Below are positions 1 to 64,000 of a stretch of 64,000 nt of DNA, one piece after another (within the stretch, counting starts at the first letter, position 1; every line of letters starts with the position of its first letter). Both the position numbers and the translations under genes were made by a program. The stretch covers positions 62,001-126,000 of the forward strand of contig JAJZDX010000006.1 in assembly GCA_021805865.1 (NCBI GenBank), written 5' to 3'. The stretch is from Pseudomonadota bacterium (GTDB lineage Bacteria > Pseudomonadota > Gammaproteobacteria > Steroidobacterales > Steroidobacteraceae). The notes below the pieces were generated by a model, which saw nothing but the letters and a program-made list of their open reading frames with translations, was not told where the DNA came from and made no database searches.

Positions 1-1321
1 CGTCAGCTTTGCCATCGGCAATCACGCGCAGGGCGTATTTGACCTGGTCCCGGTAGAAAGCGCAAAAAGCGCCGCTGCCACCCATCCCGCCGTTCATTTC
101 GTGCGCCTCGGCCGGACAGGGTGAGCCGCAGAAATGGCGGATCGCGCACTCGCTGCACGGATCGAATGCATCCACGTTCCGTCCGGTCACGGCTGTGAAT
201 GCATCGGAGGTCAGCGCTGCCTCGATGCCGCCATCGGCCAACAGATGGCCTCCATTGAATCGGGACAGACCGATGAACTCACTGCAGGGATACAGGCTAC
301 CGTCCGCGGACAGAGCGAAGAAGGCGCGGCCGGCGCCGCAGGGCGAGATGTCGCACATCAACCGCCGCGCCGTCGGCGCCAGGATGGCGATGAGGATGTT
401 GGCGAAATTGGCCACGACGAGCTTCCTGCCGCTGTCGCGATAGAGTTCGTGCGTGCGGTCGAGAGCGGCAAAGAACGCTCGCGACATCGCTTCGTCGGCC
501 GGCCTGACGTCCCGTGCGCCGGCCAGAGTGCAGCGAACGGCATTGAGCATGCAGGTGGGCACCTTGCGGGCGTGGAACAGCTCAACCATGGCGGTGAGAT
601 GAGGCAAGTTTTCGGTGGTGCAGGTGGCAATAACGCTCCACGAGCCGTAGCCCTGCAGGCGATCCATCGCCGCCAACACCCGATTGTGCACACTCCTGCG
701 GCTCCAGGTTTGCCGGGTGGCGTCGGTGACATCGGCGGACGGACCATCCAGTGACAAACCGATGCTGACATTTCTCGTAGCGAGAAAATTCACCGCCCGA
801 TCATCGAGAAGCGTGCCATTGGTCTGCAGTCCAAAGATGAAATCACCGGCGAACGCGTCGATGGCGGCGAACACGGCGTCCCGGTTCATCAGCGGCTCGG
901 CGCCGTGAAAGATTGCACGAGGTTTGCCCCCTTGCGGCATGATCGAGCGGAAATAATCACGCAGCCGGCTGAGCGAGATGAGCAACTGATCGACGCTCAT
1001 GTGCCCGCCGCTGCGACGCTGCTCCTCGGGCAGATAGCAGTACCGGCAGTTGAGATTGCAGCGCTCGGTCGGATTAAGGTAAACCCCCGACGGCTGCAGC
1101 TCGAAGCGCAGCGCATGCAGTTCGCGCCTGCAGTCATCGGCGTGCCGGCGATAGGCGCCACGAAGCGGACCGCCAGCCAGGGTGTCGGCCACGCGCGTCT
1201 TGTCCACCAGGGCCCAGAAGGCGGTATCGGGATCGAGGATGGCGGCGTAGACGGGGTGGCCGATGTCCAAGGACGTGAGCGTCGGATCGGGATGTGTCCC
1301 GGCCGGAGAGCTGGCGCTCAC
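1..1321 (-). CDS. cbpB: Peptide-modifying radical SAM/SPASM enzyme, CbpB-like (3' end beyond window)
   Basis: Radical SAM enzyme predicted to modify the small peptide encoded just upstream. About 440 residues are visible and the frame is still open at the left edge. The 4Fe-4S motif CNLNCRYC has cysteines at residues 88, 92 and 95. C-terminal SPASM cysteines are present in CDISPCGAG, the later YPC, and CSECAIRHFCGSPC. The start is a GTG whose GTGA overlaps the TGA stop of the peptide gene, so the two are translationally coupled. The pair lies behind a cobalamin riboswitch, the context I associate with the cobopeptide CbpA/CbpB family. Radical SAM/SPASM identity is seen in sequence; the CbpB assignment comes from context and memory, not a database search. 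Confidence 0.8.
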   Translation of the reverse strand, partial: MSASSPAGTHPDPTLTSLDIGHPVYAAILDPDTAFWALVDKTRVADTLAGGPLRGAYRRHADDCRRELHALRFELQPSGVYLNPTERCNLNCRYCYLPEEQRRSGGHMSVDQLLISLSRLRDYFRSIMPQGGKPRAIFHGAEPLMNRDAVFAAIDAFAGDFIFGLQTNGTLLDDRAVNFLATRNVSIGLSLDGPSADVTDATRQTWSRRSVHNRVLAAMDRLQGYGSWSVIATCTTENLPHLTAMVELFHARKVPTCMLNAVRCTLAGARDVRPADEAMSRAFFAALDRTHELYRDSGRKLVVANFANILIAILAPTARRLMCDISPCGAGRAFFALSADGSLYPCSEFIGLSRFNGGHLLADGGIEAALTSDAFTAVTGRNVDAFDPCSECAIRHFCGSPCPAEAHEMNGGMGGSGAFCAFYRDQVKYALRVIADGKAD

Positions 1322-1470
1322 CGGGCGAGCTTCCTGTCCATCAGAACATAGTGCGAGAGGCCGACGCCGTCCGGATTGCAGGTCTTGCGTACGGCAATGG
1401 CCGGGGCGATTGCCGGAGAAGGGCTGGAAACCTGCCGGGTCTGCGGCTTGGTGAGAACGGTCTGGGTCAT
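1318..1470 (-). CDS. cbpA: Small precursor peptide, CbpA-like (substrate of the adjacent radical SAM enzyme)
   Basis: A 50-residue ORF with a strong GAGGAG ribosome binding site 7 bases before ATG. The N-terminal part is Thr/Ser/Pro/Ala-rich, like a flexible leader. The C-terminal part NPDGVGLSHYVLMDRKLAR is the likely conserved core, preceded by the only cysteine (residue 31). Its stop overlaps the GTG start of a radical SAM/SPASM gene. It is the first gene after a cobalamin riboswitch and attenuator, so it should be made when cobalamin is scarce. The product and the modified residues are unknown. Identification as a RiPP precursor is by size, position and partner enzyme. Confidence 0.75.
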   Translation of the reverse strand: MTQTVLTKPQTRQVSSPSPAIAPAIAVRKTCNPDGVGLSHYVLMDRKLAR

Positions 1471-1490
1471 GATCCACTCCTCGGGATGTG

Positions 1491-1550
1491 CACAAACAAA
1501 AAGGGCTCCGGCTGGGCGCACGCGATCGCATGCACCCAGCCGGAGCCCTT
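1491..1550 (-). terminator. Riboswitch-controlled intrinsic terminator (attenuator)
   Basis: A perfect 16-bp inverted repeat (1501-1516 with 1535-1550, arms read AAGGGCTCCGGCTGGG on the plus strand) is followed on the minus strand by a T-rich tract (TTTTTGTTTG). It lies between the cobalamin riboswitch and the peptide start codon, the expected position for a transcriptional expression platform. The peptide ribosome binding site lies just beyond it. Confidence 0.85.
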
Positions 1551-1565
1551 GCCACGACTCCGAAT

Positions 1566-1735
1566 CAGTTCGAGACGTCTTCTGGCTACCGGATCAGCCG
1601 GCTCGCTGCGCCTTCCCGCCGGGGTGATCCCCGTCAGTGGTGGGTCTTTCGACCCTGCAGCGGCCGTCCCCGGATACAGCGGCGGGCCCGCCACGGATTT
1701 TCACCGTGTTCCGTTTCCTCGAACCGAAACGAGCG
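1566..1735 (-). promoter_or_regulatory. Cobalamin (B12) riboswitch
   Basis: Read on the minus strand, the segment has the conserved cobalamin-aptamer blocks in order. The first is a GGAACACGGTG-type segment followed by AAAATCCGTGGC and GGGCCCGC, then CTGTATCCGGGGA. Next come a stem-loop with GGTCGAAAGACC, the CACTGACGGGGATCACC region with GGGAAGG, and the terminal B12-box element GTAGCCAGAAGACG. It sits about 95-265 nt upstream of the peptide start with an intrinsic terminator in between, so B12 binding should switch the operon off. Recognised by eye; boundaries are approximate. Confidence 0.93.
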
Positions 1736-1938
1736 CCCATTTTGGTTCCGGCACCGCCCGTCGTCAAGTCCGAGAGCCAACCCGCCGAGCCCGATTGCAT
1801 CGGCTGACCGCCCTGCCGCCCTCCAGGCAAAATCGGTAGCTTGCGATGGATGGGCGCAGGCTCCCGTTCAAGAGTGGCGGACATCCCCCGTCGATGAGTG
1901 ACCCAAAGTCCAGGATCGCCATTGTCGATGCCGTTGCT

Positions 1939-1976
1939 GCAAGCCCCTGACCGGGGAAATCCAGCCAGGGGCTTGC
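1939..1976. terminator. Hairpin terminator downstream of the DUF4382 gene
   Basis: Inverted repeat with arms GCAAGCCCCTG (1939-1949) and CAGGGGCTTGC (1966-1976), starting 16 bases past the stop of the DUF4382 gene. No long T tract follows on either strand, so termination strength is uncertain. Confidence 0.55.
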
Positions 1977-1991
1977 GAGCCGACCACCGGC

Positions 1992-2936
1992 TTAGAAGTT
2001 AACCGTCGTTGTCTGATTGGCCGTCACGTTCGCGGCGGTACCTGTGGCCGGTATGAACGCCACCGTGCTCGCGCCGGTGCTCGAGGTGCTTGAGCACGCC
2101 ACCGCCACCGTATAGCCGCCTGCGAGCAGGAACTGCTGGTCGTAGCTATAGCTGCCCGAGGACGAGAGCGCAATCTCCGGCTCCACCACCGGAGTCAGGC
2201 TGCTCGAGGGCGTGACGGTACCGGAGAAGATGTACACCTGGGCATTCGGCAACGGGCCGCTACCCGAATAGCCCGCAAGGCAGGCCGAATTGCTCTGCAG
2301 CGTCGGGAGCGACACGGTGCCGCTGATGGTTCCGGCCTGGACATCATTGATCAGGCGCAGCGCCGGCTTGAGGATGTAATCCTGGTTGCCGCCGCCGGAG
2401 GTCAGACCGGGCGGAGCTGTGATCGACTGCTGTAGCATGAAGTCGATGGTGAAGTCGGCCACTTGATTGGCTGTCATGGTGAAGCCCTGAACCAGCTTCA
2501 GTCCCGTCTGGGCGCCGCTCGGGATGACGAGCGGGTATCGTGCCCCATTGATCTCGATGTACGAATTCGCCACCGTACCGTTTGATGAGACATTGAGCAG
2601 CAGGCGGATCCAAGCGTACTTGCCTGCCGGAACGGAAACGCCGCTGAGGAGGGAGGCTTCGTTTCCGTTCTGCTCGTTCAGAAGGTCGATCGTCTGCGGG
2701 CTGTTGAAATTAAAGGTCACGGGATTGCCCCCGCCGCTTGGTTGCAGTTCGACGCCCGTGAAGGAGACGACCACCGCGCTCGCTGAGGTCACCGGACCGT
2801 CGGTGATGCCGAGATTCATGGTGGCAGAAGAGGATGAACTGCCTCCGCCGCACGCAGCCAGCGGCAGCGCAAGGAACGCGAGTGCAGCCGTTCGCAATCG
2901 GCGCCATTCGAACGTGGTGTGCATAAAGTGCCTCAT
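1992..2936 (-). CDS. DUF4382 domain-containing lipoprotein
   Basis: A 314-residue secreted protein. The N-terminus has basic residues, a hydrophobic stretch and a lipobox LAAC around residues 26-29, followed by GGGSSSSS, so it is probably an outer-membrane or periplasmic lipoprotein. Residues about 40-195 look like the DUF4382 beta-sandwich domain (for example MNLGITDGP and the DLL segment before the turn). The C-terminal 110 residues resemble a carboxypeptidase-like regulatory fold (ISGTVSLP ... NAQVYIFSGT). The function of the family is not known. It is monocistronic and faces away from the sulfosugar island. Confidence 0.75.
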   Translation of the reverse strand: MRHFMHTTFEWRRLRTAALAFLALPLAACGGGSSSSSATMNLGITDGPVTSASAVVVSFTGVELQPSGGGNPVTFNFNSPQTIDLLNEQNGNEASLLSGVSVPAGKYAWIRLLLNVSSNGTVANSYIEINGARYPLVIPSGAQTGLKLVQGFTMTANQVADFTIDFMLQQSITAPPGLTSGGGNQDYILKPALRLINDVQAGTISGTVSLPTLQSNSACLAGYSGSGPLPNAQVYIFSGTVTPSSSLTPVVEPEIALSSSGSYSYDQQFLLAGGYTVAVACSSTSSTGASTVAFIPATGTAANVTANQTTTVNF

Positions 2937-3957
2937 GGTGATAAGTCTTCAGCCGTCGAGAGTCTCAGGCCCGTTTTACCTTGGATCTTCCGCAAGACAT
3001 GGAACGTCAGTCGTTCAAAATCGATGACAGGATTCTTCAGCAAACTCCATACGGGCTGTAGCCCAGTCTGACCGGCGGTGGGCAATGGCCGACGAGTGGC
3101 AGGAATTATTGACGTAATGTGCCATTCGCGAGGCAAGGGCTCCATTGATGATACAAGCATATTTGCCGGCGCACGGCCTGCAGCCTACCCTTTTCTGCCG
3201 CCATCTGCGCAAGCGCTCAGCGAAACTGTGAGCTGAGTCCGGACCTGGCTCATCTCATGCTGTCAATGGCTCTGGCGCTTCGGGCGCGCTGGATGTCGAG
3301 CGTAGCGGCGAGATGAGAGAATTCGGACAATCGGAGGCACGGGTGGACCAGTCGCTGTGAAAAGGCTGAGGGTCGTGTCCGGGCCTTGGTGGGAATTGAT
3401 GATTCGTCTCCGGATGCATTGAGCTGTAACAGTGTCATGCGCGACGTCAAGCGTGTCGGGTTGAGCGTGAAGCGTCTGTCACCCATCGGCCTTGCGCGGG
3501 GTGATCTGACCGCTCGCGAGCAGCAGCAAAAAAATTGCGGCGCCTCATCTTCATCACGCACCCGTGAGCCCACATGGCGCACAGGTCCCTTGCAGCGGAA
3601 CCTCTTTGCGTCCGATGAAGACGGGTTGCCGCTCAAGGTGATTCTCGGCAACGCAATGTTGTCGGCGCGCAAGCTCCCGGCGGCTCACGACGGGCGGGGG
3701 GGGCGCTGCACCACCGAACAACGTGCTTCGTGGCGGCCGTTCGTGCGTGTCGGCACCCGCGGGATGAGGCTGACTCAACGTGCCGGCCGCCCGATGACTC
3801 CCAAAGGCCGTCTCACTCAGACTTTGTCCGCGAAGTGCTGACGTGCAAGTCGAGCTGTCGCAATACTCAAGGTCGGCGCCTGGGCGCCATCAGGCCGACT
3901 TTTCGCAAGGATCGGGTGTAGTCAACGCTCCAACGCGCTCAGCAGACTTCCCTGGAC
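2937..3957. other. Intergenic region with no supported gene
   Basis: About 1 kb separates the DUF4382 gene from the sulfosugar island. Open frames here have arbitrary composition and no recognisable motifs. The stretch contains an 8-G run near 3696-3703 and looks like decayed or non-coding island-edge DNA. I see no RNA gene or promoter I can defend. Confidence 0.5.
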
Positions 3958-3958
3958 T

Positions 3959-3979
3959 GATCGGGGTGACAGGATTTGA
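3959..3979 (-). repeat. tRNA-Pro 3'-end-like fragment, possible attachment-site remnant
   Basis: The minus strand of 3961-3979 reads TCAAATCCTGTCACCCCGA, the form of a proteobacterial tRNA-Pro T-loop, 3' acceptor strand and discriminator base, and it continues TCA where CCA would be expected. No tRNA body precedes it. Short tRNA 3' fragments are typical of integrase attachment sites, and this one lies 147 bases outside the sulfosugar island. No second copy or integrase gene was found in the window. Confidence 0.35.
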
Positions 3980-4014
3980 GACGGGGCCGTCCACCCAATT
4001 GCGAGCAGGCGTCG

Positions 4015-4030
4015 CCCCCCCCCCCCCCCC
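4015..4030. repeat. Homopolymer tract of 16 C
   Basis: An uninterrupted run of sixteen cytosines between the tRNA-like fragment and the end of the aldehyde dehydrogenase gene. It lies in no gene. It may be a slippage-prone tract, and its exact length may be unreliable in the assembly. Confidence 0.9.
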
Positions 4031-4125
4031 GACCGAGACGCCGGGCTTCTTCGCGCAGCACGTGGGAGTCTTGGGGGCAACCGGTGCAGAGGATTCGCTC
4101 GATTACATCACCCGGCTGCTTCGGA

Positions 4126-5610
4126 TCAACTGGCCCGGACGGGCGCCTCGATGCCGCCCACGCAGACGTATTTGAGCTCAGTGTAGTCGAGAATTCCATA
4201 CTTCGAGCCTTCTCGGCCGATCCCGGACTCCTTGATTCCACCGAATGGCGCCACTTCCGTGGAGAACAGCCCAGTGTTGAGTGCCACCATCCCGTACTCG
4301 AGCGCCTCAGAGACGCGCCAGCTGCGGGCGAGGTCGCGCGTGTAGAGATAAGAGGCCAGTCCGAACTCGGTGGCATTGGCGAGCGCGATGGCCTCGGCTT
4401 CGGACGAGATTCGAAACAGCGGTGAGACCGGGCCGAAAATCTCCTCCCGTGCGAGGCGCATGTCGGCCGTAGCGTCGAGAAGGACGGTCGGCTCGAAGAA
4501 CGTGCCGCCGAGGGCGTGGCGCTTGCCGCCCGTGATGATCCTGGCTCCCTTGCCGACAGCATCCGAAACGTGCTGCTCCACTTTGCTCAACGCGTTGACA
4601 TCGATCAGCGGTCCTTGATCGGTGGGGCCGGCCAGGCCGTCGCCGACCCGCAGCTGTTCGACCGCGGCCTTGAGCTTGCGTGCGAACTCGTCGTACACGG
4701 CATCCTGGATCAGAAAGCGGTTCGGGCACACGCACGTCTGACCGGTGTTGCGGTATTTGCTCGCAATCGCGCCTTGCACGGCTGCATCGACGTCCGCATC
4801 GTCGAACACGATGAATGGCGCGTTGCCGCCGAGCTCCAGCGAGATCTTTTTCAAAGTCCCGGCGCATTGGGTCATCAGCCGCTTGCCGATGCTCGTTGAG
4901 CCGGTGAAGGTCAGCTTGCGCACCAGTGGATTTGAGCTCATCTCGCCGCCGATCACGGCCGCCTCACCCGTGAGGACATTGAACACCCCGGGCGGAACAC
5001 CGGCCCGGCCCGCGAGCTCGGCGAGCGCCAGCGCGGAATAGGGAGTTTGCAGGGCTGGCTTGCACACGAATGTACAGCCGGCGGCCAGCGCCGGGCCCGC
5101 CTTGCGGGCGATCATGGCGGAGGGGAAGTTCCACGGAGTGATCGCCGCCACGACCCCGATCGGTTGACGCAGAACGATGATGCGCTTGTCCGCGCTCTGC
5201 CCCGGGATGACATCGCCGTACACCCGCTTGGCTTCCTCGCCGAACCACTCGATGAAGGCGGCGGCAAAGGCGATCTCGCCGCGCGCCTCGACGAGCGGCT
5301 TGCCCTGCTCGGCGGTCATCAGTACCGCCAGATCGTTCTGGTGAGCCAGGAGGAGGTCGTACCAGCGCCGCAGAACAAGTGCGCGCTCCTTGGCCGAGCG
5401 GGCCGCCCACGCGGGCAGAGCGCCGGCGGCCGCCTCGATCGCCTGCCGGGTCTCGGCTGCGCCCATATCGGGTACGGTTCCCAGGTGCCCGCCGGTAGCC
5501 GGGTTATGCACAGCGACGGTCGCGCCACTCACTGCATCCTGCCAGCGGCCGCCGATCAGGCACTGTTGCCGCAGCAGTGTCGGGTCTTCGAGTCTCATGG
5601 TTTCACTCAC
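4126..5610 (-). CDS. Sulfolactaldehyde dehydrogenase (GabD-like aldehyde dehydrogenase)
   Basis: A 494-residue NAD(P)-dependent aldehyde dehydrogenase, normal length for the succinate-semialdehyde dehydrogenase (GabD) branch. The catalytic Cys is C293 in NTGQTCVCPNR, the general-base Glu is E259 in LELGGNAPF, and the oxyanion Asn is N161 in TPWNFP. In sulfo-Entner-Doudoroff clusters a GabD-type enzyme oxidises 3-sulfolactaldehyde from the aldolase to sulfolactate. The cluster context (sulfoquinovosidase, SuyAB) makes this the likely role here; the sequence alone would allow succinate semialdehyde. The listed start is GTG, with an ATG four codons downstream as an alternative. It is the last gene of a minus-strand run suyA-suyB-comC-slcC-aldehyde dehydrogenase, 43 bases after slcC. 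Confidence 0.85.
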   Translation of the reverse strand: MSETMRLEDPTLLRQQCLIGGRWQDAVSGATVAVHNPATGGHLGTVPDMGAAETRQAIEAAAGALPAWAARSAKERALVLRRWYDLLLAHQNDLAVLMTAEQGKPLVEARGEIAFAAAFIEWFGEEAKRVYGDVIPGQSADKRIIVLRQPIGVVAAITPWNFPSAMIARKAGPALAAGCTFVCKPALQTPYSALALAELAGRAGVPPGVFNVLTGEAAVIGGEMSSNPLVRKLTFTGSTSIGKRLMTQCAGTLKKISLELGGNAPFIVFDDADVDAAVQGAIASKYRNTGQTCVCPNRFLIQDAVYDEFARKLKAAVEQLRVGDGLAGPTDQGPLIDVNALSKVEQHVSDAVGKGARIITGGKRHALGGTFFEPTVLLDATADMRLAREEIFGPVSPLFRISSEAEAIALANATEFGLASYLYTRDLARSWRVSEALEYGMVALNTGLFSTEVAPFGGIKESGIGREGSKYGILDYTELKYVCVGGIEAPVRAS

Positions 5611-5653
5611 TTACTCTTGGCAGAGCAGGCGGCAGTCGCACCCCGTCGGGCGT

Positions 5654-6583
5654 TCAGCGGCCGCCAAGCGTCTCTCGAACCGCTCTCGCCACCACCTCAC
5701 TCACGCGCACGTTGGATTCCTCGGTCACGCCGGCGATGTGGGGGGTCAACAGCAAATTGGGCAGATCCGGCCAGGCGGCGCCGGTTGCCGCCGTCAGCGG
5801 CTCGCTCTCGAACACATCGAGCGCCGCGCCGCCCAGCCGCCTCGTCCGCAGCGCTTCGATCAGTGCGGCTTCATCGACCACGCCGCCGCGCGCCGCATTG
5901 ATCAGCACCGATCCGGGGCGCATCTGCGTGATCGCCGCCCCGTCGATCAGGTGTCGAGTCTTCGGGGTGAGCGGTATATGCAGGCTGACGATTTCGCTGG
6001 CGGCGAGGAGCGGCGCCAGCTCCTGGCGCTCGATGCCGTGCCACGCCTCGTCGCGCGGCTCGACGAACGGATCGTACGCGGACACCGTCATGCCCAGTGC
6101 GAGCGCTTTGCGTGCCGTCAGGCGCGCAATCGCTCCGAATCCCACCAGCCCGAGGCGTTTGCCGGCGAGCTCCCTTCCGATCAATTCCATGCGCGGCCAC
6201 TGTCCGGCGGCCACCGCCGCCGTCGCGAACCAGGCGCGCCGCAGCAGTAACATGGCGGCACAGATCACATATTCGGCGACCGCGAGATCATTGGCGCCCG
6301 TCGCCGGGCACACGCGGATGTCGCGCGCAGCGCAGGCTGCGACATCTATGTTGTCGAGACCCACCCCAAGCCGGCCGACGACGCGCAGGCCCGGAGCAGC
6401 CTCGAGCAGCGCCCCGCGCACCTGAGTGCGATTACGCACCACGAGCGCGCGGCAATCACTCAGCATTGCGTGCAGACGCTGCGGATGCTCGACGAGCTTC
6501 GGATCGTAGAGCACATCGAATTCGCCCAGGTGTTCCCGGATCGCCGCCTCGTCCATGAATTCGCTTATCACGATGTCGGTCAT
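5654..6583 (-). CDS. slcC: (S)-sulfolactate dehydrogenase, SlcC-like (D-2-hydroxyacid dehydrogenase family)
   Basis: A 309-residue NAD-dependent 2-hydroxyacid dehydrogenase of the phosphoglycerate dehydrogenase type, without a regulatory domain. The Rossmann motif is GLVGFGAIA. The catalytic Arg lies in INAARGGVVDE, the Glu in DVFESEPL and the His in LTPHIAG. In sulfolactate-degrading bacteria SlcC oxidises (S)-sulfolactate to sulfopyruvate, and ComC reduces that to the (R)-isomer used by SuyAB. All three partners are adjacent here. Its ATG overlaps the comC-like stop by 4 bases (ATGA). Family membership is certain; substrate is inferred from the neighbours. Confidence 0.85.
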   Translation of the reverse strand: MTDIVISEFMDEAAIREHLGEFDVLYDPKLVEHPQRLHAMLSDCRALVVRNRTQVRGALLEAAPGLRVVGRLGVGLDNIDVAACAARDIRVCPATGANDLAVAEYVICAAMLLLRRAWFATAAVAAGQWPRMELIGRELAGKRLGLVGFGAIARLTARKALALGMTVSAYDPFVEPRDEAWHGIERQELAPLLAASEIVSLHIPLTPKTRHLIDGAAITQMRPGSVLINAARGGVVDEAALIEALRTRRLGGAALDVFESEPLTAATGAAWPDLPNLLLTPHIAGVTEESNVRVSEVVARAVRETLGGR

Positions 6584-7596
6584 TTCGTCGTGCCCGTCTT
6601 CTCCGCCAGTCCGATGAGCGTTGCGTACAATTGCACGCCCACCTCCACTCCGTGAGCCTGGGCGCGGGCCCGGCTCGCGAGCCGACGGTCGCCTGGAATC
6701 CGCACGCCGCTCTCGGCGCCCATCACTTCAATCAAACCCGACATCCGGGAGGCGAACCCTCCGGCCGACAGCGCATCGGCGTCGAGCGCCAGCAACACCT
6801 GGCCCACGGCAGGCGAGGGGCCCTCGTCATCGAGGAACGAGCTCGCCTCCCAGCCGTAGTGTCCTCCGGCGAGCGCTCCGCAGAGAATCTCCACGATGAG
6901 CGCCAGGGCGGCGCCTTTGACCCCTCCGCATGGCGTCAGGGCACCCGACAGAGCGGCACTCGGATCGGTCGTGGGTTGGCCGGCGCTGTCGATCGCCCAC
7001 CCAGAGGGGATCGTCTCGCCGGCCCTCTGGGCTGCCACGATGCGACTGCGGGCCACCTGGGACAGCGCCATGTCGATGACCAGCGGCGCGCGGCCGGCAA
7101 GGGGGGCGGCGAATGCGATCGGATTGGTTCCCATCATCGGACGGATTCCCCCGGCGAAGGCCATGGCGCGCGGCGTGTTCGAGCACAAGAGGGCCACGCA
7201 TCCTTGTTGCGCCAGGCGCTCGGCCGTGTAGCCGGCCGCGCCGATGTGGTGTGAGCGGTGGATCGTCGCTCCCGCCACCCCATACTCTCGTGCGAGTCCG
7301 GGCAAGGTCTCAGCTGCAAGGTCCAGTGCCGGATAGGCGAAGCCGCGTGCCGCATCGATGCGCACCACCGCGGGGCGCAGTCTCCGAAAACTCGGCAGGG
7401 CGCTTCCGTCGATCTTGCCGGCGCGAACCTGGGCGGTATAGCTCGGGATCCGCCCGAGGCCGTGTCCGGACTGCCCGTCAACCTCCGCTGCCACCAGCGC
7501 GCGCGCGGTCGATGCGCTTTGTCCCGGGGCGGCGCCGCCGGCCGCGAGCGCCCGCTGCGCCAGCTGCTCGCACTCGGCGATGCTGAGCGTAGGCAT
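6580..7596 (-). CDS. comC: (R)-sulfolactate dehydrogenase, ComC-like (Ldh2/malate dehydrogenase family)
   Basis: A 338-residue member of the Ldh2/YiaK malate/L-lactate dehydrogenase family. Diagnostic motifs are SGHGLGRIPSY near the N-terminus, the HH pair in IHRSHHIGAAGYT and the cofactor segment MMGTNPIAFAAP. ComC of bacterial sulfolactate utilisers interconverts sulfopyruvate and (R)-sulfolactate, and with SlcC it epimerises the sulfolactate made by sulfo-ED. It lies between suyB (12-base gap) and slcC (4-base overlap) in one transcription unit. The sequence does not distinguish sulfolactate from malate or lactate; context does. Confidence 0.85.
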   Translation of the reverse strand: MPTLSIAECEQLAQRALAAGGAAPGQSASTARALVAAEVDGQSGHGLGRIPSYTAQVRAGKIDGSALPSFRRLRPAVVRIDAARGFAYPALDLAAETLPGLAREYGVAGATIHRSHHIGAAGYTAERLAQQGCVALLCSNTPRAMAFAGGIRPMMGTNPIAFAAPLAGRAPLVIDMALSQVARSRIVAAQRAGETIPSGWAIDSAGQPTTDPSAALSGALTPCGGVKGAALALIVEILCGALAGGHYGWEASSFLDDEGPSPAVGQVLLALDADALSAGGFASRMSGLIEVMGAESGVRIPGDRRLASRARAQAHGVEVGVQLYATLIGLAEKTGTTK

Positions 7597-7608
7597 GAGC
7601 AGTGCGAC

Positions 7609-8784
7609 TCAAGCGCTGCGATAGAGTTTGGTCATCACGAATTCGCGGTGACCGAGCGCCTCGGCGCAGGTGTAGCGTCCGTTGGCCGTCTGCACGATGG
7701 CTTCGATGAGCGCATCGCCGGCTTGCGCGATGGTCGTTTCCCGCCGGATGACCCCGGAAACATCAAGATCGACATGCTCGCTCATGGTGCGCACGGTGCG
7801 CGGATTGCCGCTGATCTTGATGACCGGCATGATCGGATTGCCGATCACGTTGCCTTGACCGGTCGGGAAGCAGTGCACCACATAGCCGGCTGCGGCCTGC
7901 AGCGTGCAGCACTCGGCCGCGGCGGAGGAGGTGTCCATGAAGTAGAGACCGGGGCCGCGCGCCGGCGCCTCGGCCGGCTGCAGCACGTCGATGAAGCTGA
8001 CCCGCTTGCCGATTTTCTCGAGATTGCCGAGCGCTTTCTCCTCGATGGTGGTCAGACCGCCGGCTATGTTGCCTTTGGTGGGCTGACTGTCGGACAAATC
8101 GGAGGTCTTGTGCGCCTCGATGACTTCCTGCTGGTAGGCATTGAAGGTGCGCATGAACTTCTCGGCGATCTCAGTGCTGGCGGCGCGCGCCGCCGCGAGG
8201 TGTTCTGCGCCCGTGAGCTCGGAGGTTTCGCCGAAGCAGCCGTACAGGCCCGCCGGGATGAGCTTGTCGTACATATTGCCCACGGTTGGACAGGAGGCAA
8301 GTCCGGTCGTGGTATCGCTTTCACCACACTTCGCCGCAACCCACAGGTCGGTGAGCGGGCATTCCTGGCGGACCTTGGCGCTTGCGAGATGCACGAATTC
8401 CTTCGCCTTGCGCGAGGCCGCGGCGACCGTCGCGATGTCGCCGCTCCCTTCGATGGAGAAACCGGCGACGGGCTTGCCCGTCCGGGCGATGCCCTCGACG
8501 ATCTGCTGGGTCCACTGCGGCTCGATGCCGATGACGATGCAGGCGGCGATGTTCGGGTTGGCGCCCGTGCCGATCATGGTCCGGAAGTGCAGATCGAGGT
8601 CCTCACCGAACTGCAGCCGGCCGTAGGCATGCGGCAGCGCGATGGTGCCTTTGATATGTGCCGCGACCGCTTCGCACGCGGCGTTGGAGATGTCGTCGAC
8701 GGGAAGGATCGCGACGTAATTGCGCACGCCGACGCGGCCGTTCTCTCGGCGGTAGCCCCAGATCGTTCGGTTCACAGTTGCCAT
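7609..8784 (-). CDS. suyB: (R)-sulfolactate sulfo-lyase, large subunit
   Basis: A 391-residue protein homologous to the C-terminal catalytic part of altronate dehydratase UxaA. It begins [20 protein letters not shown], the usual start of this family. Conserved cysteines occur in [20 protein letters not shown] and in the AECCTLQAA segment. With SuyA it eliminates sulfite from (R)-sulfolactate, giving pyruvate, the desulfonating step of the island. I chose ATG 8784, 4 bases after the suyA stop, over an upstream in-frame ATG at 8835 that would overlap suyA by 47 bases and lacks family similarity. The UxaA halves being separate genes, next to slcC and comC, favours SuyAB over altronate dehydratase. 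Confidence 0.9.
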
Positions 8785-8788
8785 GATC

Positions 8789-9079
8789 TCACCAGCGCCT
8801 GGTCTTGAGGTTGTGGATATGCACGTGATCTCCACGATGGATGGGTTTGACGACTTTACCGATGTCCTGCCCGTACTTGATCACCGCTTCGCCGACCGCC
8901 AGGTCTCGCAGCGCAACCTTGTGACCGATCGGCACGTCCTGGTTGCACACGGCGCGAATTTCGCTGTTATCCTCGGTCACGACACCGAGAATGTCGGTTC
9001 CCGCGGTGAGGTTCTCGACCACGACCACGCCGACGTTGTCGCGGTGGTCGTGGACGAGTAATTGCGGATGGTTCGGCAT
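8789..9079 (-). CDS. suyA: (R)-sulfolactate sulfo-lyase, small subunit (SAF domain)
   Basis: A 96-residue SAF-domain protein, the small partner of SuyB. It carries the typical string [17 protein letters not shown] and the segment [13 protein letters not shown], followed by KYGQDIGK. The start ATG at 9079 has GAGGACC upstream. It is the first gene of the minus-strand desulfonation operon, 26 bases downstream of the GntR-type palindrome at 9105-9116, and divergent from the dehydratase gene. Fused UxaA proteins carry this domain at their N-terminus; the split arrangement is characteristic of SuyA/SuyB. Confidence 0.9.
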
Positions 9080-9104
9080 TGGGAAAGGTCCTCAGTGGCG
9101 CAGC

Positions 9105-9123
9105 TCTTATATAAGATATAAGA
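9105..9123. promoter_or_regulatory. Operator 1 of the sulfosugar regulon (bidirectional)
   Basis: TCTTATATAAGATATAAGA contains the perfect 12-bp palindrome TCTTATATAAGA (9105-9116) and a longer inverted repeat, TCTTATAT/ATATAAGA around AAG. It lies in the 53-base gap between the divergent suyA and dehydratase starts. The same palindrome occurs at two other promoters of the island, so it is the likely site of the GntR-family regulator. Confidence 0.8.
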
Positions 9124-9132
9124 TATCGATTT

Positions 9133-10917
9133 ATGATGGCAAACACAAGATCTTCTGCCTCCCCTGCCGTGGATTCGGATGTCGCGCGGGCTTCGGGCTC
9201 GCGTACGTTGCGGAGCTCCCGGTGGTACGAGCGCGATGACATGCGCGGTTTTGCTCACCGGCAGCGTACGCAGCAGATGGGGCTGCGGCGCGAGGAATTC
9301 CTCGGCCGCCCGGTCATAGCGATCATCAATACCTGGAGCGACATGAGCCCATGTCACGCGCATCTGCGCGAGCGCGCTCAGGCGATCAAGCGCGGTGTCC
9401 TGCTCGCCGGAGGCTACCCGGTTGAATTACCGGCACTTTCGGTTGGGGAAGTCATGGTCAAGCCCTCGACCATGCTTTATCGCAATTTTCTGGCGATGGA
9501 GACCGAAGAGTTGCTGCGCTCACACCCGATTGACGGAGCGGTGCTGCTCGGGGGATGCGATAAATCAATTCCGGGAATGCTGATGGGGGCAATCAGCATG
9601 GATTTGCCGGCAATCCTGTGTCCCGCCGGACCGATGTCGAACGGGCAATGGCGCGGAGTGCCCACGGGCGCCGGAACGCACACGAAGAAGTACTGGGACG
9701 AACTGCGTGCCGGGAACATCACCTCCGATGACTGGATCGATCTGGAGTCGCGCATGACCCGATCGATCGGCACCTGCAATACCATGGGGACCGCGTCCAC
9801 CATGAGCGCCATCGCCGAGGCATTGGGGCTGACCCTGCGCGGGGCCTCCTCGATCCCGGCGGCCGATTCCGGTCACGTGCGTATGGCCTCGGAGTGCGGC
9901 TCGCGCATCGTCGCCATGGTCCAAGAGGATCTGAGGCCATCCCAAATCCTCTCGGCGGCAGCATTCAGGAACGCAGCCACGGTCTACATGGCGCTCGGCG
10001 GATCGACCAACGCCGCAATCCATCTCATCGCAATGGCCGGCCGCGCCGGCATCGGGTTGACGCTTGCCGATCTGGGCGCGATTGCCCGCGACATCCCGGT
10101 CTGCGCCAATCTGTTTCCCTCGGGCGACCGGCTCATGGAGGACTTCTATTTCGCCGGAGGTCTGCCGGCGCTGCTCGCCAAGCTCGCAGCTCGGCTCGAC
10201 CCCGATTGCCTCACGGTGGAGGGGCGGACGCTGGGTGCCGCAATAACCGGCGCACTCTGTTATGACGACACGATCATTCGCGGTCTTGACGACCCGGTGG
10301 TGCCGCTCGATCGCGGGCGTACGCTCGATGTGGTGCGCGGCAACCTCTGCCCCGATGGAGCAGTGCTCAAATCAAGCGCCGCCGATCCGCGCTTGATGCG
10401 CCACGAGGGCCCGGCGTTGGTGTTCGACTCGCACGCCGAACTCTCGGCGCGAATCGACGACCCGTCGTTGCCGGTGGACGAGAACACCGTTCTCGTGCTG
10501 CGCAACTGCGGCCCGGTCGGTGCCCCCGGCATGCCCGAGTGGGGCAATCTGCCGATCCCGCGCAAATTGCTCGCCCGGGGTGTGCGCGACATGGTGCGCA
10601 TCTGCGACGGCCGCATGAGCGGTACGCACTATGGCTGCTGCATCGTACACGCCGCGCCCGAGGCGGCCATCGGCGGCCCGCTCGCGCTCATGAAGACCGG
10701 AGATCGCGTGCGCCTGGATGTGCCGGCCGGCCGCCTGGACATGCTGGTCCCGGAGGAGGAGATCGGCGCCAGGCGCAATGCCTGGCGTCCGCCTGCCCGC
10801 GAGTATCAGCGCTCATACGCCGCGCTGTATCAAGCGCACGTCACACAGGCGCCACAAGGATGCGATTTCGACTTTCTGACCGGTTGCGCGCCAACCCCGG
10901 AACCGCCGATCTTCTGA
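9133..10917 (+). CDS. 6-deoxy-6-sulfogluconate dehydratase (IlvD/Edd family)
   Basis: A 594-residue Fe-S dehydratase of the IlvD/Edd family. Cluster cysteines are C74 (MSPCH), C142 (GGCDKS) and C215 (GTCNTMG). The DGRMSGTHYG segment provides the catalytic Ser. In sulfo-ED this enzyme dehydrates 6-deoxy-6-sulfogluconate to 2-keto-3,6-dideoxy-6-sulfogluconate. It is the first gene of a tight plus-strand operon with aldolase, mutarotase, lactonase and dehydrogenase. No clear ribosome binding site precedes ATG 9133 because the operator lies 10-28 bases upstream; translation may be nearly leaderless. Family is certain, substrate inferred from the pathway set. Confidence 0.88.
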   Translation: MMANTRSSASPAVDSDVARASGSRTLRSSRWYERDDMRGFAHRQRTQQMGLRREEFLGRPVIAIINTWSDMSPCHAHLRERAQAIKRGVLLAGGYPVELPALSVGEVMVKPSTMLYRNFLAMETEELLRSHPIDGAVLLGGCDKSIPGMLMGAISMDLPAILCPAGPMSNGQWRGVPTGAGTHTKKYWDELRAGNITSDDWIDLESRMTRSIGTCNTMGTASTMSAIAEALGLTLRGASSIPAADSGHVRMASECGSRIVAMVQEDLRPSQILSAAAFRNAATVYMALGGSTNAAIHLIAMAGRAGIGLTLADLGAIARDIPVCANLFPSGDRLMEDFYFAGGLPALLAKLAARLDPDCLTVEGRTLGAAITGALCYDDTIIRGLDDPVVPLDRGRTLDVVRGNLCPDGAVLKSSAADPRLMRHEGPALVFDSHAELSARIDDPSLPVDENTVLVLRNCGPVGAPGMPEWGNLPIPRKLLARGVRDMVRICDGRMSGTHYGCCIVHAAPEAAIGGPLALMKTGDRVRLDVPAGRLDMLVPEEEIGARRNAWRPPAREYQRSYAALYQAHVTQAPQGCDFDFLTGCAPTPEPPIF

Positions 10918-10933
10918 CTCGGGACATAAGCTC

Positions 10934-11731
10934 ATGACAGCGAATGCGTTCAAAGCGGCCGCGCTCGACCGGCCGGCCCGTCCCGCCATCGGCTCCTGGC
11001 TGATGTCCGCTTCGGCGGCCGTGGCGGAGGCCATGGGGCATTGCGGATTCGACTTCATCGTCGTCGACATGGAGCACAGTCCGCTGCACATCGGCGATAC
11101 GATCGAACTGCTGCGCGCGCTCGCCGGGACGCCGGCCGCGCCGCTGGTGCGCCTGGCGAGCAGCGATCCGGTCAGAGTGAAGCAGGTGCTCGACGCCGGT
11201 GCCTCGAGTGTCATGTTTCCCTTCATACAGACGGCCGAACAGGCGCGAGCGGCCGTTTCCTACACGCGGTATCCGCCCGCGGGGATTCGCGGCGTCGCGG
11301 CCATGCATCGCGGCTCGCGTTACGGGCACGCGCCCGATTACCTGCGGACTGCGAACGAGGGCATCACGGTGGTGATTCAGTTGGAGACGCCGGAGGCGAT
11401 CGAGCGGCTCGGGCAGATCGCGGAAGTGCCCGGCGTCGATTCGCTGTTCGTGGGTCCGGGGGACCTGGCGGCAGCCCTCGGGCATATCGGGGACATCGGC
11501 AACGAGACGGTACAGCGGCTGATCGCCCGCGCTGCCACGCTCGCGCGCGCCGCGGGCAAACCCATAGGCATCGTCGGCGGCAATCCTCAGATGGTGCGCC
11601 GGTTCCTCGACTACGGTTACACCTGGAGTGCCGTGAGTTCGGATCTTGCCATGCTCACAGGGCGGGCGGCCGAATGGCTGCAGACCCTCGCTCAGCGTCC
11701 AGGCGCGCCCGCGGGCTCCACCCTGTACTGA
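10934..11731 (+). CDS. 2-keto-3,6-dideoxy-6-sulfogluconate aldolase (HpcH/HpaI family)
   Basis: A 265-residue class II pyruvate aldolase. Typical motifs are FIVVDMEHSPLHIGD, SVMFPFIQTAEQA, the metal ligand Glu in VIQLETPEAIE, and the metal ligand Asp in FVGPGDLAAALG. In sulfo-ED it cleaves the keto-sulfogluconate into pyruvate and 3-sulfolactaldehyde, which goes to the aldehyde dehydrogenase encoded at 4126-5610. It starts 16 bases after the dehydratase stop and ends 3 bases before the mutarotase. Related enzymes act on other 2-keto-3-deoxy sugar acids; the sulfosugar role is from context. Confidence 0.87.
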   Translation: MTANAFKAAALDRPARPAIGSWLMSASAAVAEAMGHCGFDFIVVDMEHSPLHIGDTIELLRALAGTPAAPLVRLASSDPVRVKQVLDAGASSVMFPFIQTAEQARAAVSYTRYPPAGIRGVAAMHRGSRYGHAPDYLRTANEGITVVIQLETPEAIERLGQIAEVPGVDSLFVGPGDLAAALGHIGDIGNETVQRLIARAATLARAAGKPIGIVGGNPQMVRRFLDYGYTWSAVSSDLAMLTGRAAEWLQTLAQRPGAPAGSTLY

Positions 11732-11734
11732 AGA

Positions 11735-12625
11735 ATGGCCGAAGCTGGCCTCATCATCCTCGCTCACGGTCCCTGGAGCGCGCAGATCAGCGCGCCGCTC
11801 GGCGGATCGCTGCTAGACCTGAGCCACGCCGGTGAGCCTGTGCTGCGACGGGCGACAAAGGAGGCGCTGAGGACTCTTGGCGTGCGTGCGTCGGCCTGCT
11901 ATCCGCTCGTACCCTACGCCAATCGCATCGCCGGCGGCCGGCTCCCGGCCGCGGGGCGCCTCTACACACTGCGCGCGAATTTTCCGCCCGAACCGCACGC
12001 GCTGCACGGAGTCGGCTGGCAGCGCTCCTGGCAGATCGTGCGGGCAGCCGGATCCTCGGCAGAGCTGATCTTGCGCTATGAGCCCGATACGCCGGCGGAC
12101 TGGCCGTTCGCCTTCGAGGCGCGGCAGCGCTTCGAGCTCGGCGAGCGCGGATTGACGATCGCGCTTTCGGTGAGCAACCGTGACGCAATGGCATGGCCGG
12201 CCGGCCTGGGCTTGCATCCCAACCTGGCTCTGCGGCCGGGCGAGACTTTGCAGTTCGACGCCGCAGGTGCCTGGTGCAATGGACCCGACCGCCTGCCCGC
12301 GCATCCGGTGTGTGGCGCGGCCTGGGATTTCAGCAAGGCGCGGTCCGTGGCAGCACTCGATCTCGACCATGATTTTCATGGCTGGTGCGGCCTGGCGCGT
12401 GTCGGCGGCGGGCCGCCCGGGGTGATCCGCATCAAGGCGAGCGAGGTGTTCTCGGTGCTGCGGGTATTCACCCCCGTGGCCCGGGGGTTCTTCGCCCTAG
12501 AGCCGGTGACCCACATTGCCGACGCCGTCCATCGCCCGCCGTCGGCAGAGACAGGCCACCGGCTGCTCGAGCCCGGCGCGACGCTCGCGGGAACTGTTGC
12601 AATTGAGCTCGAGGCACCCGGGTGA
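11735..12625 (+). CDS. Aldose 1-epimerase, probable sulfoquinovose mutarotase
   Basis: A 296-residue galactose-mutarotase-like protein. The catalytic histidines are visible in EPHALHGVGW and LGLHPNLAL, and the catalytic Glu in FFALEPVTHIADAV. It should interconvert the alpha- and beta-anomers of SQ. A retaining sulfoquinovosidase releases the alpha-anomer while SQ dehydrogenases can prefer beta, so a dedicated mutarotase is common in these clusters. No signal peptide, so cytoplasmic. It overlaps the lactonase start by 4 bases. Confidence 0.82.
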   Translation: MAEAGLIILAHGPWSAQISAPLGGSLLDLSHAGEPVLRRATKEALRTLGVRASACYPLVPYANRIAGGRLPAAGRLYTLRANFPPEPHALHGVGWQRSWQIVRAAGSSAELILRYEPDTPADWPFAFEARQRFELGERGLTIALSVSNRDAMAWPAGLGLHPNLALRPGETLQFDAAGAWCNGPDRLPAHPVCGAAWDFSKARSVAALDLDHDFHGWCGLARVGGGPPGVIRIKASEVFSVLRVFTPVARGFFALEPVTHIADAVHRPPSAETGHRLLEPGATLAGTVAIELEAPG

Positions 12626-13491
12626 GCGGCTTCGAGCTCGCCTGTCAGGCCTCGTGTCGGCTCGGCGAATGCCCTGTGTGGCTGGCCGATCGCGAGCAGC
12701 TCCTGTTCGTGGACGTGACCGGACGGCGGTTGCACCTTTTCACGCCACGCTCGGGTGCGCTCGCCAGCCTCGCACTCGAGGAAGACATCGGGTTCGTGGC
12801 ACCGGCGCGCTCCGGCGGGTTCATCGCGGGCTTGCGCAGCGGCATCTGGCTGCTCGATGAGGTTGGCCACAAGCGCCTGCTCCTCGCGCATAACCCGGCC
12901 GACCCGCTCACGCTGCGCTTCAACGATGGCGGCATCGATGTCCAGGGCCGTTTATTGATCGGAACCATCGATGAGACCAGGCGGGAGGGCCGCGCCGGAC
13001 TGTATCGGCTCGACCCGGGGAAACTCACCGAGATCGCCTCGGGCCTCATGACCTCCAACGGCGTCGCGTTCGCGCCCGATGGCCGTACGCTCTACCATTC
13101 GGATACTCCGCGCTTCGTCATCTATCAGCGTGACTACAAGCCGCTGACCGGTGAGGTGGGCGACCGCCGAGTATTTGCCCGGCTCGATCCAAAGGCGCCC
13201 GACCGCGGCCGCCCGGACGGCGCGGCGGTCGATCGTGACGGCTGCTACTGGTCCGCGCTCTACGAGGGTTCGCGTCTCAACCGCTATGATCCAGCCGGCC
13301 GGCTGATCGGCGAGTATCCGCTGCCGGCGCGCTGTCCGACCATGCCGGCCTTCGGTGGGGCGGACCTGAAGACCCTCTATGTCACTACCGCCAGGGCCGC
13401 GGACGGGTCCGGCGGCGGATTGTACGCGCTGCAGGTTGAGACATCCGGCCTGCCTCACCAGTCATTCGACGACGAGAGCTTCCTGCCATGA
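12622..13491 (+). CDS. 6-deoxy-6-sulfogluconolactonase (SMP-30/gluconolactonase family)
   Basis: A 289-residue SMP-30/regucalcin-type beta-propeller lactonase. Metal ligands can be placed at Glu in CRLGECPVWL, Asn in MTSNGVAFAPDGRTLYHSDT, and Asp in GRPDGAAVDRDGCYWSA. It would hydrolyse the sulfogluconolactone formed by the SDR dehydrogenase to sulfogluconate. GTG start inside the mutarotase stop and ATG of the next gene inside its own stop (4-base overlaps both sides), so the operon is translationally coupled. Confidence 0.85.
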   Translation: MSGFELACQASCRLGECPVWLADREQLLFVDVTGRRLHLFTPRSGALASLALEEDIGFVAPARSGGFIAGLRSGIWLLDEVGHKRLLLAHNPADPLTLRFNDGGIDVQGRLLIGTIDETRREGRAGLYRLDPGKLTEIASGLMTSNGVAFAPDGRTLYHSDTPRFVIYQRDYKPLTGEVGDRRVFARLDPKAPDRGRPDGAAVDRDGCYWSALYEGSRLNRYDPAGRLIGEYPLPARCPTMPAFGGADLKTLYVTTARAADGSGGGLYALQVETSGLPHQSFDDESFLP

Positions 13492-14255
13492 TCACTGATG
13501 CCTATTCAAGCGTGCGCTACCACTCCTTGCGCGGGCGCTCCGTACTCATCACCGGCGGCGCCTCGGGGATCGGCGCCGAGCTCGTGAGCGCCTTTGCCGC
13601 GCAGGAGGCGCGGGTCGCGTTTCTCGACGTCGATCGGGAGTGCGGCGATCGGCACGCGCAGGCCACCGGCAGCCGATTCATCATCTGCGACCTGCTCGAC
13701 ATCGATGCGCTGCGCGCTGCGGTCGCCCGGGTCGAAGCCGAGCAGGGAGGTATCGACGTGTTGGTGAACAACGCGGGACGTGATGACCGCCAGAGCCTCG
13801 CCGACATCGAGCCGGGCGACTGGCGCCGCATGCTGGCGCTCAACGTCGATCACCAGTTCTTCGCCTCGCAGGCCGTCGCGCCGGTCATGACCCGGCGCGG
13901 CCGTGGCTCGATCATCATGCTCGGCTCGGTCTCCTGGATGCGGGGCCGGCCCGGCATGGCCGGCTACACGACGGCGAAGGCCGCCATCAACGGGCTGACA
14001 CGCACGCTTGCGAGGGAGCTTGGGCCGGCCGGCATTCGTGTCAACTGCATCGTTCCGGGCGCCATCTTGACGGAACGGCAGCGCGCGCTATGGCTTACGC
14101 CGGAGCTCGACGCGGAATTCATCAACCTTCAGGCGCTTAAATTCCGGTTGACGCCCGAGCACGTCGCCCGAGTGGCTCTGTATCTCGGCTCGGATGAGAG
14201 CGCCGGCTGCACCGGTGCGAATTTCATGGTCGATGCGGGCCTCACCCAGAACTGA
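13488..14255 (+). CDS. Sulfoquinovose 1-dehydrogenase (short-chain dehydrogenase)
   Basis: A 255-residue classical SDR. Cofactor motif TGGASGIG at residues 22-29, NNAG at 94-97 and catalytic S147, Y160, K164 (YTTAK). The acidic residue D47 after beta-strand 2 favours NAD over NADP. It would oxidise SQ to 6-deoxy-6-sulfogluconolactone, the entry step of sulfo-ED. Last gene of the plus-strand operon, converging on gntR with a 5-base gap. Substrate is inferred from neighbours; generic glucose-dehydrogenase-type SDRs look the same at motif level. Confidence 0.85.
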   Translation: MITDAYSSVRYHSLRGRSVLITGGASGIGAELVSAFAAQEARVAFLDVDRECGDRHAQATGSRFIICDLLDIDALRAAVARVEAEQGGIDVLVNNAGRDDRQSLADIEPGDWRRMLALNVDHQFFASQAVAPVMTRRGRGSIIMLGSVSWMRGRPGMAGYTTAKAAINGLTRTLARELGPAGIRVNCIVPGAILTERQRALWLTPELDAEFINLQALKFRLTPEHVARVALYLGSDESAGCTGANFMVDAGLTQN

Positions 14256-14260
14256 TCCGC

Positions 14261-14980
14261 TCAGGTGAGTGTGATGGCGTACACCAGGTTGTCGGAGCGC
14301 ACGCGGCTCAGGCGCCATTCGGCCTTGCGCTCCGGCAGGCAGACGGCGATGCGGTCGATGACGAGAATCGGTGAGCCGGTGGCGACGCCGATCTGGCGAT
14401 GATCATCGATGGTCGCGAGCTGGGCGCTCAATTCCTCGTGTGTGGTCATGATCGTGACGCCGAACTTCGCCTGATAGAGCGAGTACAGGCTGTTCGGCAG
14501 GGCGCCTATCTTCTCGATCCCGGGATACAGATCCGCCGGCAGCGCAATGATCTCGCGGATTGCCGGAACCCCCTCGAGCAGCCGGACGCGGTCGATCTCG
14601 ACGACGCGCGCATCCCGGCCGAGATCGAGCCGCTCGCGCTCCGGCGGGCGTGCGGCCCGCACCCGGATCGTTTCGCTGCCGAGAGTCGGCGTGAGGCGCT
14701 TGCCGCCAGGGTGCGCCAAGCGAAAGAAGCGGAATTGAGCCCGCTCCTGGGTGTTTTCGGCGATGAAGGTGCCTTTGCCCTGATGACGCTCGAGGACTTT
14801 CTCCGCCGTCAGCGCATCGAATACTTTGCGAACGGTTCCCTGGCTGACCCCAAGCTCTTTGGCAAGATTCAACTCGCTCGGCAGCGCCTCCCCGGGCCGC
14901 CATTCGCCCTGCGCCAAGCGACGCACGACGATCTCGTAGACCTGCCGATACAAGGGGCGGAAGCCGGGAGTCTCGTTCAC
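14261..14980 (-). CDS. GntR-family (HutC/UTRA) repressor of the sulfosugar island
   Basis: A 239-residue GntR-family regulator. The N-terminal winged helix (residues about 8-75) has LPSELNLAKELGVSQGTVRK and GKGTFIAE. The C-terminal UTRA effector domain is of the HutC type (LPADLYPGIEKI ... GSPILVIDRIA). SQ-responsive regulators of other sulfoglycolytic clusters include both DeoR (CsqR) and GntR types. It is divergent from the GH31 gene with the shared TCTTATATAAGA palindrome between them, implying autoregulation. The effector (SQ, SQ-glycerol or sulfolactate) cannot be read from sequence. Confidence 0.85.
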   Translation of the reverse strand: MNETPGFRPLYRQVYEIVVRRLAQGEWRPGEALPSELNLAKELGVSQGTVRKVFDALTAEKVLERHQGKGTFIAENTQERAQFRFFRLAHPGGKRLTPTLGSETIRVRAARPPERERLDLGRDARVVEIDRVRLLEGVPAIREIIALPADLYPGIEKIGALPNSLYSLYQAKFGVTIMTTHEELSAQLATIDDHRQIGVATGSPILVIDRIAVCLPERKAEWRLSRVRSDNLVYAITLT

Positions 14981-15112
14981 GATGGTACCTGCGGTTGGAG
15001 GAACGTACGCCTGAGGGCGGGCACCGCTACTTTACCTGCTTCGTGTCACTGCTCAAGGAATCCAATTCCCCGAGCACATTATTTTCATGCCGGCATTGCC
15101 AAGTCAATTAAC

Positions 15113-15131
15113 TCTTATATAAGATACAAGT
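15113..15131. promoter_or_regulatory. Operator 2 of the sulfosugar regulon (gntR/GH31 promoter)
   Basis: TCTTATATAAGATACAAGT contains the perfect palindrome TCTTATATAAGA at 15113-15124, identical to operators 1 and 3, with one or two changes in the flanking half-site. It is 24 bases before the GH31 start and 132 bases before the gntR start. Confidence 0.8.
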
Positions 15132-15147
15132 CTACTCCGAGCTTGAT

Positions 15148-17166
15148 ATGAAGATTACTGAGTTCTCCGATGGCTTTGATCTGATGCTGGACGGCCGGCT
15201 GCTGCTGCGCCACCGAAGGGAGGCGCCTTGCCTGTTCGTCGGTACGGGAGAGGCGGATTACCGGATGAGCCGGGGTCATTTCCAGATCGAGGACTACGTA
15301 AGCGCACGCAGGCCTCTTGGCCACGGGGAGGTGCGCCGTGAGAATTCGGGCGTGCGTGTCCTCCTCTCCGAGTCGTCCGGCCTGCCCCCGGTGCTCGAGA
15401 TCGTGGCGAGCGGTGGGAACGGGCGCGCGACACTCAAGCTCGTGAGCCATGAGCCGCGGGTGAATCGCCTGTGGCTGCGGATCGCCGCCGAGGAAGGCGA
15501 GCGCATCTGGGGTGGCGGCGAGCAGTTGTCGTATTTCGACCTTCGTGGCCGGCGCTTTCCGTTATGGACATCCGAGCCCGGCGTGGGGCGCGACAAGTCG
15601 ACGCTTGTCACCTTCCAGGCGGATCGGGCCGGCGGCTCGGGGGGAGATTACTTCACCACCAACTACCCTCAGCCCACCTACCTTTCCTCGCGCCGATATG
15701 CGCTGCACGTGGACACGACCGCATTCACGGCGTTCGATTTCCGGCATGGCGCCTTCCACGAGATCGAGGCGTGGGGCATACCGCGGCGGATCGAGCTCTG
15801 GGCCGCTGAGCGCTTCACCGCTCTCGTGAGCGCGCTGTCGTCCCATTTCGGGCGCCAGCCGCCGCTGCCGGAGTGGGTTCGCTCGGGCGCGATCATCGGG
15901 TTGAAGGAGGGGGAACGCAGCTTCGAGCGTCTGGAGCGTTTTGCGGCCGCCGGAGCGGCCATTTCGGGCCTGTGGTGCGAGGACTGGGTGGGAGTCCGTG
16001 AGACGTCCTTCGGCACGCGACTCTTTTGGGATTGGAAATGGAATGCCCGGCGCTATCCGGGGCTCGATCGGCGCATCGCGGCGCTGCACGCGCGGGGCAT
16101 ACGTTTTTTAGGGTACGTCAACCCCTACCTGTGCGTCGATGGCTCGCTCTATCCGCACGCCGCGGCCGCGGGTCTGCTCGTCAGACGGCTCGATCGGGAC
16201 GAGCCCTACTTGGTCGATTTCGGTGAGTTCACCTGCGGCATGGTGGATTTCACGCGCCCGGAAGCGCTCGTGTGGTTCGAGGAAGAGGTCATCGGTCGAA
16301 ATCTCATCGACTTCGGCCTATCGGGCTGGATGGCCGATTTCGGCGAGTACCTTCCGGTCGACGTGCGGCTCGCTTCCGGAGAGGACGGTGCGTTGGCCCA
16401 CAATGCCTGGCCGGTGCTTTGGGCGCGGGTCAACGCCGAGGCGGTCGCCCGCCGCGGCAAAACCGGCGAGATGCTGTTTTTCATGCGCGCCGGATTCTCA
16501 GGCGTTCAGCGCCACTGCCCGCTGCTCTGGGGCGGCGATCAATCGGTGGACTTCAGCCGCCACGACGGGCTGCAGACGGTCATCTGCGCCGCGCTGTCTT
16601 CCGGGTTGCTCGGCAACGCGTATCATCACAGCGACATAGGCGGCTACACCAGCCTGTTCGGCAATGTTCGCACAGCGGAACTGCTGCAACGCTGGGCGGA
16701 GATGGCCGTCTTCACCGCGGTCATGCGCTCGCACGAAGGCAATCGGCCGCGCGAGAACTTGCAGATCGACGAGGACCCGGAGGTGCTCGCGCATTTCGCG
16801 CGGATGACACGCATGCACCGGCATCTCGCGCCTTATCTGCGCGCGCTCGGCGCCGAGGCCGCCGCGACCGGCTTGCCGTTGCAACGACCCTTGTTCCTGC
16901 ATTTCGAGGATGACCGGGACCTCTACGGGGAGCAGACGAGTTATCTCCTTGGCACGGACCTCCTCATCGCTCCAGTCATCGAGGCCGGCGCGCAACGGCG
17001 CCGTGCCTACCTTCCCGCAGGCGCCCGCTGGCGGCATCTCTGGAGCGGCAAGGAGTGGCCGGGAGGCGCCGAGGCCGAGGTCGAGGCGCCGATCGGGCGG
17101 CCGCCCGTGTTTGTCCGGGACGGCAGCCCGCACGCAGCGCTCTTTGCCGGACTCGCAGGCTGCTGA
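15148..17166 (+). CDS. yihQ: Sulfoquinovosidase (GH31, YihQ-like)
   Basis: A 672-residue GH31 glycosidase. Predicted nucleophile D397 (WMADFGE) and acid/base D464 (WGGDQ). The sulfonate-binding residues known from E. coli YihQ (R301, W304, Y508) have counterparts R291 and W294 in RLFW and Y500 in DIGGY. The offset from YihQ is a constant 10 then 8 residues, matching also D405 and D472. This marks an SQ-glycoside hydrolase rather than an ordinary alpha-glucosidase. No signal peptide, so cytoplasmic: it should release SQ plus glycerol from imported SQ-glycerol. The glpD gene starts immediately after its stop, consistent with glycerol as a co-product. Confidence 0.92.
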   Translation: MKITEFSDGFDLMLDGRLLLRHRREAPCLFVGTGEADYRMSRGHFQIEDYVSARRPLGHGEVRRENSGVRVLLSESSGLPPVLEIVASGGNGRATLKLVSHEPRVNRLWLRIAAEEGERIWGGGEQLSYFDLRGRRFPLWTSEPGVGRDKSTLVTFQADRAGGSGGDYFTTNYPQPTYLSSRRYALHVDTTAFTAFDFRHGAFHEIEAWGIPRRIELWAAERFTALVSALSSHFGRQPPLPEWVRSGAIIGLKEGERSFERLERFAAAGAAISGLWCEDWVGVRETSFGTRLFWDWKWNARRYPGLDRRIAALHARGIRFLGYVNPYLCVDGSLYPHAAAAGLLVRRLDRDEPYLVDFGEFTCGMVDFTRPEALVWFEEEVIGRNLIDFGLSGWMADFGEYLPVDVRLASGEDGALAHNAWPVLWARVNAEAVARRGKTGEMLFFMRAGFSGVQRHCPLLWGGDQSVDFSRHDGLQTVICAALSSGLLGNAYHHSDIGGYTSLFGNVRTAELLQRWAEMAVFTAVMRSHEGNRPRENLQIDEDPEVLAHFARMTRMHRHLAPYLRALGAEAAATGLPLQRPLFLHFEDDRDLYGEQTSYLLGTDLLIAPVIEAGAQRRRAYLPAGARWRHLWSGKEWPGGAEAEVEAPIGRPPVFVRDGSPHAALFAGLAGC

Positions 17167-18762
17167 ATGCCGATCCGCGGCGCCAATCCCGGGGTCGAGG
17201 GGGACCGGCGCGCCGCGGGCTCGCTCGATCTCGTGGTGATCGGCGGTGGCATCAATGGTGTCGGAATAGCGCGCGATGCGGCAGGGCAGGGGCTCAAGGT
17301 GCTGCTCCTCGAGCGGTCTGACCTCGCCGGGGCAACTTCCTCGGCTTCCTCGAAGTTGATTCACGGCGGACTGCGGTATCTCGAGCAGCTGGAATTTCGC
17401 CTGGTGCGTGAAAGCCTCAGGGAGCGCGAGGTGCTTTGGGCGGCGGCGCCCCACATCATCAGGCCGCTACGATTCGTGCTGCCTGTCCGTGCCGGGCTGC
17501 GCAGCACCTGGGCGTTGCGTGCGGGCCTCTTCCTCTACGACCACATCGGGGGACGCAAGAAATTGCCTTCCACGGGCGTGCTGCGGCGCGGTCGCGATGC
17601 GGCATTCGCTGCGCTTCAGGAGAGCTACCACCTCGCATTCGAATACTCGGACTGCTGGGCTGACGACGCGCGGCTGGTGGTCCTCAACGCGCTCGATGCG
17701 CACGAGCGAGGCGCAACGATTGCCGTTGGCTGCAGTTTCGTGGGGGCGCGGCGAGAGTCGGGCTTGTGGAGCATCGAGGTCGAGTCGCAAGGCGGTAAGC
17801 GAAGCACGCTCCACGCGCGGGCGCTCGTGAATGCCGCCGGGCCATGGGTCGAGAAGGTTCTCGCAGGAGCGGGCGTTCCACGACGCAGCGCGCTGCGGCT
17901 GGTCAAGGGAAGCCACATCGTCGTGCCGCGGCTCTATGCCGGCGAGCATGCGTACACACTTCAAAGCCTCGACGGACGTGTGATCTTCACGATCCCGTTC
18001 CAGAAACGATTCACTCTGATCGGTACAACCGATGTTCCGTGCGCTGGCGAGCCTCTGCCGGCCAGTGTGAGCGCCGAGGAAATCGATTACCTCTGCCGCG
18101 CGGTCGCGGACTATCTTCGCGCTCCAATTACACCGGAACATGTCGTATGGCAATACGCCGGCGTGCGTCCACTTTACGACAATGGCGAGGTGAGCGCATC
18201 GACCGTAACCCGCGATTATGTCTTCGATCTCGATGCGCCGGAGCATGCTGCGCCGCTGCTCTCGGTGTTCGGTGGCAAGCTGACCACCTACCGCCGGCTC
18301 GCCGAGCATGCGCTTTCGGAGGTGCTTCCGCGTCTGGGCATCAGCGCCCGCCGCTGGACGAGGGCCGCGCCCTTGCCTGGAGGGGATCTGCCGGGACGGG
18401 ACCTCGAGGCATTCACAGGCGAGCAGCTCGCTCGCTATGCGTTTGCGCCGGCGGCAATGGTGCGGCGCATGTGCGCGGCGTACGGCACGCGGACCGAGCG
18501 AGTTTTGGGCGGTGTACGCCGCCTGTCCGACCTCGGCGCGGAGATTGCTCCCCAGCTCTTCGAGACCGAGCTCCAGTATCTGCGCAGCGCCGAGTGGGCG
18601 CGCTGCGCCGAGGATGTGCTGTGGCGTCGCTCAAAGCTCGGCCTGTCCCTCGGGCCCGAGTCCGCCGCGTGCCTCGATCGCTGGTTTGCGGCAGATCGTG
18701 TGCCGCGCGGCGATGAGATCAGCCTGTCCTTACGCGCTGGAGCGCAGCATGCCACCCGTTGA
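17167..18762 (+). CDS. glpD: Aerobic glycerol-3-phosphate dehydrogenase (FAD)
   Basis: A 531-residue FAD protein. The N-terminal dinucleotide motif is VVIGGGINGVGIARDAAGQG (residues about 20-40), followed by SSKLIHGGLRYLE, diagnostic of GlpD. The C-terminal segment FGGKLTTYRRLAEHAL is also typical. It oxidises glycerol-3-phosphate to dihydroxyacetone phosphate and passes electrons to quinone. ATG directly abuts the sulfoquinovosidase stop, so it is co-transcribed with it. The 3' end overlaps the convergent glpK gene by 44 bases. Its presence here fits use of the glycerol part of sulfolipid head groups. Confidence 0.92.
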   Translation: MPIRGANPGVEGDRRAAGSLDLVVIGGGINGVGIARDAAGQGLKVLLLERSDLAGATSSASSKLIHGGLRYLEQLEFRLVRESLREREVLWAAAPHIIRPLRFVLPVRAGLRSTWALRAGLFLYDHIGGRKKLPSTGVLRRGRDAAFAALQESYHLAFEYSDCWADDARLVVLNALDAHERGATIAVGCSFVGARRESGLWSIEVESQGGKRSTLHARALVNAAGPWVEKVLAGAGVPRRSALRLVKGSHIVVPRLYAGEHAYTLQSLDGRVIFTIPFQKRFTLIGTTDVPCAGEPLPASVSAEEIDYLCRAVADYLRAPITPEHVVWQYAGVRPLYDNGEVSASTVTRDYVFDLDAPEHAAPLLSVFGGKLTTYRRLAEHALSEVLPRLGISARRWTRAAPLPGGDLPGRDLEAFTGEQLARYAFAPAAMVRRMCAAYGTRTERVLGGVRRLSDLGAEIAPQLFETELQYLRSAEWARCAEDVLWRRSKLGLSLGPESAACLDRWFAADRVPRGDEISLSLRAGAQHATR

Positions 18763-20203
18763 GCTGCTGCTCGACGGCGGCGGAATCGAGCTGCGGCTCG
18801 AAGCTCGCATCGGCCTGCCACAGTCCGGCGATCTGTTCAAGCGAGGCGAATGCGCCGCAACCGAGTCCCGCGAGGCAGGCGGCGCCCCAGGCGGTGGCCT
18901 CGGCGATTTTCGGTCGCCGGATCGGCAATGCCAGCACATCAGCGAGGCGCTGCAGGAAAAGACCGTTCTGCGCCATTCCGCCGTCCACCTTGAGGACCGC
19001 GGGTCGAACGCCGTCGGCCGCCATGGCATCGAGAAGGTCGCGGGTCTGATAAACGACGCTGTCGAGTCCGGCTCTGGCGATCTCGGCACGACCGCTGGCG
19101 CGCGTAAGACCCACGATTGCAGCTCTTGCATGCGGGTCCCAGTAGGGGGCGCCGAGGCCCGTGAACGCGGGCAGCAGGTAGACGCCGCCGGTGTCGCGGG
19201 CCGAGGCCGCGAGCGCCTCGATCTCCGCAGTCTGCGCAAACAGTCCGAGTCCGTCGCGAAGCCACTGAATCGCAGCTCCTGCCGAGAGAATCGAGCCTTC
19301 GAGCGCGTAGGTCGTCTGTCCCCCGAGCCGGTAGGCGGTCGTGCCGAGCAACCGGCTGCGCGAGCGGACCAGATGAGCGCCCGTATTGAGCATGGCGAAG
19401 GCTCCCGTGCCATAGGTGCACTTCATTTCGCCCGCGGTAACCCCCGCCTGTCCGATGAGCGCCGCCTGCTGATCGCCGGCGACTCCGCGGATGGGCAGAG
19501 ACTCGGTGAAGAGCTGCGGGTCGGTGTGGCCGAAATCCCCGGCGCAATCGCGCACCTCCGGCAGGCATCCCGGCGGTACGCCGAAGAGCTCGCACAGCTC
19601 CGGGTCCCAGCGGTTGCGCCGAATGTCGTAGAGCGCGGTCCGGCTTGCGTTGGTCGCATCGGTGACATGCAGCCGACCACCGGTCAGACGGGCGATGAGG
19701 AAGCTGTCGACGGTGCCGAAGGCAAGCTCGCCGCGCGCAGCGGCGGCGCGCGCTTCCGGCGCGTGCTCGAGAATCCAGGCCAATTTGGTGGCGGAAAAGT
19801 ACGGATCGAGACGCAAACCGGTCTTCTCCTCGAGCTGCGCTCCGTGTCCTTCCTGCTCGAGCCGTCTGCAATGCTCGGCCGTACGGCGGTCCTGCCAGAC
19901 GATGGCGTTGTGCAGCGGGACTCCGGTGCGGCGGTTCCACACGACGGTGGTCTCCCGCTGGTTCGTGAGCCCGACGGCTGCCACGGCGATGCGGCGCTCG
20001 CCAAGCCGCCTGAGGACCGCGCGCACCGTAGACAGAACCGTCGCCCAGATGACCTCGGGATCGTGCTCCACCCAGCCCGAGGCAGGGTAGATCTGCTCGA
20101 AGGGTTGCTGCTCGAGCGCCAGGATCTCCCCGCGCAGGGAGAATGCGATGGCCCGGCTCGAACTCGTGCCCTGGTCGATCGCAAGCAGTGCAACATCGTC
20201 CAT
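18719..20203 (-). CDS. glpK: Glycerol kinase
   Basis: A 494-residue FGGY-family kinase of normal GlpK length. Motifs: AIDQGTSSSRAIAF near the N-terminus, GLTNQRETTVVWNR, NAIVWQDRRT and GGVYLLPAFTGLGAPYWD. It phosphorylates glycerol released by the sulfoquinovosidase, feeding GlpD. It is the only island gene between gntR and the receptor on the minus strand, with a strong GGAGGAGATC ribosome binding site. Its promoter is shared divergently with the MFS transporter and lacks the TCTTATATAAGA palindrome. No glycerol facilitator gene is present, as expected if the glycoside is imported whole. Confidence 0.94.
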   Translation of the reverse strand: MDDVALLAIDQGTSSSRAIAFSLRGEILALEQQPFEQIYPASGWVEHDPEVIWATVLSTVRAVLRRLGERRIAVAAVGLTNQRETTVVWNRRTGVPLHNAIVWQDRRTAEHCRRLEQEGHGAQLEEKTGLRLDPYFSATKLAWILEHAPEARAAAARGELAFGTVDSFLIARLTGGRLHVTDATNASRTALYDIRRNRWDPELCELFGVPPGCLPEVRDCAGDFGHTDPQLFTESLPIRGVAGDQQAALIGQAGVTAGEMKCTYGTGAFAMLNTGAHLVRSRSRLLGTTAYRLGGQTTYALEGSILSAGAAIQWLRDGLGLFAQTAEIEALAASARDTGGVYLLPAFTGLGAPYWDPHARAAIVGLTRASGRAEIARAGLDSVVYQTRDLLDAMAADGVRPAVLKVDGGMAQNGLFLQRLADVLALPIRRPKIAEATAWGAACLAGLGCGAFASLEQIAGLWQADASFEPQLDSAAVEQQLNGWHAALQRVRTG

Positions 20204-20363
20204 CGTGATCTCCTCCGGCTTTGGCGCCGAATGCGAAAGTTATGTCGTAAATGCCGTGGCGTCAACTGCGAACCGCCTGCCGGCCACCCCGAGCCCCCCC
20301 GCGGAACCGAGCCTGCGACCGCGCGTCTTCCCGCGAGCGCAACAAATCAATGACGGATGCCAT

Positions 20364-21614
20364 GTGAATAGCGCCGAACCCCTCGCTACATCCGCCGCCG
20401 TCTCGTCGCAGGGACGCACGGTGCTGCTCGTGCTGCTTGCCTTTGTCGGAGTGATCAACTACGCCGACCTCCAGTCCATCGCGATCCTCAAGCCGCTCAT
20501 CGAGCGCAGCATCGGCTGGTCCGATGCCGATTATGGCCGCGTCGTGGCCATGTTCCAGCTGGCGACGGCGCTGTCGTACCTGTGGGCCGGCGCCGTAGTC
20601 GATCGCCTCGGGGTCAAGCGCTCGATTCCCGTCGCCGTCACCTCCTTCAGCATTGCCGACGCCGCGCATGCGCTGGCGCGCACCACCGGAGGGTTCATGC
20701 TGGCCCGAATCGGGCTCGGCGCCAGCGAATCTCTCACCACTCCCGCGATCATTCAGGCAACCGGCGCGTACTTCGAGCCCGATCGGCGCGCACGCATGCT
20801 CGGCTTGATCAATTCGGCAAACAGCCTCGGGGCCATCATCACGCCGCTGGTCATCCCGACGGTGGCGCTCACCGTCGGGTGGCGGGCCGCCTTCGTGCTG
20901 CTGGGAATCGCCGGCTTCCTCTGGACAACCGTCTGGATCGTGACGCTGCGCGGCAGCCGGCTCTCGCAGCGGGGCGTCGCGCCCGCGCCGAGGTCGACTC
21001 CGCAGGGTTATCTGCGGCTGCTCAAGGAGCGCCGCACGTGGGCGATCATCGTTGGCAAGGCGCTCGCCGATCAGGTCTGGTGGCTGTTGCTCTACTGGAC
21101 TCCCGCTTTCCTGCATCGCACCTTTCACCTGTCGATACGCGCCTACGGCGGGCCGTTGGCCGTGATGTATGGCGGCTCGATGCTCGGCTCCATTGTCGGC
21201 GGCTGGGCGTCCTCCCGGCTGGTCTCGCGGGGCATGGGTGCCGTGGCCGCGCGTCTGGCCGTCATGCTCGCCTGCTCCGTGATCGGCTTGGCGCTGTTCG
21301 GAGTGCCGCACGCCGGCGGCGTATGGGCCGCGGTCGCAATGCTCACGATCGGCATTGCCGCCATGCAGGGGTTTTCGGTGAACATGTTCACCCTCATCAC
21401 CGATGTGATCGAGGGCGAGCGAGTCGGGACCGTCACGAGCCTCGGCGCCTTCGCCGGCAACATCGCCGGCATGGCCGTCGTGTGGCTGTGCGGTGTGCAC
21501 TTGGCCTCGGGCGGCGGCTACGCTCCGTTTTTCGATTTCGCAGCGGTATCGTTCGCCCTGGCGCTCGCGTGGTTGCGGCTGGTGATGCCGCAAGCCTACC
21601 TCAGGGGTGCATAG
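20364..21614 (+). CDS. MFS transporter, probable SQ or SQ-glycoside importer
   Basis: A 416-residue, about 12-TM major facilitator superfamily protein, similar in style to the anion:cation symporter branch that carries hexuronates and sugar acids. Conserved loop 2-3 motif GAVVDRLGVKRS follows TM2, and ARIGLGASESLTTPAI lies in TM4. I chose GTG 20364 because the upstream in-frame ATG (20148) would run into the glpK coding region and the 5' glpK leader. Anionic substrate preference is only plausible from family and context. The stop lies 1 base before the next gene's likely GTG start. Confidence 0.75.
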   Translation: MNSAEPLATSAAVSSQGRTVLLVLLAFVGVINYADLQSIAILKPLIERSIGWSDADYGRVVAMFQLATALSYLWAGAVVDRLGVKRSIPVAVTSFSIADAAHALARTTGGFMLARIGLGASESLTTPAIIQATGAYFEPDRRARMLGLINSANSLGAIITPLVIPTVALTVGWRAAFVLLGIAGFLWTTVWIVTLRGSRLSQRGVAPAPRSTPQGYLRLLKERRTWAIIVGKALADQVWWLLLYWTPAFLHRTFHLSIRAYGGPLAVMYGGSMLGSIVGGWASSRLVSRGMGAVAARLAVMLACSVIGLALFGVPHAGGVWAAVAMLTIGIAAMQGFSVNMFTLITDVIEGERVGTVTSLGAFAGNIAGMAVVWLCGVHLASGGGYAPFFDFAAVSFALALAWLRLVMPQAYLRGA

Positions 21615-21615
21615 C

Positions 21616-22626
21616 GTGCCGCCGCGTTCGGTACCCTGGGGCATACTGGGAGCCGCCCGGATCGCCGAGCGGTGCGTTCTGCCGGCATTCAAATCCACCC
21701 GCCATGCGCACGCGGCGGCGCTCGCGGCGCGCGATCCGGAGCGCGCGAGTGCCCTGGCCGCGCAATTCGGAATCGCCCGCGCCTACGGCTCCTACGCCGA
21801 CCTGCTCGCCGATCGGTCGATCGAAGCGGTCTATATACCGCTTCCCAATGACCAGCATTTTCCCTGGACGTTGCGCGCACTCGATGCGGGCAAGCACGTG
21901 TTGTGCGAGAAGCCGATCGCTTTGAACGCGGACCAGGCTCGAGCGATTGGCGAGGCATCGAGGCGATGCGGCCGGCAGGCCGCCGAAGCGTACATGATTC
22001 GCTTCCACCCTCAGTGGCAGCGGGCGCGGGCACTCCTTGGGTCCGAGCGGTTGGGCGAGGTGCACGCGGTACACAGCTGGTTCTCGTACGACAACCCGCC
22101 GGGAGAGAACCTGCGCAACAGCCCCGTCCATGGTGGCGGCGGGCTTTATGACATCGGCGGATATGCGCTGGTTGCCGCACGGTGGCTGTTCGGAAGCCCG
22201 CCGGAGCGGGTCATTGGCCTGTTCGAGCGCGAGCCGAACCGCGGGGTCGACCGCTTCACGAGCGCATTGGCTGCCTTTCCATCCGGACGGCAGCTGCTCT
22301 TCGGGGTCTCCACAGGGCTGCCTCGCATGCAGTCCGTGGTGGTGTATGGAACCCGCGGACGACTCACGATCGAGACGCCGTTCAATCCCGCGGCCGATCG
22401 GCCGACGCGACTGCTGATCGACGACGGCCGCGACCTGTACGGTTCCGGCGTCGAGGTCGAGAGCGTGCCTGCGGCCGATCAGTACGCGTTGCAGCTCGAT
22501 GCGTTCTCGGAGGCCATCGCGCACGGTCGCGCGCCGCCTTTTGGGATCGACGATGCCATTACCAATATGCGCGCGCTGGATGCGCTGTTCCGGTCCGAGC
22601 GTTCCGGGTGCTGGGAGCGACCTTGA
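21616..22626 (+). CDS. Gfo/Idh/MocA-family oxidoreductase, candidate 3-keto-SQ reductase or NAD-dependent glycosidase
   Basis: About 336 residues. N-terminal Rossmann fold (WGILGAARIA) and the signature EKP with its catalytic Lys in HVLCEKPIALN, then the C-terminal alpha/beta domain with GGGGLYDIGGYAL. Family members oxidise or reduce sugars, often at C3, and some (GH109, GH179, GH188) are NAD-dependent glycosidases; one such family acts on SQ-glycosides. Next to DUF1080 and GMC genes, a role in 3-keto-sugar metabolism is likely. GTG 21616 (AGGGG 9 bases upstream) is preferred over GTG 21607, which overlaps the transporter. No signal peptide, so cytoplasmic. Confidence 0.75.
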   Translation: MPPRSVPWGILGAARIAERCVLPAFKSTRHAHAAALAARDPERASALAAQFGIARAYGSYADLLADRSIEAVYIPLPNDQHFPWTLRALDAGKHVLCEKPIALNADQARAIGEASRRCGRQAAEAYMIRFHPQWQRARALLGSERLGEVHAVHSWFSYDNPPGENLRNSPVHGGGGLYDIGGYALVAARWLFGSPPERVIGLFEREPNRGVDRFTSALAAFPSGRQLLFGVSTGLPRMQSVVVYGTRGRLTIETPFNPAADRPTRLLIDDGRDLYGSGVEVESVPAADQYALQLDAFSEAIAHGRAPPFGIDDAITNMRALDALFRSERSGCWERP

Positions 22627-22677
22627 ATGGCGCCGAAATCCGTGGTTTTCCGGTGTGTAAAACGAGGAAGTCCGAGT

Positions 22678-23469
22678 ATGAGACATGTGCATGCCTCCGT
22701 TGCCGCCCTTGCTGTGCTGTGCACTCTTCCGGCATTGGCCGTGACGCGGCCATGGCCGCCGAGGCAACCCTGGCCCCCCAATGACATGAGCCGGCCACAG
22801 CCTCCGCGGATGCATGTTTCGACGGCGATCCTCGGATTGCCCCCGCCGCCTGATGCGGTAGTGCTCTTCGACGGTCATGGCCTCGGGCAGTGGAATCTCG
22901 CCGCCGATCCGCAGGGCGGCTGGCATCAGTCGCATGGCTTGATGCTGCCGGGCGGAAAAGTCTTCAACTGGCTGTTCACGAAGCGCAAGTTCGGCAGCGT
23001 GCAGGTGCACCTTGAGTTCCGCGAACCCTATCCCGCCCGTGGAGCGGGCCAGGAGCGGGGCAACAGCGGCGTTCGGCTGATGGGTGTGTACGAGATACAG
23101 ATCCTCAACGCCAATCACGACCATACGTACGCCGACGGCGTGGCCGGGGCGGTCTATGGCCAGACACCGCCGCTCGTGCTGCCGGTGATGCCCTCCGATA
23201 AGTGGCAGAGCCTCGATATCATTTTCAATGCGCCGCGCTTTCGGGGCAAGACGCTGCTGAGGCCGCCGCACGTGACGGTGCTGCTAGATGGTGTCGTGGT
23301 GCAGGATCACCAGCTGATCTACGGCAACACGAGCGCGGACAAGACCCCGCTCGGATTCGTGACCCACGCCGAGCGCGGACCGATCGGTGTGCAGGACCAC
23401 GGCCAGCCGACCTCGATCGTGGCGTTCCGTAACATCTGGGTCCGTCCGCTGCGCCGCCATGGCCACTGA
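22678..23469 (+). CDS. Secreted DUF1080 protein, probable 3-keto-glycoside hydrolase
   Basis: A 263-residue protein starting at ATG 22678 (GAGGAAG 9 bases upstream) with a Sec signal peptide in residues about 1-21 (VAALAVLCTLPALA). The rest is a DUF1080/3-keto-disaccharide hydrolase jelly-roll domain: VVLFDGHGLGQWN, FGSVQVHLEFREP, ERGNSGVRLMGVYEIQIL and PIGVQDHG. Characterised DUF1080 proteins cleave 3-keto-glycosides made by glucoside 3-dehydrogenases. Periplasmic location contrasts with the cytoplasmic GH31 enzyme. Its 3' end overlaps the GMC gene by 11 bases, so they are coupled. The sulfosugar substrate is an inference from island context. Confidence 0.78.
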   Translation: MRHVHASVAALAVLCTLPALAVTRPWPPRQPWPPNDMSRPQPPRMHVSTAILGLPPPPDAVVLFDGHGLGQWNLAADPQGGWHQSHGLMLPGGKVFNWLFTKRKFGSVQVHLEFREPYPARGAGQERGNSGVRLMGVYEIQILNANHDHTYADGVAGAVYGQTPPLVLPVMPSDKWQSLDIIFNAPRFRGKTLLRPPHVTVLLDGVVVQDHQLIYGNTSADKTPLGFVTHAERGPIGVQDHGQPTSIVAFRNIWVRPLRRHGH

Positions 23470-25168
23470 ACCGTTCGATGTCATCATCGTGGGGTCGGGC
23501 GCCGCGGGAGCGACCGCCGCGTATGTCCTCACGAGCCTGGGTGCGCGCGTTTGCCTGCTCGAGGCCGGACGCTACTACGATCCGGGGCGGGAGACGCCCA
23601 TGTTTCAGCGCCATGGTGCAGCGCCTCTGGCCGATGCCGGCACGCCCGACAAACCGTTCGGCTTTTACGATGGCACCGTGGACGGCGGGTGGATCCTGCC
23701 CGAGGAGCCCTATGCCACCGCGCCGGGCACGGAATTCCGTTGGTTCCGGGCGCGCATGCTCGGCGGGCGGACCAATCACTGGGGGCGGGTCGCGCTGCGC
23801 TACGCGAATCACGACTTCAAAGCCTACTCGCTCGATGGATTGGGCGCCGATTGGCCGTTCACCTACGACGAGTTCGCGCCTTGGTACGATCGCGCGGAGC
23901 GCATGGTGGGCGTGTTCGGCACGAACGAGCACCTGCCGGACATCCCCGACTCTCCGCCGGGATGCCTGCAGCCTCCGCCCGTGCCGCGCTCGTACGAACG
24001 GCTGGTGATCGCGGGCGGCCACCGACTCGGCCGGCCGGTGGTCGCAAGCCACGAAGCAGTCATTACGCAGCCGCTGAACGGCCGGCTGGCTTGCTTTTAC
24101 GCCTCGCCCTGCCTGCGCGGCTGCGCGATCCGGGCGAACTTCCAATCCCCGACCGTGATGTTGCCCCCGGCACGGGCGAGCGGACGCTTGACGACGATCA
24201 CTCACGCGCAAGTCTACGAGGTGGACCTGGCACCCGACGGCTCGGCCCGGGGCGTGCATTACGTCGATCGACTCACCCACCGGCATCACTACCTGGCGGG
24301 CCGCGCCGTGATGCTGGGGGCGAGCGCCATGGAATCGGTGCGGATTCTGTTCAACTCCCGCAGCGCGCGCTTTCCGGACGGCATCGGCGCCGAGAGTGGT
24401 CTGCTCGGACGCGGGGTTCTGGATACACCGGGCAGCAATGTGTGGGGGCAGTTCCCGCAGATGGAGGGACTCCCGCCGTTCAACGACGACGGCGTCGTCT
24501 CGCTGCCGCATATCTTCATCCCTTGGTGGTTGTGGCCCGCGCAGCGCGCCGGGCGGCTGCCGTTCGCGCGCGGCTACCATATCGAGCTTTACGGCGGACG
24601 GACCGAGCCCTCGGCGTACACGTTCGATCAGTTCGATGTGGTCTCGCCGCTGACCTACGGCAAACGGCTCAAAGAGGAGGCGCGCCGCTACTACGGCAGC
24701 TTCGTGCGCTTCTCGCAGCGCGGTGAGATGATCATGCGCGACAGCAATCGGGTCGTGATCGACCCGCAGATGAAGGATGCGTGGGGCGTCCCGGGGCTGT
24801 GCTTCGATGTGCGCTGGAGCGAGCAGGAGCTGCGCCAGACCGCTCATGCGCAGCTCAGCATGGCGGAATTCATCGAGGCCTCGGGCGGAAAGCTTATAAC
24901 CCCGCTGCCGGGCAACCCCGCGCAGGCTATCACGCCTCCCGGACGCATGATCCACGAGGTGGGGGGCGCCCGCGCCGGCTCTGACCCGAAGAAGTCGGTG
25001 ACCGATTCCCACGGCCGAGTCTGGGGAGTGCCCAATCTGTACGTGATCGACGGGGCGGTGTTTCCGAGCAGCGCAAACAAGAATCCCACCTTGACCATCA
25101 TCGCTTTCGCCTGGCGCGCCAGCGAGCATCTGCGCAAGTATCTGCGTAAGGAGTTGCGTCATGCCTGA
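23459..25168 (+). CDS. GMC-family FAD sugar dehydrogenase, glucoside 3-dehydrogenase-like catalytic subunit
   Basis: A 569-residue GMC oxidoreductase. ADP-binding motif VIIVGSGAAGATAA near residue 8, a cysteine-rich segment CFYASPCLRGCAIRANF where bacterial FAD sugar dehydrogenases bind an Fe-S cluster, and a C-terminal active-site region with FPSSANKNPTLTI. It lacks its own signal peptide; the small subunit encoded immediately downstream has a Tat signal, the usual hitch-hiker arrangement for export. Periplasmic oxidation of a glycoside at C3 is the likely reaction. The start ATG 23459 is chosen by the family N-terminus; upstream in-frame codons lie inside DUF1080. Confidence 0.83.
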   Translation: MATEPFDVIIVGSGAAGATAAYVLTSLGARVCLLEAGRYYDPGRETPMFQRHGAAPLADAGTPDKPFGFYDGTVDGGWILPEEPYATAPGTEFRWFRARMLGGRTNHWGRVALRYANHDFKAYSLDGLGADWPFTYDEFAPWYDRAERMVGVFGTNEHLPDIPDSPPGCLQPPPVPRSYERLVIAGGHRLGRPVVASHEAVITQPLNGRLACFYASPCLRGCAIRANFQSPTVMLPPARASGRLTTITHAQVYEVDLAPDGSARGVHYVDRLTHRHHYLAGRAVMLGASAMESVRILFNSRSARFPDGIGAESGLLGRGVLDTPGSNVWGQFPQMEGLPPFNDDGVVSLPHIFIPWWLWPAQRAGRLPFARGYHIELYGGRTEPSAYTFDQFDVVSPLTYGKRLKEEARRYYGSFVRFSQRGEMIMRDSNRVVIDPQMKDAWGVPGLCFDVRWSEQELRQTAHAQLSMAEFIEASGGKLITPLPGNPAQAITPPGRMIHEVGGARAGSDPKKSVTDSHGRVWGVPNLYVIDGAVFPSSANKNPTLTIIAFAWRASEHLRKYLRKELRHA

Positions 25169-25802
25169 TCGCCGTGAAACGCTGACCTGGCTGTTGCGCG
25201 CGCTCGCGTTGAGCGCCGCGCCCGCCGTGCACATCGACAGCGCCTCGGCCAGCCAGGGCTGCGCGGCCGCGCCGGCGAAGCCCGACCGGATCGGCGCGGC
25301 TTGGCGTGGCGATCGGGGCTACGGGCGCGATCCGGATTTGCTGCATCCGCAAGTCACGTGGGCGTTGACGCTTGCGGCGCAGCAGAAGACCGCGATCGCG
25401 AGCCTGGCGGACGTGTTCCTGCCCGAAGACGGCTCCTCGCCCTGCGCCAGTGCGGTCGGGGTGCCGGATTTCATCGACGAGTGGGTGAGCGCGCCTTACC
25501 CGCAGCAGCAGCAGGATCGGGTCGTGGTGCTTGAGGGCCTGGCGGCGCTCGAATGCGATGCGAACGCGCCGCTGCACACGTTCGATGCGACGCAGGCGCA
25601 GTCCCTGGTGGCCCGGCTCCATGCGCGCGCCGCCGAGGGCGGGCAGCCGGAAGCGCGCTTTTTCGGCCGCTTCCGTCAATTATGCCTGATCGGCTACTAC
25701 ACCTCGCCGGTCGGGGTTGCCGAGCTCGGTTACGTCGGTTATCAGCCTTCGGCCCGTTTCGAGGGCCCGCCCCCGGAAGTGTTGGCCAAGCTCGGGATCT
25801 GA
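25161..25802 (+). CDS. Small (hitch-hiker) subunit of the GMC dehydrogenase, gluconate 2-dehydrogenase subunit 3 family
   Basis: A 213-residue protein overlapping the GMC gene by 8 bases. The N-terminus DRRETLTWLLRALAL resembles a twin-arginine signal. Residues about 75-205 match the gluconate 2-dehydrogenase subunit 3 domain (LADVFLPEDG, GVPDFIDEWV). In periplasmic FAD sugar dehydrogenases this subunit assists folding and Tat export of the GMC subunit. No cytochrome c subunit follows, so the electron acceptor is not encoded here. The next element is operator 3 and the receptor gene. Confidence 0.8.
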   Translation: MPDRRETLTWLLRALALSAAPAVHIDSASASQGCAAAPAKPDRIGAAWRGDRGYGRDPDLLHPQVTWALTLAAQQKTAIASLADVFLPEDGSSPCASAVGVPDFIDEWVSAPYPQQQQDRVVVLEGLAALECDANAPLHTFDATQAQSLVARLHARAAEGGQPEARFFGRFRQLCLIGYYTSPVGVAELGYVGYQPSARFEGPPPEVLAKLGI

Positions 25803-25862
25803 GCCGCCGCGCCCGGCGACTGGCTGCGCCCGCCGGAACGGGCGTTGCGGGTTGCATTTTTA

Positions 25863-25881
25863 TCTTATATCTTATATAAGA
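25863..25881. promoter_or_regulatory. Operator 3 of the sulfosugar regulon (receptor promoter)
   Basis: TCTTATATCTTATATAAGA ends in the same 12-bp palindrome TCTTATATAAGA (25870-25881). On the minus strand it reads TCTTATATAAGATATAAGA, identical over 19 bases to operator 1. It lies 31 bases before the TonB-dependent receptor ATG. Confidence 0.8.
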
Positions 25882-25911
25882 CATGTGAGATAACGTTTCG
25901 AGGGGGATTCC

Positions 25912-28239
25912 ATGAGGCTCATTCGCGCTGGACTATTGCTCGTCCCGGCCGCATTTCTTTCCCTGTCCTGTCTTGCCCAGGCGGCTGCGGCGAAGACCAC
26001 CCAAAATGCCGACCCGACGGCACAGCTGGCCGAAATCATCGTCACGGCCGAAAAGCGCCATCAGCCTCTGCTCGAGGTCCCGGCCTCTGTCACCGTGGTA
26101 ACGGGCTCGACCCTGAAGAGCGCCGGCATCGACAGCGCGGAAAGCCTGCAGAAGCTGGTGCCAACCCTTACATTCGAGCGTGGCAACACAAATTCGAACG
26201 CCACCCTGGCGATACGCGGAATCGGCACGCAGTCGTTCTCTCCCGCCGCGCAACCCAGCGTCGCGGTCCTGGTCGACGGGGTCGTCATGGGCCGCCCGGG
26301 CATGGCATTCAGCGCCTTTACGGATATCAGCCGCATCGAGGTCCTGAACGGACCGCAAGGCACGCTGTACGGCATGAATGCAACGGCCGGCGCTATCAAC
26401 ATCGTTACGCCGGACCCGACCCGCCGTTTCGAGGGGCATGCGAGCGTTTCGTGGTACGAGGGGCAGGAATATCACGCCAGGCTCGATCTCTCCGGCCCCA
26501 TGAGCCATCATATCGGCTATCAGCTCTCGGCAATCTATGAGGACTTCCCCGGAAACATATACAACGTATACAACGACAAGCAGACGAACGGATACCGTCG
26601 CGAGGGGCTGCGCGGAAAGATCGTCGATGACATCGACAGCTCGCTCAAAGTGACCTTCGAGGGAAACTATTACCACTCCAATGACAATTGTTGCGCCGAC
26701 GTGCTGGGCGGCTATGTCCCGAACGCAGCCTGGACGAACGTGTTTCTGCCCGAGCTGAAGCCCTCCGTTCCGGGGCCGAACGCGCTCAGCATAAATAACG
26801 ACACCATTCCCAGCCAGATCAACACAAACGCGGGCGTGTCGGCGACGGTTCAATGGCGCCTCGCGCATGACACTCTGACTTCGATTTCCGCATTCCAGCG
26901 CTGGTATAACTTCCAGGGACGGGACGGCGATTTCCACGCGGGATGCTGCAGCTATGTCACACCGCTAGATATCAAGATGCATGACCGCGGCGGCCTGGAT
27001 TACAAGCAATACAGCGAGGAGATCCGCCTTTCGTCCCCGACGAATCAATTCGCCAGCTATACGGTTGGCGCATTCTTCTGGCATACCGACGAACAGGACT
27101 ACTTCATTCGGCATGTTGAGCAGTGCACGGCATCCACTCTGCCCGCCAATTACACCGGCTTCCAGCCTTGCGGGCTGGGCTTCAGCACGTACCTCAATAC
27201 GCGCGGGATTGCGCATTTCGATACGCGAAATGACAGTCAGGCGCTGTTCGGGCAGACGACGCTCCACATCACCCGGCGTCTCAGTCTGATCGCCGGCGGG
27301 CGGTACAGTCACGATTACGTCGCGTACTCCTTTGCGCGAAAGGATCTGCCGACGACGGGACCTGGAATCGGCTCGGGCTATGTTGGCGCAGGAAATACCG
27401 CCAACAACGGCTGGTCCGCGAAAGGCGGCGCCCGGTACAAGATCACCCGGAATTCAGTGGCGTACGCCACCTATAGCCGGGGATGGCTGGGGCCGGCATA
27501 CAATGTGTTCTTCAACATGTCGGCGCTCAACGCCGCTCCGGTCGCGCCCGAGACATCCAATGACTATGAGCTCGGCCTGAAGAACAATCTGTTCGACGAT
27601 AAATTGGTCTTGAATCTCTCCGCCTGGTACGAGACGTTTTATAACTTTCAGGCAAACAGCTTCGTGGTGACAAACGGCGCGGTGACGACAAGCCTTACCA
27701 ACGCCGGCATAGTGCGCTCTCAGGGTGCATCGGTCGACTTCGACTGGCAGCCGACGGACAGTCTGAGCATCACCGGGGGTTACGCGTACGACAAGGCGTA
27801 TATCGTGTCCTACACGTGCGCCGGGCAGACGGGTGCCGCCTTGCAAGGCTGCCGCAGCTCACATGACGGCGAAATGTTTCCGTTCGCGCCCGAGAACAAG
27901 CTCACCATCACGCCCAGCTGGCTGTTGCCGCTGCACGACGCTTCGTTCACGGCCCGCCTCAATATGAGCTACTCGTACACCAGTCACACGAACTTCGACA
28001 TCGATCCGAATCCAATGGCGCAGCAGCCGGCGTATTCGCTCCTGGGCGCGTCGCTCGATCTCGGATTTGATAATGGCAAGTATCATGTGAGTTTCATCGG
28101 GCACAATCTGACCAATCAGTTCTACACCGTGTTCATCACTCCGACGGGGAACGGGGTCTCGCCGGGCTCGTACCAGCGTCTGCAGGTTCCGCGCGATGCG
28201 TTCCGTTATTGGGGAGTGCGGTTCTCGGCCAACTTCTGA
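25912..28239 (+). CDS. TonB-dependent outer-membrane receptor of the sulfosugar island
   Basis: A 775-residue TonB-dependent receptor. Signal peptide in residues 1-28, TonB-box-like LAEIIVTAEKR near residue 38, plug domain about residues 48-165 (LAIRGIGT, VLVDGVVMGR, NGPQGTLYGMNATAGAINI), then a beta-barrel ending in aromatic RFSANF. Good GAGGGGG ribosome binding site. It is driven by its own operator-containing promoter and followed by a hairpin. It should bring a sulfolipid-derived ligand across the outer membrane. Such receptors normally take larger ligands, so SQ-glycerol itself or a bigger sulfolipid fragment are both possible. Confidence 0.9.
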   Translation: MRLIRAGLLLVPAAFLSLSCLAQAAAAKTTQNADPTAQLAEIIVTAEKRHQPLLEVPASVTVVTGSTLKSAGIDSAESLQKLVPTLTFERGNTNSNATLAIRGIGTQSFSPAAQPSVAVLVDGVVMGRPGMAFSAFTDISRIEVLNGPQGTLYGMNATAGAINIVTPDPTRRFEGHASVSWYEGQEYHARLDLSGPMSHHIGYQLSAIYEDFPGNIYNVYNDKQTNGYRREGLRGKIVDDIDSSLKVTFEGNYYHSNDNCCADVLGGYVPNAAWTNVFLPELKPSVPGPNALSINNDTIPSQINTNAGVSATVQWRLAHDTLTSISAFQRWYNFQGRDGDFHAGCCSYVTPLDIKMHDRGGLDYKQYSEEIRLSSPTNQFASYTVGAFFWHTDEQDYFIRHVEQCTASTLPANYTGFQPCGLGFSTYLNTRGIAHFDTRNDSQALFGQTTLHITRRLSLIAGGRYSHDYVAYSFARKDLPTTGPGIGSGYVGAGNTANNGWSAKGGARYKITRNSVAYATYSRGWLGPAYNVFFNMSALNAAPVAPETSNDYELGLKNNLFDDKLVLNLSAWYETFYNFQANSFVVTNGAVTTSLTNAGIVRSQGASVDFDWQPTDSLSITGGYAYDKAYIVSYTCAGQTGAALQGCRSSHDGEMFPFAPENKLTITPSWLLPLHDASFTARLNMSYSYTSHTNFDIDPNPMAQQPAYSLLGASLDLGFDNGKYHVSFIGHNLTNQFYTVFITPTGNGVSPGSYQRLQVPRDAFRYWGVRFSANF

Positions 28240-28251
28240 GTCTTGCGAAGA

Positions 28252-28283
28252 GCCGGCCGGCGCAGCGGACTGCGCCGGCCGGC
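28252..28283. terminator. Hairpin after the receptor gene
   Basis: A perfect 14-bp stem (GCCGGCCGGCGCAG at 28252-28265 with its complement at 28270-28283) and a CGGA loop, 13 bases past the receptor stop. No T tract follows, so it may be a strong structural terminator or an RNA-stabilising element. The next 275 bases up to the ABC-F gene hold nothing I recognise. Confidence 0.55.
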
Positions 28284-28558
28284 CCCCGAAGTCGACGAGC
28301 GCGAGAAGCGTGGATTCGTAGACGGACTGGCGGCTATGCCCTCGCACGGGCGCGGCGCTGGAGCCCTCGTCAGGCCCGGAACCGGGCGCCCCAGGGGGCG
28401 CGCATACGGGCATGACGCGCCCGTCCCGCAGGGCGGGAATTGGGGCGGAGCGGGCGCCATTCGGCCGCTGATCGTTCGCCCCGCGCGCAGATCCGGAGAT
28501 TGACCACCGCCCATATCGCGGCGGGTGCCGCCCCGTATCACGGAGGGCGCGCCGCTCG

Positions 28559-30163
28559 CTACGCGACCAGAGGATGGGCCGCCAGGTACTGGTCGAATGT
28601 TCCGGTGAAGTCCTCGATAGTGCCGTCCGGCCTCAACTCGATGATTCGCGTCGCGAGCCCGCCGACGAACTCCCTGTCATGGGATACGAAGATCAGCGTT
28701 CCGGGGTACAGCTCGAGCGCGGTCTGCAGGGACTCGATGGTCTCCATGTCCATGTGGTTCGTCGGCTCATCCATGACCAGTACGTTAGGCCTGCTCAGCA
28801 TCAGCTTGCCGTAGATCATGCGGCCCTTCTCGCCGCCCGACAGCACCTGTACGGACTTCTTCACTTCATCGCCGGAAAACAGGAGCCGGCCGAGCGTGGC
28901 GCGCACGATCAAGTCGTCATCGGCCTTGCCGGTCCACGCGGACATCCACGTGAACAGGTCGGTCTTCTCCGCGAAATCCGCTTGTGGATCCTGAGGCATG
29001 TAACCGGGCTCGGCGTTTTCCACCCAGTTGATCTGGCCCGCGGTGGGTTTGAGCTCTCCAATCAGGCAGCGTGCCAGGGTGGTCTTGCCCACTCCGTTTG
29101 CGCCGATGATGGCGACCCGCTCGCCGGCCCGGACGTTGAAGCTTGCCTTCCTCAAGACATCCCTGTCCGCGCCGGGATACCGGAACGAAAGGTCTTCGAC
29201 GGTGACCGCGGAGTTATACAACTTCTTGCGCTGCTCGAAGCGGATGTACGGGTTCTGGCGCGAAGAAGGTCGGACCTCTTCGAGCTTGATCTTCTCGAGC
29301 TCTCTGCGCCGCGAGGTCGCCTGGCGCGCCTTCGAGGCGTTGGCCGAAAAGCGCCGCACGAATTCCTGCAGATCCGAGATGCGATCCTGGGCTTTGGTAT
29401 TCGCCGCGTCCACTCGCTGGCGAGCCTGCAGGGAAGCCAGCATGAAGTCGTCATAATTGCCCGGGTAGACCTTGATCTGCTGATAGTCGAGGTCCGCGAT
29501 ATGCGTGCAGACCTGGTTCAAAAAGCGCCGGTCATGGCTGATGATGATCATCGTTGCGTCATACTCGTTGAGCACGCCCTCCAGCCATCGAATCGAGTGG
29601 ATGTCGAGGTTGTTCGTCGGCTCATCGAGCAGCAGCACATCCGGCCGCGAGAACAGAGCTTGTGCCAGCAGTACCCGCAGCTTCAGTCCAGGGGCCACCT
29701 CGCGCATCGATCGCTCGTGCAGCGATTCATCGATACCGATGTCACTCAGGATGCTGCCGGCGCGCGCTTCGGCGTCATAGCCGCCGTACTCGCCGAATTT
29801 CACCTCGAGCTCCGCCGCTCTCATGTAATCCGTATCTGTCGCGTTCGGGTCGGCGTAGATGCGATCACGGTCCTGCATGGCGCGCCACATCTCGACGTGG
29901 CCTTGCATCACCACATCGAGCACGCGCTCATCTTCGTAGGCGAACTGATTCTGCCTGAGGGTGCCGAGGCGCCGGCCGGGCTGCATGACGACGTCGCCCG
30001 TGCTTTGCTCGAGCTCGCCGCTCAGGATCTTCATGAGGGTCGATTTTCCGCAGCCGTTCGCCCCGATCAGCCCGTAGCGATTGCCGTCGGAGAATTTGAC
30101 GGTGACTTGCTCGAACAGCGGCTTGGCCCCGAACTGTATTGCGACGTTGAATGTGGAAAGCAT
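28559..30163 (-). CDS. ABC-F family ATPase, YbiT-like
   Basis: About 534 residues with two ABC nucleotide-binding domains and no membrane domain. Walker A motifs are [12 protein letters not shown] and [12 protein letters not shown]; the Walker B regions are [11 protein letters not shown] and [11 protein letters not shown]. The length and the start [11 protein letters not shown] match the YbiT subgroup of ribosome-associated ABC-F proteins, which bind the E-site and modulate stalled translation. ATG 30163 is chosen because the 77 upstream in-frame residues have no family similarity. Not functionally linked to the sulfosugar island. Confidence 0.88.
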
Positions 30164-30888
30164 GTCTGTCCGTTCGAATGGTGCGGTACCGGACCCGCCC
30201 GCGCCTCGGATCGCAATCCGGTCGTTCAGGGTCCGGGGGTCGAAGGCCTGTGCGACAAGAGGCGCGACTATCGCGTTGTCGCCGCCCGTCCTGCCGGGTG
30301 GCAGGCGGACGCAGGTTGCGGTTAGGCCTGGGTGCCGCGCGGGCATGGCTCGCAGCGGGGCGGGGATTCTAGCCGATGGATCGCAGCTGCGCAATGAATC
30401 TGGTGAGGCGGCTGGGAGGGCCGATGGTGGCGGATTGTCCGGCGGAGCACCGGGAGGTGGTGAGGTCGCCTCGTGCGTGGCGGCTGCGCCAGGGAAAGCG
30501 AGTCCATAGCGTCACGCAGCGCACAGGGCCGCCGGCGGATGTCTTTTTTTCAGTTCCGCGCCGCTCATGTGGTGCTCAGTCGGGCACAACCGGTTCAGAG
30601 ACTCGAAGAGCCATGTCTGCGCGGGGGCCGGTCAGATAAGGGGCTGGGCGGCCGCCGGCGGATGCCGAGCCTCAGAGAGTCGTTTCCGACGAGGGGGCGA
30701 CAGCGAGTGCGAGCACCGCGGGCGCTCGACCCGCGCCGATGCGGCGGTGCTCGCAGACGTAAGGATCGACTGCACATCGAAAAGAGGGGGCGACGCTTTT
30801 CTTTCGAACACCCGCAGTTGCGCAGGTGACGAGCCCGTACGGCGGGTCCCTTCGGGCGCCCTGCGTGCCCGCCTCGGGAGCTCTGGCG
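30164..30888. other. Intergenic region with no supported gene
   Basis: About 720 bases upstream of the ABC-F gene. Open frames are short and Arg-rich, with no motifs. It separates an active housekeeping gene from a decayed EAL-domain gene and looks non-coding. Confidence 0.5.
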
Positions 30889-31435
30889 CTAACGCCCTGC
30901 GAAAGCACTCCCGTTCAGGATGGCTCGTTCAACGGGGGACGTGGGCAGGTACGCCTGGAATTGCTCGGCCGGCAACGGCTTGCCGTAAAGGTAGCCCTGA
31001 ATCTCATTGCAGCCCCGATCGGCCGGAAACGCTCATCGCGTGGAAGACTCGACGCCCTCTGCGGCCATTCGCAGGCCGAGGCTCCTCGACACGCTGATGA
31101 TCGAATTGACGATGGCTCTGCTTTGCTCGCGGGAATCGACCTCGCGGACGAACGACTGGTCAATCTCGATCTTGTGTATGCGGAAGCGTTCCGAATAAGC
31201 GAACGACGTGTGGCCGGCTCCGAAATCGTCGCTCGGGATGTGTGCCCCAAGCTCCCGTAGTCTTTCCATGATGGAGAAAGCCGCGTGAGGGTCGCTCATT
31301 GCAGCGCTCTCTGCGAGCCCCAGCTCCCGAGAAGTTCCGGGTCCAGCTGCCGTCTCGGGCGGCACATTGGCGGCCGGCCGCGGCGGTTTGCGCGCGCGAA
31401 CTTCAACGGCCGACAGCTTTACCGCCATGACTATC
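30889..31435 (-). pseudogene. EAL-domain (c-di-GMP phosphodiesterase-like) remnant, frameshifted
   Basis: The minus strand encodes the C-terminal half of an EAL domain. It starts IVMAVKLSAVEVR beside a 12-G tract, then ELGLAESAAMSDP, the catalytic-type DDFGAGHTSFAY, KIEIDQSFVREV and GLRMAAEGVES. The frame then breaks near 31030 and continues in another frame as GCNEIQGYLYGKPLPAEQF to a stop at 30889. The N-terminal EAL signature and any GGDEF domain are missing. It cannot make an intact enzyme. Confidence 0.8.
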
Positions 31436-31447
31436 GGGGGGGGGGGG
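31436..31447. repeat. Homopolymer tract of 12 G
   Basis: Twelve consecutive guanines at the upstream edge of the EAL remnant, where similarity to EAL proteins changes frame. It could be the cause of one frameshift, either by real slippage or by sequencing error. Confidence 0.85.
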
Positions 31448-32023
31448 CTCGAGCAGCCATTCCTTCGGCTGACGCGCCGCCCGTGCGCAGCGCTCATCCG
31501 CCAAGCGGTACAATGATGCGGCTGTATTCCGCGACCGGCATGAATTCGGCGGGCGCAACATCGCGCTCCGGCGTGTTCGATACGGTGCCGGGAAAAAAAG
31601 ACGATCATGGCCACGGTGAGACACTATCGCGGGCATCGGGTCGGCGATTATCGAGGCGCCATCCGCGGCCACTGAACGAGAGGCCCGAAGGCCACTTCGA
31701 GAATGAATCCGACGGGAAGCACGCCGCCGAGACGCTGCTGGTGCAGCCATTGTCCGGCCACGCGCTCATATTTCTGTTATTTGTCGGCGACCCAGCCAGA
31801 TAGCCCGCGCCGGGGGCGCCGCATGTCGCCATTGTGAGACCGCTGTCGCAGAACTGCGGATGACACACGCTTAATCTCGAGCACAAATAAGGATGCGGGC
31901 TATCGGGGTCGCCAGGGCGATCGACGCCCATGGACACGCAACGCGATGACTTGACCGGCAGACTCGGAGTGTCGGCTACCGGATGCATCCAACGATTCGT
32001 ATCAGACAGAGGGTGAATTGTGT
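31448..32023. other. Intergenic region with no supported gene
   Basis: Some 575 bases between the EAL remnant and the small membrane protein gene. No frame shows a recognisable protein, and I see no RNA gene. It may include further degraded 5' sequence of the EAL gene. Confidence 0.45.
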
Positions 32024-32413
32024 ATGTTTGATGCCGGGAAACTAATGAGCTTCGTCTGGGCAGCGGTAAGCATCGTCTTCATCGTGCTCCTATTGTTTGT
32101 TCTGATCCTGATTGCCGGTGACGTTGGAGATGTCGCCTATACGATGCTGAGCGGCGCCGTCGTCGGATTCGTAACCGCCGCAATCTCTCTCTCCAAGGGG
32201 ATCCGGCCCGGGCGTTGTGCATTTCTCATTTTCTCCGCAATCGTGGGGTCGGTTATCGGCTCATTTTTTTCACTCCTCCTACTCAAGATTACGACGGTCT
32301 CCTTATTCGGTTCCACGGCATTGGTCTTTGATCTCGCCGTCGGCATCGTCGGCGCATCGTCCTTGTCTTTCTTCTTTCTGGCTCATTATTCCAGTAGTCC
32401 AGACGTCGAATGA
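32024..32413 (+). CDS. Small hypothetical membrane protein
   Basis: A 129-residue protein with four predicted membrane helices (about residues 8-32, 40-57, 68-88, 96-118) and short charged loops. ATG 32024 follows AGAGGG by 9 bases; ATG 32045 is an alternative. The coding DNA is noticeably less GC-rich than its neighbours, suggesting transfer. It stands alone between decayed genes. I do not recognise the family and propose no function. Confidence 0.55.
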   Translation: MFDAGKLMSFVWAAVSIVFIVLLLFVLILIAGDVGDVAYTMLSGAVVGFVTAAISLSKGIRPGRCAFLIFSAIVGSVIGSFFSLLLLKITTVSLFGSTALVFDLAVGIVGASSLSFFFLAHYSSSPDVE

Positions 32414-33115
32414 CCATCCGCACAATGGCATCGGCGCTGCTCCGATGAGTGCAGGGGGGTGGGTTTAAGGTGTCAGGATTGCCTTCGCTTCCCTGTCGGG
32501 CGATTACAACCAAAGGCGGCTGCGGAGAATTTCCCGGTCGCCCTATGGACCCATGGATGGGACCGGGCAGTCGAAGCTCGTGGCCGGCAGGACGAATTCG
32601 GGATTCACTGCGCGGGCATTCTGTGGATGCCGCTCGTGATCGGGCGTGGCAGGTGGTGCCGCTCGCAATGACGTCTCTCGGCCGGCGATTGAATTGAAAT
32701 CCTGCGTTGCGCGCGCAGTGGCTTTGCAATCCCGGATCGCGGCATCGGCGGAATGATCTGCTACGTGTTTTGCGCGGCCGCAAGCCGGGCCGCCGAGGGT
32801 GCCCCGCCTGGCGCAACGGCGGATTCGGCGGGCGATGCGGCTCAGAAGGCTGGTCGGCCCGGCCGCCATGCGCTTTGGCCCCGCCGGCGTTTTGCAGGGG
32901 CCGGGCTCCCCTGGCGCCCCGGTGCGCAGAGGGTGTCCCGGTACCGCGTCGCTCTGTGCCAGCCGGCACCGACGGCCGATCCGGGCTCGGTTTCCGTGGC
33001 GCGCCGGTTGGCTGAGGAAATCTGCACGGGTGAGCCCGGGTGGCAAGCGGCGGTTCAAGGACTCCTCATGGAGTCCCCCGGGCGGATCGGGCGGGCGCAC
33101 GGCGCAGGCCTGGCC
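32414..33115. other. Intergenic region with no supported gene
   Basis: About 700 bases with only short, compositionally random open frames in both strands. It lies downstream of a regulator pseudogene and probably contains decayed sequence. Confidence 0.45.
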
Positions 33116-33640
33116 TCAGCGGTCCTCGCTCGGATCCGGTCCCTTCTCCCTCATCATCGACTCTATCCGCTCGAGGCTCTCCCGCGTCGTCGGATTGTGG
33201 ATCATGAGGCTGAGATCCGGCCGGCCATCCACCGCGAATGCCGAATATTCGAACGCCAGCGGGCCGAGAACCGGGTGTCGTATGTGCTTGACGGCATCGC
33301 TGTGGGTTTCTCGAATGTCGTTGGCCCGCCACATCGCCCTGAATTCAGGGCTCCGCCGGCAGAGCTCATCGACGAGCGGCTCCACTTCCGCCGCGGCGCC
33401 TGCGCGGGCCGTGTCCAGTCGGAAGGCGCCCAGCACGAACCGCGCGACGCTTTTTCCCAGTCGTCTTGCACGGCGCATGCACGCGGGTCGAGGAAGAGCA
33501 AGCGCAGGATATTACGCTGCTTCGGGGCCAGGGATCCGTAATCCATCAGCATCACGGCGGCCGCCGGATTCCAAGCCTCGAGCGAGCAGACACGCAAGAA
33601 GCTGGGGTGGCAACCGCTCGGACCGGAATTGATCGCCGCT
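33116..33640 (-). pseudogene. XRE/MmyB-type transcriptional regulator remnant
   Basis: Two adjacent minus-strand frames together resemble the MmyB-like ligand-binding domain found C-terminal to an XRE HTH. First EAWNPAAAVMLMDYGSL and RNILRLLFLDPRA (about 33600-33480), then, after a frameshift near 33470, VEPLVDELCRRSPEFRAMW and KHIRHPVLGPLAFEYSAFAV to a stop at 33116. No HTH domain is found upstream before msrQ. The gene is broken and N-terminally truncated. Confidence 0.7.
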
Positions 33641-33801
33641 CTCCAGCCGTTGCCTCTCTGCGACAGCCGAGGTCCGCCGGGCGAGTGCAGTTCTCCCGCG
33701 GCGGAGGCTCGAGGCCGGGGGCCCTGCGCGAGGCGCCGGGGAAGGCGCTCCGGAGCCCGCCAACCCTGAATGCCGCCGCAACGCCGTGCCGCTACGCCTT
33801 G

Positions 33802-34566
33802 TTATTGGGACTGGTCTGCGTCGCAAACAGCCGTGTTCGGGGGCGGCGGACGGACGCGCGCACACCGGAGGGCATCGGAGCGGGACGCGCCATGCAGCCG
33901 ATCGAATCCGCCAGCGAGCAATGCGCGCACCCGGGCCGAGCGCGCCACTCGGTACCCGAGCAGAACGGCGAGCACCGCAGCGTATTCGAGCGGCGTGCGC
34001 TCGTCGATTTTCTCCTGCCAGTAGAAATGCCATATACCGAGCGCGGCGATCAGGTAGATGAGCCGGTGCAGCCGGCTCCAGCGCCGCCCGAGCCGCCGCA
34101 TCATACGATGGGTGGACGTGATCGCGAGCGGAATGAGCAACAGGAGCGCACTGAACCCGACGGTGATGTACGGGCGCTTGAGGATGTCGGCGCCCACCAT
34201 GTGCCAGTCCAAGTCCAGGTCCAGCACGACGTATACCGTGAAGTGCAGAAGCACGTAGAAGAACGCGAACAGTCCGAGCATGCGCCGCAAACGCACCAGG
34301 TTCGGCAGCCGGGCCAGCTGGCGAACCGGTGTCACCATCAGGGTGATCATGATCAAGTTGAGTGCGGTCTTGCCGCAGCGCCGTTCGAGGAATTTCACCG
34401 GGTCCACGGCAACGCTCAAGCCGAGCCAGCCGAAGAGGCGGCAGGTCATCCACACAAGGGGGATGAGACAGGCGAGAAACACCGCCGGCTTGTAGATGAG
34501 ACGGTAGCGGCGCTCGGCGGTCCATCCGAGAAAGGGCTTGGGCGGGCTGGTGGCGGTATGGGTCAT
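33802..34566 (-). CDS. msrQ: MsrQ, heme-binding membrane subunit of the MsrPQ methionine sulfoxide reductase
   Basis: A 254-residue integral membrane protein of the ferric-reductase-like transmembrane family with about six helices. Histidines for heme ligation occur in FYVLLHFTVYVV, the HRMMRRLG region and SRLHRLIYLIAALGIWHFYW. MsrQ passes quinol electrons to periplasmic MsrP to repair oxidised methionines. It starts 19 bases after the msrP stop, the standard order. The C-terminus carries an extra tail of about 40 residues rich in Arg and Pro that may reflect loss of the original stop. Confidence 0.9.
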   Translation of the reverse strand: MTHTATSPPKPFLGWTAERRYRLIYKPAVFLACLIPLVWMTCRLFGWLGLSVAVDPVKFLERRCGKTALNLIMITLMVTPVRQLARLPNLVRLRRMLGLFAFFYVLLHFTVYVVLDLDLDWHMVGADILKRPYITVGFSALLLLIPLAITSTHRMMRRLGRRWSRLHRLIYLIAALGIWHFYWQEKIDERTPLEYAAVLAVLLGYRVARSARVRALLAGGFDRLHGASRSDALRCARVRPPPPNTAVCDADQSQ

Positions 34567-34585
34567 GGGGATTGCGCCTGCTGGC

Positions 34586-35569
34586 TCAGAAGTTCTCGCG
34601 CAGGTTCATGCCCTTGTAGAGGTAGGCCACCTCCTTGGCATAACCGTTGAACAGCAGAGTCTCCTGGCGCTGATGGAAGAAGGGGTTGCCGATGCGCAGC
34701 TCCGACTCCTGGCTCCAACCGGGGGTTGGAACGTTGGGATTGACGTTGGCAAAGAATCCGTAGTAATCGGGCCTGGCCTGGCTCCAGGTGGTTGGCGGCC
34801 GCGTTTCGGTAAATGTGATGCGCACGATCGCTTTGATGCCCTTGAAACCGTACTTCCACGGTACGATCAGGCGCAGCGGCGCGCCATTTTGATTCGGCAG
34901 CACGCGTCCGTAGAGTCCCACCACCATGAACGCGAGAGGGTTCATCGCCTCATCGATGCGCAGTCCCTCGCGATAGGGCCACTCGAGGATCGGCACGTTC
35001 TGGCCCGGCATCTCGCTCGGACGATAGAGCGACTCAAAGGCCACGTACCTGGCCCGTGAGGTGGGCTTGAACCGCTTGAGCATGGCGGCCAGCGGGATTC
35101 CAACCCATGGGATCACCATTGACCAGGCCTCGACGCAGCGGAAGCGGTAGATGCGTTCCTCGAGTGCGTAGGGCTTGAGGAAGTCCTCGAGCCCGAACGT
35201 GCCGGTGTGCTCCGCCTCGCCCGCAACGGTGATGCTCCAGGGTCGGGTCTGCAGTCGCCCTGCGTGCTCGGCCGGGTCGGTCTTGCTGGTGCCGAACTCG
35301 TAGTAATTGTTGAAGTGGGTGATCTGGTACCAGGTGTCGGGCTTCCCGTTCTGGTGCGGCGCATGCACCAATGCGCCGACGGATTCGGCGGCGTCGAACG
35401 CATAGGCGAGCGGTGCCCCGGCTGCGGCAGGCACCACCGCCGCGGCGGCCCGGCCGAGCGTCACGCCGGCCGCGGCGGTCAAGGCCCCGGTCAGGAAGGC
35501 GCGACGGTTGACATACACCTCCTGCGGAGTGATCTCGGAAGGGGCGATTCTGGGAATGCGAGTCGTCAT
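34586..35569 (-). CDS. msrP: MsrP, periplasmic molybdopterin methionine sulfoxide reductase
   Basis: A 327-residue sulfite-oxidase-fold protein with a Tat signal ([10 protein letters not shown] at residues 21-30). The molybdenum-ligating Cys is in [17 protein letters not shown]. The start ATG 35569 has AAGGTGAT upstream; a longer frame starting inside the anti-sigma gene is a shadow. It reduces methionine sulfoxide in envelope proteins after oxidative or hypochlorous stress. It follows an ECF sigma and NrsF gene, a known control arrangement. Despite its fold it is not expected to be the sulfite-oxidising enzyme the sulfosugar pathway would need. Confidence 0.92.
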
Positions 35570-35643
35570 GACCGTATCACCTTTGAGGACTGTCGATGCC
35601 GCGGGTTTCAATAGAGCAGGGCGACCGACCGGCGGTCGGTCCG

Positions 35644-36285
35644 TCACCAGCGTGCGAAGCGCGGCAGGATGAATCGAGCCAGCGCCATCACGAGTGCGCA
35701 TCCGGCGCCGTACCAGACGATGATGTAGAGCGGGTCGTTGAACGGGCAGGCGAATACGAACGCGAAGGCGCCCCACGCCGCGGCCGCGAGCCCGATCAAG
35801 AGCGGTGTGCGCCGCAGGTCCGTCGGCGCCCCGCGCCGTCCGAGCAGGGCAAGGCCGATCAACGGCGGGACGGACAGCAGGACGATCTTGTAGGCGCATT
35901 GCACACCGCTCGTCCAGTCCAGGCGTCGGGCGATGCCGGCAAGCCCGCCGGGCGCGCCGCCCATGAGTAGTCCGAATGCTACGCAAATCGCCACGATCAG
36001 AGCGAGCCATCGCAGCGCGCCTCTTGGGGAGTAGGCGGGATCGAAGGAGCGGATGGCGAGCGCACCGCTCACCAGCGATATGAGGCCGAGGCTGGCAAGG
36101 CGCCACCACAGGGTCGGCTGCGTCGCCATCCGGTGCATGCTCAGGTGCGCGATTCCCACGGCGAACAGGAGCCCCAGCTCGACCGCGGAAATGAGCGCCA
36201 TGATCACCATGTCCACCCAGAAGCGCCGGTGACGCACCGGCCTGAGATCCTCGGTCAGGCGATCGATCAGGGTGTCATATCTCAT
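35644..36285 (-). CDS. nrsF: NrsF-family anti-sigma factor
   Basis: A 213-residue membrane protein with six predicted helices, typical of the NrsF (DUF1109) family that holds an ECF sigma factor at the membrane until oxidants modify its cysteines. Candidate sensor cysteines are in SGVQCAYKI and FACPFNDP. It overlaps the sigma gene end by 11 bases and precedes msrP by 74 bases, so sigma, anti-sigma, msrP and msrQ probably form one operon. Confidence 0.87.
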
Positions 36286-36805
36286 GACCTTCCTCCTGTG
36301 CGAGCTCGCTGAGCTGCTTGAGTCCCCTGTGGATGTTGACTTTCACGAGCGAGACCGTCTGGCCAAGTTTGTCAGCGGCTTCCCGGATGCTCAGCCCCTC
36401 GAGCTTGACCAGACGGATGGCATTGGCCTGGGCGGGCTTGAGCCGGCTCAAGAGCGCCTCGAGCGAGCGGGCGCTCTGCGCGGCCTCTGCGCAGTCCCGC
36501 ACGGCGAGCGCATCCGAAAGCTCTTCCATCGCAGCGCCTTTCATGGCGCGCAGCCGGTCGATCCACTTGTAGCGCGCAATCGCCGCGAGCCACGGTCCGA
36601 ACGGTTTCGAGGGATCGTAGGTATGGCGTTTCGCATGCAGCGTCAGCAGCGCCTCTTGCGCGGCATCGTCGGCCATGCCCGGGGGCAGCCGTCTCGAATA
36701 GTAGGCGTTGAGCCACGAGCCGACCTCCACGAGCAGGCGGCGATAGGCCGACGTCTCGCCCGCCTGAGCCGCCATCATCAGCGACCGCCAGTGCTCGTCT
36801 GCCAC
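36275..36805 (-). CDS. ECF RNA polymerase sigma factor, SigF-type partner of NrsF
   Basis: About 176 residues. Sigma region 2 (DDAAQEALLTLHAKRHTYDP, RYKWIDRLRAMK) and region 4 (LVKLEGLSIREAADKLGQTV) are clear. GTG 36805 is chosen as start because GAGGAGAG lies just upstream and residues before it are not conserved. With NrsF it forms a stress-responsive pair that in other proteobacteria drives msrPQ. A candidate self-recognised promoter lies at about 36907-36935. Confidence 0.9.
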   Translation of the reverse strand: MADEHWRSLMMAAQAGETSAYRRLLVEVGSWLNAYYSRRLPPGMADDAAQEALLTLHAKRHTYDPSKPFGPWLAAIARYKWIDRLRAMKGAAMEELSDALAVRDCAEAAQSARSLEALLSRLKPAQANAIRLVKLEGLSIREAADKLGQTVSLVKVNIHRGLKQLSELAQEEGHEI

Positions 36806-36906
36806 GGAAGTCTCTCCTCGGCCGCCCGGCCCGGTGTCGGCGCGATCAGGAACCCTCAAGATCCACCTCGCCTTCGCGGCAGACCTTGACGCGTACCGCT
36901 ACGACA

Positions 36907-36935
36907 TTATCCGTCCGCAGAGGCGGAAAGGTTAC
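36907..36935 (-). promoter_or_regulatory. Candidate ECF-type promoter of the sigma/nrsF/msrPQ operon
   Basis: On the minus strand GTAACC (36935-36930) is followed after 16-17 bases by ACGGATA. GTAACC is a typical ECF -35 element and is known for SigF/NrsF systems. It lies about 105-130 bases before the sigma start codon. Based on motif only. Confidence 0.4.
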
Positions 36936-37058
36936 AGGCGGCCCCGGGCGGCCGGTAAAGGTGCTGTCCGAGGCCGCCGGCGCGCGGCCCGTCGCGCCGG
37001 CTCATCCGAGCGGCCGGGCCCGGAAGAGGAGCCTCGCCGGTCCCGGCGATCATGGCTC

Positions 37059-37529
37059 TCACCGGGCGTGGGGCGGGCAGACGATGACCTCGGTGCGCAC
37101 CGAGTTCGCCAGAAAGCACTCCGCGTGGGCCTCGTGGTGCACGCTCTCGATCTCGGCCGGATCCGGCAGCCTCGACCCTGAGAAGGTAATCCGAGGCCTA
37201 AGCTCCACTCGACTCACCCACTGCCTTCCGTTCTCGTTGCGCGCCATGCGGCCGACCGCCTCGTCCCGGTAGCAGTCCACGCACCAGCCCCGGCGAGCGG
37301 CGATGCTGAGAAACCAGAGCATGTGGCAGCTCGAGAGCGCCGCTACGTACGCTTCCTCAGGATCGACGTTGGCCGGCTCGGAGAACGGAGCGCGAACCAC
37401 GTGGGGCGAGCTCGATGCATCGACTGTCGCGCCGCCGTCGAATGTCCACACATGGGCACGGCTGTACCTGTTGTCGAGGAACGGCTGGGAGCCCCGGTGC
37501 CACTCTACGGTGGCGGTGTGCGACGCCAT
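37059..37529 (-). CDS. OsmC-family peroxiredoxin-like protein
   Basis: A 156-residue OsmC/Ohr-family protein with the two conserved redox cysteines in ALSSCHMLWFL and the later AHAECFLANS segment. Members reduce organic hydroperoxides with a catalytic cysteine pair. ATG 37529 begins the family domain; upstream in-frame sequence is the antisense of the DUF1993 gene. It is divergent from DUF1993 across a 130-base region holding an AT-rich palindrome. Confidence 0.85.
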   Translation of the reverse strand: MASHTATVEWHRGSQPFLDNRYSRAHVWTFDGGATVDASSSPHVVRAPFSEPANVDPEEAYVAALSSCHMLWFLSIAARRGWCVDCYRDEAVGRMARNENGRQWVSRVELRPRITFSGSRLPDPAEIESVHHEAHAECFLANSVRTEVIVCPPHAR

Positions 37530-37587
37530 GAGTCTTTCCTGATTGGGTTGATCCGCTTGGCTCAAATGGGAGTTGCCGGGGCCGCGC

Positions 37588-37606
37588 CGGATATATATTG
37601 TATCCG
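37588..37606. promoter_or_regulatory. AT-rich palindrome between osmC-like and DUF1993 genes
   Basis: CGGATATATATTGTATCCG has 6-bp inverted arms (CGGATA/TATCCG) around a 7-base AT-rich centre. Its position in the divergent promoter region suggests an operator. No regulator gene is adjacent. Confidence 0.45.
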
Positions 37607-37659
37607 CAATCCCGGATCGTCCGCGTTTCCCACGCATCATCACGAGTGAGGCTCCCGAC

Positions 37660-38178
37660 ATGTCGATGTCCACCGCATCCCTGCCCGTGTTCGAGGTCGG
37701 CCTGAACTCGCTCTCGGCGCTCCTCGACAAGGCCGAGGCGTATTCCGAGGCGAAGAAGATCGATCCGGCGGTACTGCTCAACGCGCGCCTCTTTCCGGAC
37801 ATGTTCCCGCTCGCCCGCCAGGTGCAGATCGTGTGTGACCAGGCGAAGAACGGCGGCGCACGGCTTGCCGGCATCGAGCCGCCAAAGTACGATGACAACG
37901 AGAAGACGATCGGCGAGCTCAAGGCGCGGATCGCCAAGACGATCGCCTTCGTGAAGACGCTCGATGGCGCGCAGATCGACAAGGCCTCGGGCCGGGAGGT
38001 GACCTTTCCGTTGGGGCCGGATCACAAGGGCCACATGAAGGGCGCCGACTATCTCAACCACTTCGTTCTGCCGAACTTCCACTTTCACCTTGCCGTCGTG
38101 TACGGCATCCTCCGGCACAACGGTGTCGAGATCGGCAAGCGTGACTTCCTTGGCGCCATTCCGATGACGATGACTTGA
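37660..38178 (+). CDS. DUF1993 domain-containing protein
   Basis: A 172-residue protein matching the DUF1993 family (DinB-like four-helix fold), with characteristic stretches ARLFPDMFPLARQVQIVCDQ and HFHLAVVYGILRHNGVEIGK. ATG 37660 is chosen by the conserved N-terminus. The function of the family is unknown. It is divergently paired with an OsmC-like gene, perhaps in one stress response. Confidence 0.87.
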   Translation: MSMSTASLPVFEVGLNSLSALLDKAEAYSEAKKIDPAVLLNARLFPDMFPLARQVQIVCDQAKNGGARLAGIEPPKYDDNEKTIGELKARIAKTIAFVKTLDGAQIDKASGREVTFPLGPDHKGHMKGADYLNHFVLPNFHFHLAVVYGILRHNGVEIGKRDFLGAIPMTMT

Positions 38179-38271
38179 GACTGCGCAGATCTTGAGCCTC
38201 CTCGGGGGGGTGATTCACGAGCTCGGAGCCCTGCCCGTCAATCTCAAGGCGGATGCTCGATGGGCAGGCCC

Positions 38272-38301
38272 GGGCCCGGCGGGGTGACACCCGTCGGGCC
38301 C
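38272..38301. terminator. Hairpin downstream of the DUF1993 gene
   Basis: GGGCCCGGCGGG (38272-38283) pairs with CCCGTCGGGCCC (38290-38301), one G-T pair, around a 6-base loop. No T tract. The remaining sequence between 38179 and the peptidase remnant at 38490 contains nothing else I can support. Confidence 0.45.
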
Positions 38302-38489
38302 GGCGCGGCTCCGGCGGGGAAAAATCCGACGGACAATCCCGCAGAGACATTCATGCGCGGACCGGCCGAGCCCGTGGCCATCGCATTGCGGGTCTTCCGG
38401 CGATGGCCGCCGTCTCGGCGATGTGGAGCGAAGTGCGCAAGCGGCGATCCGCCTTCGTTGCGCTGGCTCGGTTCCACGGCCAGGGCTTG

Positions 38490-38825
38490 AGCGCGAAGTG
38501 CTTCGGCGGGATGTTGCGCGCGAGGTATCTCACGAAGTAGTCCCAGCGCCGCCGGGTGAGGTACGGCATGGCGTAGCCATAGGCATGAGGTGCGTTGGGA
38601 ATTGCGATCATGTCGAAGCTCTTGTTCGCCTTAGATCCGCACCCGCACGACGAGCAAGGTGTTCTCCGGCGGCACGTTGTGGTCCATCGTGCCGTAGGTG
38701 AGCATCAAATGACCCTGCAGAGGGGAAGCCAGCAGCTCATCGGCCTGGTTGTCGTAATGGGTGGTGCCGTTCGCATGGCGCACCGGCAGGCCCTCGTATT
38801 TCTCGCCCCAGTCGTCCCTAACGGC
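38490..38825 (-). pseudogene. S9 (prolyl oligopeptidase/DPP IV-like) peptidase C-terminal remnant
   Basis: The minus strand encodes DDWGEKYEGLP, then ELLASPLQGHLMLTYGTMD and NVPPENTLLVV, with the Asp-containing segment of S9 peptidases. It hits a stop near 38635 and continues in another frame as ANKSFDMIAIPNAPHAYG (the catalytic-His region) and RRRWDYFVRYLARNIPP. The catalytic Ser domain and propeller are absent. One frameshift plus a large N-terminal deletion make it non-functional. Confidence 0.8.
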
Positions 38826-39049
38826 CCGCCAGGCCCTGTATCGTCACGAAGAACCGCGGCCGGAGACCGGCCGAGTGGGACCGGCCCTTGAAAGCCGCAA
38901 TCTGGAAGCTGGAAACAGGAAGTCAGACTGGAGAACGGCGCTGTGCCGAGGGGGAGGTCCTGTGAGCCGCATCCGCCGCTGTCCCGGGCGCAGCCGCTCA
39001 AGGGCGCGTGCCGTTATTGTGCCGCCAACCGGGTCATCAACAACGCGGC

Positions 39050-39316
39050 TTAGCGTAACTGGCTGTCCTTGCTGCCCCGCCGGTTGTAGCCGCTGAATTG
39101 GGCGACTGTCCGGTCGGAGGCCTCCTGGCAGGCCACGCATAGCCGCACGCCCGGGATCGCCTGACGGCGGGCCTCGGGGATGTCCGCACCGCATTCGGCG
39201 CAATGGGTGAGTGCCGGTCCCTGCGGCAGGCGGCTTTGGGCCCGCCGGATGGCGTCGCTCACGGTTGCGTCGATCTGATCTTGTACGGCGCCGTCGCCGG
39301 CCCAGCCGCTGGCCAT
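39050..39316 (-). CDS. DksA/TraR-family C4 zinc-finger protein
   Basis: An 88-residue protein like E. coli YbiI. The zinc finger is formed by CAECGADIPEARR and RLCVACQ. It has a short N-terminal helix pair (DQIDATVSDAIRRAQ) and lacks the full DksA coiled coil. Some short DksA-like proteins act on RNA polymerase, but the role of this subgroup is unclear. Monocistronic, divergent from marR. Confidence 0.87.
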   Translation of the reverse strand: MASGWAGDGAVQDQIDATVSDAIRRAQSRLPQGPALTHCAECGADIPEARRQAIPGVRLCVACQEASDRTVAQFSGYNRRGSKDSQLR

Positions 39317-39405
39317 GGGCTTCTACCTAGGATGAGACTGCAGCAAAGATTGTACGCATACCCACCCAGGAGAAGCGACCGCTTGCCACGCATTGTATCG
39401 ACATA

Positions 39406-39427
39406 TATAATATACAACGATATTATA
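39406..39427. promoter_or_regulatory. Inverted repeat in the marR-emrAB promoter, likely MarR operator
   Basis: TATAATAT (39406-39413) and ATATTATA (39420-39427) form a perfect 8-bp inverted repeat with a 6-base spacer, ending 9 bases before the marR ATG. The size suits a MarR dimer and autorepression of the efflux operon. Confidence 0.6.
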
Positions 39428-39436
39428 TTAAATGAT

Positions 39437-39892
39437 ATGAGTGTGGACCACCTCCGTCAGCTGGGCTTCCTGCTCAAGGACGTCAGCCGTCGCTATACGC
39501 GCCGCTTCGAGGAACGGGCGCAGAGCCTGTCGCTTACCCTGCCGCAGTGCAAGGCGCTCATCTACCTGCAAGACAGCGAGGGCGTCAGCCAGAAGCGTCT
39601 GGCGGAGCTCACCGAGCTCGACCCGATGACGCTGGTGCGCATCCTCGACCGGATGGAGGCCGACGGGTGGGTGCAGAGGCGCTTCGATCCCTCCGATCGC
39701 CGGGCCCATTCGCTGTGGCTCACCGCCCAGGTGAAGCCAGTGGTCGAGCATGTCTGGCAGCTCATCCAGGAGACCCGCGCGGAAATGCTGCAGGGTCTGT
39801 CGGCCGAGGAGCGCACGCTGCTCGTGACGCTGCTCGAGCGGGTCCACGCGAACCTGACTTCACTGCCCCCGCTCTCGGGTCACCAGCCGTAG
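39437..39892 (+). CDS. MarR-family transcriptional regulator
   Basis: A 151-residue winged-helix MarR protein: TLPQCKALIYLQDSEGVSQ, LAELTELDPMTLVRILDRME recognition helix, then RRFDPSDRRAHSLWLT wing. ATG 39437 is selected because the inverted repeat lies immediately upstream and the longer frame includes promoter DNA. First gene of an operon with emrA, emrB and an outer-membrane factor; probably represses the pump and releases on binding its lipophilic substrates. Confidence 0.9.
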   Translation: MSVDHLRQLGFLLKDVSRRYTRRFEERAQSLSLTLPQCKALIYLQDSEGVSQKRLAELTELDPMTLVRILDRMEADGWVQRRFDPSDRRAHSLWLTAQVKPVVEHVWQLIQETRAEMLQGLSAEERTLLVTLLERVHANLTSLPPLSGHQP

Positions 39893-39929
39893 CCGCTCGA
39901 GCCGGCACCCAAGGCAAAAAGGAACGAGG

Positions 39930-41045
39930 ATGAACGATTCGGCCAAGACCGCGCGGCTGGGGGAGCCGCCGCCTCCCGAGACCGCCATGCCCGGGGCTGC
40001 GGCGGCGCAGCTGCGGCGCGCGTGGCGCGCACGGGTGCGCCCGCTGCTCATGTGGGGTGTGCCGCTGGTGGCGATCGCGGCCGCAGTCTATTTCTACCTC
40101 ACCAGCGGTCGGTACGTGTCGACCGATGATGCCTACCTCAGGGCGGCCCAGGTGCCCATCAGCGCGGACGTGTCCGGCCGGCTGGTCACGCGTTATGTGC
40201 ATGACAATGAGCCGGTGCGGCGAGGCCAGATTCTCTTCCGGCTCGATGACCGTCCGTTCGTGATCGCCGTGCAGGCCGCGCGCGCGCGCCTCGCCGTCGC
40301 GCGGCTCGCCGTGGAGTCGCTCGAGGCCGATTACCGGGCCGATCAGGCCGCGCTTGCCTCGGCCGAGAGTCGGCAGGCCTATGCCGGGCGCGAGTACCGC
40401 CGGCAGGTGCGCTTGCTCGCGATCGGCGTCTCCTCGAAATCCCAGTTCGATCGCGCGCGACTCGCCTTGCAGCAGTCGCGCCAGGAAGTCTCCGCGGCGA
40501 AGCAGCGGATTTTGGCGGTACTCGCCCGACTCGGCGGCCGTCCCGATATTCCCGTGAGCCGGCATCCGCAGGTCGCCGAAGCCCGGGCAGCGCTCAATCG
40601 TGCGCTGCTCGAGCTCTCCTACACCACCGTGCGGGCTCCCACTGACGGCATCGTGACCGAAGTGCAGCATTTCCAGGTCGGCGACTATCTGCCGCTCGCC
40701 GCGAAGGCGTTCGTGCTGGTCTCGACGCGCGACGTGTGGATCGCGGCGGATTATAAGGAGGACGAGCTCGCCAACGTCCGTCCGGGAGAGAAAGCCACGG
40801 TGACCATGGATGATTATCCGGGCCGGACTTTCCACGCGGTTGTGGCAAGTGTGACGCCCGGCACGGGCGCGCAGTTCGCGGTATTGCCTCCGCAGAACGC
40901 CACCGGTAATTGGGTCAAGGTGGTGCAGCGCCTCGATGTGCGGTTGCGGCTCATCGGAGCGCTGCCGCCGGTGCGCTCGGGGGTGAGCGCCGAGGTGACG
41001 ATCGATACGCATTCGGGGCCCGCTGCACGCCGCACGCGCGGCTGA
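39930..41045 (+). CDS. emrA: EmrA/HlyD-type periplasmic adaptor of a DHA2 efflux pump
   Basis: A 371-residue membrane fusion protein. A cytoplasmic N-terminus, one TM helix at residues about 42-62, then a lipoyl-type segment (TDDAYLRAAQVPISADVSGR), a coiled-coil hairpin of about 95 residues, and TVRAPTDGIVTEVQHFQVGDYL. It links the inner-membrane carrier EmrB to the outer-membrane factor. Starts 37 bases after marR. Confidence 0.9.
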   Translation: MNDSAKTARLGEPPPPETAMPGAAAAQLRRAWRARVRPLLMWGVPLVAIAAAVYFYLTSGRYVSTDDAYLRAAQVPISADVSGRLVTRYVHDNEPVRRGQILFRLDDRPFVIAVQAARARLAVARLAVESLEADYRADQAALASAESRQAYAGREYRRQVRLLAIGVSSKSQFDRARLALQQSRQEVSAAKQRILAVLARLGGRPDIPVSRHPQVAEARAALNRALLELSYTTVRAPTDGIVTEVQHFQVGDYLPLAAKAFVLVSTRDVWIAADYKEDELANVRPGEKATVTMDDYPGRTFHAVVASVTPGTGAQFAVLPPQNATGNWVKVVQRLDVRLRLIGALPPVRSGVSAEVTIDTHSGPAARRTRG

Positions 41046-41075
41046 GCGACACGCAGCAGCTTCCATCCCCACATC

Positions 41076-42599
41076 ATGGATACCACCACCGACACCGCTC
41101 ATCCTCACCGCATTCCCATCACGATCGCGGTGACGCTGGCGACCATACTGCAATCGGTCGATATTACGATCGCCAACGTCGCGCTGCCGCACATCGGCGG
41201 CAGCATGGGCGCGACGCTCGTGCAGATGGACTGGGTGCTGACCTCGTACATCGTCGCGGCGGCGATCGCGACCCCGCTGTCGGGATGGCTCGCCGTACGC
41301 CACGGCCGCAAGAACGTTCTGCTGGTGTCCGTGATCGGCTTCACGGTGAGCTCGGCGCTGTGTGGCCTGGCGCACTCGATCAGCCAGATCGTGCTGTTCA
41401 GGCTGATGCAAGGCGGGTTCAGCGCCGCGCTCGTGCCGCTGTCGCAGGCGGTGCTGCTCGACATCAATCCTCCCGAGCGCCACGGCCGGGCGATGGCGCT
41501 GTGGGGCCAGGGGGTGGTGTTGGGGCCGATGCTCGCGCCGGTGCTCGGCGGCTGGCTCACCGACAGCTACAGCTGGCGCTGGGTGTTCTACATCAATGTG
41601 CCGTTTGGCATTCTCGCTGCGATCCTCATCACGATCTACATGCGCGAGACCGGGAAGCGCAAATCCACGTTCGACTTGTTCGGCTTCGCAGCCCTCAGCC
41701 TCGCGATCGGTGCGCTGCAGATTTTCCTCGACCGCGGCTCGCTCAAGGATTGGTTCGGCTCGCGAGAGATCTGGATCGAAGCGGCGTTGGCGCTGCTCGG
41801 CCTGTACTGGTTTCTGGTGCACACGTTCACGGCGCGTGAGCCGTTCGTCAGCCCGGGGCTGTTCCGCGACCGCAACTTCAGCACGGGCAACTTCCTGATG
41901 CTGATCATCAGCATGGTGCTGTTCGCAACGCTGGCGCTGCTGCCGCCACTGATGGAGGATCTGCTCGGCTACCCGGTTCTGACGGCCGGTATCGCCATGG
42001 CGCCGCGCGGCGCCGGCAGCTTTCTCGCCATGTTTCTCGGCGGTCGGCTGATCGGGCGCGTCGATTCACGCATATTGATCGCCGTCGGATTGACGATCGC
42101 TGCGGGCTCGCTGTGGACCATGGCCAATGACTTTTCGTTGCAGATGCCGCAGTGGCTGATCTGGGGCGAGACCCTCATTCAGGGCTTCGGCATCGGACTC
42201 ACCTACGTGACCATGACGACCGTGGCGTTCACCACGCTCGCAACGCACCAGCGCTCGGAAGGCACGTCGATCTTCAATCTGCTGCGCAATATCGGCAGCA
42301 GCATCGGCATCGCGGGCACGAGCGCAATCCTGACCCACAACACACAAGTCGTGCATGAGAGTCTGGTGTCGCACATCGTTCCGTACGGAGGGCAGCTGCG
42401 GCTGCACGCGCCGTTCAGCTTCACTTCGGTCGCCGGCCTGTCCGCGCTCAACGCGATGGTGACGCAACAGGCCACCATGATCGCGTACAACGATGATTTC
42501 AAGCTCATGGGTTTGGTGACCTTCGCGGTGGTGCCCCTGGTGCTGCTGCTGCGCCCGCGCCGGAGGCGCAGTGGCGAGGCAGCAGTGGTGATGGAGTGA
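41076..42599 (+). CDS. emrB: EmrB-type DHA2 (14-TM) multidrug efflux transporter
   Basis: A 507-residue MFS protein of the 14-spanner DHA2 family. Motif A-like WLAVRHGRKNVLL, motif C-like LGPMLAPVLGG and the N-terminal LATILQSVDITIANVALPHI (drug:H+ motif D1) are visible. It exports hydrophobic compounds through EmrA and the outer-membrane factor encoded next. Confidence 0.92.
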   Translation: MDTTTDTAHPHRIPITIAVTLATILQSVDITIANVALPHIGGSMGATLVQMDWVLTSYIVAAAIATPLSGWLAVRHGRKNVLLVSVIGFTVSSALCGLAHSISQIVLFRLMQGGFSAALVPLSQAVLLDINPPERHGRAMALWGQGVVLGPMLAPVLGGWLTDSYSWRWVFYINVPFGILAAILITIYMRETGKRKSTFDLFGFAALSLAIGALQIFLDRGSLKDWFGSREIWIEAALALLGLYWFLVHTFTAREPFVSPGLFRDRNFSTGNFLMLIISMVLFATLALLPPLMEDLLGYPVLTAGIAMAPRGAGSFLAMFLGGRLIGRVDSRILIAVGLTIAAGSLWTMANDFSLQMPQWLIWGETLIQGFGIGLTYVTMTTVAFTTLATHQRSEGTSIFNLLRNIGSSIGIAGTSAILTHNTQVVHESLVSHIVPYGGQLRLHAPFSFTSVAGLSALNAMVTQQATMIAYNDDFKLMGLVTFAVVPLVLLLRPRRRRSGEAAVVME

Positions 42600-42603
42600 G
42601 CGC

Positions 42604-44061
42604 ATGAGACGATGGGGAAGCCGCCGGCGCACCGGGGCGCGCCACGCGCTCGCGCTGGCGGCGCTGCTGCTCGCCGGCTGCACGGTCGGCCCGGTGTTTC
42701 AGCGCCCGCGCGTGCCCATGCCGCGGCATTACCGTCCGTCCGGCACGCCGGTCGCCGGCGAAACCGCCGCCCCGGCGCGATACCGCCAGCGGACGATGCC
42801 CGGGACCGGTCCGGGGGCGCGGTGGTGGCGTCTGTTTCACTCCCCGCAGCTCGACGCACTCGTACAGCAGGCGCTTGTCGACAATCACGACGTGGCCGCA
42901 GCCGAGGAGGCGCTGGCTGAGGCGCAGCAGGGTGTCGTGGTCGCCGCCGCCTCTCGTTACCCGCAGATCGGGGCCGTTCTTGGCGCCGGACGGCAGAAGT
43001 ACGGCGCGGCGTTTCTCGGGCCCGAGCACTTTCCCCCGTTCACCTACTTCGAGGCGGGGATCAGCGTCTCTTATGAGCTCGATTACGTCGGCCTTACGCG
43101 CCACACCATAGAGGAGCGGCGTGCGCTGGAGCAGTATCAGCGCAGCGAACTCGCGGCCACGCGGCTCGTCCTGGGTGGGGAGGTGGCCTCTCGGGCGGTC
43201 GTGATCGCCTCGATGCGCGCTGAGATCCATGCGCTGGATGGCTTGCTGAGCGCGGATCGCACCAACGTCGCGCTGGTGCGCGAGGCGGTTGCGGCGGGCT
43301 CCGTGCCACGGCTGGATGTGCTCACTGCGCGCACGCAGCTCGCCAGCGATGCGACGCTGCTGCCCCCCCTGTATCAGCGGCTTGCCGTGGCGCGTCATGC
43401 GCTTGCGGCGTTGCTCGGTCGCGCGCCGGCCGGGTGGGACCAGCCGGACCCGACCCTGGGCGAGCTGAGGTTGCCGCACCGCGTGCCGGTGAGCGTACCG
43501 TCGGGGCTGCTGCGCCGCCGCCCCGACATTCTCGCGGCGCAGGCACAGCTGCAGGCGGCCACCGCGGCTGCCGGGGTGGCCACGGCCAATCTCTATCCGA
43601 GAATCGAGCTCACCGGTACGCTGGGCCAGGAGGGGTTGCAGCCGGGCCAGCTGTTCAACGCGAGCTCGACGGCCTGGTCGCTGATCTCGGGCCTGACCGC
43701 ACCACTGTTCGACGGCGGGAGGCTGCACGCCGAACGGCGCGCGGCGCTGGATGCGCTGCACGCGCGGGCTGACCTGTATCAGCAGGTGGTCGTGAACGCC
43801 TTCGAGCAAGTGGCCGACGCGCTCGATGCGCTGCGGCACGACGCGCAGCTGCGCGCCGCGCAGGCACGCGCTCTGTCCTTGTCACGCAGACGTCTGATCC
43901 TCGAACGCAAGAGCTACCTTGCCGGCAACTCCGGACTGTTGCCCGTCCTCGATGCGGAGCGCGAGCGCGAGCGCGCCGAGCTCGGACTGCTCGGGGCCGA
44001 GGAGCACCAGTACCTCGATACCATCCGGCTGCTGCTTGCCTCCGGTGGCCCGGTGCGCTAG
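42604..44061 (+). CDS. Outer-membrane factor lipoprotein (NodT/OprM family)
   Basis: A 485-residue TolC-like protein. The lipobox LLAGC sits at residues about 20-24 and TVGPVFQRP follows, typical of the NodT lipoprotein branch. Two repeated coiled-coil/barrel halves are evident, the second including PDILAAQAQLQAATAAAGVA and NLYPRIELTG. Completes the tripartite pump with EmrA and EmrB, starting 4 bases after emrB. Its last 4 bases overlap the convergent SPOR gene. Confidence 0.9.
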   Translation: MRRWGSRRRTGARHALALAALLLAGCTVGPVFQRPRVPMPRHYRPSGTPVAGETAAPARYRQRTMPGTGPGARWWRLFHSPQLDALVQQALVDNHDVAAAEEALAEAQQGVVVAAASRYPQIGAVLGAGRQKYGAAFLGPEHFPPFTYFEAGISVSYELDYVGLTRHTIEERRALEQYQRSELAATRLVLGGEVASRAVVIASMRAEIHALDGLLSADRTNVALVREAVAAGSVPRLDVLTARTQLASDATLLPPLYQRLAVARHALAALLGRAPAGWDQPDPTLGELRLPHRVPVSVPSGLLRRRPDILAAQAQLQAATAAAGVATANLYPRIELTGTLGQEGLQPGQLFNASSTAWSLISGLTAPLFDGGRLHAERRAALDALHARADLYQQVVVNAFEQVADALDALRHDAQLRAAQARALSLSRRRLILERKSYLAGNSGLLPVLDAERERERAELGLLGAEEHQYLDTIRLLLASGGPVR

Positions 44062-44759
44062 AGGGTGGACAGGCCGCCCGAGGAGGTGCGGATCTTGACC
44101 ACCGAGCAGGGCTGGCGGGCGCTGCGCACCTTGAGGCAGGCGGCCTGAGCGGCACTCTGACTCATCTGCGAGGAGCGCACCTCGCTCAGCTTGCTCTTGC
44201 CTGCAGGCGCCAGGACGATGACGTCGGCGAGGACGCCGGCGAACTTCGCCTTCAGCCGTTTGGCGACGGTCTGTGCCACAGCCGCCGAGCGATACCGGCC
44301 GAACAGGAGCTGATAGGGCGCCAGCTTGTCGATCTTCGCCCGCGCCTGGCCGGCCTGGGGGGCATCGGGGTATTTCTTCAAAAACGACTGGTAGGCCGCC
44401 ACCGTGCCCGCAGACCGGGCGCTCTGCCACGCCGCCCCTTGCTTGAGCTTGGTGAGGGCGCTCTGCGCGTCGGCGGCATGCGAGCCGTCCGGATACTGCT
44501 GGAGGTATTGCTGGTAGGCCTGCACCGTGCCGGCACTCCTGGCCGCGCTCCAGGCGTGCTTGTCCTTCAGGGTATCGATGCGGTTGCGGGCCTGCTGCAC
44601 CCGCGGGTCGCTGGGATAGTGCTGGATGAAGCTCCGGTAGGCGGCGACGGTATTTTGCGAGGACGCCTTGTTCCAGGCGGTATTCGGCGAGCTGCAGCCG
44701 GCGAGTGCGGCGGCAGCCAGGGCGCATGCGGCGTAAAATCCAAGCGATGTCTTTTTCAC
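44058..44759 (-). CDS. SPOR-domain lipoprotein with three tandem helical repeats
   Basis: About 233 residues. GTG 44759 gives a signal with lipobox LAALAGC-like sequence (AAAALAGC, ending near residue 21). Three consecutive repeats of about 46 residues follow, each with an AW..A.. start, TV.AY..F...YP core and an Ala/Arg-rich second helix (AAYRSFIQHYP, QAYQQYLQQYP, AAYQSFLKKYP). A C-terminal SPOR-like domain, YQLLFGRYRSAAVAQTVAKR onward, suggests binding to denuded peptidoglycan at the septum. Function of the whole protein is unknown. Confidence 0.7.
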   Translation of the reverse strand: MKKTSLGFYAACALAAAALAGCSSPNTAWNKASSQNTVAAYRSFIQHYPSDPRVQQARNRIDTLKDKHAWSAARSAGTVQAYQQYLQQYPDGSHAADAQSALTKLKQGAAWQSARSAGTVAAYQSFLKKYPDAPQAGQARAKIDKLAPYQLLFGRYRSAAVAQTVAKRLKAKFAGVLADVIVLAPAGKSKLSEVRSSQMSQSAAQAACLKVRSARQPCSVVKIRTSSGGLSTL

Positions 44760-45037
44760 GTCAACCCCGGCGCGGACAGGTGAGTCGCGTAACTTACCGC
44801 AGGGGCCGCAGATGCGCCAGGGACCGGTACGCACACTGCAAGGGCGGCCGCGAGCGACGTATAGGTACCTTCCGCATGCCGGCTGCGTCAGCTACTCATG
44901 CCCGGCCCGCGGGACCCTGTCTAAGCTGCCGCTCGCATGCATGGGACGGATGCACAATGCCGCCGGACCGTGCGGATGCGCAGCGCCAGCCGAGGCGGCG
45001 GGCCGCGCGCGATCGTGCTCCCGGGAGGTAGCGCTCA

Positions 45038-46648
45038 ATGATTAACGGAACCGTCGTCGATCTCTCGCGCATACAGTTCGCGGCTACCGCGCTCTATCAC
45101 TTTCTGTTCGTGCCGCTCACCCTCGGGCTGAGCTTTCTTCTGGCCGCGATGGAGACTGTGTACGTCACCACCGGCAAGCCGGTCTACAAGGAGATGGCGC
45201 AGTTCTGGGGGAAGCTCCTCATGATCAACTTCGCCCTCGGAGTGGCTACCGGCCTGACCATGGAGTTTCAGTTCGGCACCAACTGGTCGTTTTATTCCGG
45301 CTTCGTCGGGGACATTTTCGGGGCGCCGCTCGCCATCGAGGGCCTGATGGCGTTTTTCATGGAATCGACCTTCATCGGGCTGATGGTGTTCGGCTGGGAG
45401 CGCCTGTCCAAGGGCCAGCATCTGGCGGTCACCTGGCTGGTGGCCTTCGGCTCGAACCTCTCCGCACTGTGGATTCTGGTCGCCAACAGCTTCATGCAGA
45501 ATCCGCAGGGCGCCGCGTTCGATCCGCTGACCATGCGCATGCAGCTCACCAGCTTCCAGAAGCTCATCTTCAATCCGGACGCCCAGTCGAAGTTCGTGCA
45601 CACAAGCGTCGCCGGTTACGTCACTGCGGCGATCTTCGTCGCCGGCGTGAGCGCCTACTACATGCTGCGCAAGCGGCACGTCGAGCTGGCCAAGCGCTCG
45701 TTCCGCATGGCGGCGCTGTTTGGCGTATTGGCCACGATTGCCGTGATCACGCTGGGTGATGCGTTGGGCTTCGTCGATGCGCGGGTGCAGCCGACCAAGC
45801 TGGCCGCGATGGAGGCGCTGTGGCAGACGGAGGCCGCCCCCATGCCATTTAACCTCATCGCGTTTCCCGATCAGACCAGGCGAGAGAACCTCGGCGCCGT
45901 GCGGGTGCCGTATCTGCTGTCGATGCTGGTGACACATTCCCTCACGGGCTCGGTGCCGGGCGCCGATGCGCTCGAGCGTCGTGCGGTGGGGCGGATCGAG
46001 GGCGGCATACCGGCGGTGCAGGCGCTCAGGACGCTCGCCAAGGATCCGGGCGACTCCAGGGCGCTCGCCGAGTTCGATGCGCATCGCAAGGATCTCGGTT
46101 ACGGGTTCCTCGTGCAGCGCTACGCGCCGGATCTGAACGACGTCACTCCTGCGCAGATGCAGCGGGCGGCGCGCGATATCATGCCGCCCGTGGCGGCGGT
46201 GTTCTGGTCGTTCCGGGTGATGGTGGCCCTCGGCCTGCTGATGCTGGCGTACTTCGTGATCGCCGTGCTGTACACGCTGCGCAACAGGATTCAGCGCAAG
46301 AATTGGCTGCTGAAGGTGGCGATGTGGATGATCCCGGTGCCGTTCATGGCCAATGAGGCCGGCTGGCTGGTGGCCGAGCTCGGCCGGCAGCCGTGGACGG
46401 TGTTCGATGTGCTGCCGACCTGGATGAGCGCCTCGACGCACAGCGTGGCATACATGGTGTTTTCGCTGATCGGCTTCGTGGCGCTGTATTCGGTCTTCAT
46501 CGCCGTCGAGATGTATCTGATGGTCCGGGCCATCCGGCTCGGGCCCGCCGAGCACGATGAGTCGGGCGGGCTGCCCCTGCACCCGGGTCCGGCGCTCCCC
46601 GGGCATGCGCTGCCCGCCGCTCCCTATGGCCGCAGACTGGAGGAGTGA
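45038..46648 (+). CDS. cydA: Cytochrome bd ubiquinol oxidase subunit I
   Basis: A 536-residue membrane protein. Heme ligands correspond to E. coli CydA with a constant shift of two: H21, H188, M395, and the conserved E101 and E109. The GYGFLVQRYAP and DIMPPVAAVFWSFRVM segment belongs to the long Q-loop class rather than the short CIO type. It oxidises quinol and reduces O2 to water with high affinity. GGGAGG precedes the ATG. First gene of a cydABX-DC operon. Confidence 0.95.
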   Translation: MINGTVVDLSRIQFAATALYHFLFVPLTLGLSFLLAAMETVYVTTGKPVYKEMAQFWGKLLMINFALGVATGLTMEFQFGTNWSFYSGFVGDIFGAPLAIEGLMAFFMESTFIGLMVFGWERLSKGQHLAVTWLVAFGSNLSALWILVANSFMQNPQGAAFDPLTMRMQLTSFQKLIFNPDAQSKFVHTSVAGYVTAAIFVAGVSAYYMLRKRHVELAKRSFRMAALFGVLATIAVITLGDALGFVDARVQPTKLAAMEALWQTEAAPMPFNLIAFPDQTRRENLGAVRVPYLLSMLVTHSLTGSVPGADALERRAVGRIEGGIPAVQALRTLAKDPGDSRALAEFDAHRKDLGYGFLVQRYAPDLNDVTPAQMQRAARDIMPPVAAVFWSFRVMVALGLLMLAYFVIAVLYTLRNRIQRKNWLLKVAMWMIPVPFMANEAGWLVAELGRQPWTVFDVLPTWMSASTHSVAYMVFSLIGFVALYSVFIAVEMYLMVRAIRLGPAEHDESGGLPLHPGPALPGHALPAAPYGRRLEE

Positions 46649-46651
46649 GTC

Positions 46652-47788
46652 ATGGCGCTCTATGCGATCCTGCAGGTGATCTGGTGGCTGCTGCTTGGCG
46701 TGCTGCTGATGGGGCTCGCCGTCATGGTCGGCATGGACATGGGGGTGGGCGCGATCCTGCGCTATGTCGGTCGCACCGACATCGAGCGGCGAGTCGCGCT
46801 GAACATCATCGGACCGCACTGGGATGGCAACCAGGTCTGGTTCATCCTGGGCGGCGGGGCCATCTTCGCGGCATTCCCGCTGATCTACGCCACGGCATTC
46901 TCCGGGTTTTACGTGGTGATGCTGCTGCTGCTGTGGACCATGATCATGCGTCCGCTCGGCTTCGAGTACCGCAGTCAGCTCGCCAACCCCGCCTGGCGCA
47001 ACGTGTGGGACTGGGTCTTCTTCGTCAGCGGAGCGGTCCCGATGATCGTCTTCGGGGCGGCCTTCGGCAATCTGTTTCACGGCGTGCCGTTTCACTTCGC
47101 GTGGGACATGACCTCGTACTACACCGGCAGCTTCCTCGGGCTCCTCAACCCCTTTGCGATCGTGACCGGCGTGCTGGCGCTGTCGCTCTCGGCGATGATG
47201 GGGGCGCTGACCGTGATGAACGGCGCCGAAGGCCCGATGTTTCAGCGTGCCCGCGGTCTCGCGCAGCCTGCGGCCGGCCTCGCGATCGCCCTGTTCGCGC
47301 TCTGCGGCATCTGGGTGCACGCGCTTTCCGGGTATCGGCTGCTCGGGGGGCCCGGACCGGGCGTGCCGCAGACGCCGCTGCAGCAGAGCGTTGCGGTGGT
47401 GCCGGGTGCATGGCTCTCGAACTACGGCGCGCATCCGGTTCTGTGGCTGCTGCCGCTCGCCGGATTCGCAGGGATGGTCGGCGCGCTGCTCGCCGCGCGC
47501 ACCGGGCGCTCGCATCTGGGTTGGTGGCTGGGCGCTCTGGCGTGGGTCGGGGTGATCAGCACCGCGGGTGCGGCGCTGTTTCCGTTCATGCTGCCCTCGA
47601 GCAGCGAGCCGTCGGTGAGTCTCACCTTGTGGAACTCGAGCTCGAGCAGATTGACGCTGCTGTGGATGCTCGGCTTCGCAGCCTTTTTCGTGCCGCTCAT
47701 TCTGTGGTACACCAGCTGGGCGTTCTGGGTGATGCGCGGCAAGGTTACCCCCGAGCGGATCACCCAGGAAGACGAGCACGCTTACTGA
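46652..47788 (+). CDS. cydB: Cytochrome bd ubiquinol oxidase subunit II
   Basis: A 378-residue, eight-helix membrane protein. The motif GMDMGVGAILRYV, then GPHWDGNQVWFILGGGAIFAAFP is characteristic of CydB. It pairs with CydA to form the oxidase. Starts 3 bases after cydA, ends 10 bases before the CydX-like gene. Confidence 0.95.
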   Translation: MALYAILQVIWWLLLGVLLMGLAVMVGMDMGVGAILRYVGRTDIERRVALNIIGPHWDGNQVWFILGGGAIFAAFPLIYATAFSGFYVVMLLLLWTMIMRPLGFEYRSQLANPAWRNVWDWVFFVSGAVPMIVFGAAFGNLFHGVPFHFAWDMTSYYTGSFLGLLNPFAIVTGVLALSLSAMMGALTVMNGAEGPMFQRARGLAQPAAGLAIALFALCGIWVHALSGYRLLGGPGPGVPQTPLQQSVAVVPGAWLSNYGAHPVLWLLPLAGFAGMVGALLAARTGRSHLGWWLGALAWVGVISTAGAALFPFMLPSSSEPSVSLTLWNSSSSRLTLLWMLGFAAFFVPLILWYTSWAFWVMRGKVTPERITQEDEHAY

Positions 47789-47798
47789 GGAGGCGCCC

Positions 47799-48017
47799 AT
47801 GCGGACCTTTCTTTACTTCGTGCTGTTCATGGTGATCGCCCTGGGCGTCATCTTTCTCGCCGCCGTCCTCGGGGCCCGCGGCGCCTGGTATTTCGCCTGG
47901 CTGGTCGGCACCGCGATGATCGTGCTGGTCTCGGCTGCCGGCGGGGCGCTGCTCGATGCTCAGGAAGAGCAAGCCGCCGCGGCACAGACCGGCACCGGCG
48001 AGCGCAAGCCGGTCTGA
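47799..48017 (+). CDS. cydX: CydX-like small subunit with an N-terminal membrane extension
   Basis: A 72-residue protein with two predicted helices. Its second half, AWYFAWLVGTAMIVLVSAAG, strongly resembles the start of E. coli CydX (MWYFAWILGT), followed by an acidic tail as in CydX. The first 28 residues (RTFLYFVLFMVIALGVIFLA) add an extra helix absent from the 37-residue CydX. There is no start codon at the CydX position and a good GAGGAGG site precedes ATG 47799, so the long form appears real. Sits between cydB and cydD. Confidence 0.75.
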   Translation: MRTFLYFVLFMVIALGVIFLAAVLGARGAWYFAWLVGTAMIVLVSAAGGALLDAQEEQAAAAQTGTGERKPV

Positions 48018-48031
48018 TCGGGCAGCGACAC

Positions 48032-49810
48032 GTGCCCGTCGCGGGGCCGATTCCGGTCCCGTCCCATCCGCGCGCCGCGGTACCGGGCGCAGAGTGGCTT
48101 CGCCGCGAGGCCGAGCGCATCCGCAAGCCCCTGCTGCGCGCGGCGCTGCTCAGCACACTCCTGGCGCTCGCGCTGGTGGCCCAGGCGTGGCTGCTGTCGG
48201 GTCTGCTCGATCAGGCGGTGTTCGCGCATGCGCCGCTCAGGCGCCTGTGGCCGCTGTGGCTCGGCCTGCTTGCCCTCGCACTGCTGCGCTTCGGGTTGAG
48301 CGTCGGCGCCCGGCGCACCGTGTTTCGCGCAGCGCAGCGTCTCTCCCGGGATCTGCGTGCGCGCCTGCTGCGGGGTGCGCAGGGACTCGGTCCCTATGGA
48401 CTGCGAGCACAGGCAAGCGGTGATCTCATCACCCGGCTGGTCGATGGGATCGAGGCCATTCTGGCCTATTTCGCGCGTTATCTGCCGCAGCTCGGCAATG
48501 CGGTGCTCGTTCCGGCGCTGCTGGTGGCGTTCGTGTTTCCGGCGGACTGGCTCTCGGGTCTGGTCCTGCTGCTCACCGCGCCGCTGATCCCGCTGTTCAT
48601 GACGCTGGTGGGCAAGGCCGCCGGGCAGGCGAGCGAGCGACGCTACGCTCAGTTGAGGCGTCTCGGTGCGGCATTCATCGAAGCGCTGGGCGGGCTCGTC
48701 ACGCTGCGCCAGCTCGGGGCCGCCGATCGCTTCGCGGAGCGTCTGGACAGCGAAAGCGAGGAGTATCGGGCGCTCACCATGCAGGTGCTGCGCATCGCGT
48801 TTCTTTCGGCGCTCGTCCTCGAGTTCTTCGCCACCGTCAGCATCGCGGTGGTCGCGGTGCTGATCGGCTTTCGCCTGCTGTGGGGCGAGATGCACTTGCG
48901 CGCCGGCCTGTTCGTGCTGCTGCTGGCGCCGGAGCTCTACCTGCCGCTGAGGGCCCTCGGCGGCCTGCGCCACACGCGCATGGACGCGCTGGCCGCGGCG
49001 CAGCACCTCTCGGGGCTCGATGACATTCCGCCCGCTTCGGGCGCGCCGCTCGTGAGCGGCGCCCGAGCGGCACCCGAGGCACCGCCGGAAATCCGCATCG
49101 ACCGTGTCAGCTATGCGCACGGCGGGCGCGCAGCGGCGCTTCGCGACTGCAGCATCGTGCTGAAGGCGCATCGTGTGACCGCGCTGGTCGGCGCCACGGG
49201 GGCCGGCAAGAGCACGCTGCTCAACCTGCTCCTGGGCTTTGCCGTGCCCGATGGCGGTCGGATATGGATTGATGGGGTCGATCTGACCGCGCTCGATCCG
49301 GCGCAGTGGCGTGCGCGCGTGGCTTGGGTGGCGCAGCAGACGCATGTGTTCGAGGGCAGCGTGCGCGACAATCTGCTGCTTGCAGCCGCCGACGCCGACG
49401 CCGACGCGGTGCGGCGCGCCGCCGAGCGCAGCGGTCTCGCGGCTGTGATCGAGCGTCTGCCGAAAGGCTGGGACACGCAGCTCGGGGAGCGCGGATTGGG
49501 CCTCTCCGGCGGGGAGCTGCAGCGTCTGGCGCTGGCGCGCGCGCTTCTGCGCGAACGGGCGCGGGTCTGGCTGCTCGATGAGCCGACCGCGCATCTGGAT
49601 CCCGACGGCACGCGCGCGGTGGAGGCGGTCATTCGCGCCGCTGCGGCCACGCATACCGTGGTGCTGGTGGCGCACCGGCTGAGCGCGGCACGCTCGGCGG
49701 ACTGGGTGGCTGTGCTGCGCGATGGCCGTGTCCTCGAGCAAGGCACACCGCTCGAGCTCGAGCGCTCGCGCGGCGCCTACGCGGACCTGTTGCAGGCGGA
49801 GCTGTCGTGA
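48032..49810 (+). CDS. cydD: Thiol exporter subunit CydD (ABC, heterodimeric with CydC)
   Basis: A 592-residue ABC half-transporter: six-helix domain, then ATP-binding domain with Walker A GATGAGKSTLLN, signature LGLSGGELQRLALARAL and Walker B VWLLDEPTAHLD. With CydC it exports glutathione/cysteine to the periplasm for cytochrome bd and c assembly. GTG start; stop overlaps cydC GTG by 4 bases. Confidence 0.92.
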   Translation: MPVAGPIPVPSHPRAAVPGAEWLRREAERIRKPLLRAALLSTLLALALVAQAWLLSGLLDQAVFAHAPLRRLWPLWLGLLALALLRFGLSVGARRTVFRAAQRLSRDLRARLLRGAQGLGPYGLRAQASGDLITRLVDGIEAILAYFARYLPQLGNAVLVPALLVAFVFPADWLSGLVLLLTAPLIPLFMTLVGKAAGQASERRYAQLRRLGAAFIEALGGLVTLRQLGAADRFAERLDSESEEYRALTMQVLRIAFLSALVLEFFATVSIAVVAVLIGFRLLWGEMHLRAGLFVLLLAPELYLPLRALGGLRHTRMDALAAAQHLSGLDDIPPASGAPLVSGARAAPEAPPEIRIDRVSYAHGGRAAALRDCSIVLKAHRVTALVGATGAGKSTLLNLLLGFAVPDGGRIWIDGVDLTALDPAQWRARVAWVAQQTHVFEGSVRDNLLLAAADADADAVRRAAERSGLAAVIERLPKGWDTQLGERGLGLSGGELQRLALARALLRERARVWLLDEPTAHLDPDGTRAVEAVIRAAAATHTVVLVAHRLSAARSADWVAVLRDGRVLEQGTPLELERSRGAYADLLQAELS

Positions 49811-51624
49811 AAAAATCGCCGGGAGCGATTTTTAACGCGGCGAAGCCGCGGCCCTCCGAGGGCGAGGCGCAGGAGGCGCCGGGCAGCGCGCTGTTGTCAC
49901 CCGTGCTGCGCCGTCTGCTCGGCACGCTCCATCCCTATCGCGGCTGGATGGCGGGTGGTGCGGCGCTTGCCCTCCTTGCGGCGCTGGCCGCAATCGGCCT
50001 GATGGCGGTCTCAGGCTGGTTCATCGCGGCCATGGCGGTGGCCGGGGCCGGCGGCATCGTCATCAACTATTACACGCCCGCCGCGGCGATTCGCGCGTTC
50101 GCCATCCTGCGCAGTGGCGGTCGCTACGGTGAGCGTGTCGTCACGCACGAGGCGACGCTGCGCGGTCTTGCGGGGTTGCGCGCCTGGCTGTTTCGACGAT
50201 TGATCCCGTTGGCACCGGCGCGCTTGTCGGCACTGCGAAGCGCTGAGCTCTTCGCACGTCTGCGTGCCGACATCGATGCGCTGGAGCATTTCTATCTCGC
50301 CGTGCTGGTGCCGGCGGCCGTGGCGCTGCTCACCGTGGCGGCGGGGCTGCTCGTTTGCCTCATCGTGCTACCCGCCGCGGCCTCGGTGTTGCTGCTTGGC
50401 GCGCTCGTCGCGGGCGCGCTGCTGCCGCTTTGGATGCAGCGGCGCGCCGCGCAGGATGCGGCGCTCGCGGTGCGCGAGGCCGCCGCGTTGCGTGGTCTGC
50501 TGCTCGATGCTCTGCGCGGTCACGCCGAGCTGCTGGCCTGGGGAGGCGTCGCGGCGCACAACGGGCGCATCGATGCGCTGGCGGCCCGGGTAGAGGCGCG
50601 CAGGAACCGCATCGAGCTGCTGCAGGCGGTGACCGGCGGCGCGGTCGGACTGTTCGCGCAGCTCACGTTGCTTTCCGTGCTGGTGCTCGCCCTGGAGGCG
50701 GCGCATCGGGGAACACTGGCGGCGCCTCTGGTGGTGATGGTGTCTTTGTTGACGCTGGCTTCGTTCGAGGTGATCGCACCGCTCTCGGAGGCGCTGGCGC
50801 AGTGGCAGGCGACGCTCGTCGCCGGTGCACGCGTGTTCGAGCTCGCCGACACACCGCCCGCTTTCGTCGAGCCAGGCACCTGCGCGCCCCTGCCGCCGGC
50901 TCCCGCGATCGTGTTCGAGGGCGCTCGCCTGCGCTATGCCGAGGATGCGCCCTGGGCACTCGATGGCGTTGACCTCGCGCTGGCGCCGGGAGCGCGGGTG
51001 GCCGTGGTCGGCGCTTCGGGGGCGGGCAAGAGCTCGCTGCTGGCGGCGCTGCTGAAGCTGTACCCTCTGCAGGAGGGGCGGGTGCTGTTCGGAGGCCAGT
51101 CCGTGCAGGCGCTGCAGGGGGATGCGCTGCGCCGGCACATCGCGGTCATCGCGCAGCAGCCGCTGCTCTTCAACCTGTCGTTGCTCGAGAACCTGCTGTT
51201 GGCGGCGCCCGAGGCGGATGCCGGCAGGATCGGGCGCGCCGTCGGACTCGCTCAGCTCGATCCGTTCGTAGCGTCCTTGACCGCGGGGTATGATACCGTG
51301 TTAGGCGAGGGAGGGGCGCTCGTCTCCGGCGGCGAGGTCCGACGGATCGCCATCGCGCGCGCACTCCTTCAGGATGCGCCGGTGCTGGTGCTCGATGAGC
51401 CGACCGAAGGCTTGGATGCGCGCACGGCGCGTGATCTGTACGCGGCATTGGACGCGGCGGCGCGCAATCGAACGCTGCTCCTCATTACGCACCGATTGAG
51501 CGGCCTGGCGCGCCTCGTGGACGAGGTCGTGGTGATGAGTGCCGGCCGGGCCATCGAGCGGGTACCGGTGGGCGATTATCTTGCCCGCGAGCCCACGGCC
51601 CGTATGGCCGAATCTGGAGGCTGA
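49807..51624 (+). CDS. cydC: Thiol exporter subunit CydC
   Basis: A 605-residue ABC half-transporter with Walker A GASGAGKSSLLA, signature-type LVSGGEVRRIAIARAL and Walker B LVLDEPTEGLD. Partner of CydD. The first 30 or so residues (KKSPGAIFNAAKPRPSEGEA onward) are not conserved and are encoded by a string of small hairpins, described separately; the family similarity starts near LLGTLHPYRGWM. Confidence 0.9.
   Translation: MKKSPGAIFNAAKPRPSEGEAQEAPGSALLSPVLRRLLGTLHPYRGWMAGGAALALLAALAAIGLMAVSGWFIAAMAVAGAGGIVINYYTPAAAIRAFAILRSGGRYGERVVTHEATLRGLAGLRAWLFRRLIPLAPARLSALRSAELFARLRADIDALEHFYLAVLVPAAVALLTVAAGLLVCLIVLPAAASVLLLGALVAGALLPLWMQRRAAQDAALAVREAAALRGLLLDALRGHAELLAWGGVAAHNGRIDALAARVEARRNRIELLQAVTGGAVGLFAQLTLLSVLVLALEAAHRGTLAAPLVVMVSLLTLASFEVIAPLSEALAQWQATLVAGARVFELADTPPAFVEPGTCAPLPPAPAIVFEGARLRYAEDAPWALDGVDLALAPGARVAVVGASGAGKSSLLAALLKLYPLQEGRVLFGGQSVQALQGDALRRHIAVIAQQPLLFNLSLLENLLLAAPEADAGRIGRAVGLAQLDPFVASLTAGYDTVLGEGGALVSGGEVRRIAIARALLQDAPVLVLDEPTEGLDARTARDLYAALDAAARNRTLLLITHRLSGLARLVDEVVVMSAGRAIERVPVGDYLAREPTARMAESGG
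49811..49875 (+). repeat. Cluster of short inverted repeats at the start of cydC
   Basis: AAAAATCGC/GCGATTTTT (49811-49833) is followed by GCGGCGAAGCCGC, CCCTCCGAGGG and GGCGCAGGAGGCGCC in close succession. The first resembles an intrinsic terminator with its T tract. All are inside the non-conserved N-terminal codons of CydC. Could be a REP-like element insertion or an attenuator between cydD and cydC. Confidence 0.5.
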
Positions 51625-51628
51625 CAGC

Positions 51629-52126
51629 ATGAGCCATTCCGTCTTGCTCAATCCCGATCATGCGCTGATTCGCGACTTTCTCGCCGGTGACGGGACACCG
51701 CGGCCTTTCGATGCCAATCCCTTGGCGCGTGGGCTCGGGACGCACTTGCTCGCGGCCGATGCCCGGGAGGGCTCGGTGACGCTCGCCTTCACGCCCGGGC
51801 CGCAGTTTCTGCAGGGCAACGGCTGCGTGCAGGGCGGGAGCGTCGCCGCGATGCTGGACTTCGCGCTCGCACTCGCGGTGCTGACGCGCCTTGCACCGGG
51901 TCAGAGTCACTCCACGGTGTCATTCTCGGTCAACCTGCTGCGGCCCACACACGTGGGGCGCTATATCGCTCGGGGCCGCATCGAGCGCCTGGGCTCACGG
52001 CTTGCATTCGCGCACGCCAGCCTCGCTCTCGACGGTACCGAGGAACTGGTGGCGACGTCCACCGGGGTCATGTCGCTGCGAGAGGGGACGCAGGCGGGCT
52101 CGAGCGGCCGGCCAGCGGTGATTTGA
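51629..52126 (+). CDS. PaaI-family hotdog-fold thioesterase
   Basis: A 165-residue hotdog protein with the PaaI/YdiI-type segments FLQGNGCVQGGSVAAMLDFA and SVNLLRPTHVGRYIARGRI. Hydrolyses acyl- or aryl-CoA thioesters; substrate unknown. ATG 51629 lies 4 bases after the cydC stop, so it is probably co-transcribed. Confidence 0.85.
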   Translation: MSHSVLLNPDHALIRDFLAGDGTPRPFDANPLARGLGTHLLAADAREGSVTLAFTPGPQFLQGNGCVQGGSVAAMLDFALALAVLTRLAPGQSHSTVSFSVNLLRPTHVGRYIARGRIERLGSRLAFAHASLALDGTEELVATSTGVMSLREGTQAGSSGRPAVI

Positions 52127-52221
52127 CACCGGAGCACGGGAGGTTCGCCGGATTATGTCTCCTAGCGCATTGGCGCGGGCGAGTGCAAGGAGTAAATTCA
52201 CAAAAGTAGAAATTCATCCTC

Positions 52222-52239
52222 CCTGCCCTCCGGGGCAGG
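52222..52239. terminator. Hairpin after the thioesterase gene
   Basis: CCTGCCC (52222-52228) and GGGCAGG (52233-52239) with a TCCG loop, inside a larger imperfect stem reaching AATTC/GGAATT. No clear T tract. Probably ends the cyd operon. Confidence 0.45.
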
Positions 52240-52301
52240 CGGGAATTAAGTCAAAGAGGGTCGCCTGATCGCGGTCCGCAGAGCAACCACGGAGAATGAC
52301 A

Positions 52302-52829
52302 ATGAAGAAAAATTACGCCACGCTGCTCGTGGTCTTGCTCCTGGGGCTCGCCGGGCGTGCTTCGGCCGCCTCGCTCACATTCGGTCACTGGCTGGTCGCC
52401 ACCTCCGATGACGGCAGCTACTCCTATGCGGCCACCGTGAACGGGCAGGGCGAGGTCTTCGGGGAGTTCTGCGCCTACAAGTCGGCCTCGTGCCGATGGC
52501 TGCTCGCCGTTCGCACGCGCTGCCGGTTCGGGGACGTGTACCCGGTACTGGCCAATTCCAGCAGCGGTGCCAATCCCGTCGCGATCTTCTGCGTCGGAGC
52601 GGTGGGCAAACGGATCTATGGCATGGCGCTGATGAACCGCGGGAAGCTCGAGCAGAGCATTGCGCATGCGGCACAGGTCGGCTTCGCGGTTCCGCTCGGT
52701 AACGGCGGTTTCACGGTAGCGCATTTTCAGCTGAACGGACGGGTCCAGGCGACATCCTTCCTGCAGAAGTCCTTCTTCGCGGAAATCCAGCGCCGGCGGC
52801 GGGCTGAAGCGGCCGAGCAGCCGCTTTAG
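52302..52829 (+). CDS. Hypothetical secreted protein
   Basis: A 175-residue protein with a Sec signal peptide (KKNYATLLVVLLLGLAGRASA). The mature part starts ASLTFGHWLVATSDDGSY, contains four cysteines (YKSASCRWLL, RTRCRFG and others) that may form disulfides, and ends in a basic tail RRRRAEAAE. ATG 52302 is favoured by GGAG 9 bases upstream; ATG 52296 is an alternative. The FGHW..... start recalls the invasion-associated locus B-like family, but I am not sure. Monocistronic. Confidence 0.6.
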   Translation: MKKNYATLLVVLLLGLAGRASAASLTFGHWLVATSDDGSYSYAATVNGQGEVFGEFCAYKSASCRWLLAVRTRCRFGDVYPVLANSSSGANPVAIFCVGAVGKRIYGMALMNRGKLEQSIAHAAQVGFAVPLGNGGFTVAHFQLNGRVQATSFLQKSFFAEIQRRRRAEAAEQPL

Positions 52830-52851
52830 TTCGCAGGGCGGAGATCTCCCT

Positions 52852-52868
52852 CCTCCCTTCGAGGGAGG
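52852..52868. terminator. Hairpin after the secreted-protein gene
   Basis: CCTCCCT (52852-52858) and AGGGAGG (52862-52868) around TCG, 23 bases past the stop. No long T tract. The remaining 225 bases to the RND operon show no gene. Confidence 0.45.
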
Positions 52869-53094
52869 AGGCAAGCCCGTGTGCGACGAGGGCACGTTCA
52901 AGTGCGTCGAGCCGAACTCAGACGGCCCGCCGACGGGTAAAATACCCCTTCTCTAGCCGTATCGAGCGCGCGTAGCGAGAGCCCGGCGGGCAGCCCTTGG
53001 GGGACGCCTCCTCTTCCCGGCTGCTCCTTAATCAAGCGGGCCGCAGCGAGATCGCCGGGAGCGGTCTAGACAGAATATCAGGACAGGAGCGGTG

Positions 53095-54225
53095 ATGAAG
53101 AACGTGATGGCGCGACGACTGGTCATCGTGCTGGTCTCGATGGGGCTGTTGCTGGGGGCCGTGGTGGCCTGGAACCACATCAAGGCGCACTTTATCGCCC
53201 AGTTCATGGCAAAAAACGCCTCGATGCCTCAGACGGTATCGACGGCTGTGGTGCGCTACTCGAGCTGGCAGCCTCACCTCGCATCCGTGGGGAGCCTGCG
53301 CGCGGTCCACGGTGTCGAAGTCAGCCCGCAGGTGGCCGGCATGGTGGTCAGCGTCGACTTCAAGTCCGGATCCTATGCCCATGCGGGACAGGCGCTGATT
53401 CATCTCAATGATGCGCCCGAAGTTGCGCAGTTGCGCTCGTTGCAGGCCACGGCGCACTACGACTGGCTCACCTATCAGCGCGATGTGAGCCAGTACAAGG
53501 CCCAGGCGATCGGCAAGGCGGTGCTCGATGCCGCGACGGCCAACTGGAAGAGCGCCGAGGCCCAGAAGGCCGCAGAGGCGGCGCTGATTGCGGAATTGAC
53601 CATCCGGGCCCCCTTCAACGGCCGGCTCGGTATCACCACCGTCAATCCCGGGCAGTACCTGCAGGCGGGAGCTTCCGTCGTGACGCTGGAGTCGCTCGAC
53701 CCGATCTATGTCGACTTCAAGCTCCCACAGGTCGACTTGTCCCGGGTGAGGGTCGGGCAGACCGTGCACGTCACCACCAGCGCGTTTCCGGGCAGCGTGT
53801 TCACCGGCCGCGTGACCTCCATCGACTCGGAGGTCGATCCGTCCACCCGCAATTTCGAGGCGGAGGCCACGATCGCCAACTCGCAGCGCCGGCTCACGCC
53901 CGGGATGTTCGTGGACACCGCGGTCGAGTCGGGCGCCCCGCGACGCTACCTCACCCTGCCGCAGACGGCCATCAGCTACAACCCTTACGGCGATACGGTG
54001 TTCGTGGTGAAGCACGGGGCGACGTCCGCCCCGGACCCGACGGTGCAGCAGGTGTTCGTGACCCTGGGCCCCACGCGCCGCGATCAGGTCGCCGTTCTGA
54101 AGGGCCTCTCGGCGGGCGAGCAGATCGTGACCAGCGGTGCGATGAAGCTCAAGAACGGCACGCCCATCAGTATCAGCAGCGGCGGGCAGCCGCACGGCAA
54201 CTCCGCCGCCGCGCAGGATCGGTGA
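53095..54225 (+). CDS. RND efflux periplasmic adaptor protein
   Basis: A 376-residue membrane fusion protein. N-terminal TM anchor (residues about 8-25), lipoyl half-motifs VEVSPQVAGMVVSVDFKSG and ITIRAPFNGRLG-type segment, a short alpha-hairpin of about 60 residues, then beta-barrel and membrane-proximal domains. AGGAG precedes ATG 53095; GTG 53092 is in frame just before it. Co-operonic with the RND pump 4 bases downstream. No outer-membrane factor follows, so it may share one encoded elsewhere. Confidence 0.9.
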   Translation: MKNVMARRLVIVLVSMGLLLGAVVAWNHIKAHFIAQFMAKNASMPQTVSTAVVRYSSWQPHLASVGSLRAVHGVEVSPQVAGMVVSVDFKSGSYAHAGQALIHLNDAPEVAQLRSLQATAHYDWLTYQRDVSQYKAQAIGKAVLDAATANWKSAEAQKAAEAALIAELTIRAPFNGRLGITTVNPGQYLQAGASVVTLESLDPIYVDFKLPQVDLSRVRVGQTVHVTTSAFPGSVFTGRVTSIDSEVDPSTRNFEAEATIANSQRRLTPGMFVDTAVESGAPRRYLTLPQTAISYNPYGDTVFVVKHGATSAPDPTVQQVFVTLGPTRRDQVAVLKGLSAGEQIVTSGAMKLKNGTPISISSGGQPHGNSAAAQDR

Positions 54226-54229
54226 CAGC

Positions 54230-57200
54230 GTGAGATTCACCGACATCTTCATCCGGCGGCCGGTGCTCGCGGCCGTCGTCAGTCTGCTGATCCTGGTGCT
54301 CGGCGCGCGCGCGATCTTCCAGCTGCCGGTCACCCAGTACCCCAAGACCCAGAGCGCGGTGATCACGGTCACCACGTACTACTACGGCGCGGATGCGCAG
54401 ACGGTGGCCGGGTTCATCACCCAGCCGCTCGAGACGGCGATCGCCCAGGCACAGGGCATCGACTACATGTCCTCCGAGTCGATGCCCGGCGAGTCCGTCA
54501 TCACCGCGACACTGCGCCTCAACTACAGCGCCAACAAGGCGCTCACCCAGATCAGCGCCCAGGTGAACGCGGTGCGCAACCAATTGCCGCCGCAGTCGCA
54601 GCTTCCGGTCATCGCGCTGGCGAAGAACCAGACGACCGACACGATGTACATCGGCTACTTCAGCAGCGTGCTGCGGCTGAACGCGCTGACCGACTTCCTG
54701 TTGCGCGTGGTGCAGCCGCAGTTGAACGCCATTCCCGGCGTGCAGAACGCCGAGATCTTCGGCGGGCGCATCTTCGCGCTGCGGGCCTGGCTGGACCCCA
54801 ACCGCATGGCGGCGTACGGTGTCACCGCGGCCGACGTCTCCCAGGCGCTGGCGGCCAACAACTACCTGTCGGCCGCGGGCCATACCAAGGGGCGGATGGT
54901 CAGCATCAATCTGACCGCCTCGACCGATCCGAAGACGCTGCGGGCATTCCGAAACCTGGTGATCCGCGACCAGAACGGGGCGATCGTGCGCCTGAAGGAC
55001 GTGGCCACGGTCGTGCTCGGCGCCCAGAATTACAACTTCAGCGTGCGCTTCAGCGGCAGCCCGGGTGTGTTCATCGGCATCAAGGTAGCCCCCAGCGCCA
55101 ATATTCTCGACGTGGCGCAGCGGGTCAAGGCGGAGCTGCCGGTCATCGCGCGCCAGCTGCCGAACGGCATCACTCAGAAAGTGGTGTTCAACACCACCAG
55201 CTTCATTCACGCCTCCATCGTCGATGTCATCCGTACGCTGATCGAGGCGCTGCTCATCGTCACGGTGGTCATCTTCCTGTTTCTCGGCAGCCCGCGGGCG
55301 GTCGCCGTGCCGGCGTTGGCGATGCCTTTGTCGATCGTCGGCGCCTTCATCGTCATGCTGGCGCTCGGCTACTCCGTCAACCTGCTGACGCTGCTTGCTC
55401 TGGTGCTGGCGATCGGACTGGTGGTCGATGATGCCATCATCGTCGTGGAGAACGTCGACCGGCACATGAAGGAGGGGAGCACGCCGTTCGAGGCGGCTGT
55501 TCAGGGTGCGCGCGAGCTCGGCGGGCCCATCATCGCCATGACCGCCGTGCTGGTGGCGGCTTACGTGCCGATCGCCTTCCAGGGCGGGCTCACCGGCATG
55601 CTGTTCACCCAGTTTGCCTTCACCCTGGTCGGGGCGGTCACCGCCTCGGGCATCATCGCGCTCACGCTCTCGCCGATGATGTGCTCGCGCATCTTCCGCG
55701 CCGAGCAGGAGGACAACCGCTTCACTCACCTGCTCGATCGCGGGTTCGCCCGGCTGCGTCGCGGCTATCACCGCGTGCTGCAGAACTGGTTGTCGACCTG
55801 GCCGGTGTTGATCGTGCTCGGGGTGGTGCTGCTTGCCGGCGTGTTCTACCTGTTCATGACCTCCAAGCACCAGCTCGCGCCGCAGGAGGATCAGGGCGTG
55901 GTGCTCTACCAGGTGATCGGGCCTCCGGATGCGACCCTCGCCCAGATGGAGAGCTACAGCCACCAGATCTACCAGGATGCGCGCTCGCTGCCGGAAACCA
56001 CCCAGGTGTTCCAGATGACCGGTACCCCGTCGGTGAGCCAGGGATTCGGCGGCGTGCTGCTCAAGCCCTGGAACGAGCGCACCCGCACCGCCACGCAGCT
56101 GCAGCAGATCCTGCAGCGCCGCTGGAATCACATCGCCGGGGCGCGCGTGGTGGCCTTTCAGTTCCCCTCGCTCCCCGGGTCGCAGGGCCTGCCGGTGCAG
56201 TTCGAGATCACCACCGCCGAGCCGATCGCCAATCTGAACGCCGTCGCGAGGCAGGTGCTCGCGCGTGCGCGGGCGAGCGGGCTGTTTTTCTTCGTGGACG
56301 ATGAGCTGAAGATCGATCAGCCGCAGGATGAGCTGGTGGTCAATCCCAACAAGGTGGCCGACCTCGGTCTCACCCAGGAGGACGTCGCCTCGACGCTGGG
56401 GGCGGCGCTCGGCGGCGGCTATGTCAATTACTTCGAGCTCGGCGGCCGCTCGTACGAGGTGATGCCGCAGGTGCGGCAGCGGTTTCGGCTGAATCCCAGC
56501 CAGATTCTGGATTATCACCTGCGCACGGCCTCCGGGCACATCGTGGAGCTCGGCACGGTGGCGCACCTGAAACCCGAGGTCGTGCCCGAGGCGGTCACGC
56601 ATTTCCAGCGCCTGAATGCCGCCCTGATCGCGGGCGTTCCGGCCGTCTCGCAGGGCCAGGCGCTCGCCTTCCTGCGCAACGCGCTGCACAAGGTCGCCCC
56701 CACAGGGTACAAGGCCGACTACGCCGGCGAGTCCCGCCAGTTCATGAACGGCTCCAACAGCTTCGTCGCGACTTTCGGCTTTGCGCTCATCATCGTGTTC
56801 CTGGTGCTCGCGGCGCTGTTCGAGAGCTTCCGCGACCCGGTGGTCATCCTGGTGTCTGTGCCGGCGGCCCTGTTCGGTGCGCTGCTGTTCATCAATCTCG
56901 GCTTCACGACGATCAACATCTATACCCAGGTGGGCCTGGTGACGCTGCTCGGGCTGATCAGCAAGCACGGCATCCTCATGGTGCAGTTCGCCAACGATCA
57001 GCAGCGCGCCGGCAAGACGAAGCTCGAGGCCATCGAGGCGGCCGCCGAGGTGCGGCTGCGCCCGATTCTCATGACCACGGCGGCGATGGTCGTGGGCGTG
57101 CTGCCGCTGGTGCTGGCCTCGGGCGCGGGCGCGGCCGGAAGGAAGGCCATGGGCATCGTGATCTTCACCGGCCTGTCCATCGGCACGCTGTTCACCCTGT

Positions 57201-57304
57201 TCATCGTGCCGGCGGTCTACCTGCTGCTGGCGCAGGACCACGAAAAAGACCGGCAGAAGGCGGCAAGCCTCGTTACCGAGGCTGCCGCGGCCGCGGCGGA
57301 GTGA
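54230..57304 (+). CDS. RND multidrug efflux transporter, HAE1 family (AcrB/MexB-like)
   Basis: A 1024-residue RND permease with 12 TM helices and two large periplasmic loops. The proton-relay aspartates are in LVVDDAIIVVENVDRHM (TM4, about residue 400) and the TM10 Lys is in GLISKHGILMVQFAND. The start FTDIFIRRPVLAAVVSLLIL is typical. Exports drugs or toxic metabolites with the adaptor encoded upstream. GTG start. Confidence 0.94.
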   Translation: MRFTDIFIRRPVLAAVVSLLILVLGARAIFQLPVTQYPKTQSAVITVTTYYYGADAQTVAGFITQPLETAIAQAQGIDYMSSESMPGESVITATLRLNYSANKALTQISAQVNAVRNQLPPQSQLPVIALAKNQTTDTMYIGYFSSVLRLNALTDFLLRVVQPQLNAIPGVQNAEIFGGRIFALRAWLDPNRMAAYGVTAADVSQALAANNYLSAAGHTKGRMVSINLTASTDPKTLRAFRNLVIRDQNGAIVRLKDVATVVLGAQNYNFSVRFSGSPGVFIGIKVAPSANILDVAQRVKAELPVIARQLPNGITQKVVFNTTSFIHASIVDVIRTLIEALLIVTVVIFLFLGSPRAVAVPALAMPLSIVGAFIVMLALGYSVNLLTLLALVLAIGLVVDDAIIVVENVDRHMKEGSTPFEAAVQGARELGGPIIAMTAVLVAAYVPIAFQGGLTGMLFTQFAFTLVGAVTASGIIALTLSPMMCSRIFRAEQEDNRFTHLLDRGFARLRRGYHRVLQNWLSTWPVLIVLGVVLLAGVFYLFMTSKHQLAPQEDQGVVLYQVIGPPDATLAQMESYSHQIYQDARSLPETTQVFQMTGTPSVSQGFGGVLLKPWNERTRTATQLQQILQRRWNHIAGARVVAFQFPSLPGSQGLPVQFEITTAEPIANLNAVARQVLARARASGLFFFVDDELKIDQPQDELVVNPNKVADLGLTQEDVASTLGAALGGGYVNYFELGGRSYEVMPQVRQRFRLNPSQILDYHLRTASGHIVELGTVAHLKPEVVPEAVTHFQRLNAALIAGVPAVSQGQALAFLRNALHKVAPTGYKADYAGESRQFMNGSNSFVATFGFALIIVFLVLAALFESFRDPVVILVSVPAALFGALLFINLGFTTINIYTQVGLVTLLGLISKHGILMVQFANDQQRAGKTKLEAIEAAAEVRLRPILMTTAAMVVGVLPLVLASGAGAAGRKAMGIVIFTGLSIGTLFTLFIVPAVYLLLAQDHEKDRQKAASLVTEAAAAAAE

Positions 57305-57408
57305 CTCTGGCGCGGCGATTCTCTTCCCGGCACGCGGTGCCGGTCGCGTGCACGGGGTTGGCATCACGCCGACTCCGTGGAGTCCCGCGCGCAGCGCGTG
57401 AGCGGAAT

Positions 57409-57422
57409 TTGATCCCCGTCAA
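57409..57422 (+). promoter_or_regulatory. FNR-like box upstream of ubiD-ubiU-ubiV
   Basis: TTGATCCCCGTCAA matches the FNR/Anr consensus TTGAT-N4-ATCAA with one change. It is 36 bases before the ubiD ATG, and the window contains an FNR gene nearby. Confidence 0.6.
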
Positions 57423-57457
57423 TCGCGGACAGGCGCTCTGCGGTAGCGTCCGCACGG

Positions 57458-58930
57458 ATGGCATTCCATGATTTGCGCTCGTTCCTCGCCCGCCTGGAGG
57501 AAAGCGGCGACCTGCGCCGCGTCGGTTCAGCGGTCAGCTCCGAACTCGAGAGCACTTCCTTCTGTCTGCGCGCGCTCAAGGCCGGTGGCCCGGCGCTGCT
57601 GTTCGAGCGGCCCACGGGCTCGCGGCACGCGTTCCTCGGGAATCTGTTCGGGCACCGGCGGCGCATCGACGCGGCCCTCGGCGGGCGGTGCGCCGGAAAC
57701 CTGCGTCAGCTGGGTGAGCTGCTCGCCGCGCTGAAGGAGCCGCATTGGCCCGCGAGCCTGCGTGAGGCGCTCGCGAGCTGGCCGCAGTTCGCGCAGCTCG
57801 CGCACGTGGCGCCGCGGCAGACCCAGTGGGCGGCCTTTCAGGAAAACACCCTCGGGGGCTCGGAGCTCGATCTCGACCGCCTGCCCATCCAGCGCTGCTG
57901 GCCCGAGGATGCGGCGCGGCTGATCACGCTCGGCCTGGTCGTCACGCGCGGTCCGCGCAAGGCACGCCAGAATGTGGCCATCTATCGCCAGCAGGTCATC
58001 GACCGCAACCGCGTGATCATGCGCTGGCTGGCGCATCGGGGCGGCGCCGGCGACTTCGCCGACTGGCAGCACGACCGGCCCGGCGAGCCCTTCCCCGTGC
58101 TGATTGCGATCGGCGCCGATCCGGCGACGCTGCTTGCCGCCGTGGCGCCGATCCCCGACACACTCTCGGAATACGAATTCGCGGGCCTGCTGCGCGGGGA
58201 GCGCAGCAGCGTCGTCCACTGCGGGCTGACGGGGCTCGATGCGCCGGCCGGCGCCGAGATCGTCCTGGAGGGCTTCATCCGGCCGGGCGACCGTGCGCTC
58301 GAGGGGCCCTTCGGGGATCACACCGGCTACTACAACTCCCGGGCGGAGTTTCCGGTGGTCACCCTCGAGCGGATGCACCTGCGCTCCGGGGCGATCTACC
58401 AGGGCAGCTACATGGGCCGCTCGCCCCATGATGAGCCCTCCGTGCTCGCCATGGCGCTCAACGAGCTGTTCGTGCCCATCCTGCGGCGCATCTTCCCCGA
58501 GATCGTCGACTTTCACCTGCCGGCGGAAGCCTGCTCCTATCGCATGGCCGTCGTCAGCATCCGCAAGCAGTATCCGGGTCACGCGCGCCGCGTCATGATG
58601 GGAATCTGGTCGTATATGCGCCAGTTCACGTACACCAAGTTCGTGATCGTGACCGACGAGGACATCGATGTGCGCAACTGGCAGGAGGTCGTCTGGGCGG
58701 TGGCGACGCGCGTCGATCCGGCGCGCGATGCGATGCTCGTGGAAAACACCCCGATCGATTACCTCGATTTCGCAAGCCCCGTTGCCGGACTCGGCTCGAA
58801 GCTGGGACTGGATGCGACTCACAAGTGGCCGGGCGAGACCACCCGGGAATGGGGCCGCTCCATCACGCTCGATCCGCAGGTGGAGCGTCGTGTGGATGCC
58901 TTGTGGTCGGAGTGCTTCGGCCGTGCCTGA
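57458..58930 (+). CDS. ubiD: UbiD-family decarboxylase (polyprenyl-4-hydroxybenzoate decarboxylase)
   Basis: A 490-residue UbiD, close to the E. coli length. Prenylated-FMN binding segments include [31 protein letters not shown] and [15 protein letters not shown]. It removes the carboxyl group from 3-polyprenyl-4-hydroxybenzoate in ubiquinone synthesis and needs prenylated FMN from UbiX (not in window). It overlaps ubiU by 8 bases and has an FNR-like box upstream, so this copy probably serves the anaerobic pathway. Confidence 0.9.
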
Positions 58931-59951
58931 GTCGAACGAACAGAAGCGTCCCCCGATCGAGCTGGTGTGCCCCGCGGGGAGCCTGCCGGCGCTGCGCGCC
59001 GCGGTCGACAACGGGGCCGACGCGGTGTACATCGGGTTTCGCGATGGAATCAACGCGCGCAACTTCCCGGGCCTGAATTTTTCCGCCGAGGATGCCCGCT
59101 CGGGGATCGAGTATGCGCACCGGCGCGGAGCGCGGGTCTTTGTCGCGCTCAATGTCTATCCGCGGCCGCAGTTGTGGGAGGGGGCGAGGCGAGCGGTGGA
59201 CGAGGCCGCCCGCCTCGGCGCCGATGCGGTGATTCTTGCCGACGTGGGCCTGCTGCAGTACGCCGATGAGCATCATCCCGGGCTCAACCGCCATCTGTCG
59301 GTGCAGGCCTCGGCTACCAACTGGCGGGCCCTGGAGTTCTACGAACGGCAGTTCGGCGTGCGCCGCGCCGTGTTGCCCCGGGTGCTCTCGCTCGCGCAGG
59401 TGCGCCAGGTGATCGAGCACACTCACCTCGAGATCGAGGTGTTCGGCTTCGGGAGCCTGTGCATCATGGTGGAAGGGCGTTGCGCTCTCTCGTCCCACCT
59501 GACCGGAGAGTCTCCGAATACCCACGGAGTGTGCTCTCCGGCGCATGCCGTGCGCTGGGAGGAGACGGGCGCGGGGCGGCGGGTGCGTTTGAATGGCGTG
59601 CTCATCGATGAGTTCGCGCCGGGCGAGGCCGCCGGGTATCCGACGCTGTGCAAGGGGCGGTTCGAGGCGCTCGGAAACGTCGTGCACGCCCTCGAGGAGC
59701 CTACCAGTCTCAACGTGCTCGACATCCTGCCGCAGCTGGTGGGCGCCGGCGTGCGCGCGATCAAGGTGGAGGGTCGCCAGCGCAGCCCGGCCTACGTCGC
59801 ACAGGTCACCCGGACGCTGCGCGCGGAGCTCGATGCCTGCCTGCGCGACCCGGTGCGCTATCGGCCGCAGCCTGCCGCGAGCGCGGCGCTGGAGCGCCTG
59901 GCGGAAGGAAGCACCCACACGCTGGGCGCGTACTCCAGGCCATGGCAGTAG
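58923..59951 (+). CDS. ubiU: UbiU, O2-independent ubiquinone hydroxylation protein (U32 peptidase family)
   Basis: A 342-residue U32-family protein (YhbU). Starts [20 protein letters not shown] as usual. Fe-S cysteines are visible in [19 protein letters not shown] and PTLCKGRFE plus one earlier (GSLCIMVEG). With UbiV it performs oxygen-independent hydroxylation of the ubiquinone ring. GTG 58923 inside the ubiD end is the best start; an in-frame upstream extension is out-of-frame ubiD sequence. UbiV starts 12 bases after the stop. Confidence 0.92.
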
Positions 59952-59962
59952 GGCGCGCCGGC

Positions 59963-60850
59963 ATGCGTCTCTCGGTCGGTCCGCTGCTTTATCTCTGGGA
60001 TCGACCCGGGGTGTTCGCGTTCTACCGGGAGCTGGCGGGGCTGCCGGTCGACATCGTCTATCTCGGCGAGGTCGTGTGCTCCAAGCGCCGGCTGTTGCGG
60101 CGCGCCGACTGGATCGCCATTGGCCGCGACCTGTCTGCCGCCGGCAAGGAAGTGGTCGTCTGCACTCTGGCGCTCATGGAAGCGGAGTCGGAGCTCTCCT
60201 CCCTTGCCCGCACCGTCGCCACGGCCGATCTCATCGAAGCGAACGACATGGCGGCCGTGCAGCTGTTGCGGGACCGGCCGTTCGTCGCCGGACCGCATCT
60301 CAATGTGTACAACGCGGCGACGCTCTCGCTGCTCTCGTCTCTTGGCATGCGGCGCTGGGTGGCGCCGGTGGAGCTCGACACCGCCACGCTCTCCGCGCTG
60401 CTCAAGCAGCGGCCTCAAGGTCTCGAGGCCGAAGTGTTCGCCTACGGCAGGATGCCGCTTGCGTTCTCCGCCCGGTGCTTCAGCGCCCGCGTGCGCCGCC
60501 GGCACAAGGACGACTGCGGCTTCGTTTGTGCCGAGGACGCCGATGGCCTCACGGTGCACACGCGCGAAGGCGAGCCGCTGCTGGCGCTCAATGGGATCCA
60601 GACTCAATCGGCGCAGGTGCGCAATCTCATCGGTCGCATCGATGTCCTCGGCCGCGCCGGAGTGGATGTGCTGCGGTTGTCGCCGCATTCGAGCGCGGCA
60701 GTGCGGTTCGAGGAAGTGGTCGGCGCGTTCCGCGCGGCGCTTGACTCGGACGCACGCGGCGCGCAGTGTCCGCCGACGGCGTTGCCGGGCGGCTATTGCG
60801 AAGAGTATGTGCACACGGCTAGGGTCTCAGGCGCCGACCCAGCGCGATGA
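59963..60850 (+). CDS. ubiV: UbiV, O2-independent ubiquinone hydroxylation protein (U32 family)
   Basis: A 295-residue YhbV homolog. RLSVGPLLYLWDRP aligns with the family N-terminus, favouring ATG 59963 (AGGG 9 bases upstream) over ATG 59942. Fe-S cysteines lie in YLGEVVCSKRR, SARCFSARV, DDCGFVC. Forms a heterodimer with UbiU. Its 3' end overlaps the convergent ubiT gene by 32 bases. Confidence 0.92.
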   Translation: MRLSVGPLLYLWDRPGVFAFYRELAGLPVDIVYLGEVVCSKRRLLRRADWIAIGRDLSAAGKEVVVCTLALMEAESELSSLARTVATADLIEANDMAAVQLLRDRPFVAGPHLNVYNAATLSLLSSLGMRRWVAPVELDTATLSALLKQRPQGLEAEVFAYGRMPLAFSARCFSARVRRRHKDDCGFVCAEDADGLTVHTREGEPLLALNGIQTQSAQVRNLIGRIDVLGRAGVDVLRLSPHSSAAVRFEEVVGAFRAALDSDARGAQCPPTALPGGYCEEYVHTARVSGADPAR

Positions 60851-61313
60851 GCGCCTCGGCCGCCAGCAGCGGCAACACGGCCCGCACGTGACGGGTCCAG
60901 TCCCACTCGAGCGCATCCAGCGCATTCTTCATGGCAAGACCCGTCTCCGTCTCCCCCTCGATGGCAAGCCGGCGCTCGAAGAACAGCGTGTCGGGGTCCT
61001 CGGCTCGGGTGGCGAGCCGCCAGAAATCCCGCAGCTGCCCGCGAAAGGTGACGTGTGGGGCAATCTGGGCCGAGGCGGCCTGCAGCCGGCCCGAAGCGAT
61101 GAGCAGATGCAGCCTCAGCGGCACGTCCGTGACCTGGATGCATATCCGTTTGCCTTCGAGCCCCGCGAGCGAATCGCCCAGGCTTTGCCCAAGCGCCCAG
61201 TGATTGAACAGCGGCGTGAAGAGCCGGCTGGGCATGGTCTCGGCGCCGGGCAGCCGCGATGCGAGTGCGAACAGGCGGTTCATGGCGCCCATGGTAGGGG
61301 AAGCGGAACCCAT
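60819..61313 (-). CDS. ubiT: UbiT, SCP2-domain accessory factor of anaerobic ubiquinone synthesis
   Basis: A 164-residue SCP2 sterol-carrier-like protein (YhbT). PLFNHWALGQSLGDSLAGLE and RICIQVTDVPLRLHLLI followed by THV-type segment HVTFRGQLRDFWRLA are typical; the DPDTLFFERRLAIEGETETG motif is strongly conserved in UbiT. It binds prenylated ubiquinone intermediates. ATG 61313 or 61283 could be the start. Divergent from fnr with an FNR-like box between. Confidence 0.92.
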   Translation of the reverse strand: MGSASPTMGAMNRLFALASRLPGAETMPSRLFTPLFNHWALGQSLGDSLAGLEGKRICIQVTDVPLRLHLLIASGRLQAASAQIAPHVTFRGQLRDFWRLATRAEDPDTLFFERRLAIEGETETGLAMKNALDALEWDWTRHVRAVLPLLAAEALIALGRRLRP

Positions 61314-61318
61314 GGATT

Positions 61319-61332
61319 TTGACCCGTGTCAA
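61319..61332. promoter_or_regulatory. FNR-like box between ubiT and fnr
   Basis: TTGACCCGTGTCAA is a perfect palindrome resembling TTGAT-N4-ATCAA with symmetrical changes. It starts 6 bases beyond the ubiT ATG 61313, which would place it in the 5' leader or core promoter, and is 56 bases before the fnr start. If ATG 61283 is the true ubiT start the spacing becomes more usual. Confidence 0.55.
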
Positions 61333-61387
61333 GTGCCAGTATTGCGGATGGGAGTTGTGCGGCGGATGCGCTAGGGTGACGATTGGC

Positions 61388-62146
61388 ATGAAACATCAAC
61401 GGTACACCAGCGCTCCCTCAGCCACTGAATCCTGCCGGAACTCGCCTCTGCGGGTCTCGTGCCGCGGCTGTGCGCTCAATACGCTCTGTCTGCCGGCGCG
61501 CCTTCCTCCCCAGGAGGCGCGGATCCTCGAGGACGTCGTGGAGCGAGGCCGGCAGCTCCCTGCGGGCGCCAGCCTGATCCATGCCGGCACGCGTATGGAC
61601 GCTCTGTACGTCGTACGCAGCGGCTCGGCCAAGCGATATGCCGTCAGCATGAGCGGAACGGAACGCGTTCACGGCTTTGTGCTGCCCGGGGAGATCGTGG
61701 GGCTGGAGGGTTTCGCAAGCGACCGATATGCGTGCGAGGTCGCGGCGCTCGAGCCCACCAGTTACTGCCGCATTCCCTTGACCCGGCTCGAGCCTCTGCT
61801 CGAGCAGCTGTCCGGACTGCGCCGGGAAGTGCTGCGGCTGCTCGGAGAGGCGCTCGATGAGTCCTTGCGGCTGCGGGCGGAGCTTGGCATGTGCGATGCC
61901 CGTGGCCGCGTGGCACGCTTCCTGGCGGACCTGTCGCGTCGCCTTGAGCTGCGCGGGCTGTCGCCGACGCAGTTTCGCCTCAGCATGAGCCGCGGGGACA
62001 TTGCGCGCCATCTCGGCCTCACGCTGGAGACGGTCAGCCGAGCCCTCGGGACGTTCAAGCGCTCGGGCTGGCTGGAGGTGCGAGCGCGCTATATCACCCT
62101 GCTGCGGCCGGAGGCGCTCGCATCCATGGGTGGGTACGCGTCCTGA
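61388..62146 (+). CDS. fnr: FNR/Anr-type oxygen-sensing transcriptional regulator
   Basis: A 252-residue CRP/FNR protein. Fe-S cysteines C25-x2-C28-x5-C34 (CRGCALNTLC) and C116 (YACEVAALE) match the FNR pattern C23, C29 and C122 of E. coli, plus one extra at C16. Cyclic-nucleotide-like domain, then HTH SRGDIARHLGLTLETVSRAL with the E--SR bases for TTGAT recognition. Controls anaerobic genes; two matching boxes lie at neighbouring ubi promoters. Confidence 0.93.
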   Translation: MKHQRYTSAPSATESCRNSPLRVSCRGCALNTLCLPARLPPQEARILEDVVERGRQLPAGASLIHAGTRMDALYVVRSGSAKRYAVSMSGTERVHGFVLPGEIVGLEGFASDRYACEVAALEPTSYCRIPLTRLEPLLEQLSGLRREVLRLLGEALDESLRLRAELGMCDARGRVARFLADLSRRLELRGLSPTQFRLSMSRGDIARHLGLTLETVSRALGTFKRSGWLEVRARYITLLRPEALASMGGYAS

Positions 62147-62159
62147 TGCAGCTGCGGCC

Positions 62160-64000
62160 TCATGTGCCCGCCTGAGCGGCCAGCCGCACCTGAAACGGCC
62201 AGGCATTGAGTGCGGCCAGGCCCTGAAAGGCCTCGGCCTCGATCGAGACCTTGTCGGCGAAGTGCGCCAGACGGCAGAGGAGCCGCTGCAGGCGAGGCAC
62301 GTCTGCGGCGCGGACCTCCTCGAAGCGCAGCGTGAGCCGTGCCGGTGTTTCCTTGAGCAGGGAGCGCAGCTGCACTGCCGCGCGCCTCAGCCCGCGTCCC
62401 GGCACGGCGCGCAGAGACAGCGCCAGCACCGGTGTGCCGCGCTCGCACACGCCATGGCTGATGGTGACTTTCCCGGCGTCGCAGCGTCGCAGCGCCTGCG
62501 CCAGACGCGTCAGGCGCTTGTTCCACACAGCGGGACTTTCGGCCGCATTCCCGGCGAAATGTCGCTTGGCGTAGTCCTGCATCGACAGTCCCACGATCCA
62601 GTCGCCGAGCGTGAGCGGGATCTGCCATGGCTTCGCCCAAGGGAAGCTGCGCAGGAAGTGCCAGAGGCGCGCCGGGCCTGCCGGCAGAAGTCCGCGACGG
62701 AAAAAGCGCAGCACGATGCGCAGGCTCGCGCCCGCGCCATATTCCAGGACCGGACCGCCCGAGGACCTGCCGAGGACGCGGTTCTTGCTGCGGATGCGCC
62801 GGGCGATCGCGGCGTCCGCGAGCAGCCGCTCGTGCAGCCGGCGGTACCCTGCGATCAGGTCCTCGTGGGACATTCCCAGGGGCATGACGTTGGTGGAGAG
62901 CTTGGTGTTGTCACCGCCGCTGTCCTGCTCGCGCAGCCGGCCCGCCGCCTGCAGCCGCTCGTAAAGCGGTGTGCGCGGCATGGCGTTGAGCAAGCCGATC
63001 ATTGCCGTCTGGATGCCCGATTGCACGATGAACTCGTACTGGCGCTCGAAGGTGGCCACCGTGTCGTTGTCGAAGCCGACGATGAAGCCGGCCAGCACCT
63101 CGATGCCTTGCGCATGGATCCGCTGCACGGCCGAGAGCGGGTCCACGCGCGTGTTCTGCAGCTTGCGCGTTTCGCGCAGGCTCGCCTCGTCGGGGGACTC
63201 GATGCCGATGAAGACCCAGCGGAAGTGCGCGGCGCGAAACAGCTCCATCAGCTCCTCGTCTTGCGCGAGATTGAGCGAGGCCTCGGTGCCGAAGCTGAAC
63301 ATGTAGCGGTGGCGAGCCTGGTAGTCGATGAGGAATCGCAACAGGCTCTTGGCGACCTTCAGGTTGCCGATGAGGTTGTCGTCGACGAAGAACACTTTGT
63401 GCACGCCGCGCTCGCGCAGAAGGTCGAGCTCGGCGCCGATCTGCTCCAGACTCTTGTGACGCGGCTTGCGGCCGAACATCACGATGATGTCGCAGAACTC
63501 GCACATGTAGGGGCAGCCGCGCGAGAACTGCATGGACGCCATCGTGTAAAGGTCGAGCTTGAGCAGGTCGAAGCGCGGCGCCGGCGAGAGGCGCAGATCG
63601 ATCGTGCCGGTTTCCCGGTACAGCGCGAGCGGCTTCCCGGCCTCGAAGTCGGCGCAAAACCGCGGCCAGATGTGCTCGGCCTCGCCGCAGATCACCGTGT
63701 CGGCGAGGTGCTCAAAGTGCTCCGGGCACAAGGAGGCGTAGCTGCCGCCGGCGACGACCGGGTAGCCCCGGCCGCGGTAGTATTCCAGCAGCTCCCGCTG
63801 GCGCGGAAACTGCACGCCCATGCCGCCGATCCCGATGAGGTCCGCCTCGGGCGCGAGCGGCAGAGGCTCGACGTTCTCATCGACGATACGTACCTGCCAG
63901 TGCGGCGGGCAGAGTGCGGCGAGGGTGGCGAGTCCGAGCGGCGGATTGACGGCCCGCTTGCCGGGGAGAATCCTGCTCACGGCCCAGTGGAAATTCCAGA
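62160..64000 (-). CDS. B12-binding-domain radical SAM protein, DUF4070 type (5' end beyond window)
   Basis: At least 613 residues; frame remains open past position 64000 (WNFHWA precedes the GTG at 63980), so the N-terminus is missing. N-terminal B12-binding-like domain to about residue 130 (PPLGLATLAALCP, DLIGIGGMGVQFPR). Radical SAM motif SRGCPYMCEFCDI with cysteines C-x3-C-x2-C, followed by FVDDNLIGN. Residues about 370-510 match DUF4070. Members modify lipids or cofactors; some act in hopanoid or bacteriochlorophyll pathways. Specific product unknown. Tail to tail with fnr. Confidence 0.85.
   Translation of the reverse strand, partial: WNFHWAVSRILPGKRAVNPPLGLATLAALCPPHWQVRIVDENVEPLPLAPEADLIGIGGMGVQFPRQRELLEYYRGRGYPVVAGGSYASLCPEHFEHLADTVICGEAEHIWPRFCADFEAGKPLALYRETGTIDLRLSPAPRFDLLKLDLYTMASMQFSRGCPYMCEFCDIIVMFGRKPRHKSLEQIGAELDLLRERGVHKVFFVDDNLIGNLKVAKSLLRFLIDYQARHRYMFSFGTEASLNLAQDEELMELFRAAHFRWVFIGIESPDEASLRETRKLQNTRVDPLSAVQRIHAQGIEVLAGFIVGFDNDTVATFERQYEFIVQSGIQTAMIGLLNAMPRTPLYERLQAAGRLREQDSGGDNTKLSTNVMPLGMSHEDLIAGYRRLHERLLADAAIARRIRSKNRVLGRSSGGPVLEYGAGASLRIVLRFFRRGLLPAGPARLWHFLRSFPWAKPWQIPLTLGDWIVGLSMQDYAKRHFAGNAAESPAVWNKRLTRLAQALRRCDAGKVTISHGVCERGTPVLALSLRAVPGRGLRRAAVQLRSLLKETPARLTLRFEEVRAADVPRLQRLLCRLAHFADKVSIEAEAFQGLAALNAWPFQVRLAAQAGT

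Follow-up and report, generated by a model that had tools for sequence, protein, structure and literature searches.

Complete breakdown of sulfoquinovose (SQ) is usually described as split between two species, and the locus analysed here, which apparently holds all of it in one cluster, raises the question of whether a single cell could carry the whole route. In the window (the whole 64,000-nt stretch of contig JAJZDX010000006.1 that was analysed) profile searches located an island at 4.1-28.2 kb with all five sulfo-ED enzyme families together with SuyA, SuyB, ComC-like and SlcC-like proteins, a GH31 enzyme and a mutarotase. The preliminary description had named the five families, and each is present at its place (PF13561, PF08450, PF00920, PF03328, PF00171), as are the GH31 enzyme, the mutarotase and the split UxaA-like SuyA/SuyB pair that it had also listed. 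Both of its two 2-hydroxyacid dehydrogenase genes are there as well, but one of them belongs to the Ldh_2 (ComC) family. The features are as follows.

4126..5610, minus strand: ALDH, proposed sulfolactaldehyde dehydrogenase (SLADH/GabD type); PF00171, 1e-165
5654..6583, minus strand: SlcC-like (S)-sulfolactate dehydrogenase; PF02826, D-2-hydroxyacid dehydrogenase
6580..7596, minus strand: ComC-like (R)-sulfolactate dehydrogenase; PF02615, Ldh_2
7609..8781, minus strand: SuyB, predicted (R)-sulfolactate sulfo-lyase large subunit; PF04295 and PF20629
8789..9079, minus strand: SuyA, predicted small subunit, separate 96-aa ORF; N-terminal part of TIGR03248 (galactarate dehydratase model)
9105..9116, no strand: palindromic putative operator TCTTATATAAGA in the shared suyA/dehydratase promoter, 26 bp from the SuyA start and 17 bp from the dehydratase start
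9133..10917, plus strand: predicted sulfogluconate dehydratase (IlvD/Edd); PF00920
10934..11731, plus strand: predicted KDSG aldolase (HpcH/HpaI); PF03328
11735..12625, plus strand: predicted SQ mutarotase (aldose-1-epimerase family); PF01263
12622..13491, plus strand: predicted sulfogluconolactonase (SMP-30); PF08450
13488..14255, plus strand: predicted sulfoquinovose 1-dehydrogenase (SDR); PF13561, best PDB match 9gwu
14261..14980, minus strand: GntR (HutC-type) regulator, proposed locus controller; NCBIfam GntR models
15113..15124, no strand: palindromic putative operator before GH31, 24 bp from the GH31 start and 133 bp from the GntR start
15148..17166, plus strand: predicted GH31 sulfoquinovosidase; 5ohy 965 bits, NF007746 905 bits
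17167..18762, plus strand: predicted glycerol-3-phosphate dehydrogenase GlpD; NF008899, 693 bits
18719..20203, minus strand: predicted glycerol kinase GlpK; TIGR01311, above cut-off
20364..21614, plus strand: MFS transporter, GTG start (from sequence); PF07690
21607..22626, plus strand: Gfo/Idh/MocA oxidoreductase, proposed 3-keto-sugar reductase; PF01408
22627..23469, plus strand: DUF1080 protein, predicted 3-keto-glycoside hydrolase, signal-peptide-like N-terminus (by eye); PF06439, 5.9e-33
23387..25168, plus strand: GMC oxidoreductase, proposed glycoside 3-dehydrogenase catalytic subunit; PF05199, later start near 23459 likely
25161..25802, plus strand: gluconate-2-dehydrogenase subunit-3-like partner, Tat-like N-terminus (by eye); PF13618
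25870..25881, no strand: palindromic putative operator before the TonB receptor, 31 bp from the receptor start
25912..28239, plus strand: TonB-dependent outer-membrane receptor, proposed SQ-glycoside uptake; PF00593 and PF07715

The GntR regulator, glpD and glpK, the MFS transporter, the 3-keto-glycoside genes and the operator sites come in addition to the genes listed in that description.

We consider it quite probable that the locus is a self-contained regulon through which one cell would take SQ, free or as its glycerol glycoside, to two pyruvates plus sulfite, with the GntR protein on TCTTATATAAGA coupling both halves; gene functions are predictions throughout. The substrate would enter via the TonB receptor and the MFS transporter, GH31 would free SQ and the glycerol would be used by GlpK and GlpD. 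SQ dehydrogenase, lactonase, dehydratase and aldolase would then yield pyruvate and sulfolactaldehyde, which the ALDH would convert to (S)-sulfolactate. SlcC and ComC may turn this into (R)-sulfolactate via sulfopyruvate, and SuyAB would cut the C-S bond. A GntR protein of HutC type, of the kind that accompanies suyAB, is proposed to couple the two halves from operators at three promoters; its effector and its direction of regulation are likewise predictions.

The predicted substrate rests mainly on the SDR and the GH31 enzyme. SQ 1-dehydrogenase 9gwu of P. putida is the best PDB match of the SDR (291 bits; next 219), and with its residue numbering matched to the published one by alignment the protein keeps all nine catalytic and SQ-contact residues taken from PMC12133307 (D99, R101, N119, S147, R152, R154, Y160, K164 and Q198), of which the sulfonate-binding Arg152 is missing from the next two SDR structures. 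Against 5ohy, a solved chain of the sulfoquinovosidase family that is named YihQ, the GH31 protein scores 965 bits, and against NF007746 (cut-off 553) 905 bits, solved SQases being the nearest. This cut-off was passed in five of 17 genomes of the genus, own genome included, which are the same five that hold the cluster; it may be strict, because the E. coli control genome of the survey fell below it. Lactonase, PF00920 dehydratase and PF03328 aldolase also lie within the cluster by profile search. A non-sulfonated sugar or sulfofucose as the substrate in place of SQ seems very improbable: the dehydratase and aldolase families are common to sugar-acid pathways and the dehydratase passes the cut-off of NF009559 (L-arabinonate dehydratase) by a margin of 1.6 bits, which leaves its fine specificity to be judged by context, but GH31 and the SQ dehydrogenase are of SQ type, and the PF00920 family separates SQ pathways from sulfofucose pathways, whose dehydratase is PF13378/PF02746 (PMC12421959). 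On the same grounds arabinonate, galactonate and sulfofucose were each rejected as substrates.

The ALDH scores 735 bits with E. coli SSADH 3jz4 and 632 bits with 8c54 (listed as succinate semialdehyde dehydrogenase), which we take to be the RlGabD SLADH, and is no closer to SLADH than to succinate-semialdehyde dehydrogenase. Residues matching Arg171, Arg289, Cys295 and Cys297 of RlGabD are present; since the aligned E. coli GabD shows the same residues, sequence does not settle the specificity between SLADH and SSADH. The protein also has the Arg pair that has been proposed for sulfolactaldehyde dehydrogenase (PMC10599462).

For the desulfonation half, SuyB shows 77% identity to its Methylobacterium counterpart, which adjoins SuyA, SlcC, ComC, a TauE-type gene and a sulfate-exporter gene, 75% to that of Paracoccus and 66% to that of Cupriavidus pinatubonensis, and SuyA is 68% identical to Paracoccus SuyA. 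The SlcC-like protein is 65% and 59% identical to the hydroxyacid dehydrogenases adjoining SuyAB in Methylobacterium and Paracoccus. For the ComC-like protein (55% and 48% to Ldh genes adjoining SuyAB) the best NCBIfam model is L-sulfolactate dehydrogenase NF040650, at 188.6 bits under a cut-off of 500. The locus has the split suyA and suyB genes of the SuyAB route with slcC- and comC-like genes adjoining, their activities being predicted.

What is new here is that the genome (4.68 Mb) has three exact copies of the TCTTATATAAGA palindrome and that all of them lie in the locus (reversed-pattern control 0): between suyA and the dehydratase gene, within a divergent promoter of 53 bp, before GH31 and before the TonB receptor. 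No operator of their own was found within the window for the MFS and 3-keto genes. Three sites each also occur in G005, G010, G023, G028, G110 and G060, and in AAP38 (G115) the reversed control pattern gave one match. Exact or with one mismatch, the palindrome also stands before suyA in all but one of the 13 stand-alone suyAB loci examined (10/10 stand-alone suyAB genomes and 2/3 plasmid loci), the third plasmid locus (Cupriavidus) having a two-mismatch sequence in its place. Among the best 80 of 262 SQ dehydrogenase relatives, the exact sequence was found at none of the 59 sulfo-ED loci without SuyB and at least once in 17 of the 21 others. The local GntR is 49% identical to the one adjoining Methylobacterium suyAB, and SdhR, like it of the HutC subfamily, is reported to use a site with TCTTATATAAGA in it (PMC4494728). 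Because the palindrome precedes suyA at nearly all these stand-alone loci, mostly with a related GntR, a sulfolactate regulon seems to have captured SQ catabolism, which would be a clear example of an upstream pathway coming under the regulator of a downstream one; the 12-bp signature may serve for finding further members.

The palindrome could also be the site of another regulator such as an SdhR, given the same 12 bases in the reported SdhR site, and no GntR was seen in the stretch examined in two of the ten stand-alone suyAB genomes (L133, L139), while in L137 it does not adjoin suyA. However, the own genome has no other exact copy and no second full-length homologue of the local GntR, and site and GntR (40-49% identity) stand together at 10 of the 12 site-bearing stand-alone suyAB loci scanned, and we regard control by another regulator as unlikely.

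Gene order is kept in four congeners, and in G028 up to the contig end, and the gene set recurs in 18 loci, so that the grouping is not chance. SuyB was found in 18 of 80 sulfo-ED loci, a share that describes only the nearest SQ dehydrogenase relatives since the best 80 of 262 were kept; two of them (L025, L028) coincide with the contigs of congeners G010 and G023, and L007 was counted as SuyB-bearing, with its SuyB on the following stretch, L008. All 18 have SuyA, SuyB, SDR, aldolase, dehydratase and mutarotase, with ComC and SMP-30 in 17 and SlcC in 15; in the stretch examined no ALDH homologue was found at 12 of the 18, where some contigs end, no GH31 at seven and no GntR at four. Their hosts are Gammaproteobacteria and Proteobacteria MAGs, Caulobacteraceae MAGs, one Niveispirillum MAG and the record AAP38, the sole one not labelled MAG and presumably a cultured strain. 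The linked SuyBs form one clade (support 98/98), and the SDR tree requires one change of linkage, with L024, L027 and L040 (contig ends) uncounted and the clade of all linked loci at SH-aLRT 84 (quick tree, not a starred value). We infer from these trees a single origin of the linkage.

The two halves may nevertheless serve separately, a sulfo-ED route excreting sulfolactate and SuyAB acting on sulfolactate from outside, the neighbourhood being a convenience. Of the 47 Alphaproteobacteria genomes searched, 10 have sulfo-ED and SuyB at separate places (the search for SuyB outside the locus covered 47 of the 59 unlinked loci), and congener G009 keeps SuyAB, ComC, GntR, SMP-30 and glpDK but has no match to the sulfogluconate dehydratase at 1e-150, nor a protein that passes the sulfoquinovosidase cut-off. 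Against this stand the one operator within the divergent promoter, the two tree partitions, the TauE-type gene of rhizobial sulfo-ED neighbourhoods that is missing from the locus, and the arrangement itself, divergent in most loci but co-directional for suy and sulfo-ED in L043 and L039, which leaves separate halves quite improbable. The earlier proposal of sulfo-ED and desulfonation in one cell is thus favoured by the SQ-type GH31, the SDR residues, the PF00920 dehydratase, the SuyB likeness and the shared operator. As the linked loci join both halves, mostly with the same operator, single-species SQ mineralisation is directly testable (AAP38 record).

Two further candidates were rejected. 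G009 was considered as a sulfofucose variant, and ten neighbouring ORFs scanned gave other families or no match. Paracoccus seriniphilus, considered as one more linked case, carries SuyAB, SlcC and ComC about 8.5 kb from an araD-type dehydratase on a plasmid, with no other sulfo-ED gene among its annotated genes (incomplete gene table).

A LacABC-type set of GMC subunit, small subunit and DUF1080 hydrolase lies together in the locus, LacA being a GMC protein and LacC a subunit-3-like protein, and the module is also found in six of eight closely related loci; no gene for the third (cytochrome) dehydrogenase subunit was found between 20.2 and 28.2 kb by profile search. PDB matches of the GMC protein are glucose and fructose dehydrogenases, and for the Gfo/Idh protein sugar 3-ketoreductase is one of the highest-scoring matches, as is glucose-fructose oxidoreductase. 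The module is a possible second way to cleave sulfoquinovosides. More specifically, and doubtfully, sulfoquinovosyl glycerol might be opened by oxidation besides GH31 hydrolysis: the GMC and subunit-3-like proteins would oxidise it at C3 in the periplasm, DUF1080 would cleave it, and 3-keto-SQ would enter via the MFS transporter and be reduced to SQ by Gfo/Idh. If true, SQ catabolism would have a new point of entry, combined with uptake through a TonB-dependent receptor, within a regulon that took its switch from sulfolactate metabolism. The Gfo/Idh gene was also considered as a GH188 NAD-dependent sulfoquinovosidase and rejected, SqgA (8QC2, 8QC3, 8QC5, 8QC6 and 8QC8; PMC10755693) not being named among 43 PDB sequences with E up to 1e-10.

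For sulfite disposal, none of the genes of the locus could be recognised as encoding a sulfite or sulfate exporter or a sulfite dehydrogenase, and PF03601 was absent from a profile search of the own genome. PF00174 has a single, MsrP-like protein in the genome, at 34.6-36.1 kb of the window, and the TauE family has four matches, two of them in one frame, all on other contigs, where no exact TCTTATATAAGA occurs.

In the open-licence papers searched, preprints excluded, no published case of a sulfo-ED and SuyAB locus for SQ was found. The tandem sulfofucolytic-sulfolactate sulfolyase pathway of Paracoccus wurundjeri (PMC12421959) likewise has an ED-type sulfosugar half with SlcC, ComC and SuyAB in one cluster and sulfite as product, both halves in one bacterium being called 'unusual' there; unlike the present locus it acts on sulfofucose, with another dehydratase family, ABC uptake, an SLA dehydrogenase not identified and no glycosidase found, and its main text does not contain the words GntR, regulator or operator. 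The same paper mentions a Klebsiella that released some 10% of the sulfur of SQ in the form of sulfate, through a mechanism left unexplained. The extended sulfo-TAL clusters of Thermotogae and Chloroflexi (PMC9594981) also combine an SQ pathway with SuyAB, with complete carbon use proposed, but through transaldolase chemistry and in other phyla. In the Caulobacter LacABC and DUF1080 route (PMC9007349) dehydrogenase genes lie near a DUF1080 hydrolase thought periplasmic, as here, whereas the present run is without a cytochrome subunit gene and is flanked by the MFS gene and the TonB receptor gene of the SQ locus. With known sulfo-ED systems the locus has SDR, lactonase, PF00920 dehydratase, PF03328 aldolase, ALDH and GH31 in common, and the plasmid clusters of Shinella and Microvirga share its order dehydratase-aldolase-lactonase-SDR-GH31. 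In contrast to those systems, which are described as exporting sulfolactate (PMC12890257), the present locus includes SuyAB, SlcC and ComC, it has a regulator of the GntR type linked to suy genes, and its uptake looks to be of TonB/MFS instead of ABC type.

The 24-kb stretch carrying the sulfo-Entner-Doudoroff (sulfo-ED) and suy genes consists of two gene runs diverging around 9.1 kb, and the gene list drawn up for this island in the preliminary description is correct according to the Pfam, ORF and NCBIfam evidence, from which the features are as follows.

Leftward from ~9.1 kb (minus direction): suyA, suyB, a comC-like gene, a slcC-like gene and an aldehyde dehydrogenase (ALDH) gene
Rightward from ~9.1 kb (plus direction): IlvD/Edd dehydratase, HpcH/HpaI aldolase, mutarotase, SMP-30 lactonase and SDR genes
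After the SDR gene: GntR (minus), GH31, glpD, glpK (minus), MFS transporter, Gfo/Idh, DUF1080, GMC, a subunit-3-like gene and a TonB receptor gene

Three findings agree in pointing to sulfoquinovose (SQ) as the predicted substrate. The GH31 protein aligns over almost its full length with chain 5ohy, named YihQ, at 965 bits. The nearest solved relative of the SDR is SQ 1-dehydrogenase (SQDH; 291 bits), the next two structures scoring 219 and 206. With numbering matched by alignment, the SDR has all four catalytic and all five SQ-contact residues reported for SQDH (PMC12133307, in excerpt), and its sulfonate-binding Arg152 is aligned with Leu and Gln in those next two structures. Furthermore, the dehydratase belongs to PF00920, the type given as the separator of SQ from sulfofucose pathways (PMC12421959, in the part available). 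The dehydratase and the ALDH alone are not decisive, since the former clears the cut-off for L-arabinonate dehydratase by a narrow margin and the latter is at least as similar to SSADH.

The SQDH alignment was compared with one genome per species for 84,980 species, and the best 80 of 262 loci were kept. SuyB lies inside 18 of these 80 (L023, L025, L026, L028-L039 and L041-L043), referred to here as linked loci. SuyA, SuyB, SDR, dehydratase, aldolase and mutarotase are present in 18/18, ComC and SMP-30 each in 17, SlcC in 15, GntR in 14, GH31 in 11 and ALDH in 6, several stretches being cut by contig ends; GH31 and glpDK were not found in the stretch fetched for L041. In the 12 linked loci where no ALDH homologue was found in the stretches fetched, the sulfolactaldehyde step may therefore use an enzyme encoded elsewhere. 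L024, L027 and L040, of the same group, stop at contig edges; SuyB is found elsewhere in the genomes of L024 and L027 and was not found in that of L040. Among the same best 80 loci, SuyB is absent from all 59 of L044-L102 (Alphaproteobacteria by title), and it occurs elsewhere in 10 of the 47 genomes searched for these. On the SDR tree one change explains linkage (20 linked, 62 not) with the cut rows L024, L027 and L040 uncounted, the clade of linked loci having an SH-aLRT of only 84. Among the SuyBs, the 21 linked sequences group in a single clade apart from the 13 others, with support of 98/98. Transfer of the assembled sulfo-ED and suy unit is suggested by the range of carriers, namely AAP38 together with MAGs of Gammaproteobacteria or Proteobacteria, of Caulobacteraceae and of Niveispirillum (one MAG). 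The suy genes are co-directional with the sulfo-ED genes in L043 and L039 and divergent in the other linked loci. PhyH-type (PF05721) dioxygenase genes are seen near three linked clusters (L036:17379-18317, L039:10639-11685, L043:13000-14025). Separately, five Jiella and Aurantimonas loci with SQDH and GH31 (L045, L046, L048, L065, L076) show no match to the dehydratase or the aldolase within the stretch, have SuyB elsewhere in their genomes and, in L045, L048 and L065, a one-mismatch copy of the palindrome described below; these are perhaps another pathway variant.

The 12-bp palindrome TCTTATATAAGA is present in three copies in the window and in none elsewhere in the 4.68-Mb genome, and allowing up to two mismatches still returns just those three sites in the window; three sites were obtained in 0 of 100 shuffles (mean 0.07). 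Site 1 is shared by two promoters, with suyA starting 26 bp away on one side and the dehydratase gene 17 bp away on the other; site 2 lies 24 bp before GH31 and site 3 31 bp before the TonB receptor gene. Three palindromes apiece are found in G005, G010, G023 and G110, within the cluster, and in G060 and G028, where they are spread over two and three contigs respectively, at the same promoters. As for the remaining five linked genomes searched, G111 has two sites, G112, G113 and G114 one each, and AAP38 (G115) three, two between suyA and the dehydratase gene and one about 11.6 kb off. A reversed-pattern control gave one match in G115 and none in the other 11 genomes. Within the genus (23 genomes, own included) three sites occur in the window genome, G005 and G010, one in G009 and none in 19, and two of 13 genomes of other families in the order carry one palindrome each. 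In G009 the site is 23 bp ahead of suyA. This congener (L165:12900-15000, L166:104-5387) retains suyA and suyB, one comC-like and one SMP-30 gene (58%), GntR, glpD, glpK and one operator; SG dehydratase gave no match at 1e-150, no sulfoquinovosidase passed the cut-off, and the locus may have lost its sugar half.

In 10/10 Alphaproteobacteria genomes fetched with suyAB apart from sulfo-ED, suyA is likewise preceded, at 21-142 bp, by an exact or one-mismatch copy of the palindrome, and the same holds, over the same distances, in the Methylobacterium and Paracoccus plasmid suy loci; near suyA the Cupriavidus plasmid locus offers nothing closer than a two-mismatch sequence. Of the 10 stand-alone suyAB stretches, 8 encode a GntR with 40-49% identity, adjacent in all except L137, and the Methylobacterium and Paracoccus loci both encode one as well. 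As a control, the sulfo-ED loci lacking SuyB (59 loci, 1.17 Mb) contained no exact site, three one-mismatch sites and two more at two mismatches. No second full-length homologue of the window GntR was found in its genome. On the simplest reading of these sequence data, suyAB and a sulfolactate-side GntR regulator would have been inherited together, and the promoters of the sulfo-ED, sulfoquinovosidase and receptor genes would have gained that regulator's operator as it spread. In Chelativorans petroleitrophicus, whose genome contains L047, a second exact copy of the palindrome precedes an aldolase-lactonase pair adjoining suyAB and GntR (L134:11361-13164). This species is listed among tandem sulfofucose candidates (PMC12421959, same part) and therefore a sulfosugar pathway may have joined such a suy-type regulon a second time.

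Concerning desulfonation, the window SuyB shares 77% identity with that of Methylobacterium, 75% with Paracoccus and 66% with Cupriavidus pinatubonensis, each of which adjoins SuyA. The first two loci also include relatives of SlcC and ComC along with a gene annotated as a sulfate exporter; the Cupriavidus locus has hpsN and hpsO instead. Within the window locus no sulfite exporter or sulfite dehydrogenase was recognised. The window genome has four TauE-family matches, all on other contigs and without the exact operator, and no PF03601 protein; a PF03601 protein adjoins SlcC in L041, and elsewhere such proteins beside suyAB are annotated as putative sulfate exporters. PF00174 matches a single protein of the genome, MsrP-like, at 34.6-36.1 kb, which together with a neighbouring membrane protein reads by eye as an MsrP/MsrQ-like pair (33802-36109). 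Cytochrome bd oxidase subunits I and II are encoded at 45038-47788.

The Gfo/Idh, DUF1080, GMC and subunit-3-like genes, hereafter the 3-keto module, abut or overlap one another and the MFS gene. Of the eight loci that make up the window's SDR clade, six carry the module (the window itself, G005, G023, G028, L023 and L026, the L026 stretch ending inside GMC). G010 lacks it, and L024 retains just two short Gfo/Idh remnants, located between MFS and TonB, which makes loss of the module there likely; none was seen in 15/15 loci L029-L043. In L023 one operator is followed by an uninterrupted series of genes that starts with GH31, continues with glpD and MFS and reaches the subunit-3-like gene; in the window the opposite-strand glpK breaks this run. 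The module families resemble the lactose 3-dehydrogenase/DUF1080 route of Caulobacter (PMC9007349, in excerpt), but the window run is without a cytochrome subunit gene. A speculative and rather doubtful idea is that the module acts on a sulfoquinovoside as a second entry route into SQ catabolism.

In the portions of the open-licence literature that were covered, we found no sulfo-ED and SuyAB locus for SQ, no paper by title on a TonB receptor for SQ uptake and no paper recognisable as describing a suy operator. According to the sections available, sulfo-ED is described as ending in an exported C3 sulfonate (a 2026 review and a survey, PMC12890257 and PMC13372026), and PMC12421959 cites a Klebsiella from which sulfate equivalent to about 10% of the SQ was released, through a mechanism described there as unresolved. 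Sulfofucose ED with SuyAB (PMC12421959) and sulfo-TAL with SuyAB clusters (PMC9594981) are already in print, as seen in extracts of both. A site containing the same palindrome is reported for SdhR, which likewise belongs to the HutC subfamily (PMC4494728, in excerpt). The regulatory part of the locus is a well-supported addition to these known kinds of system.
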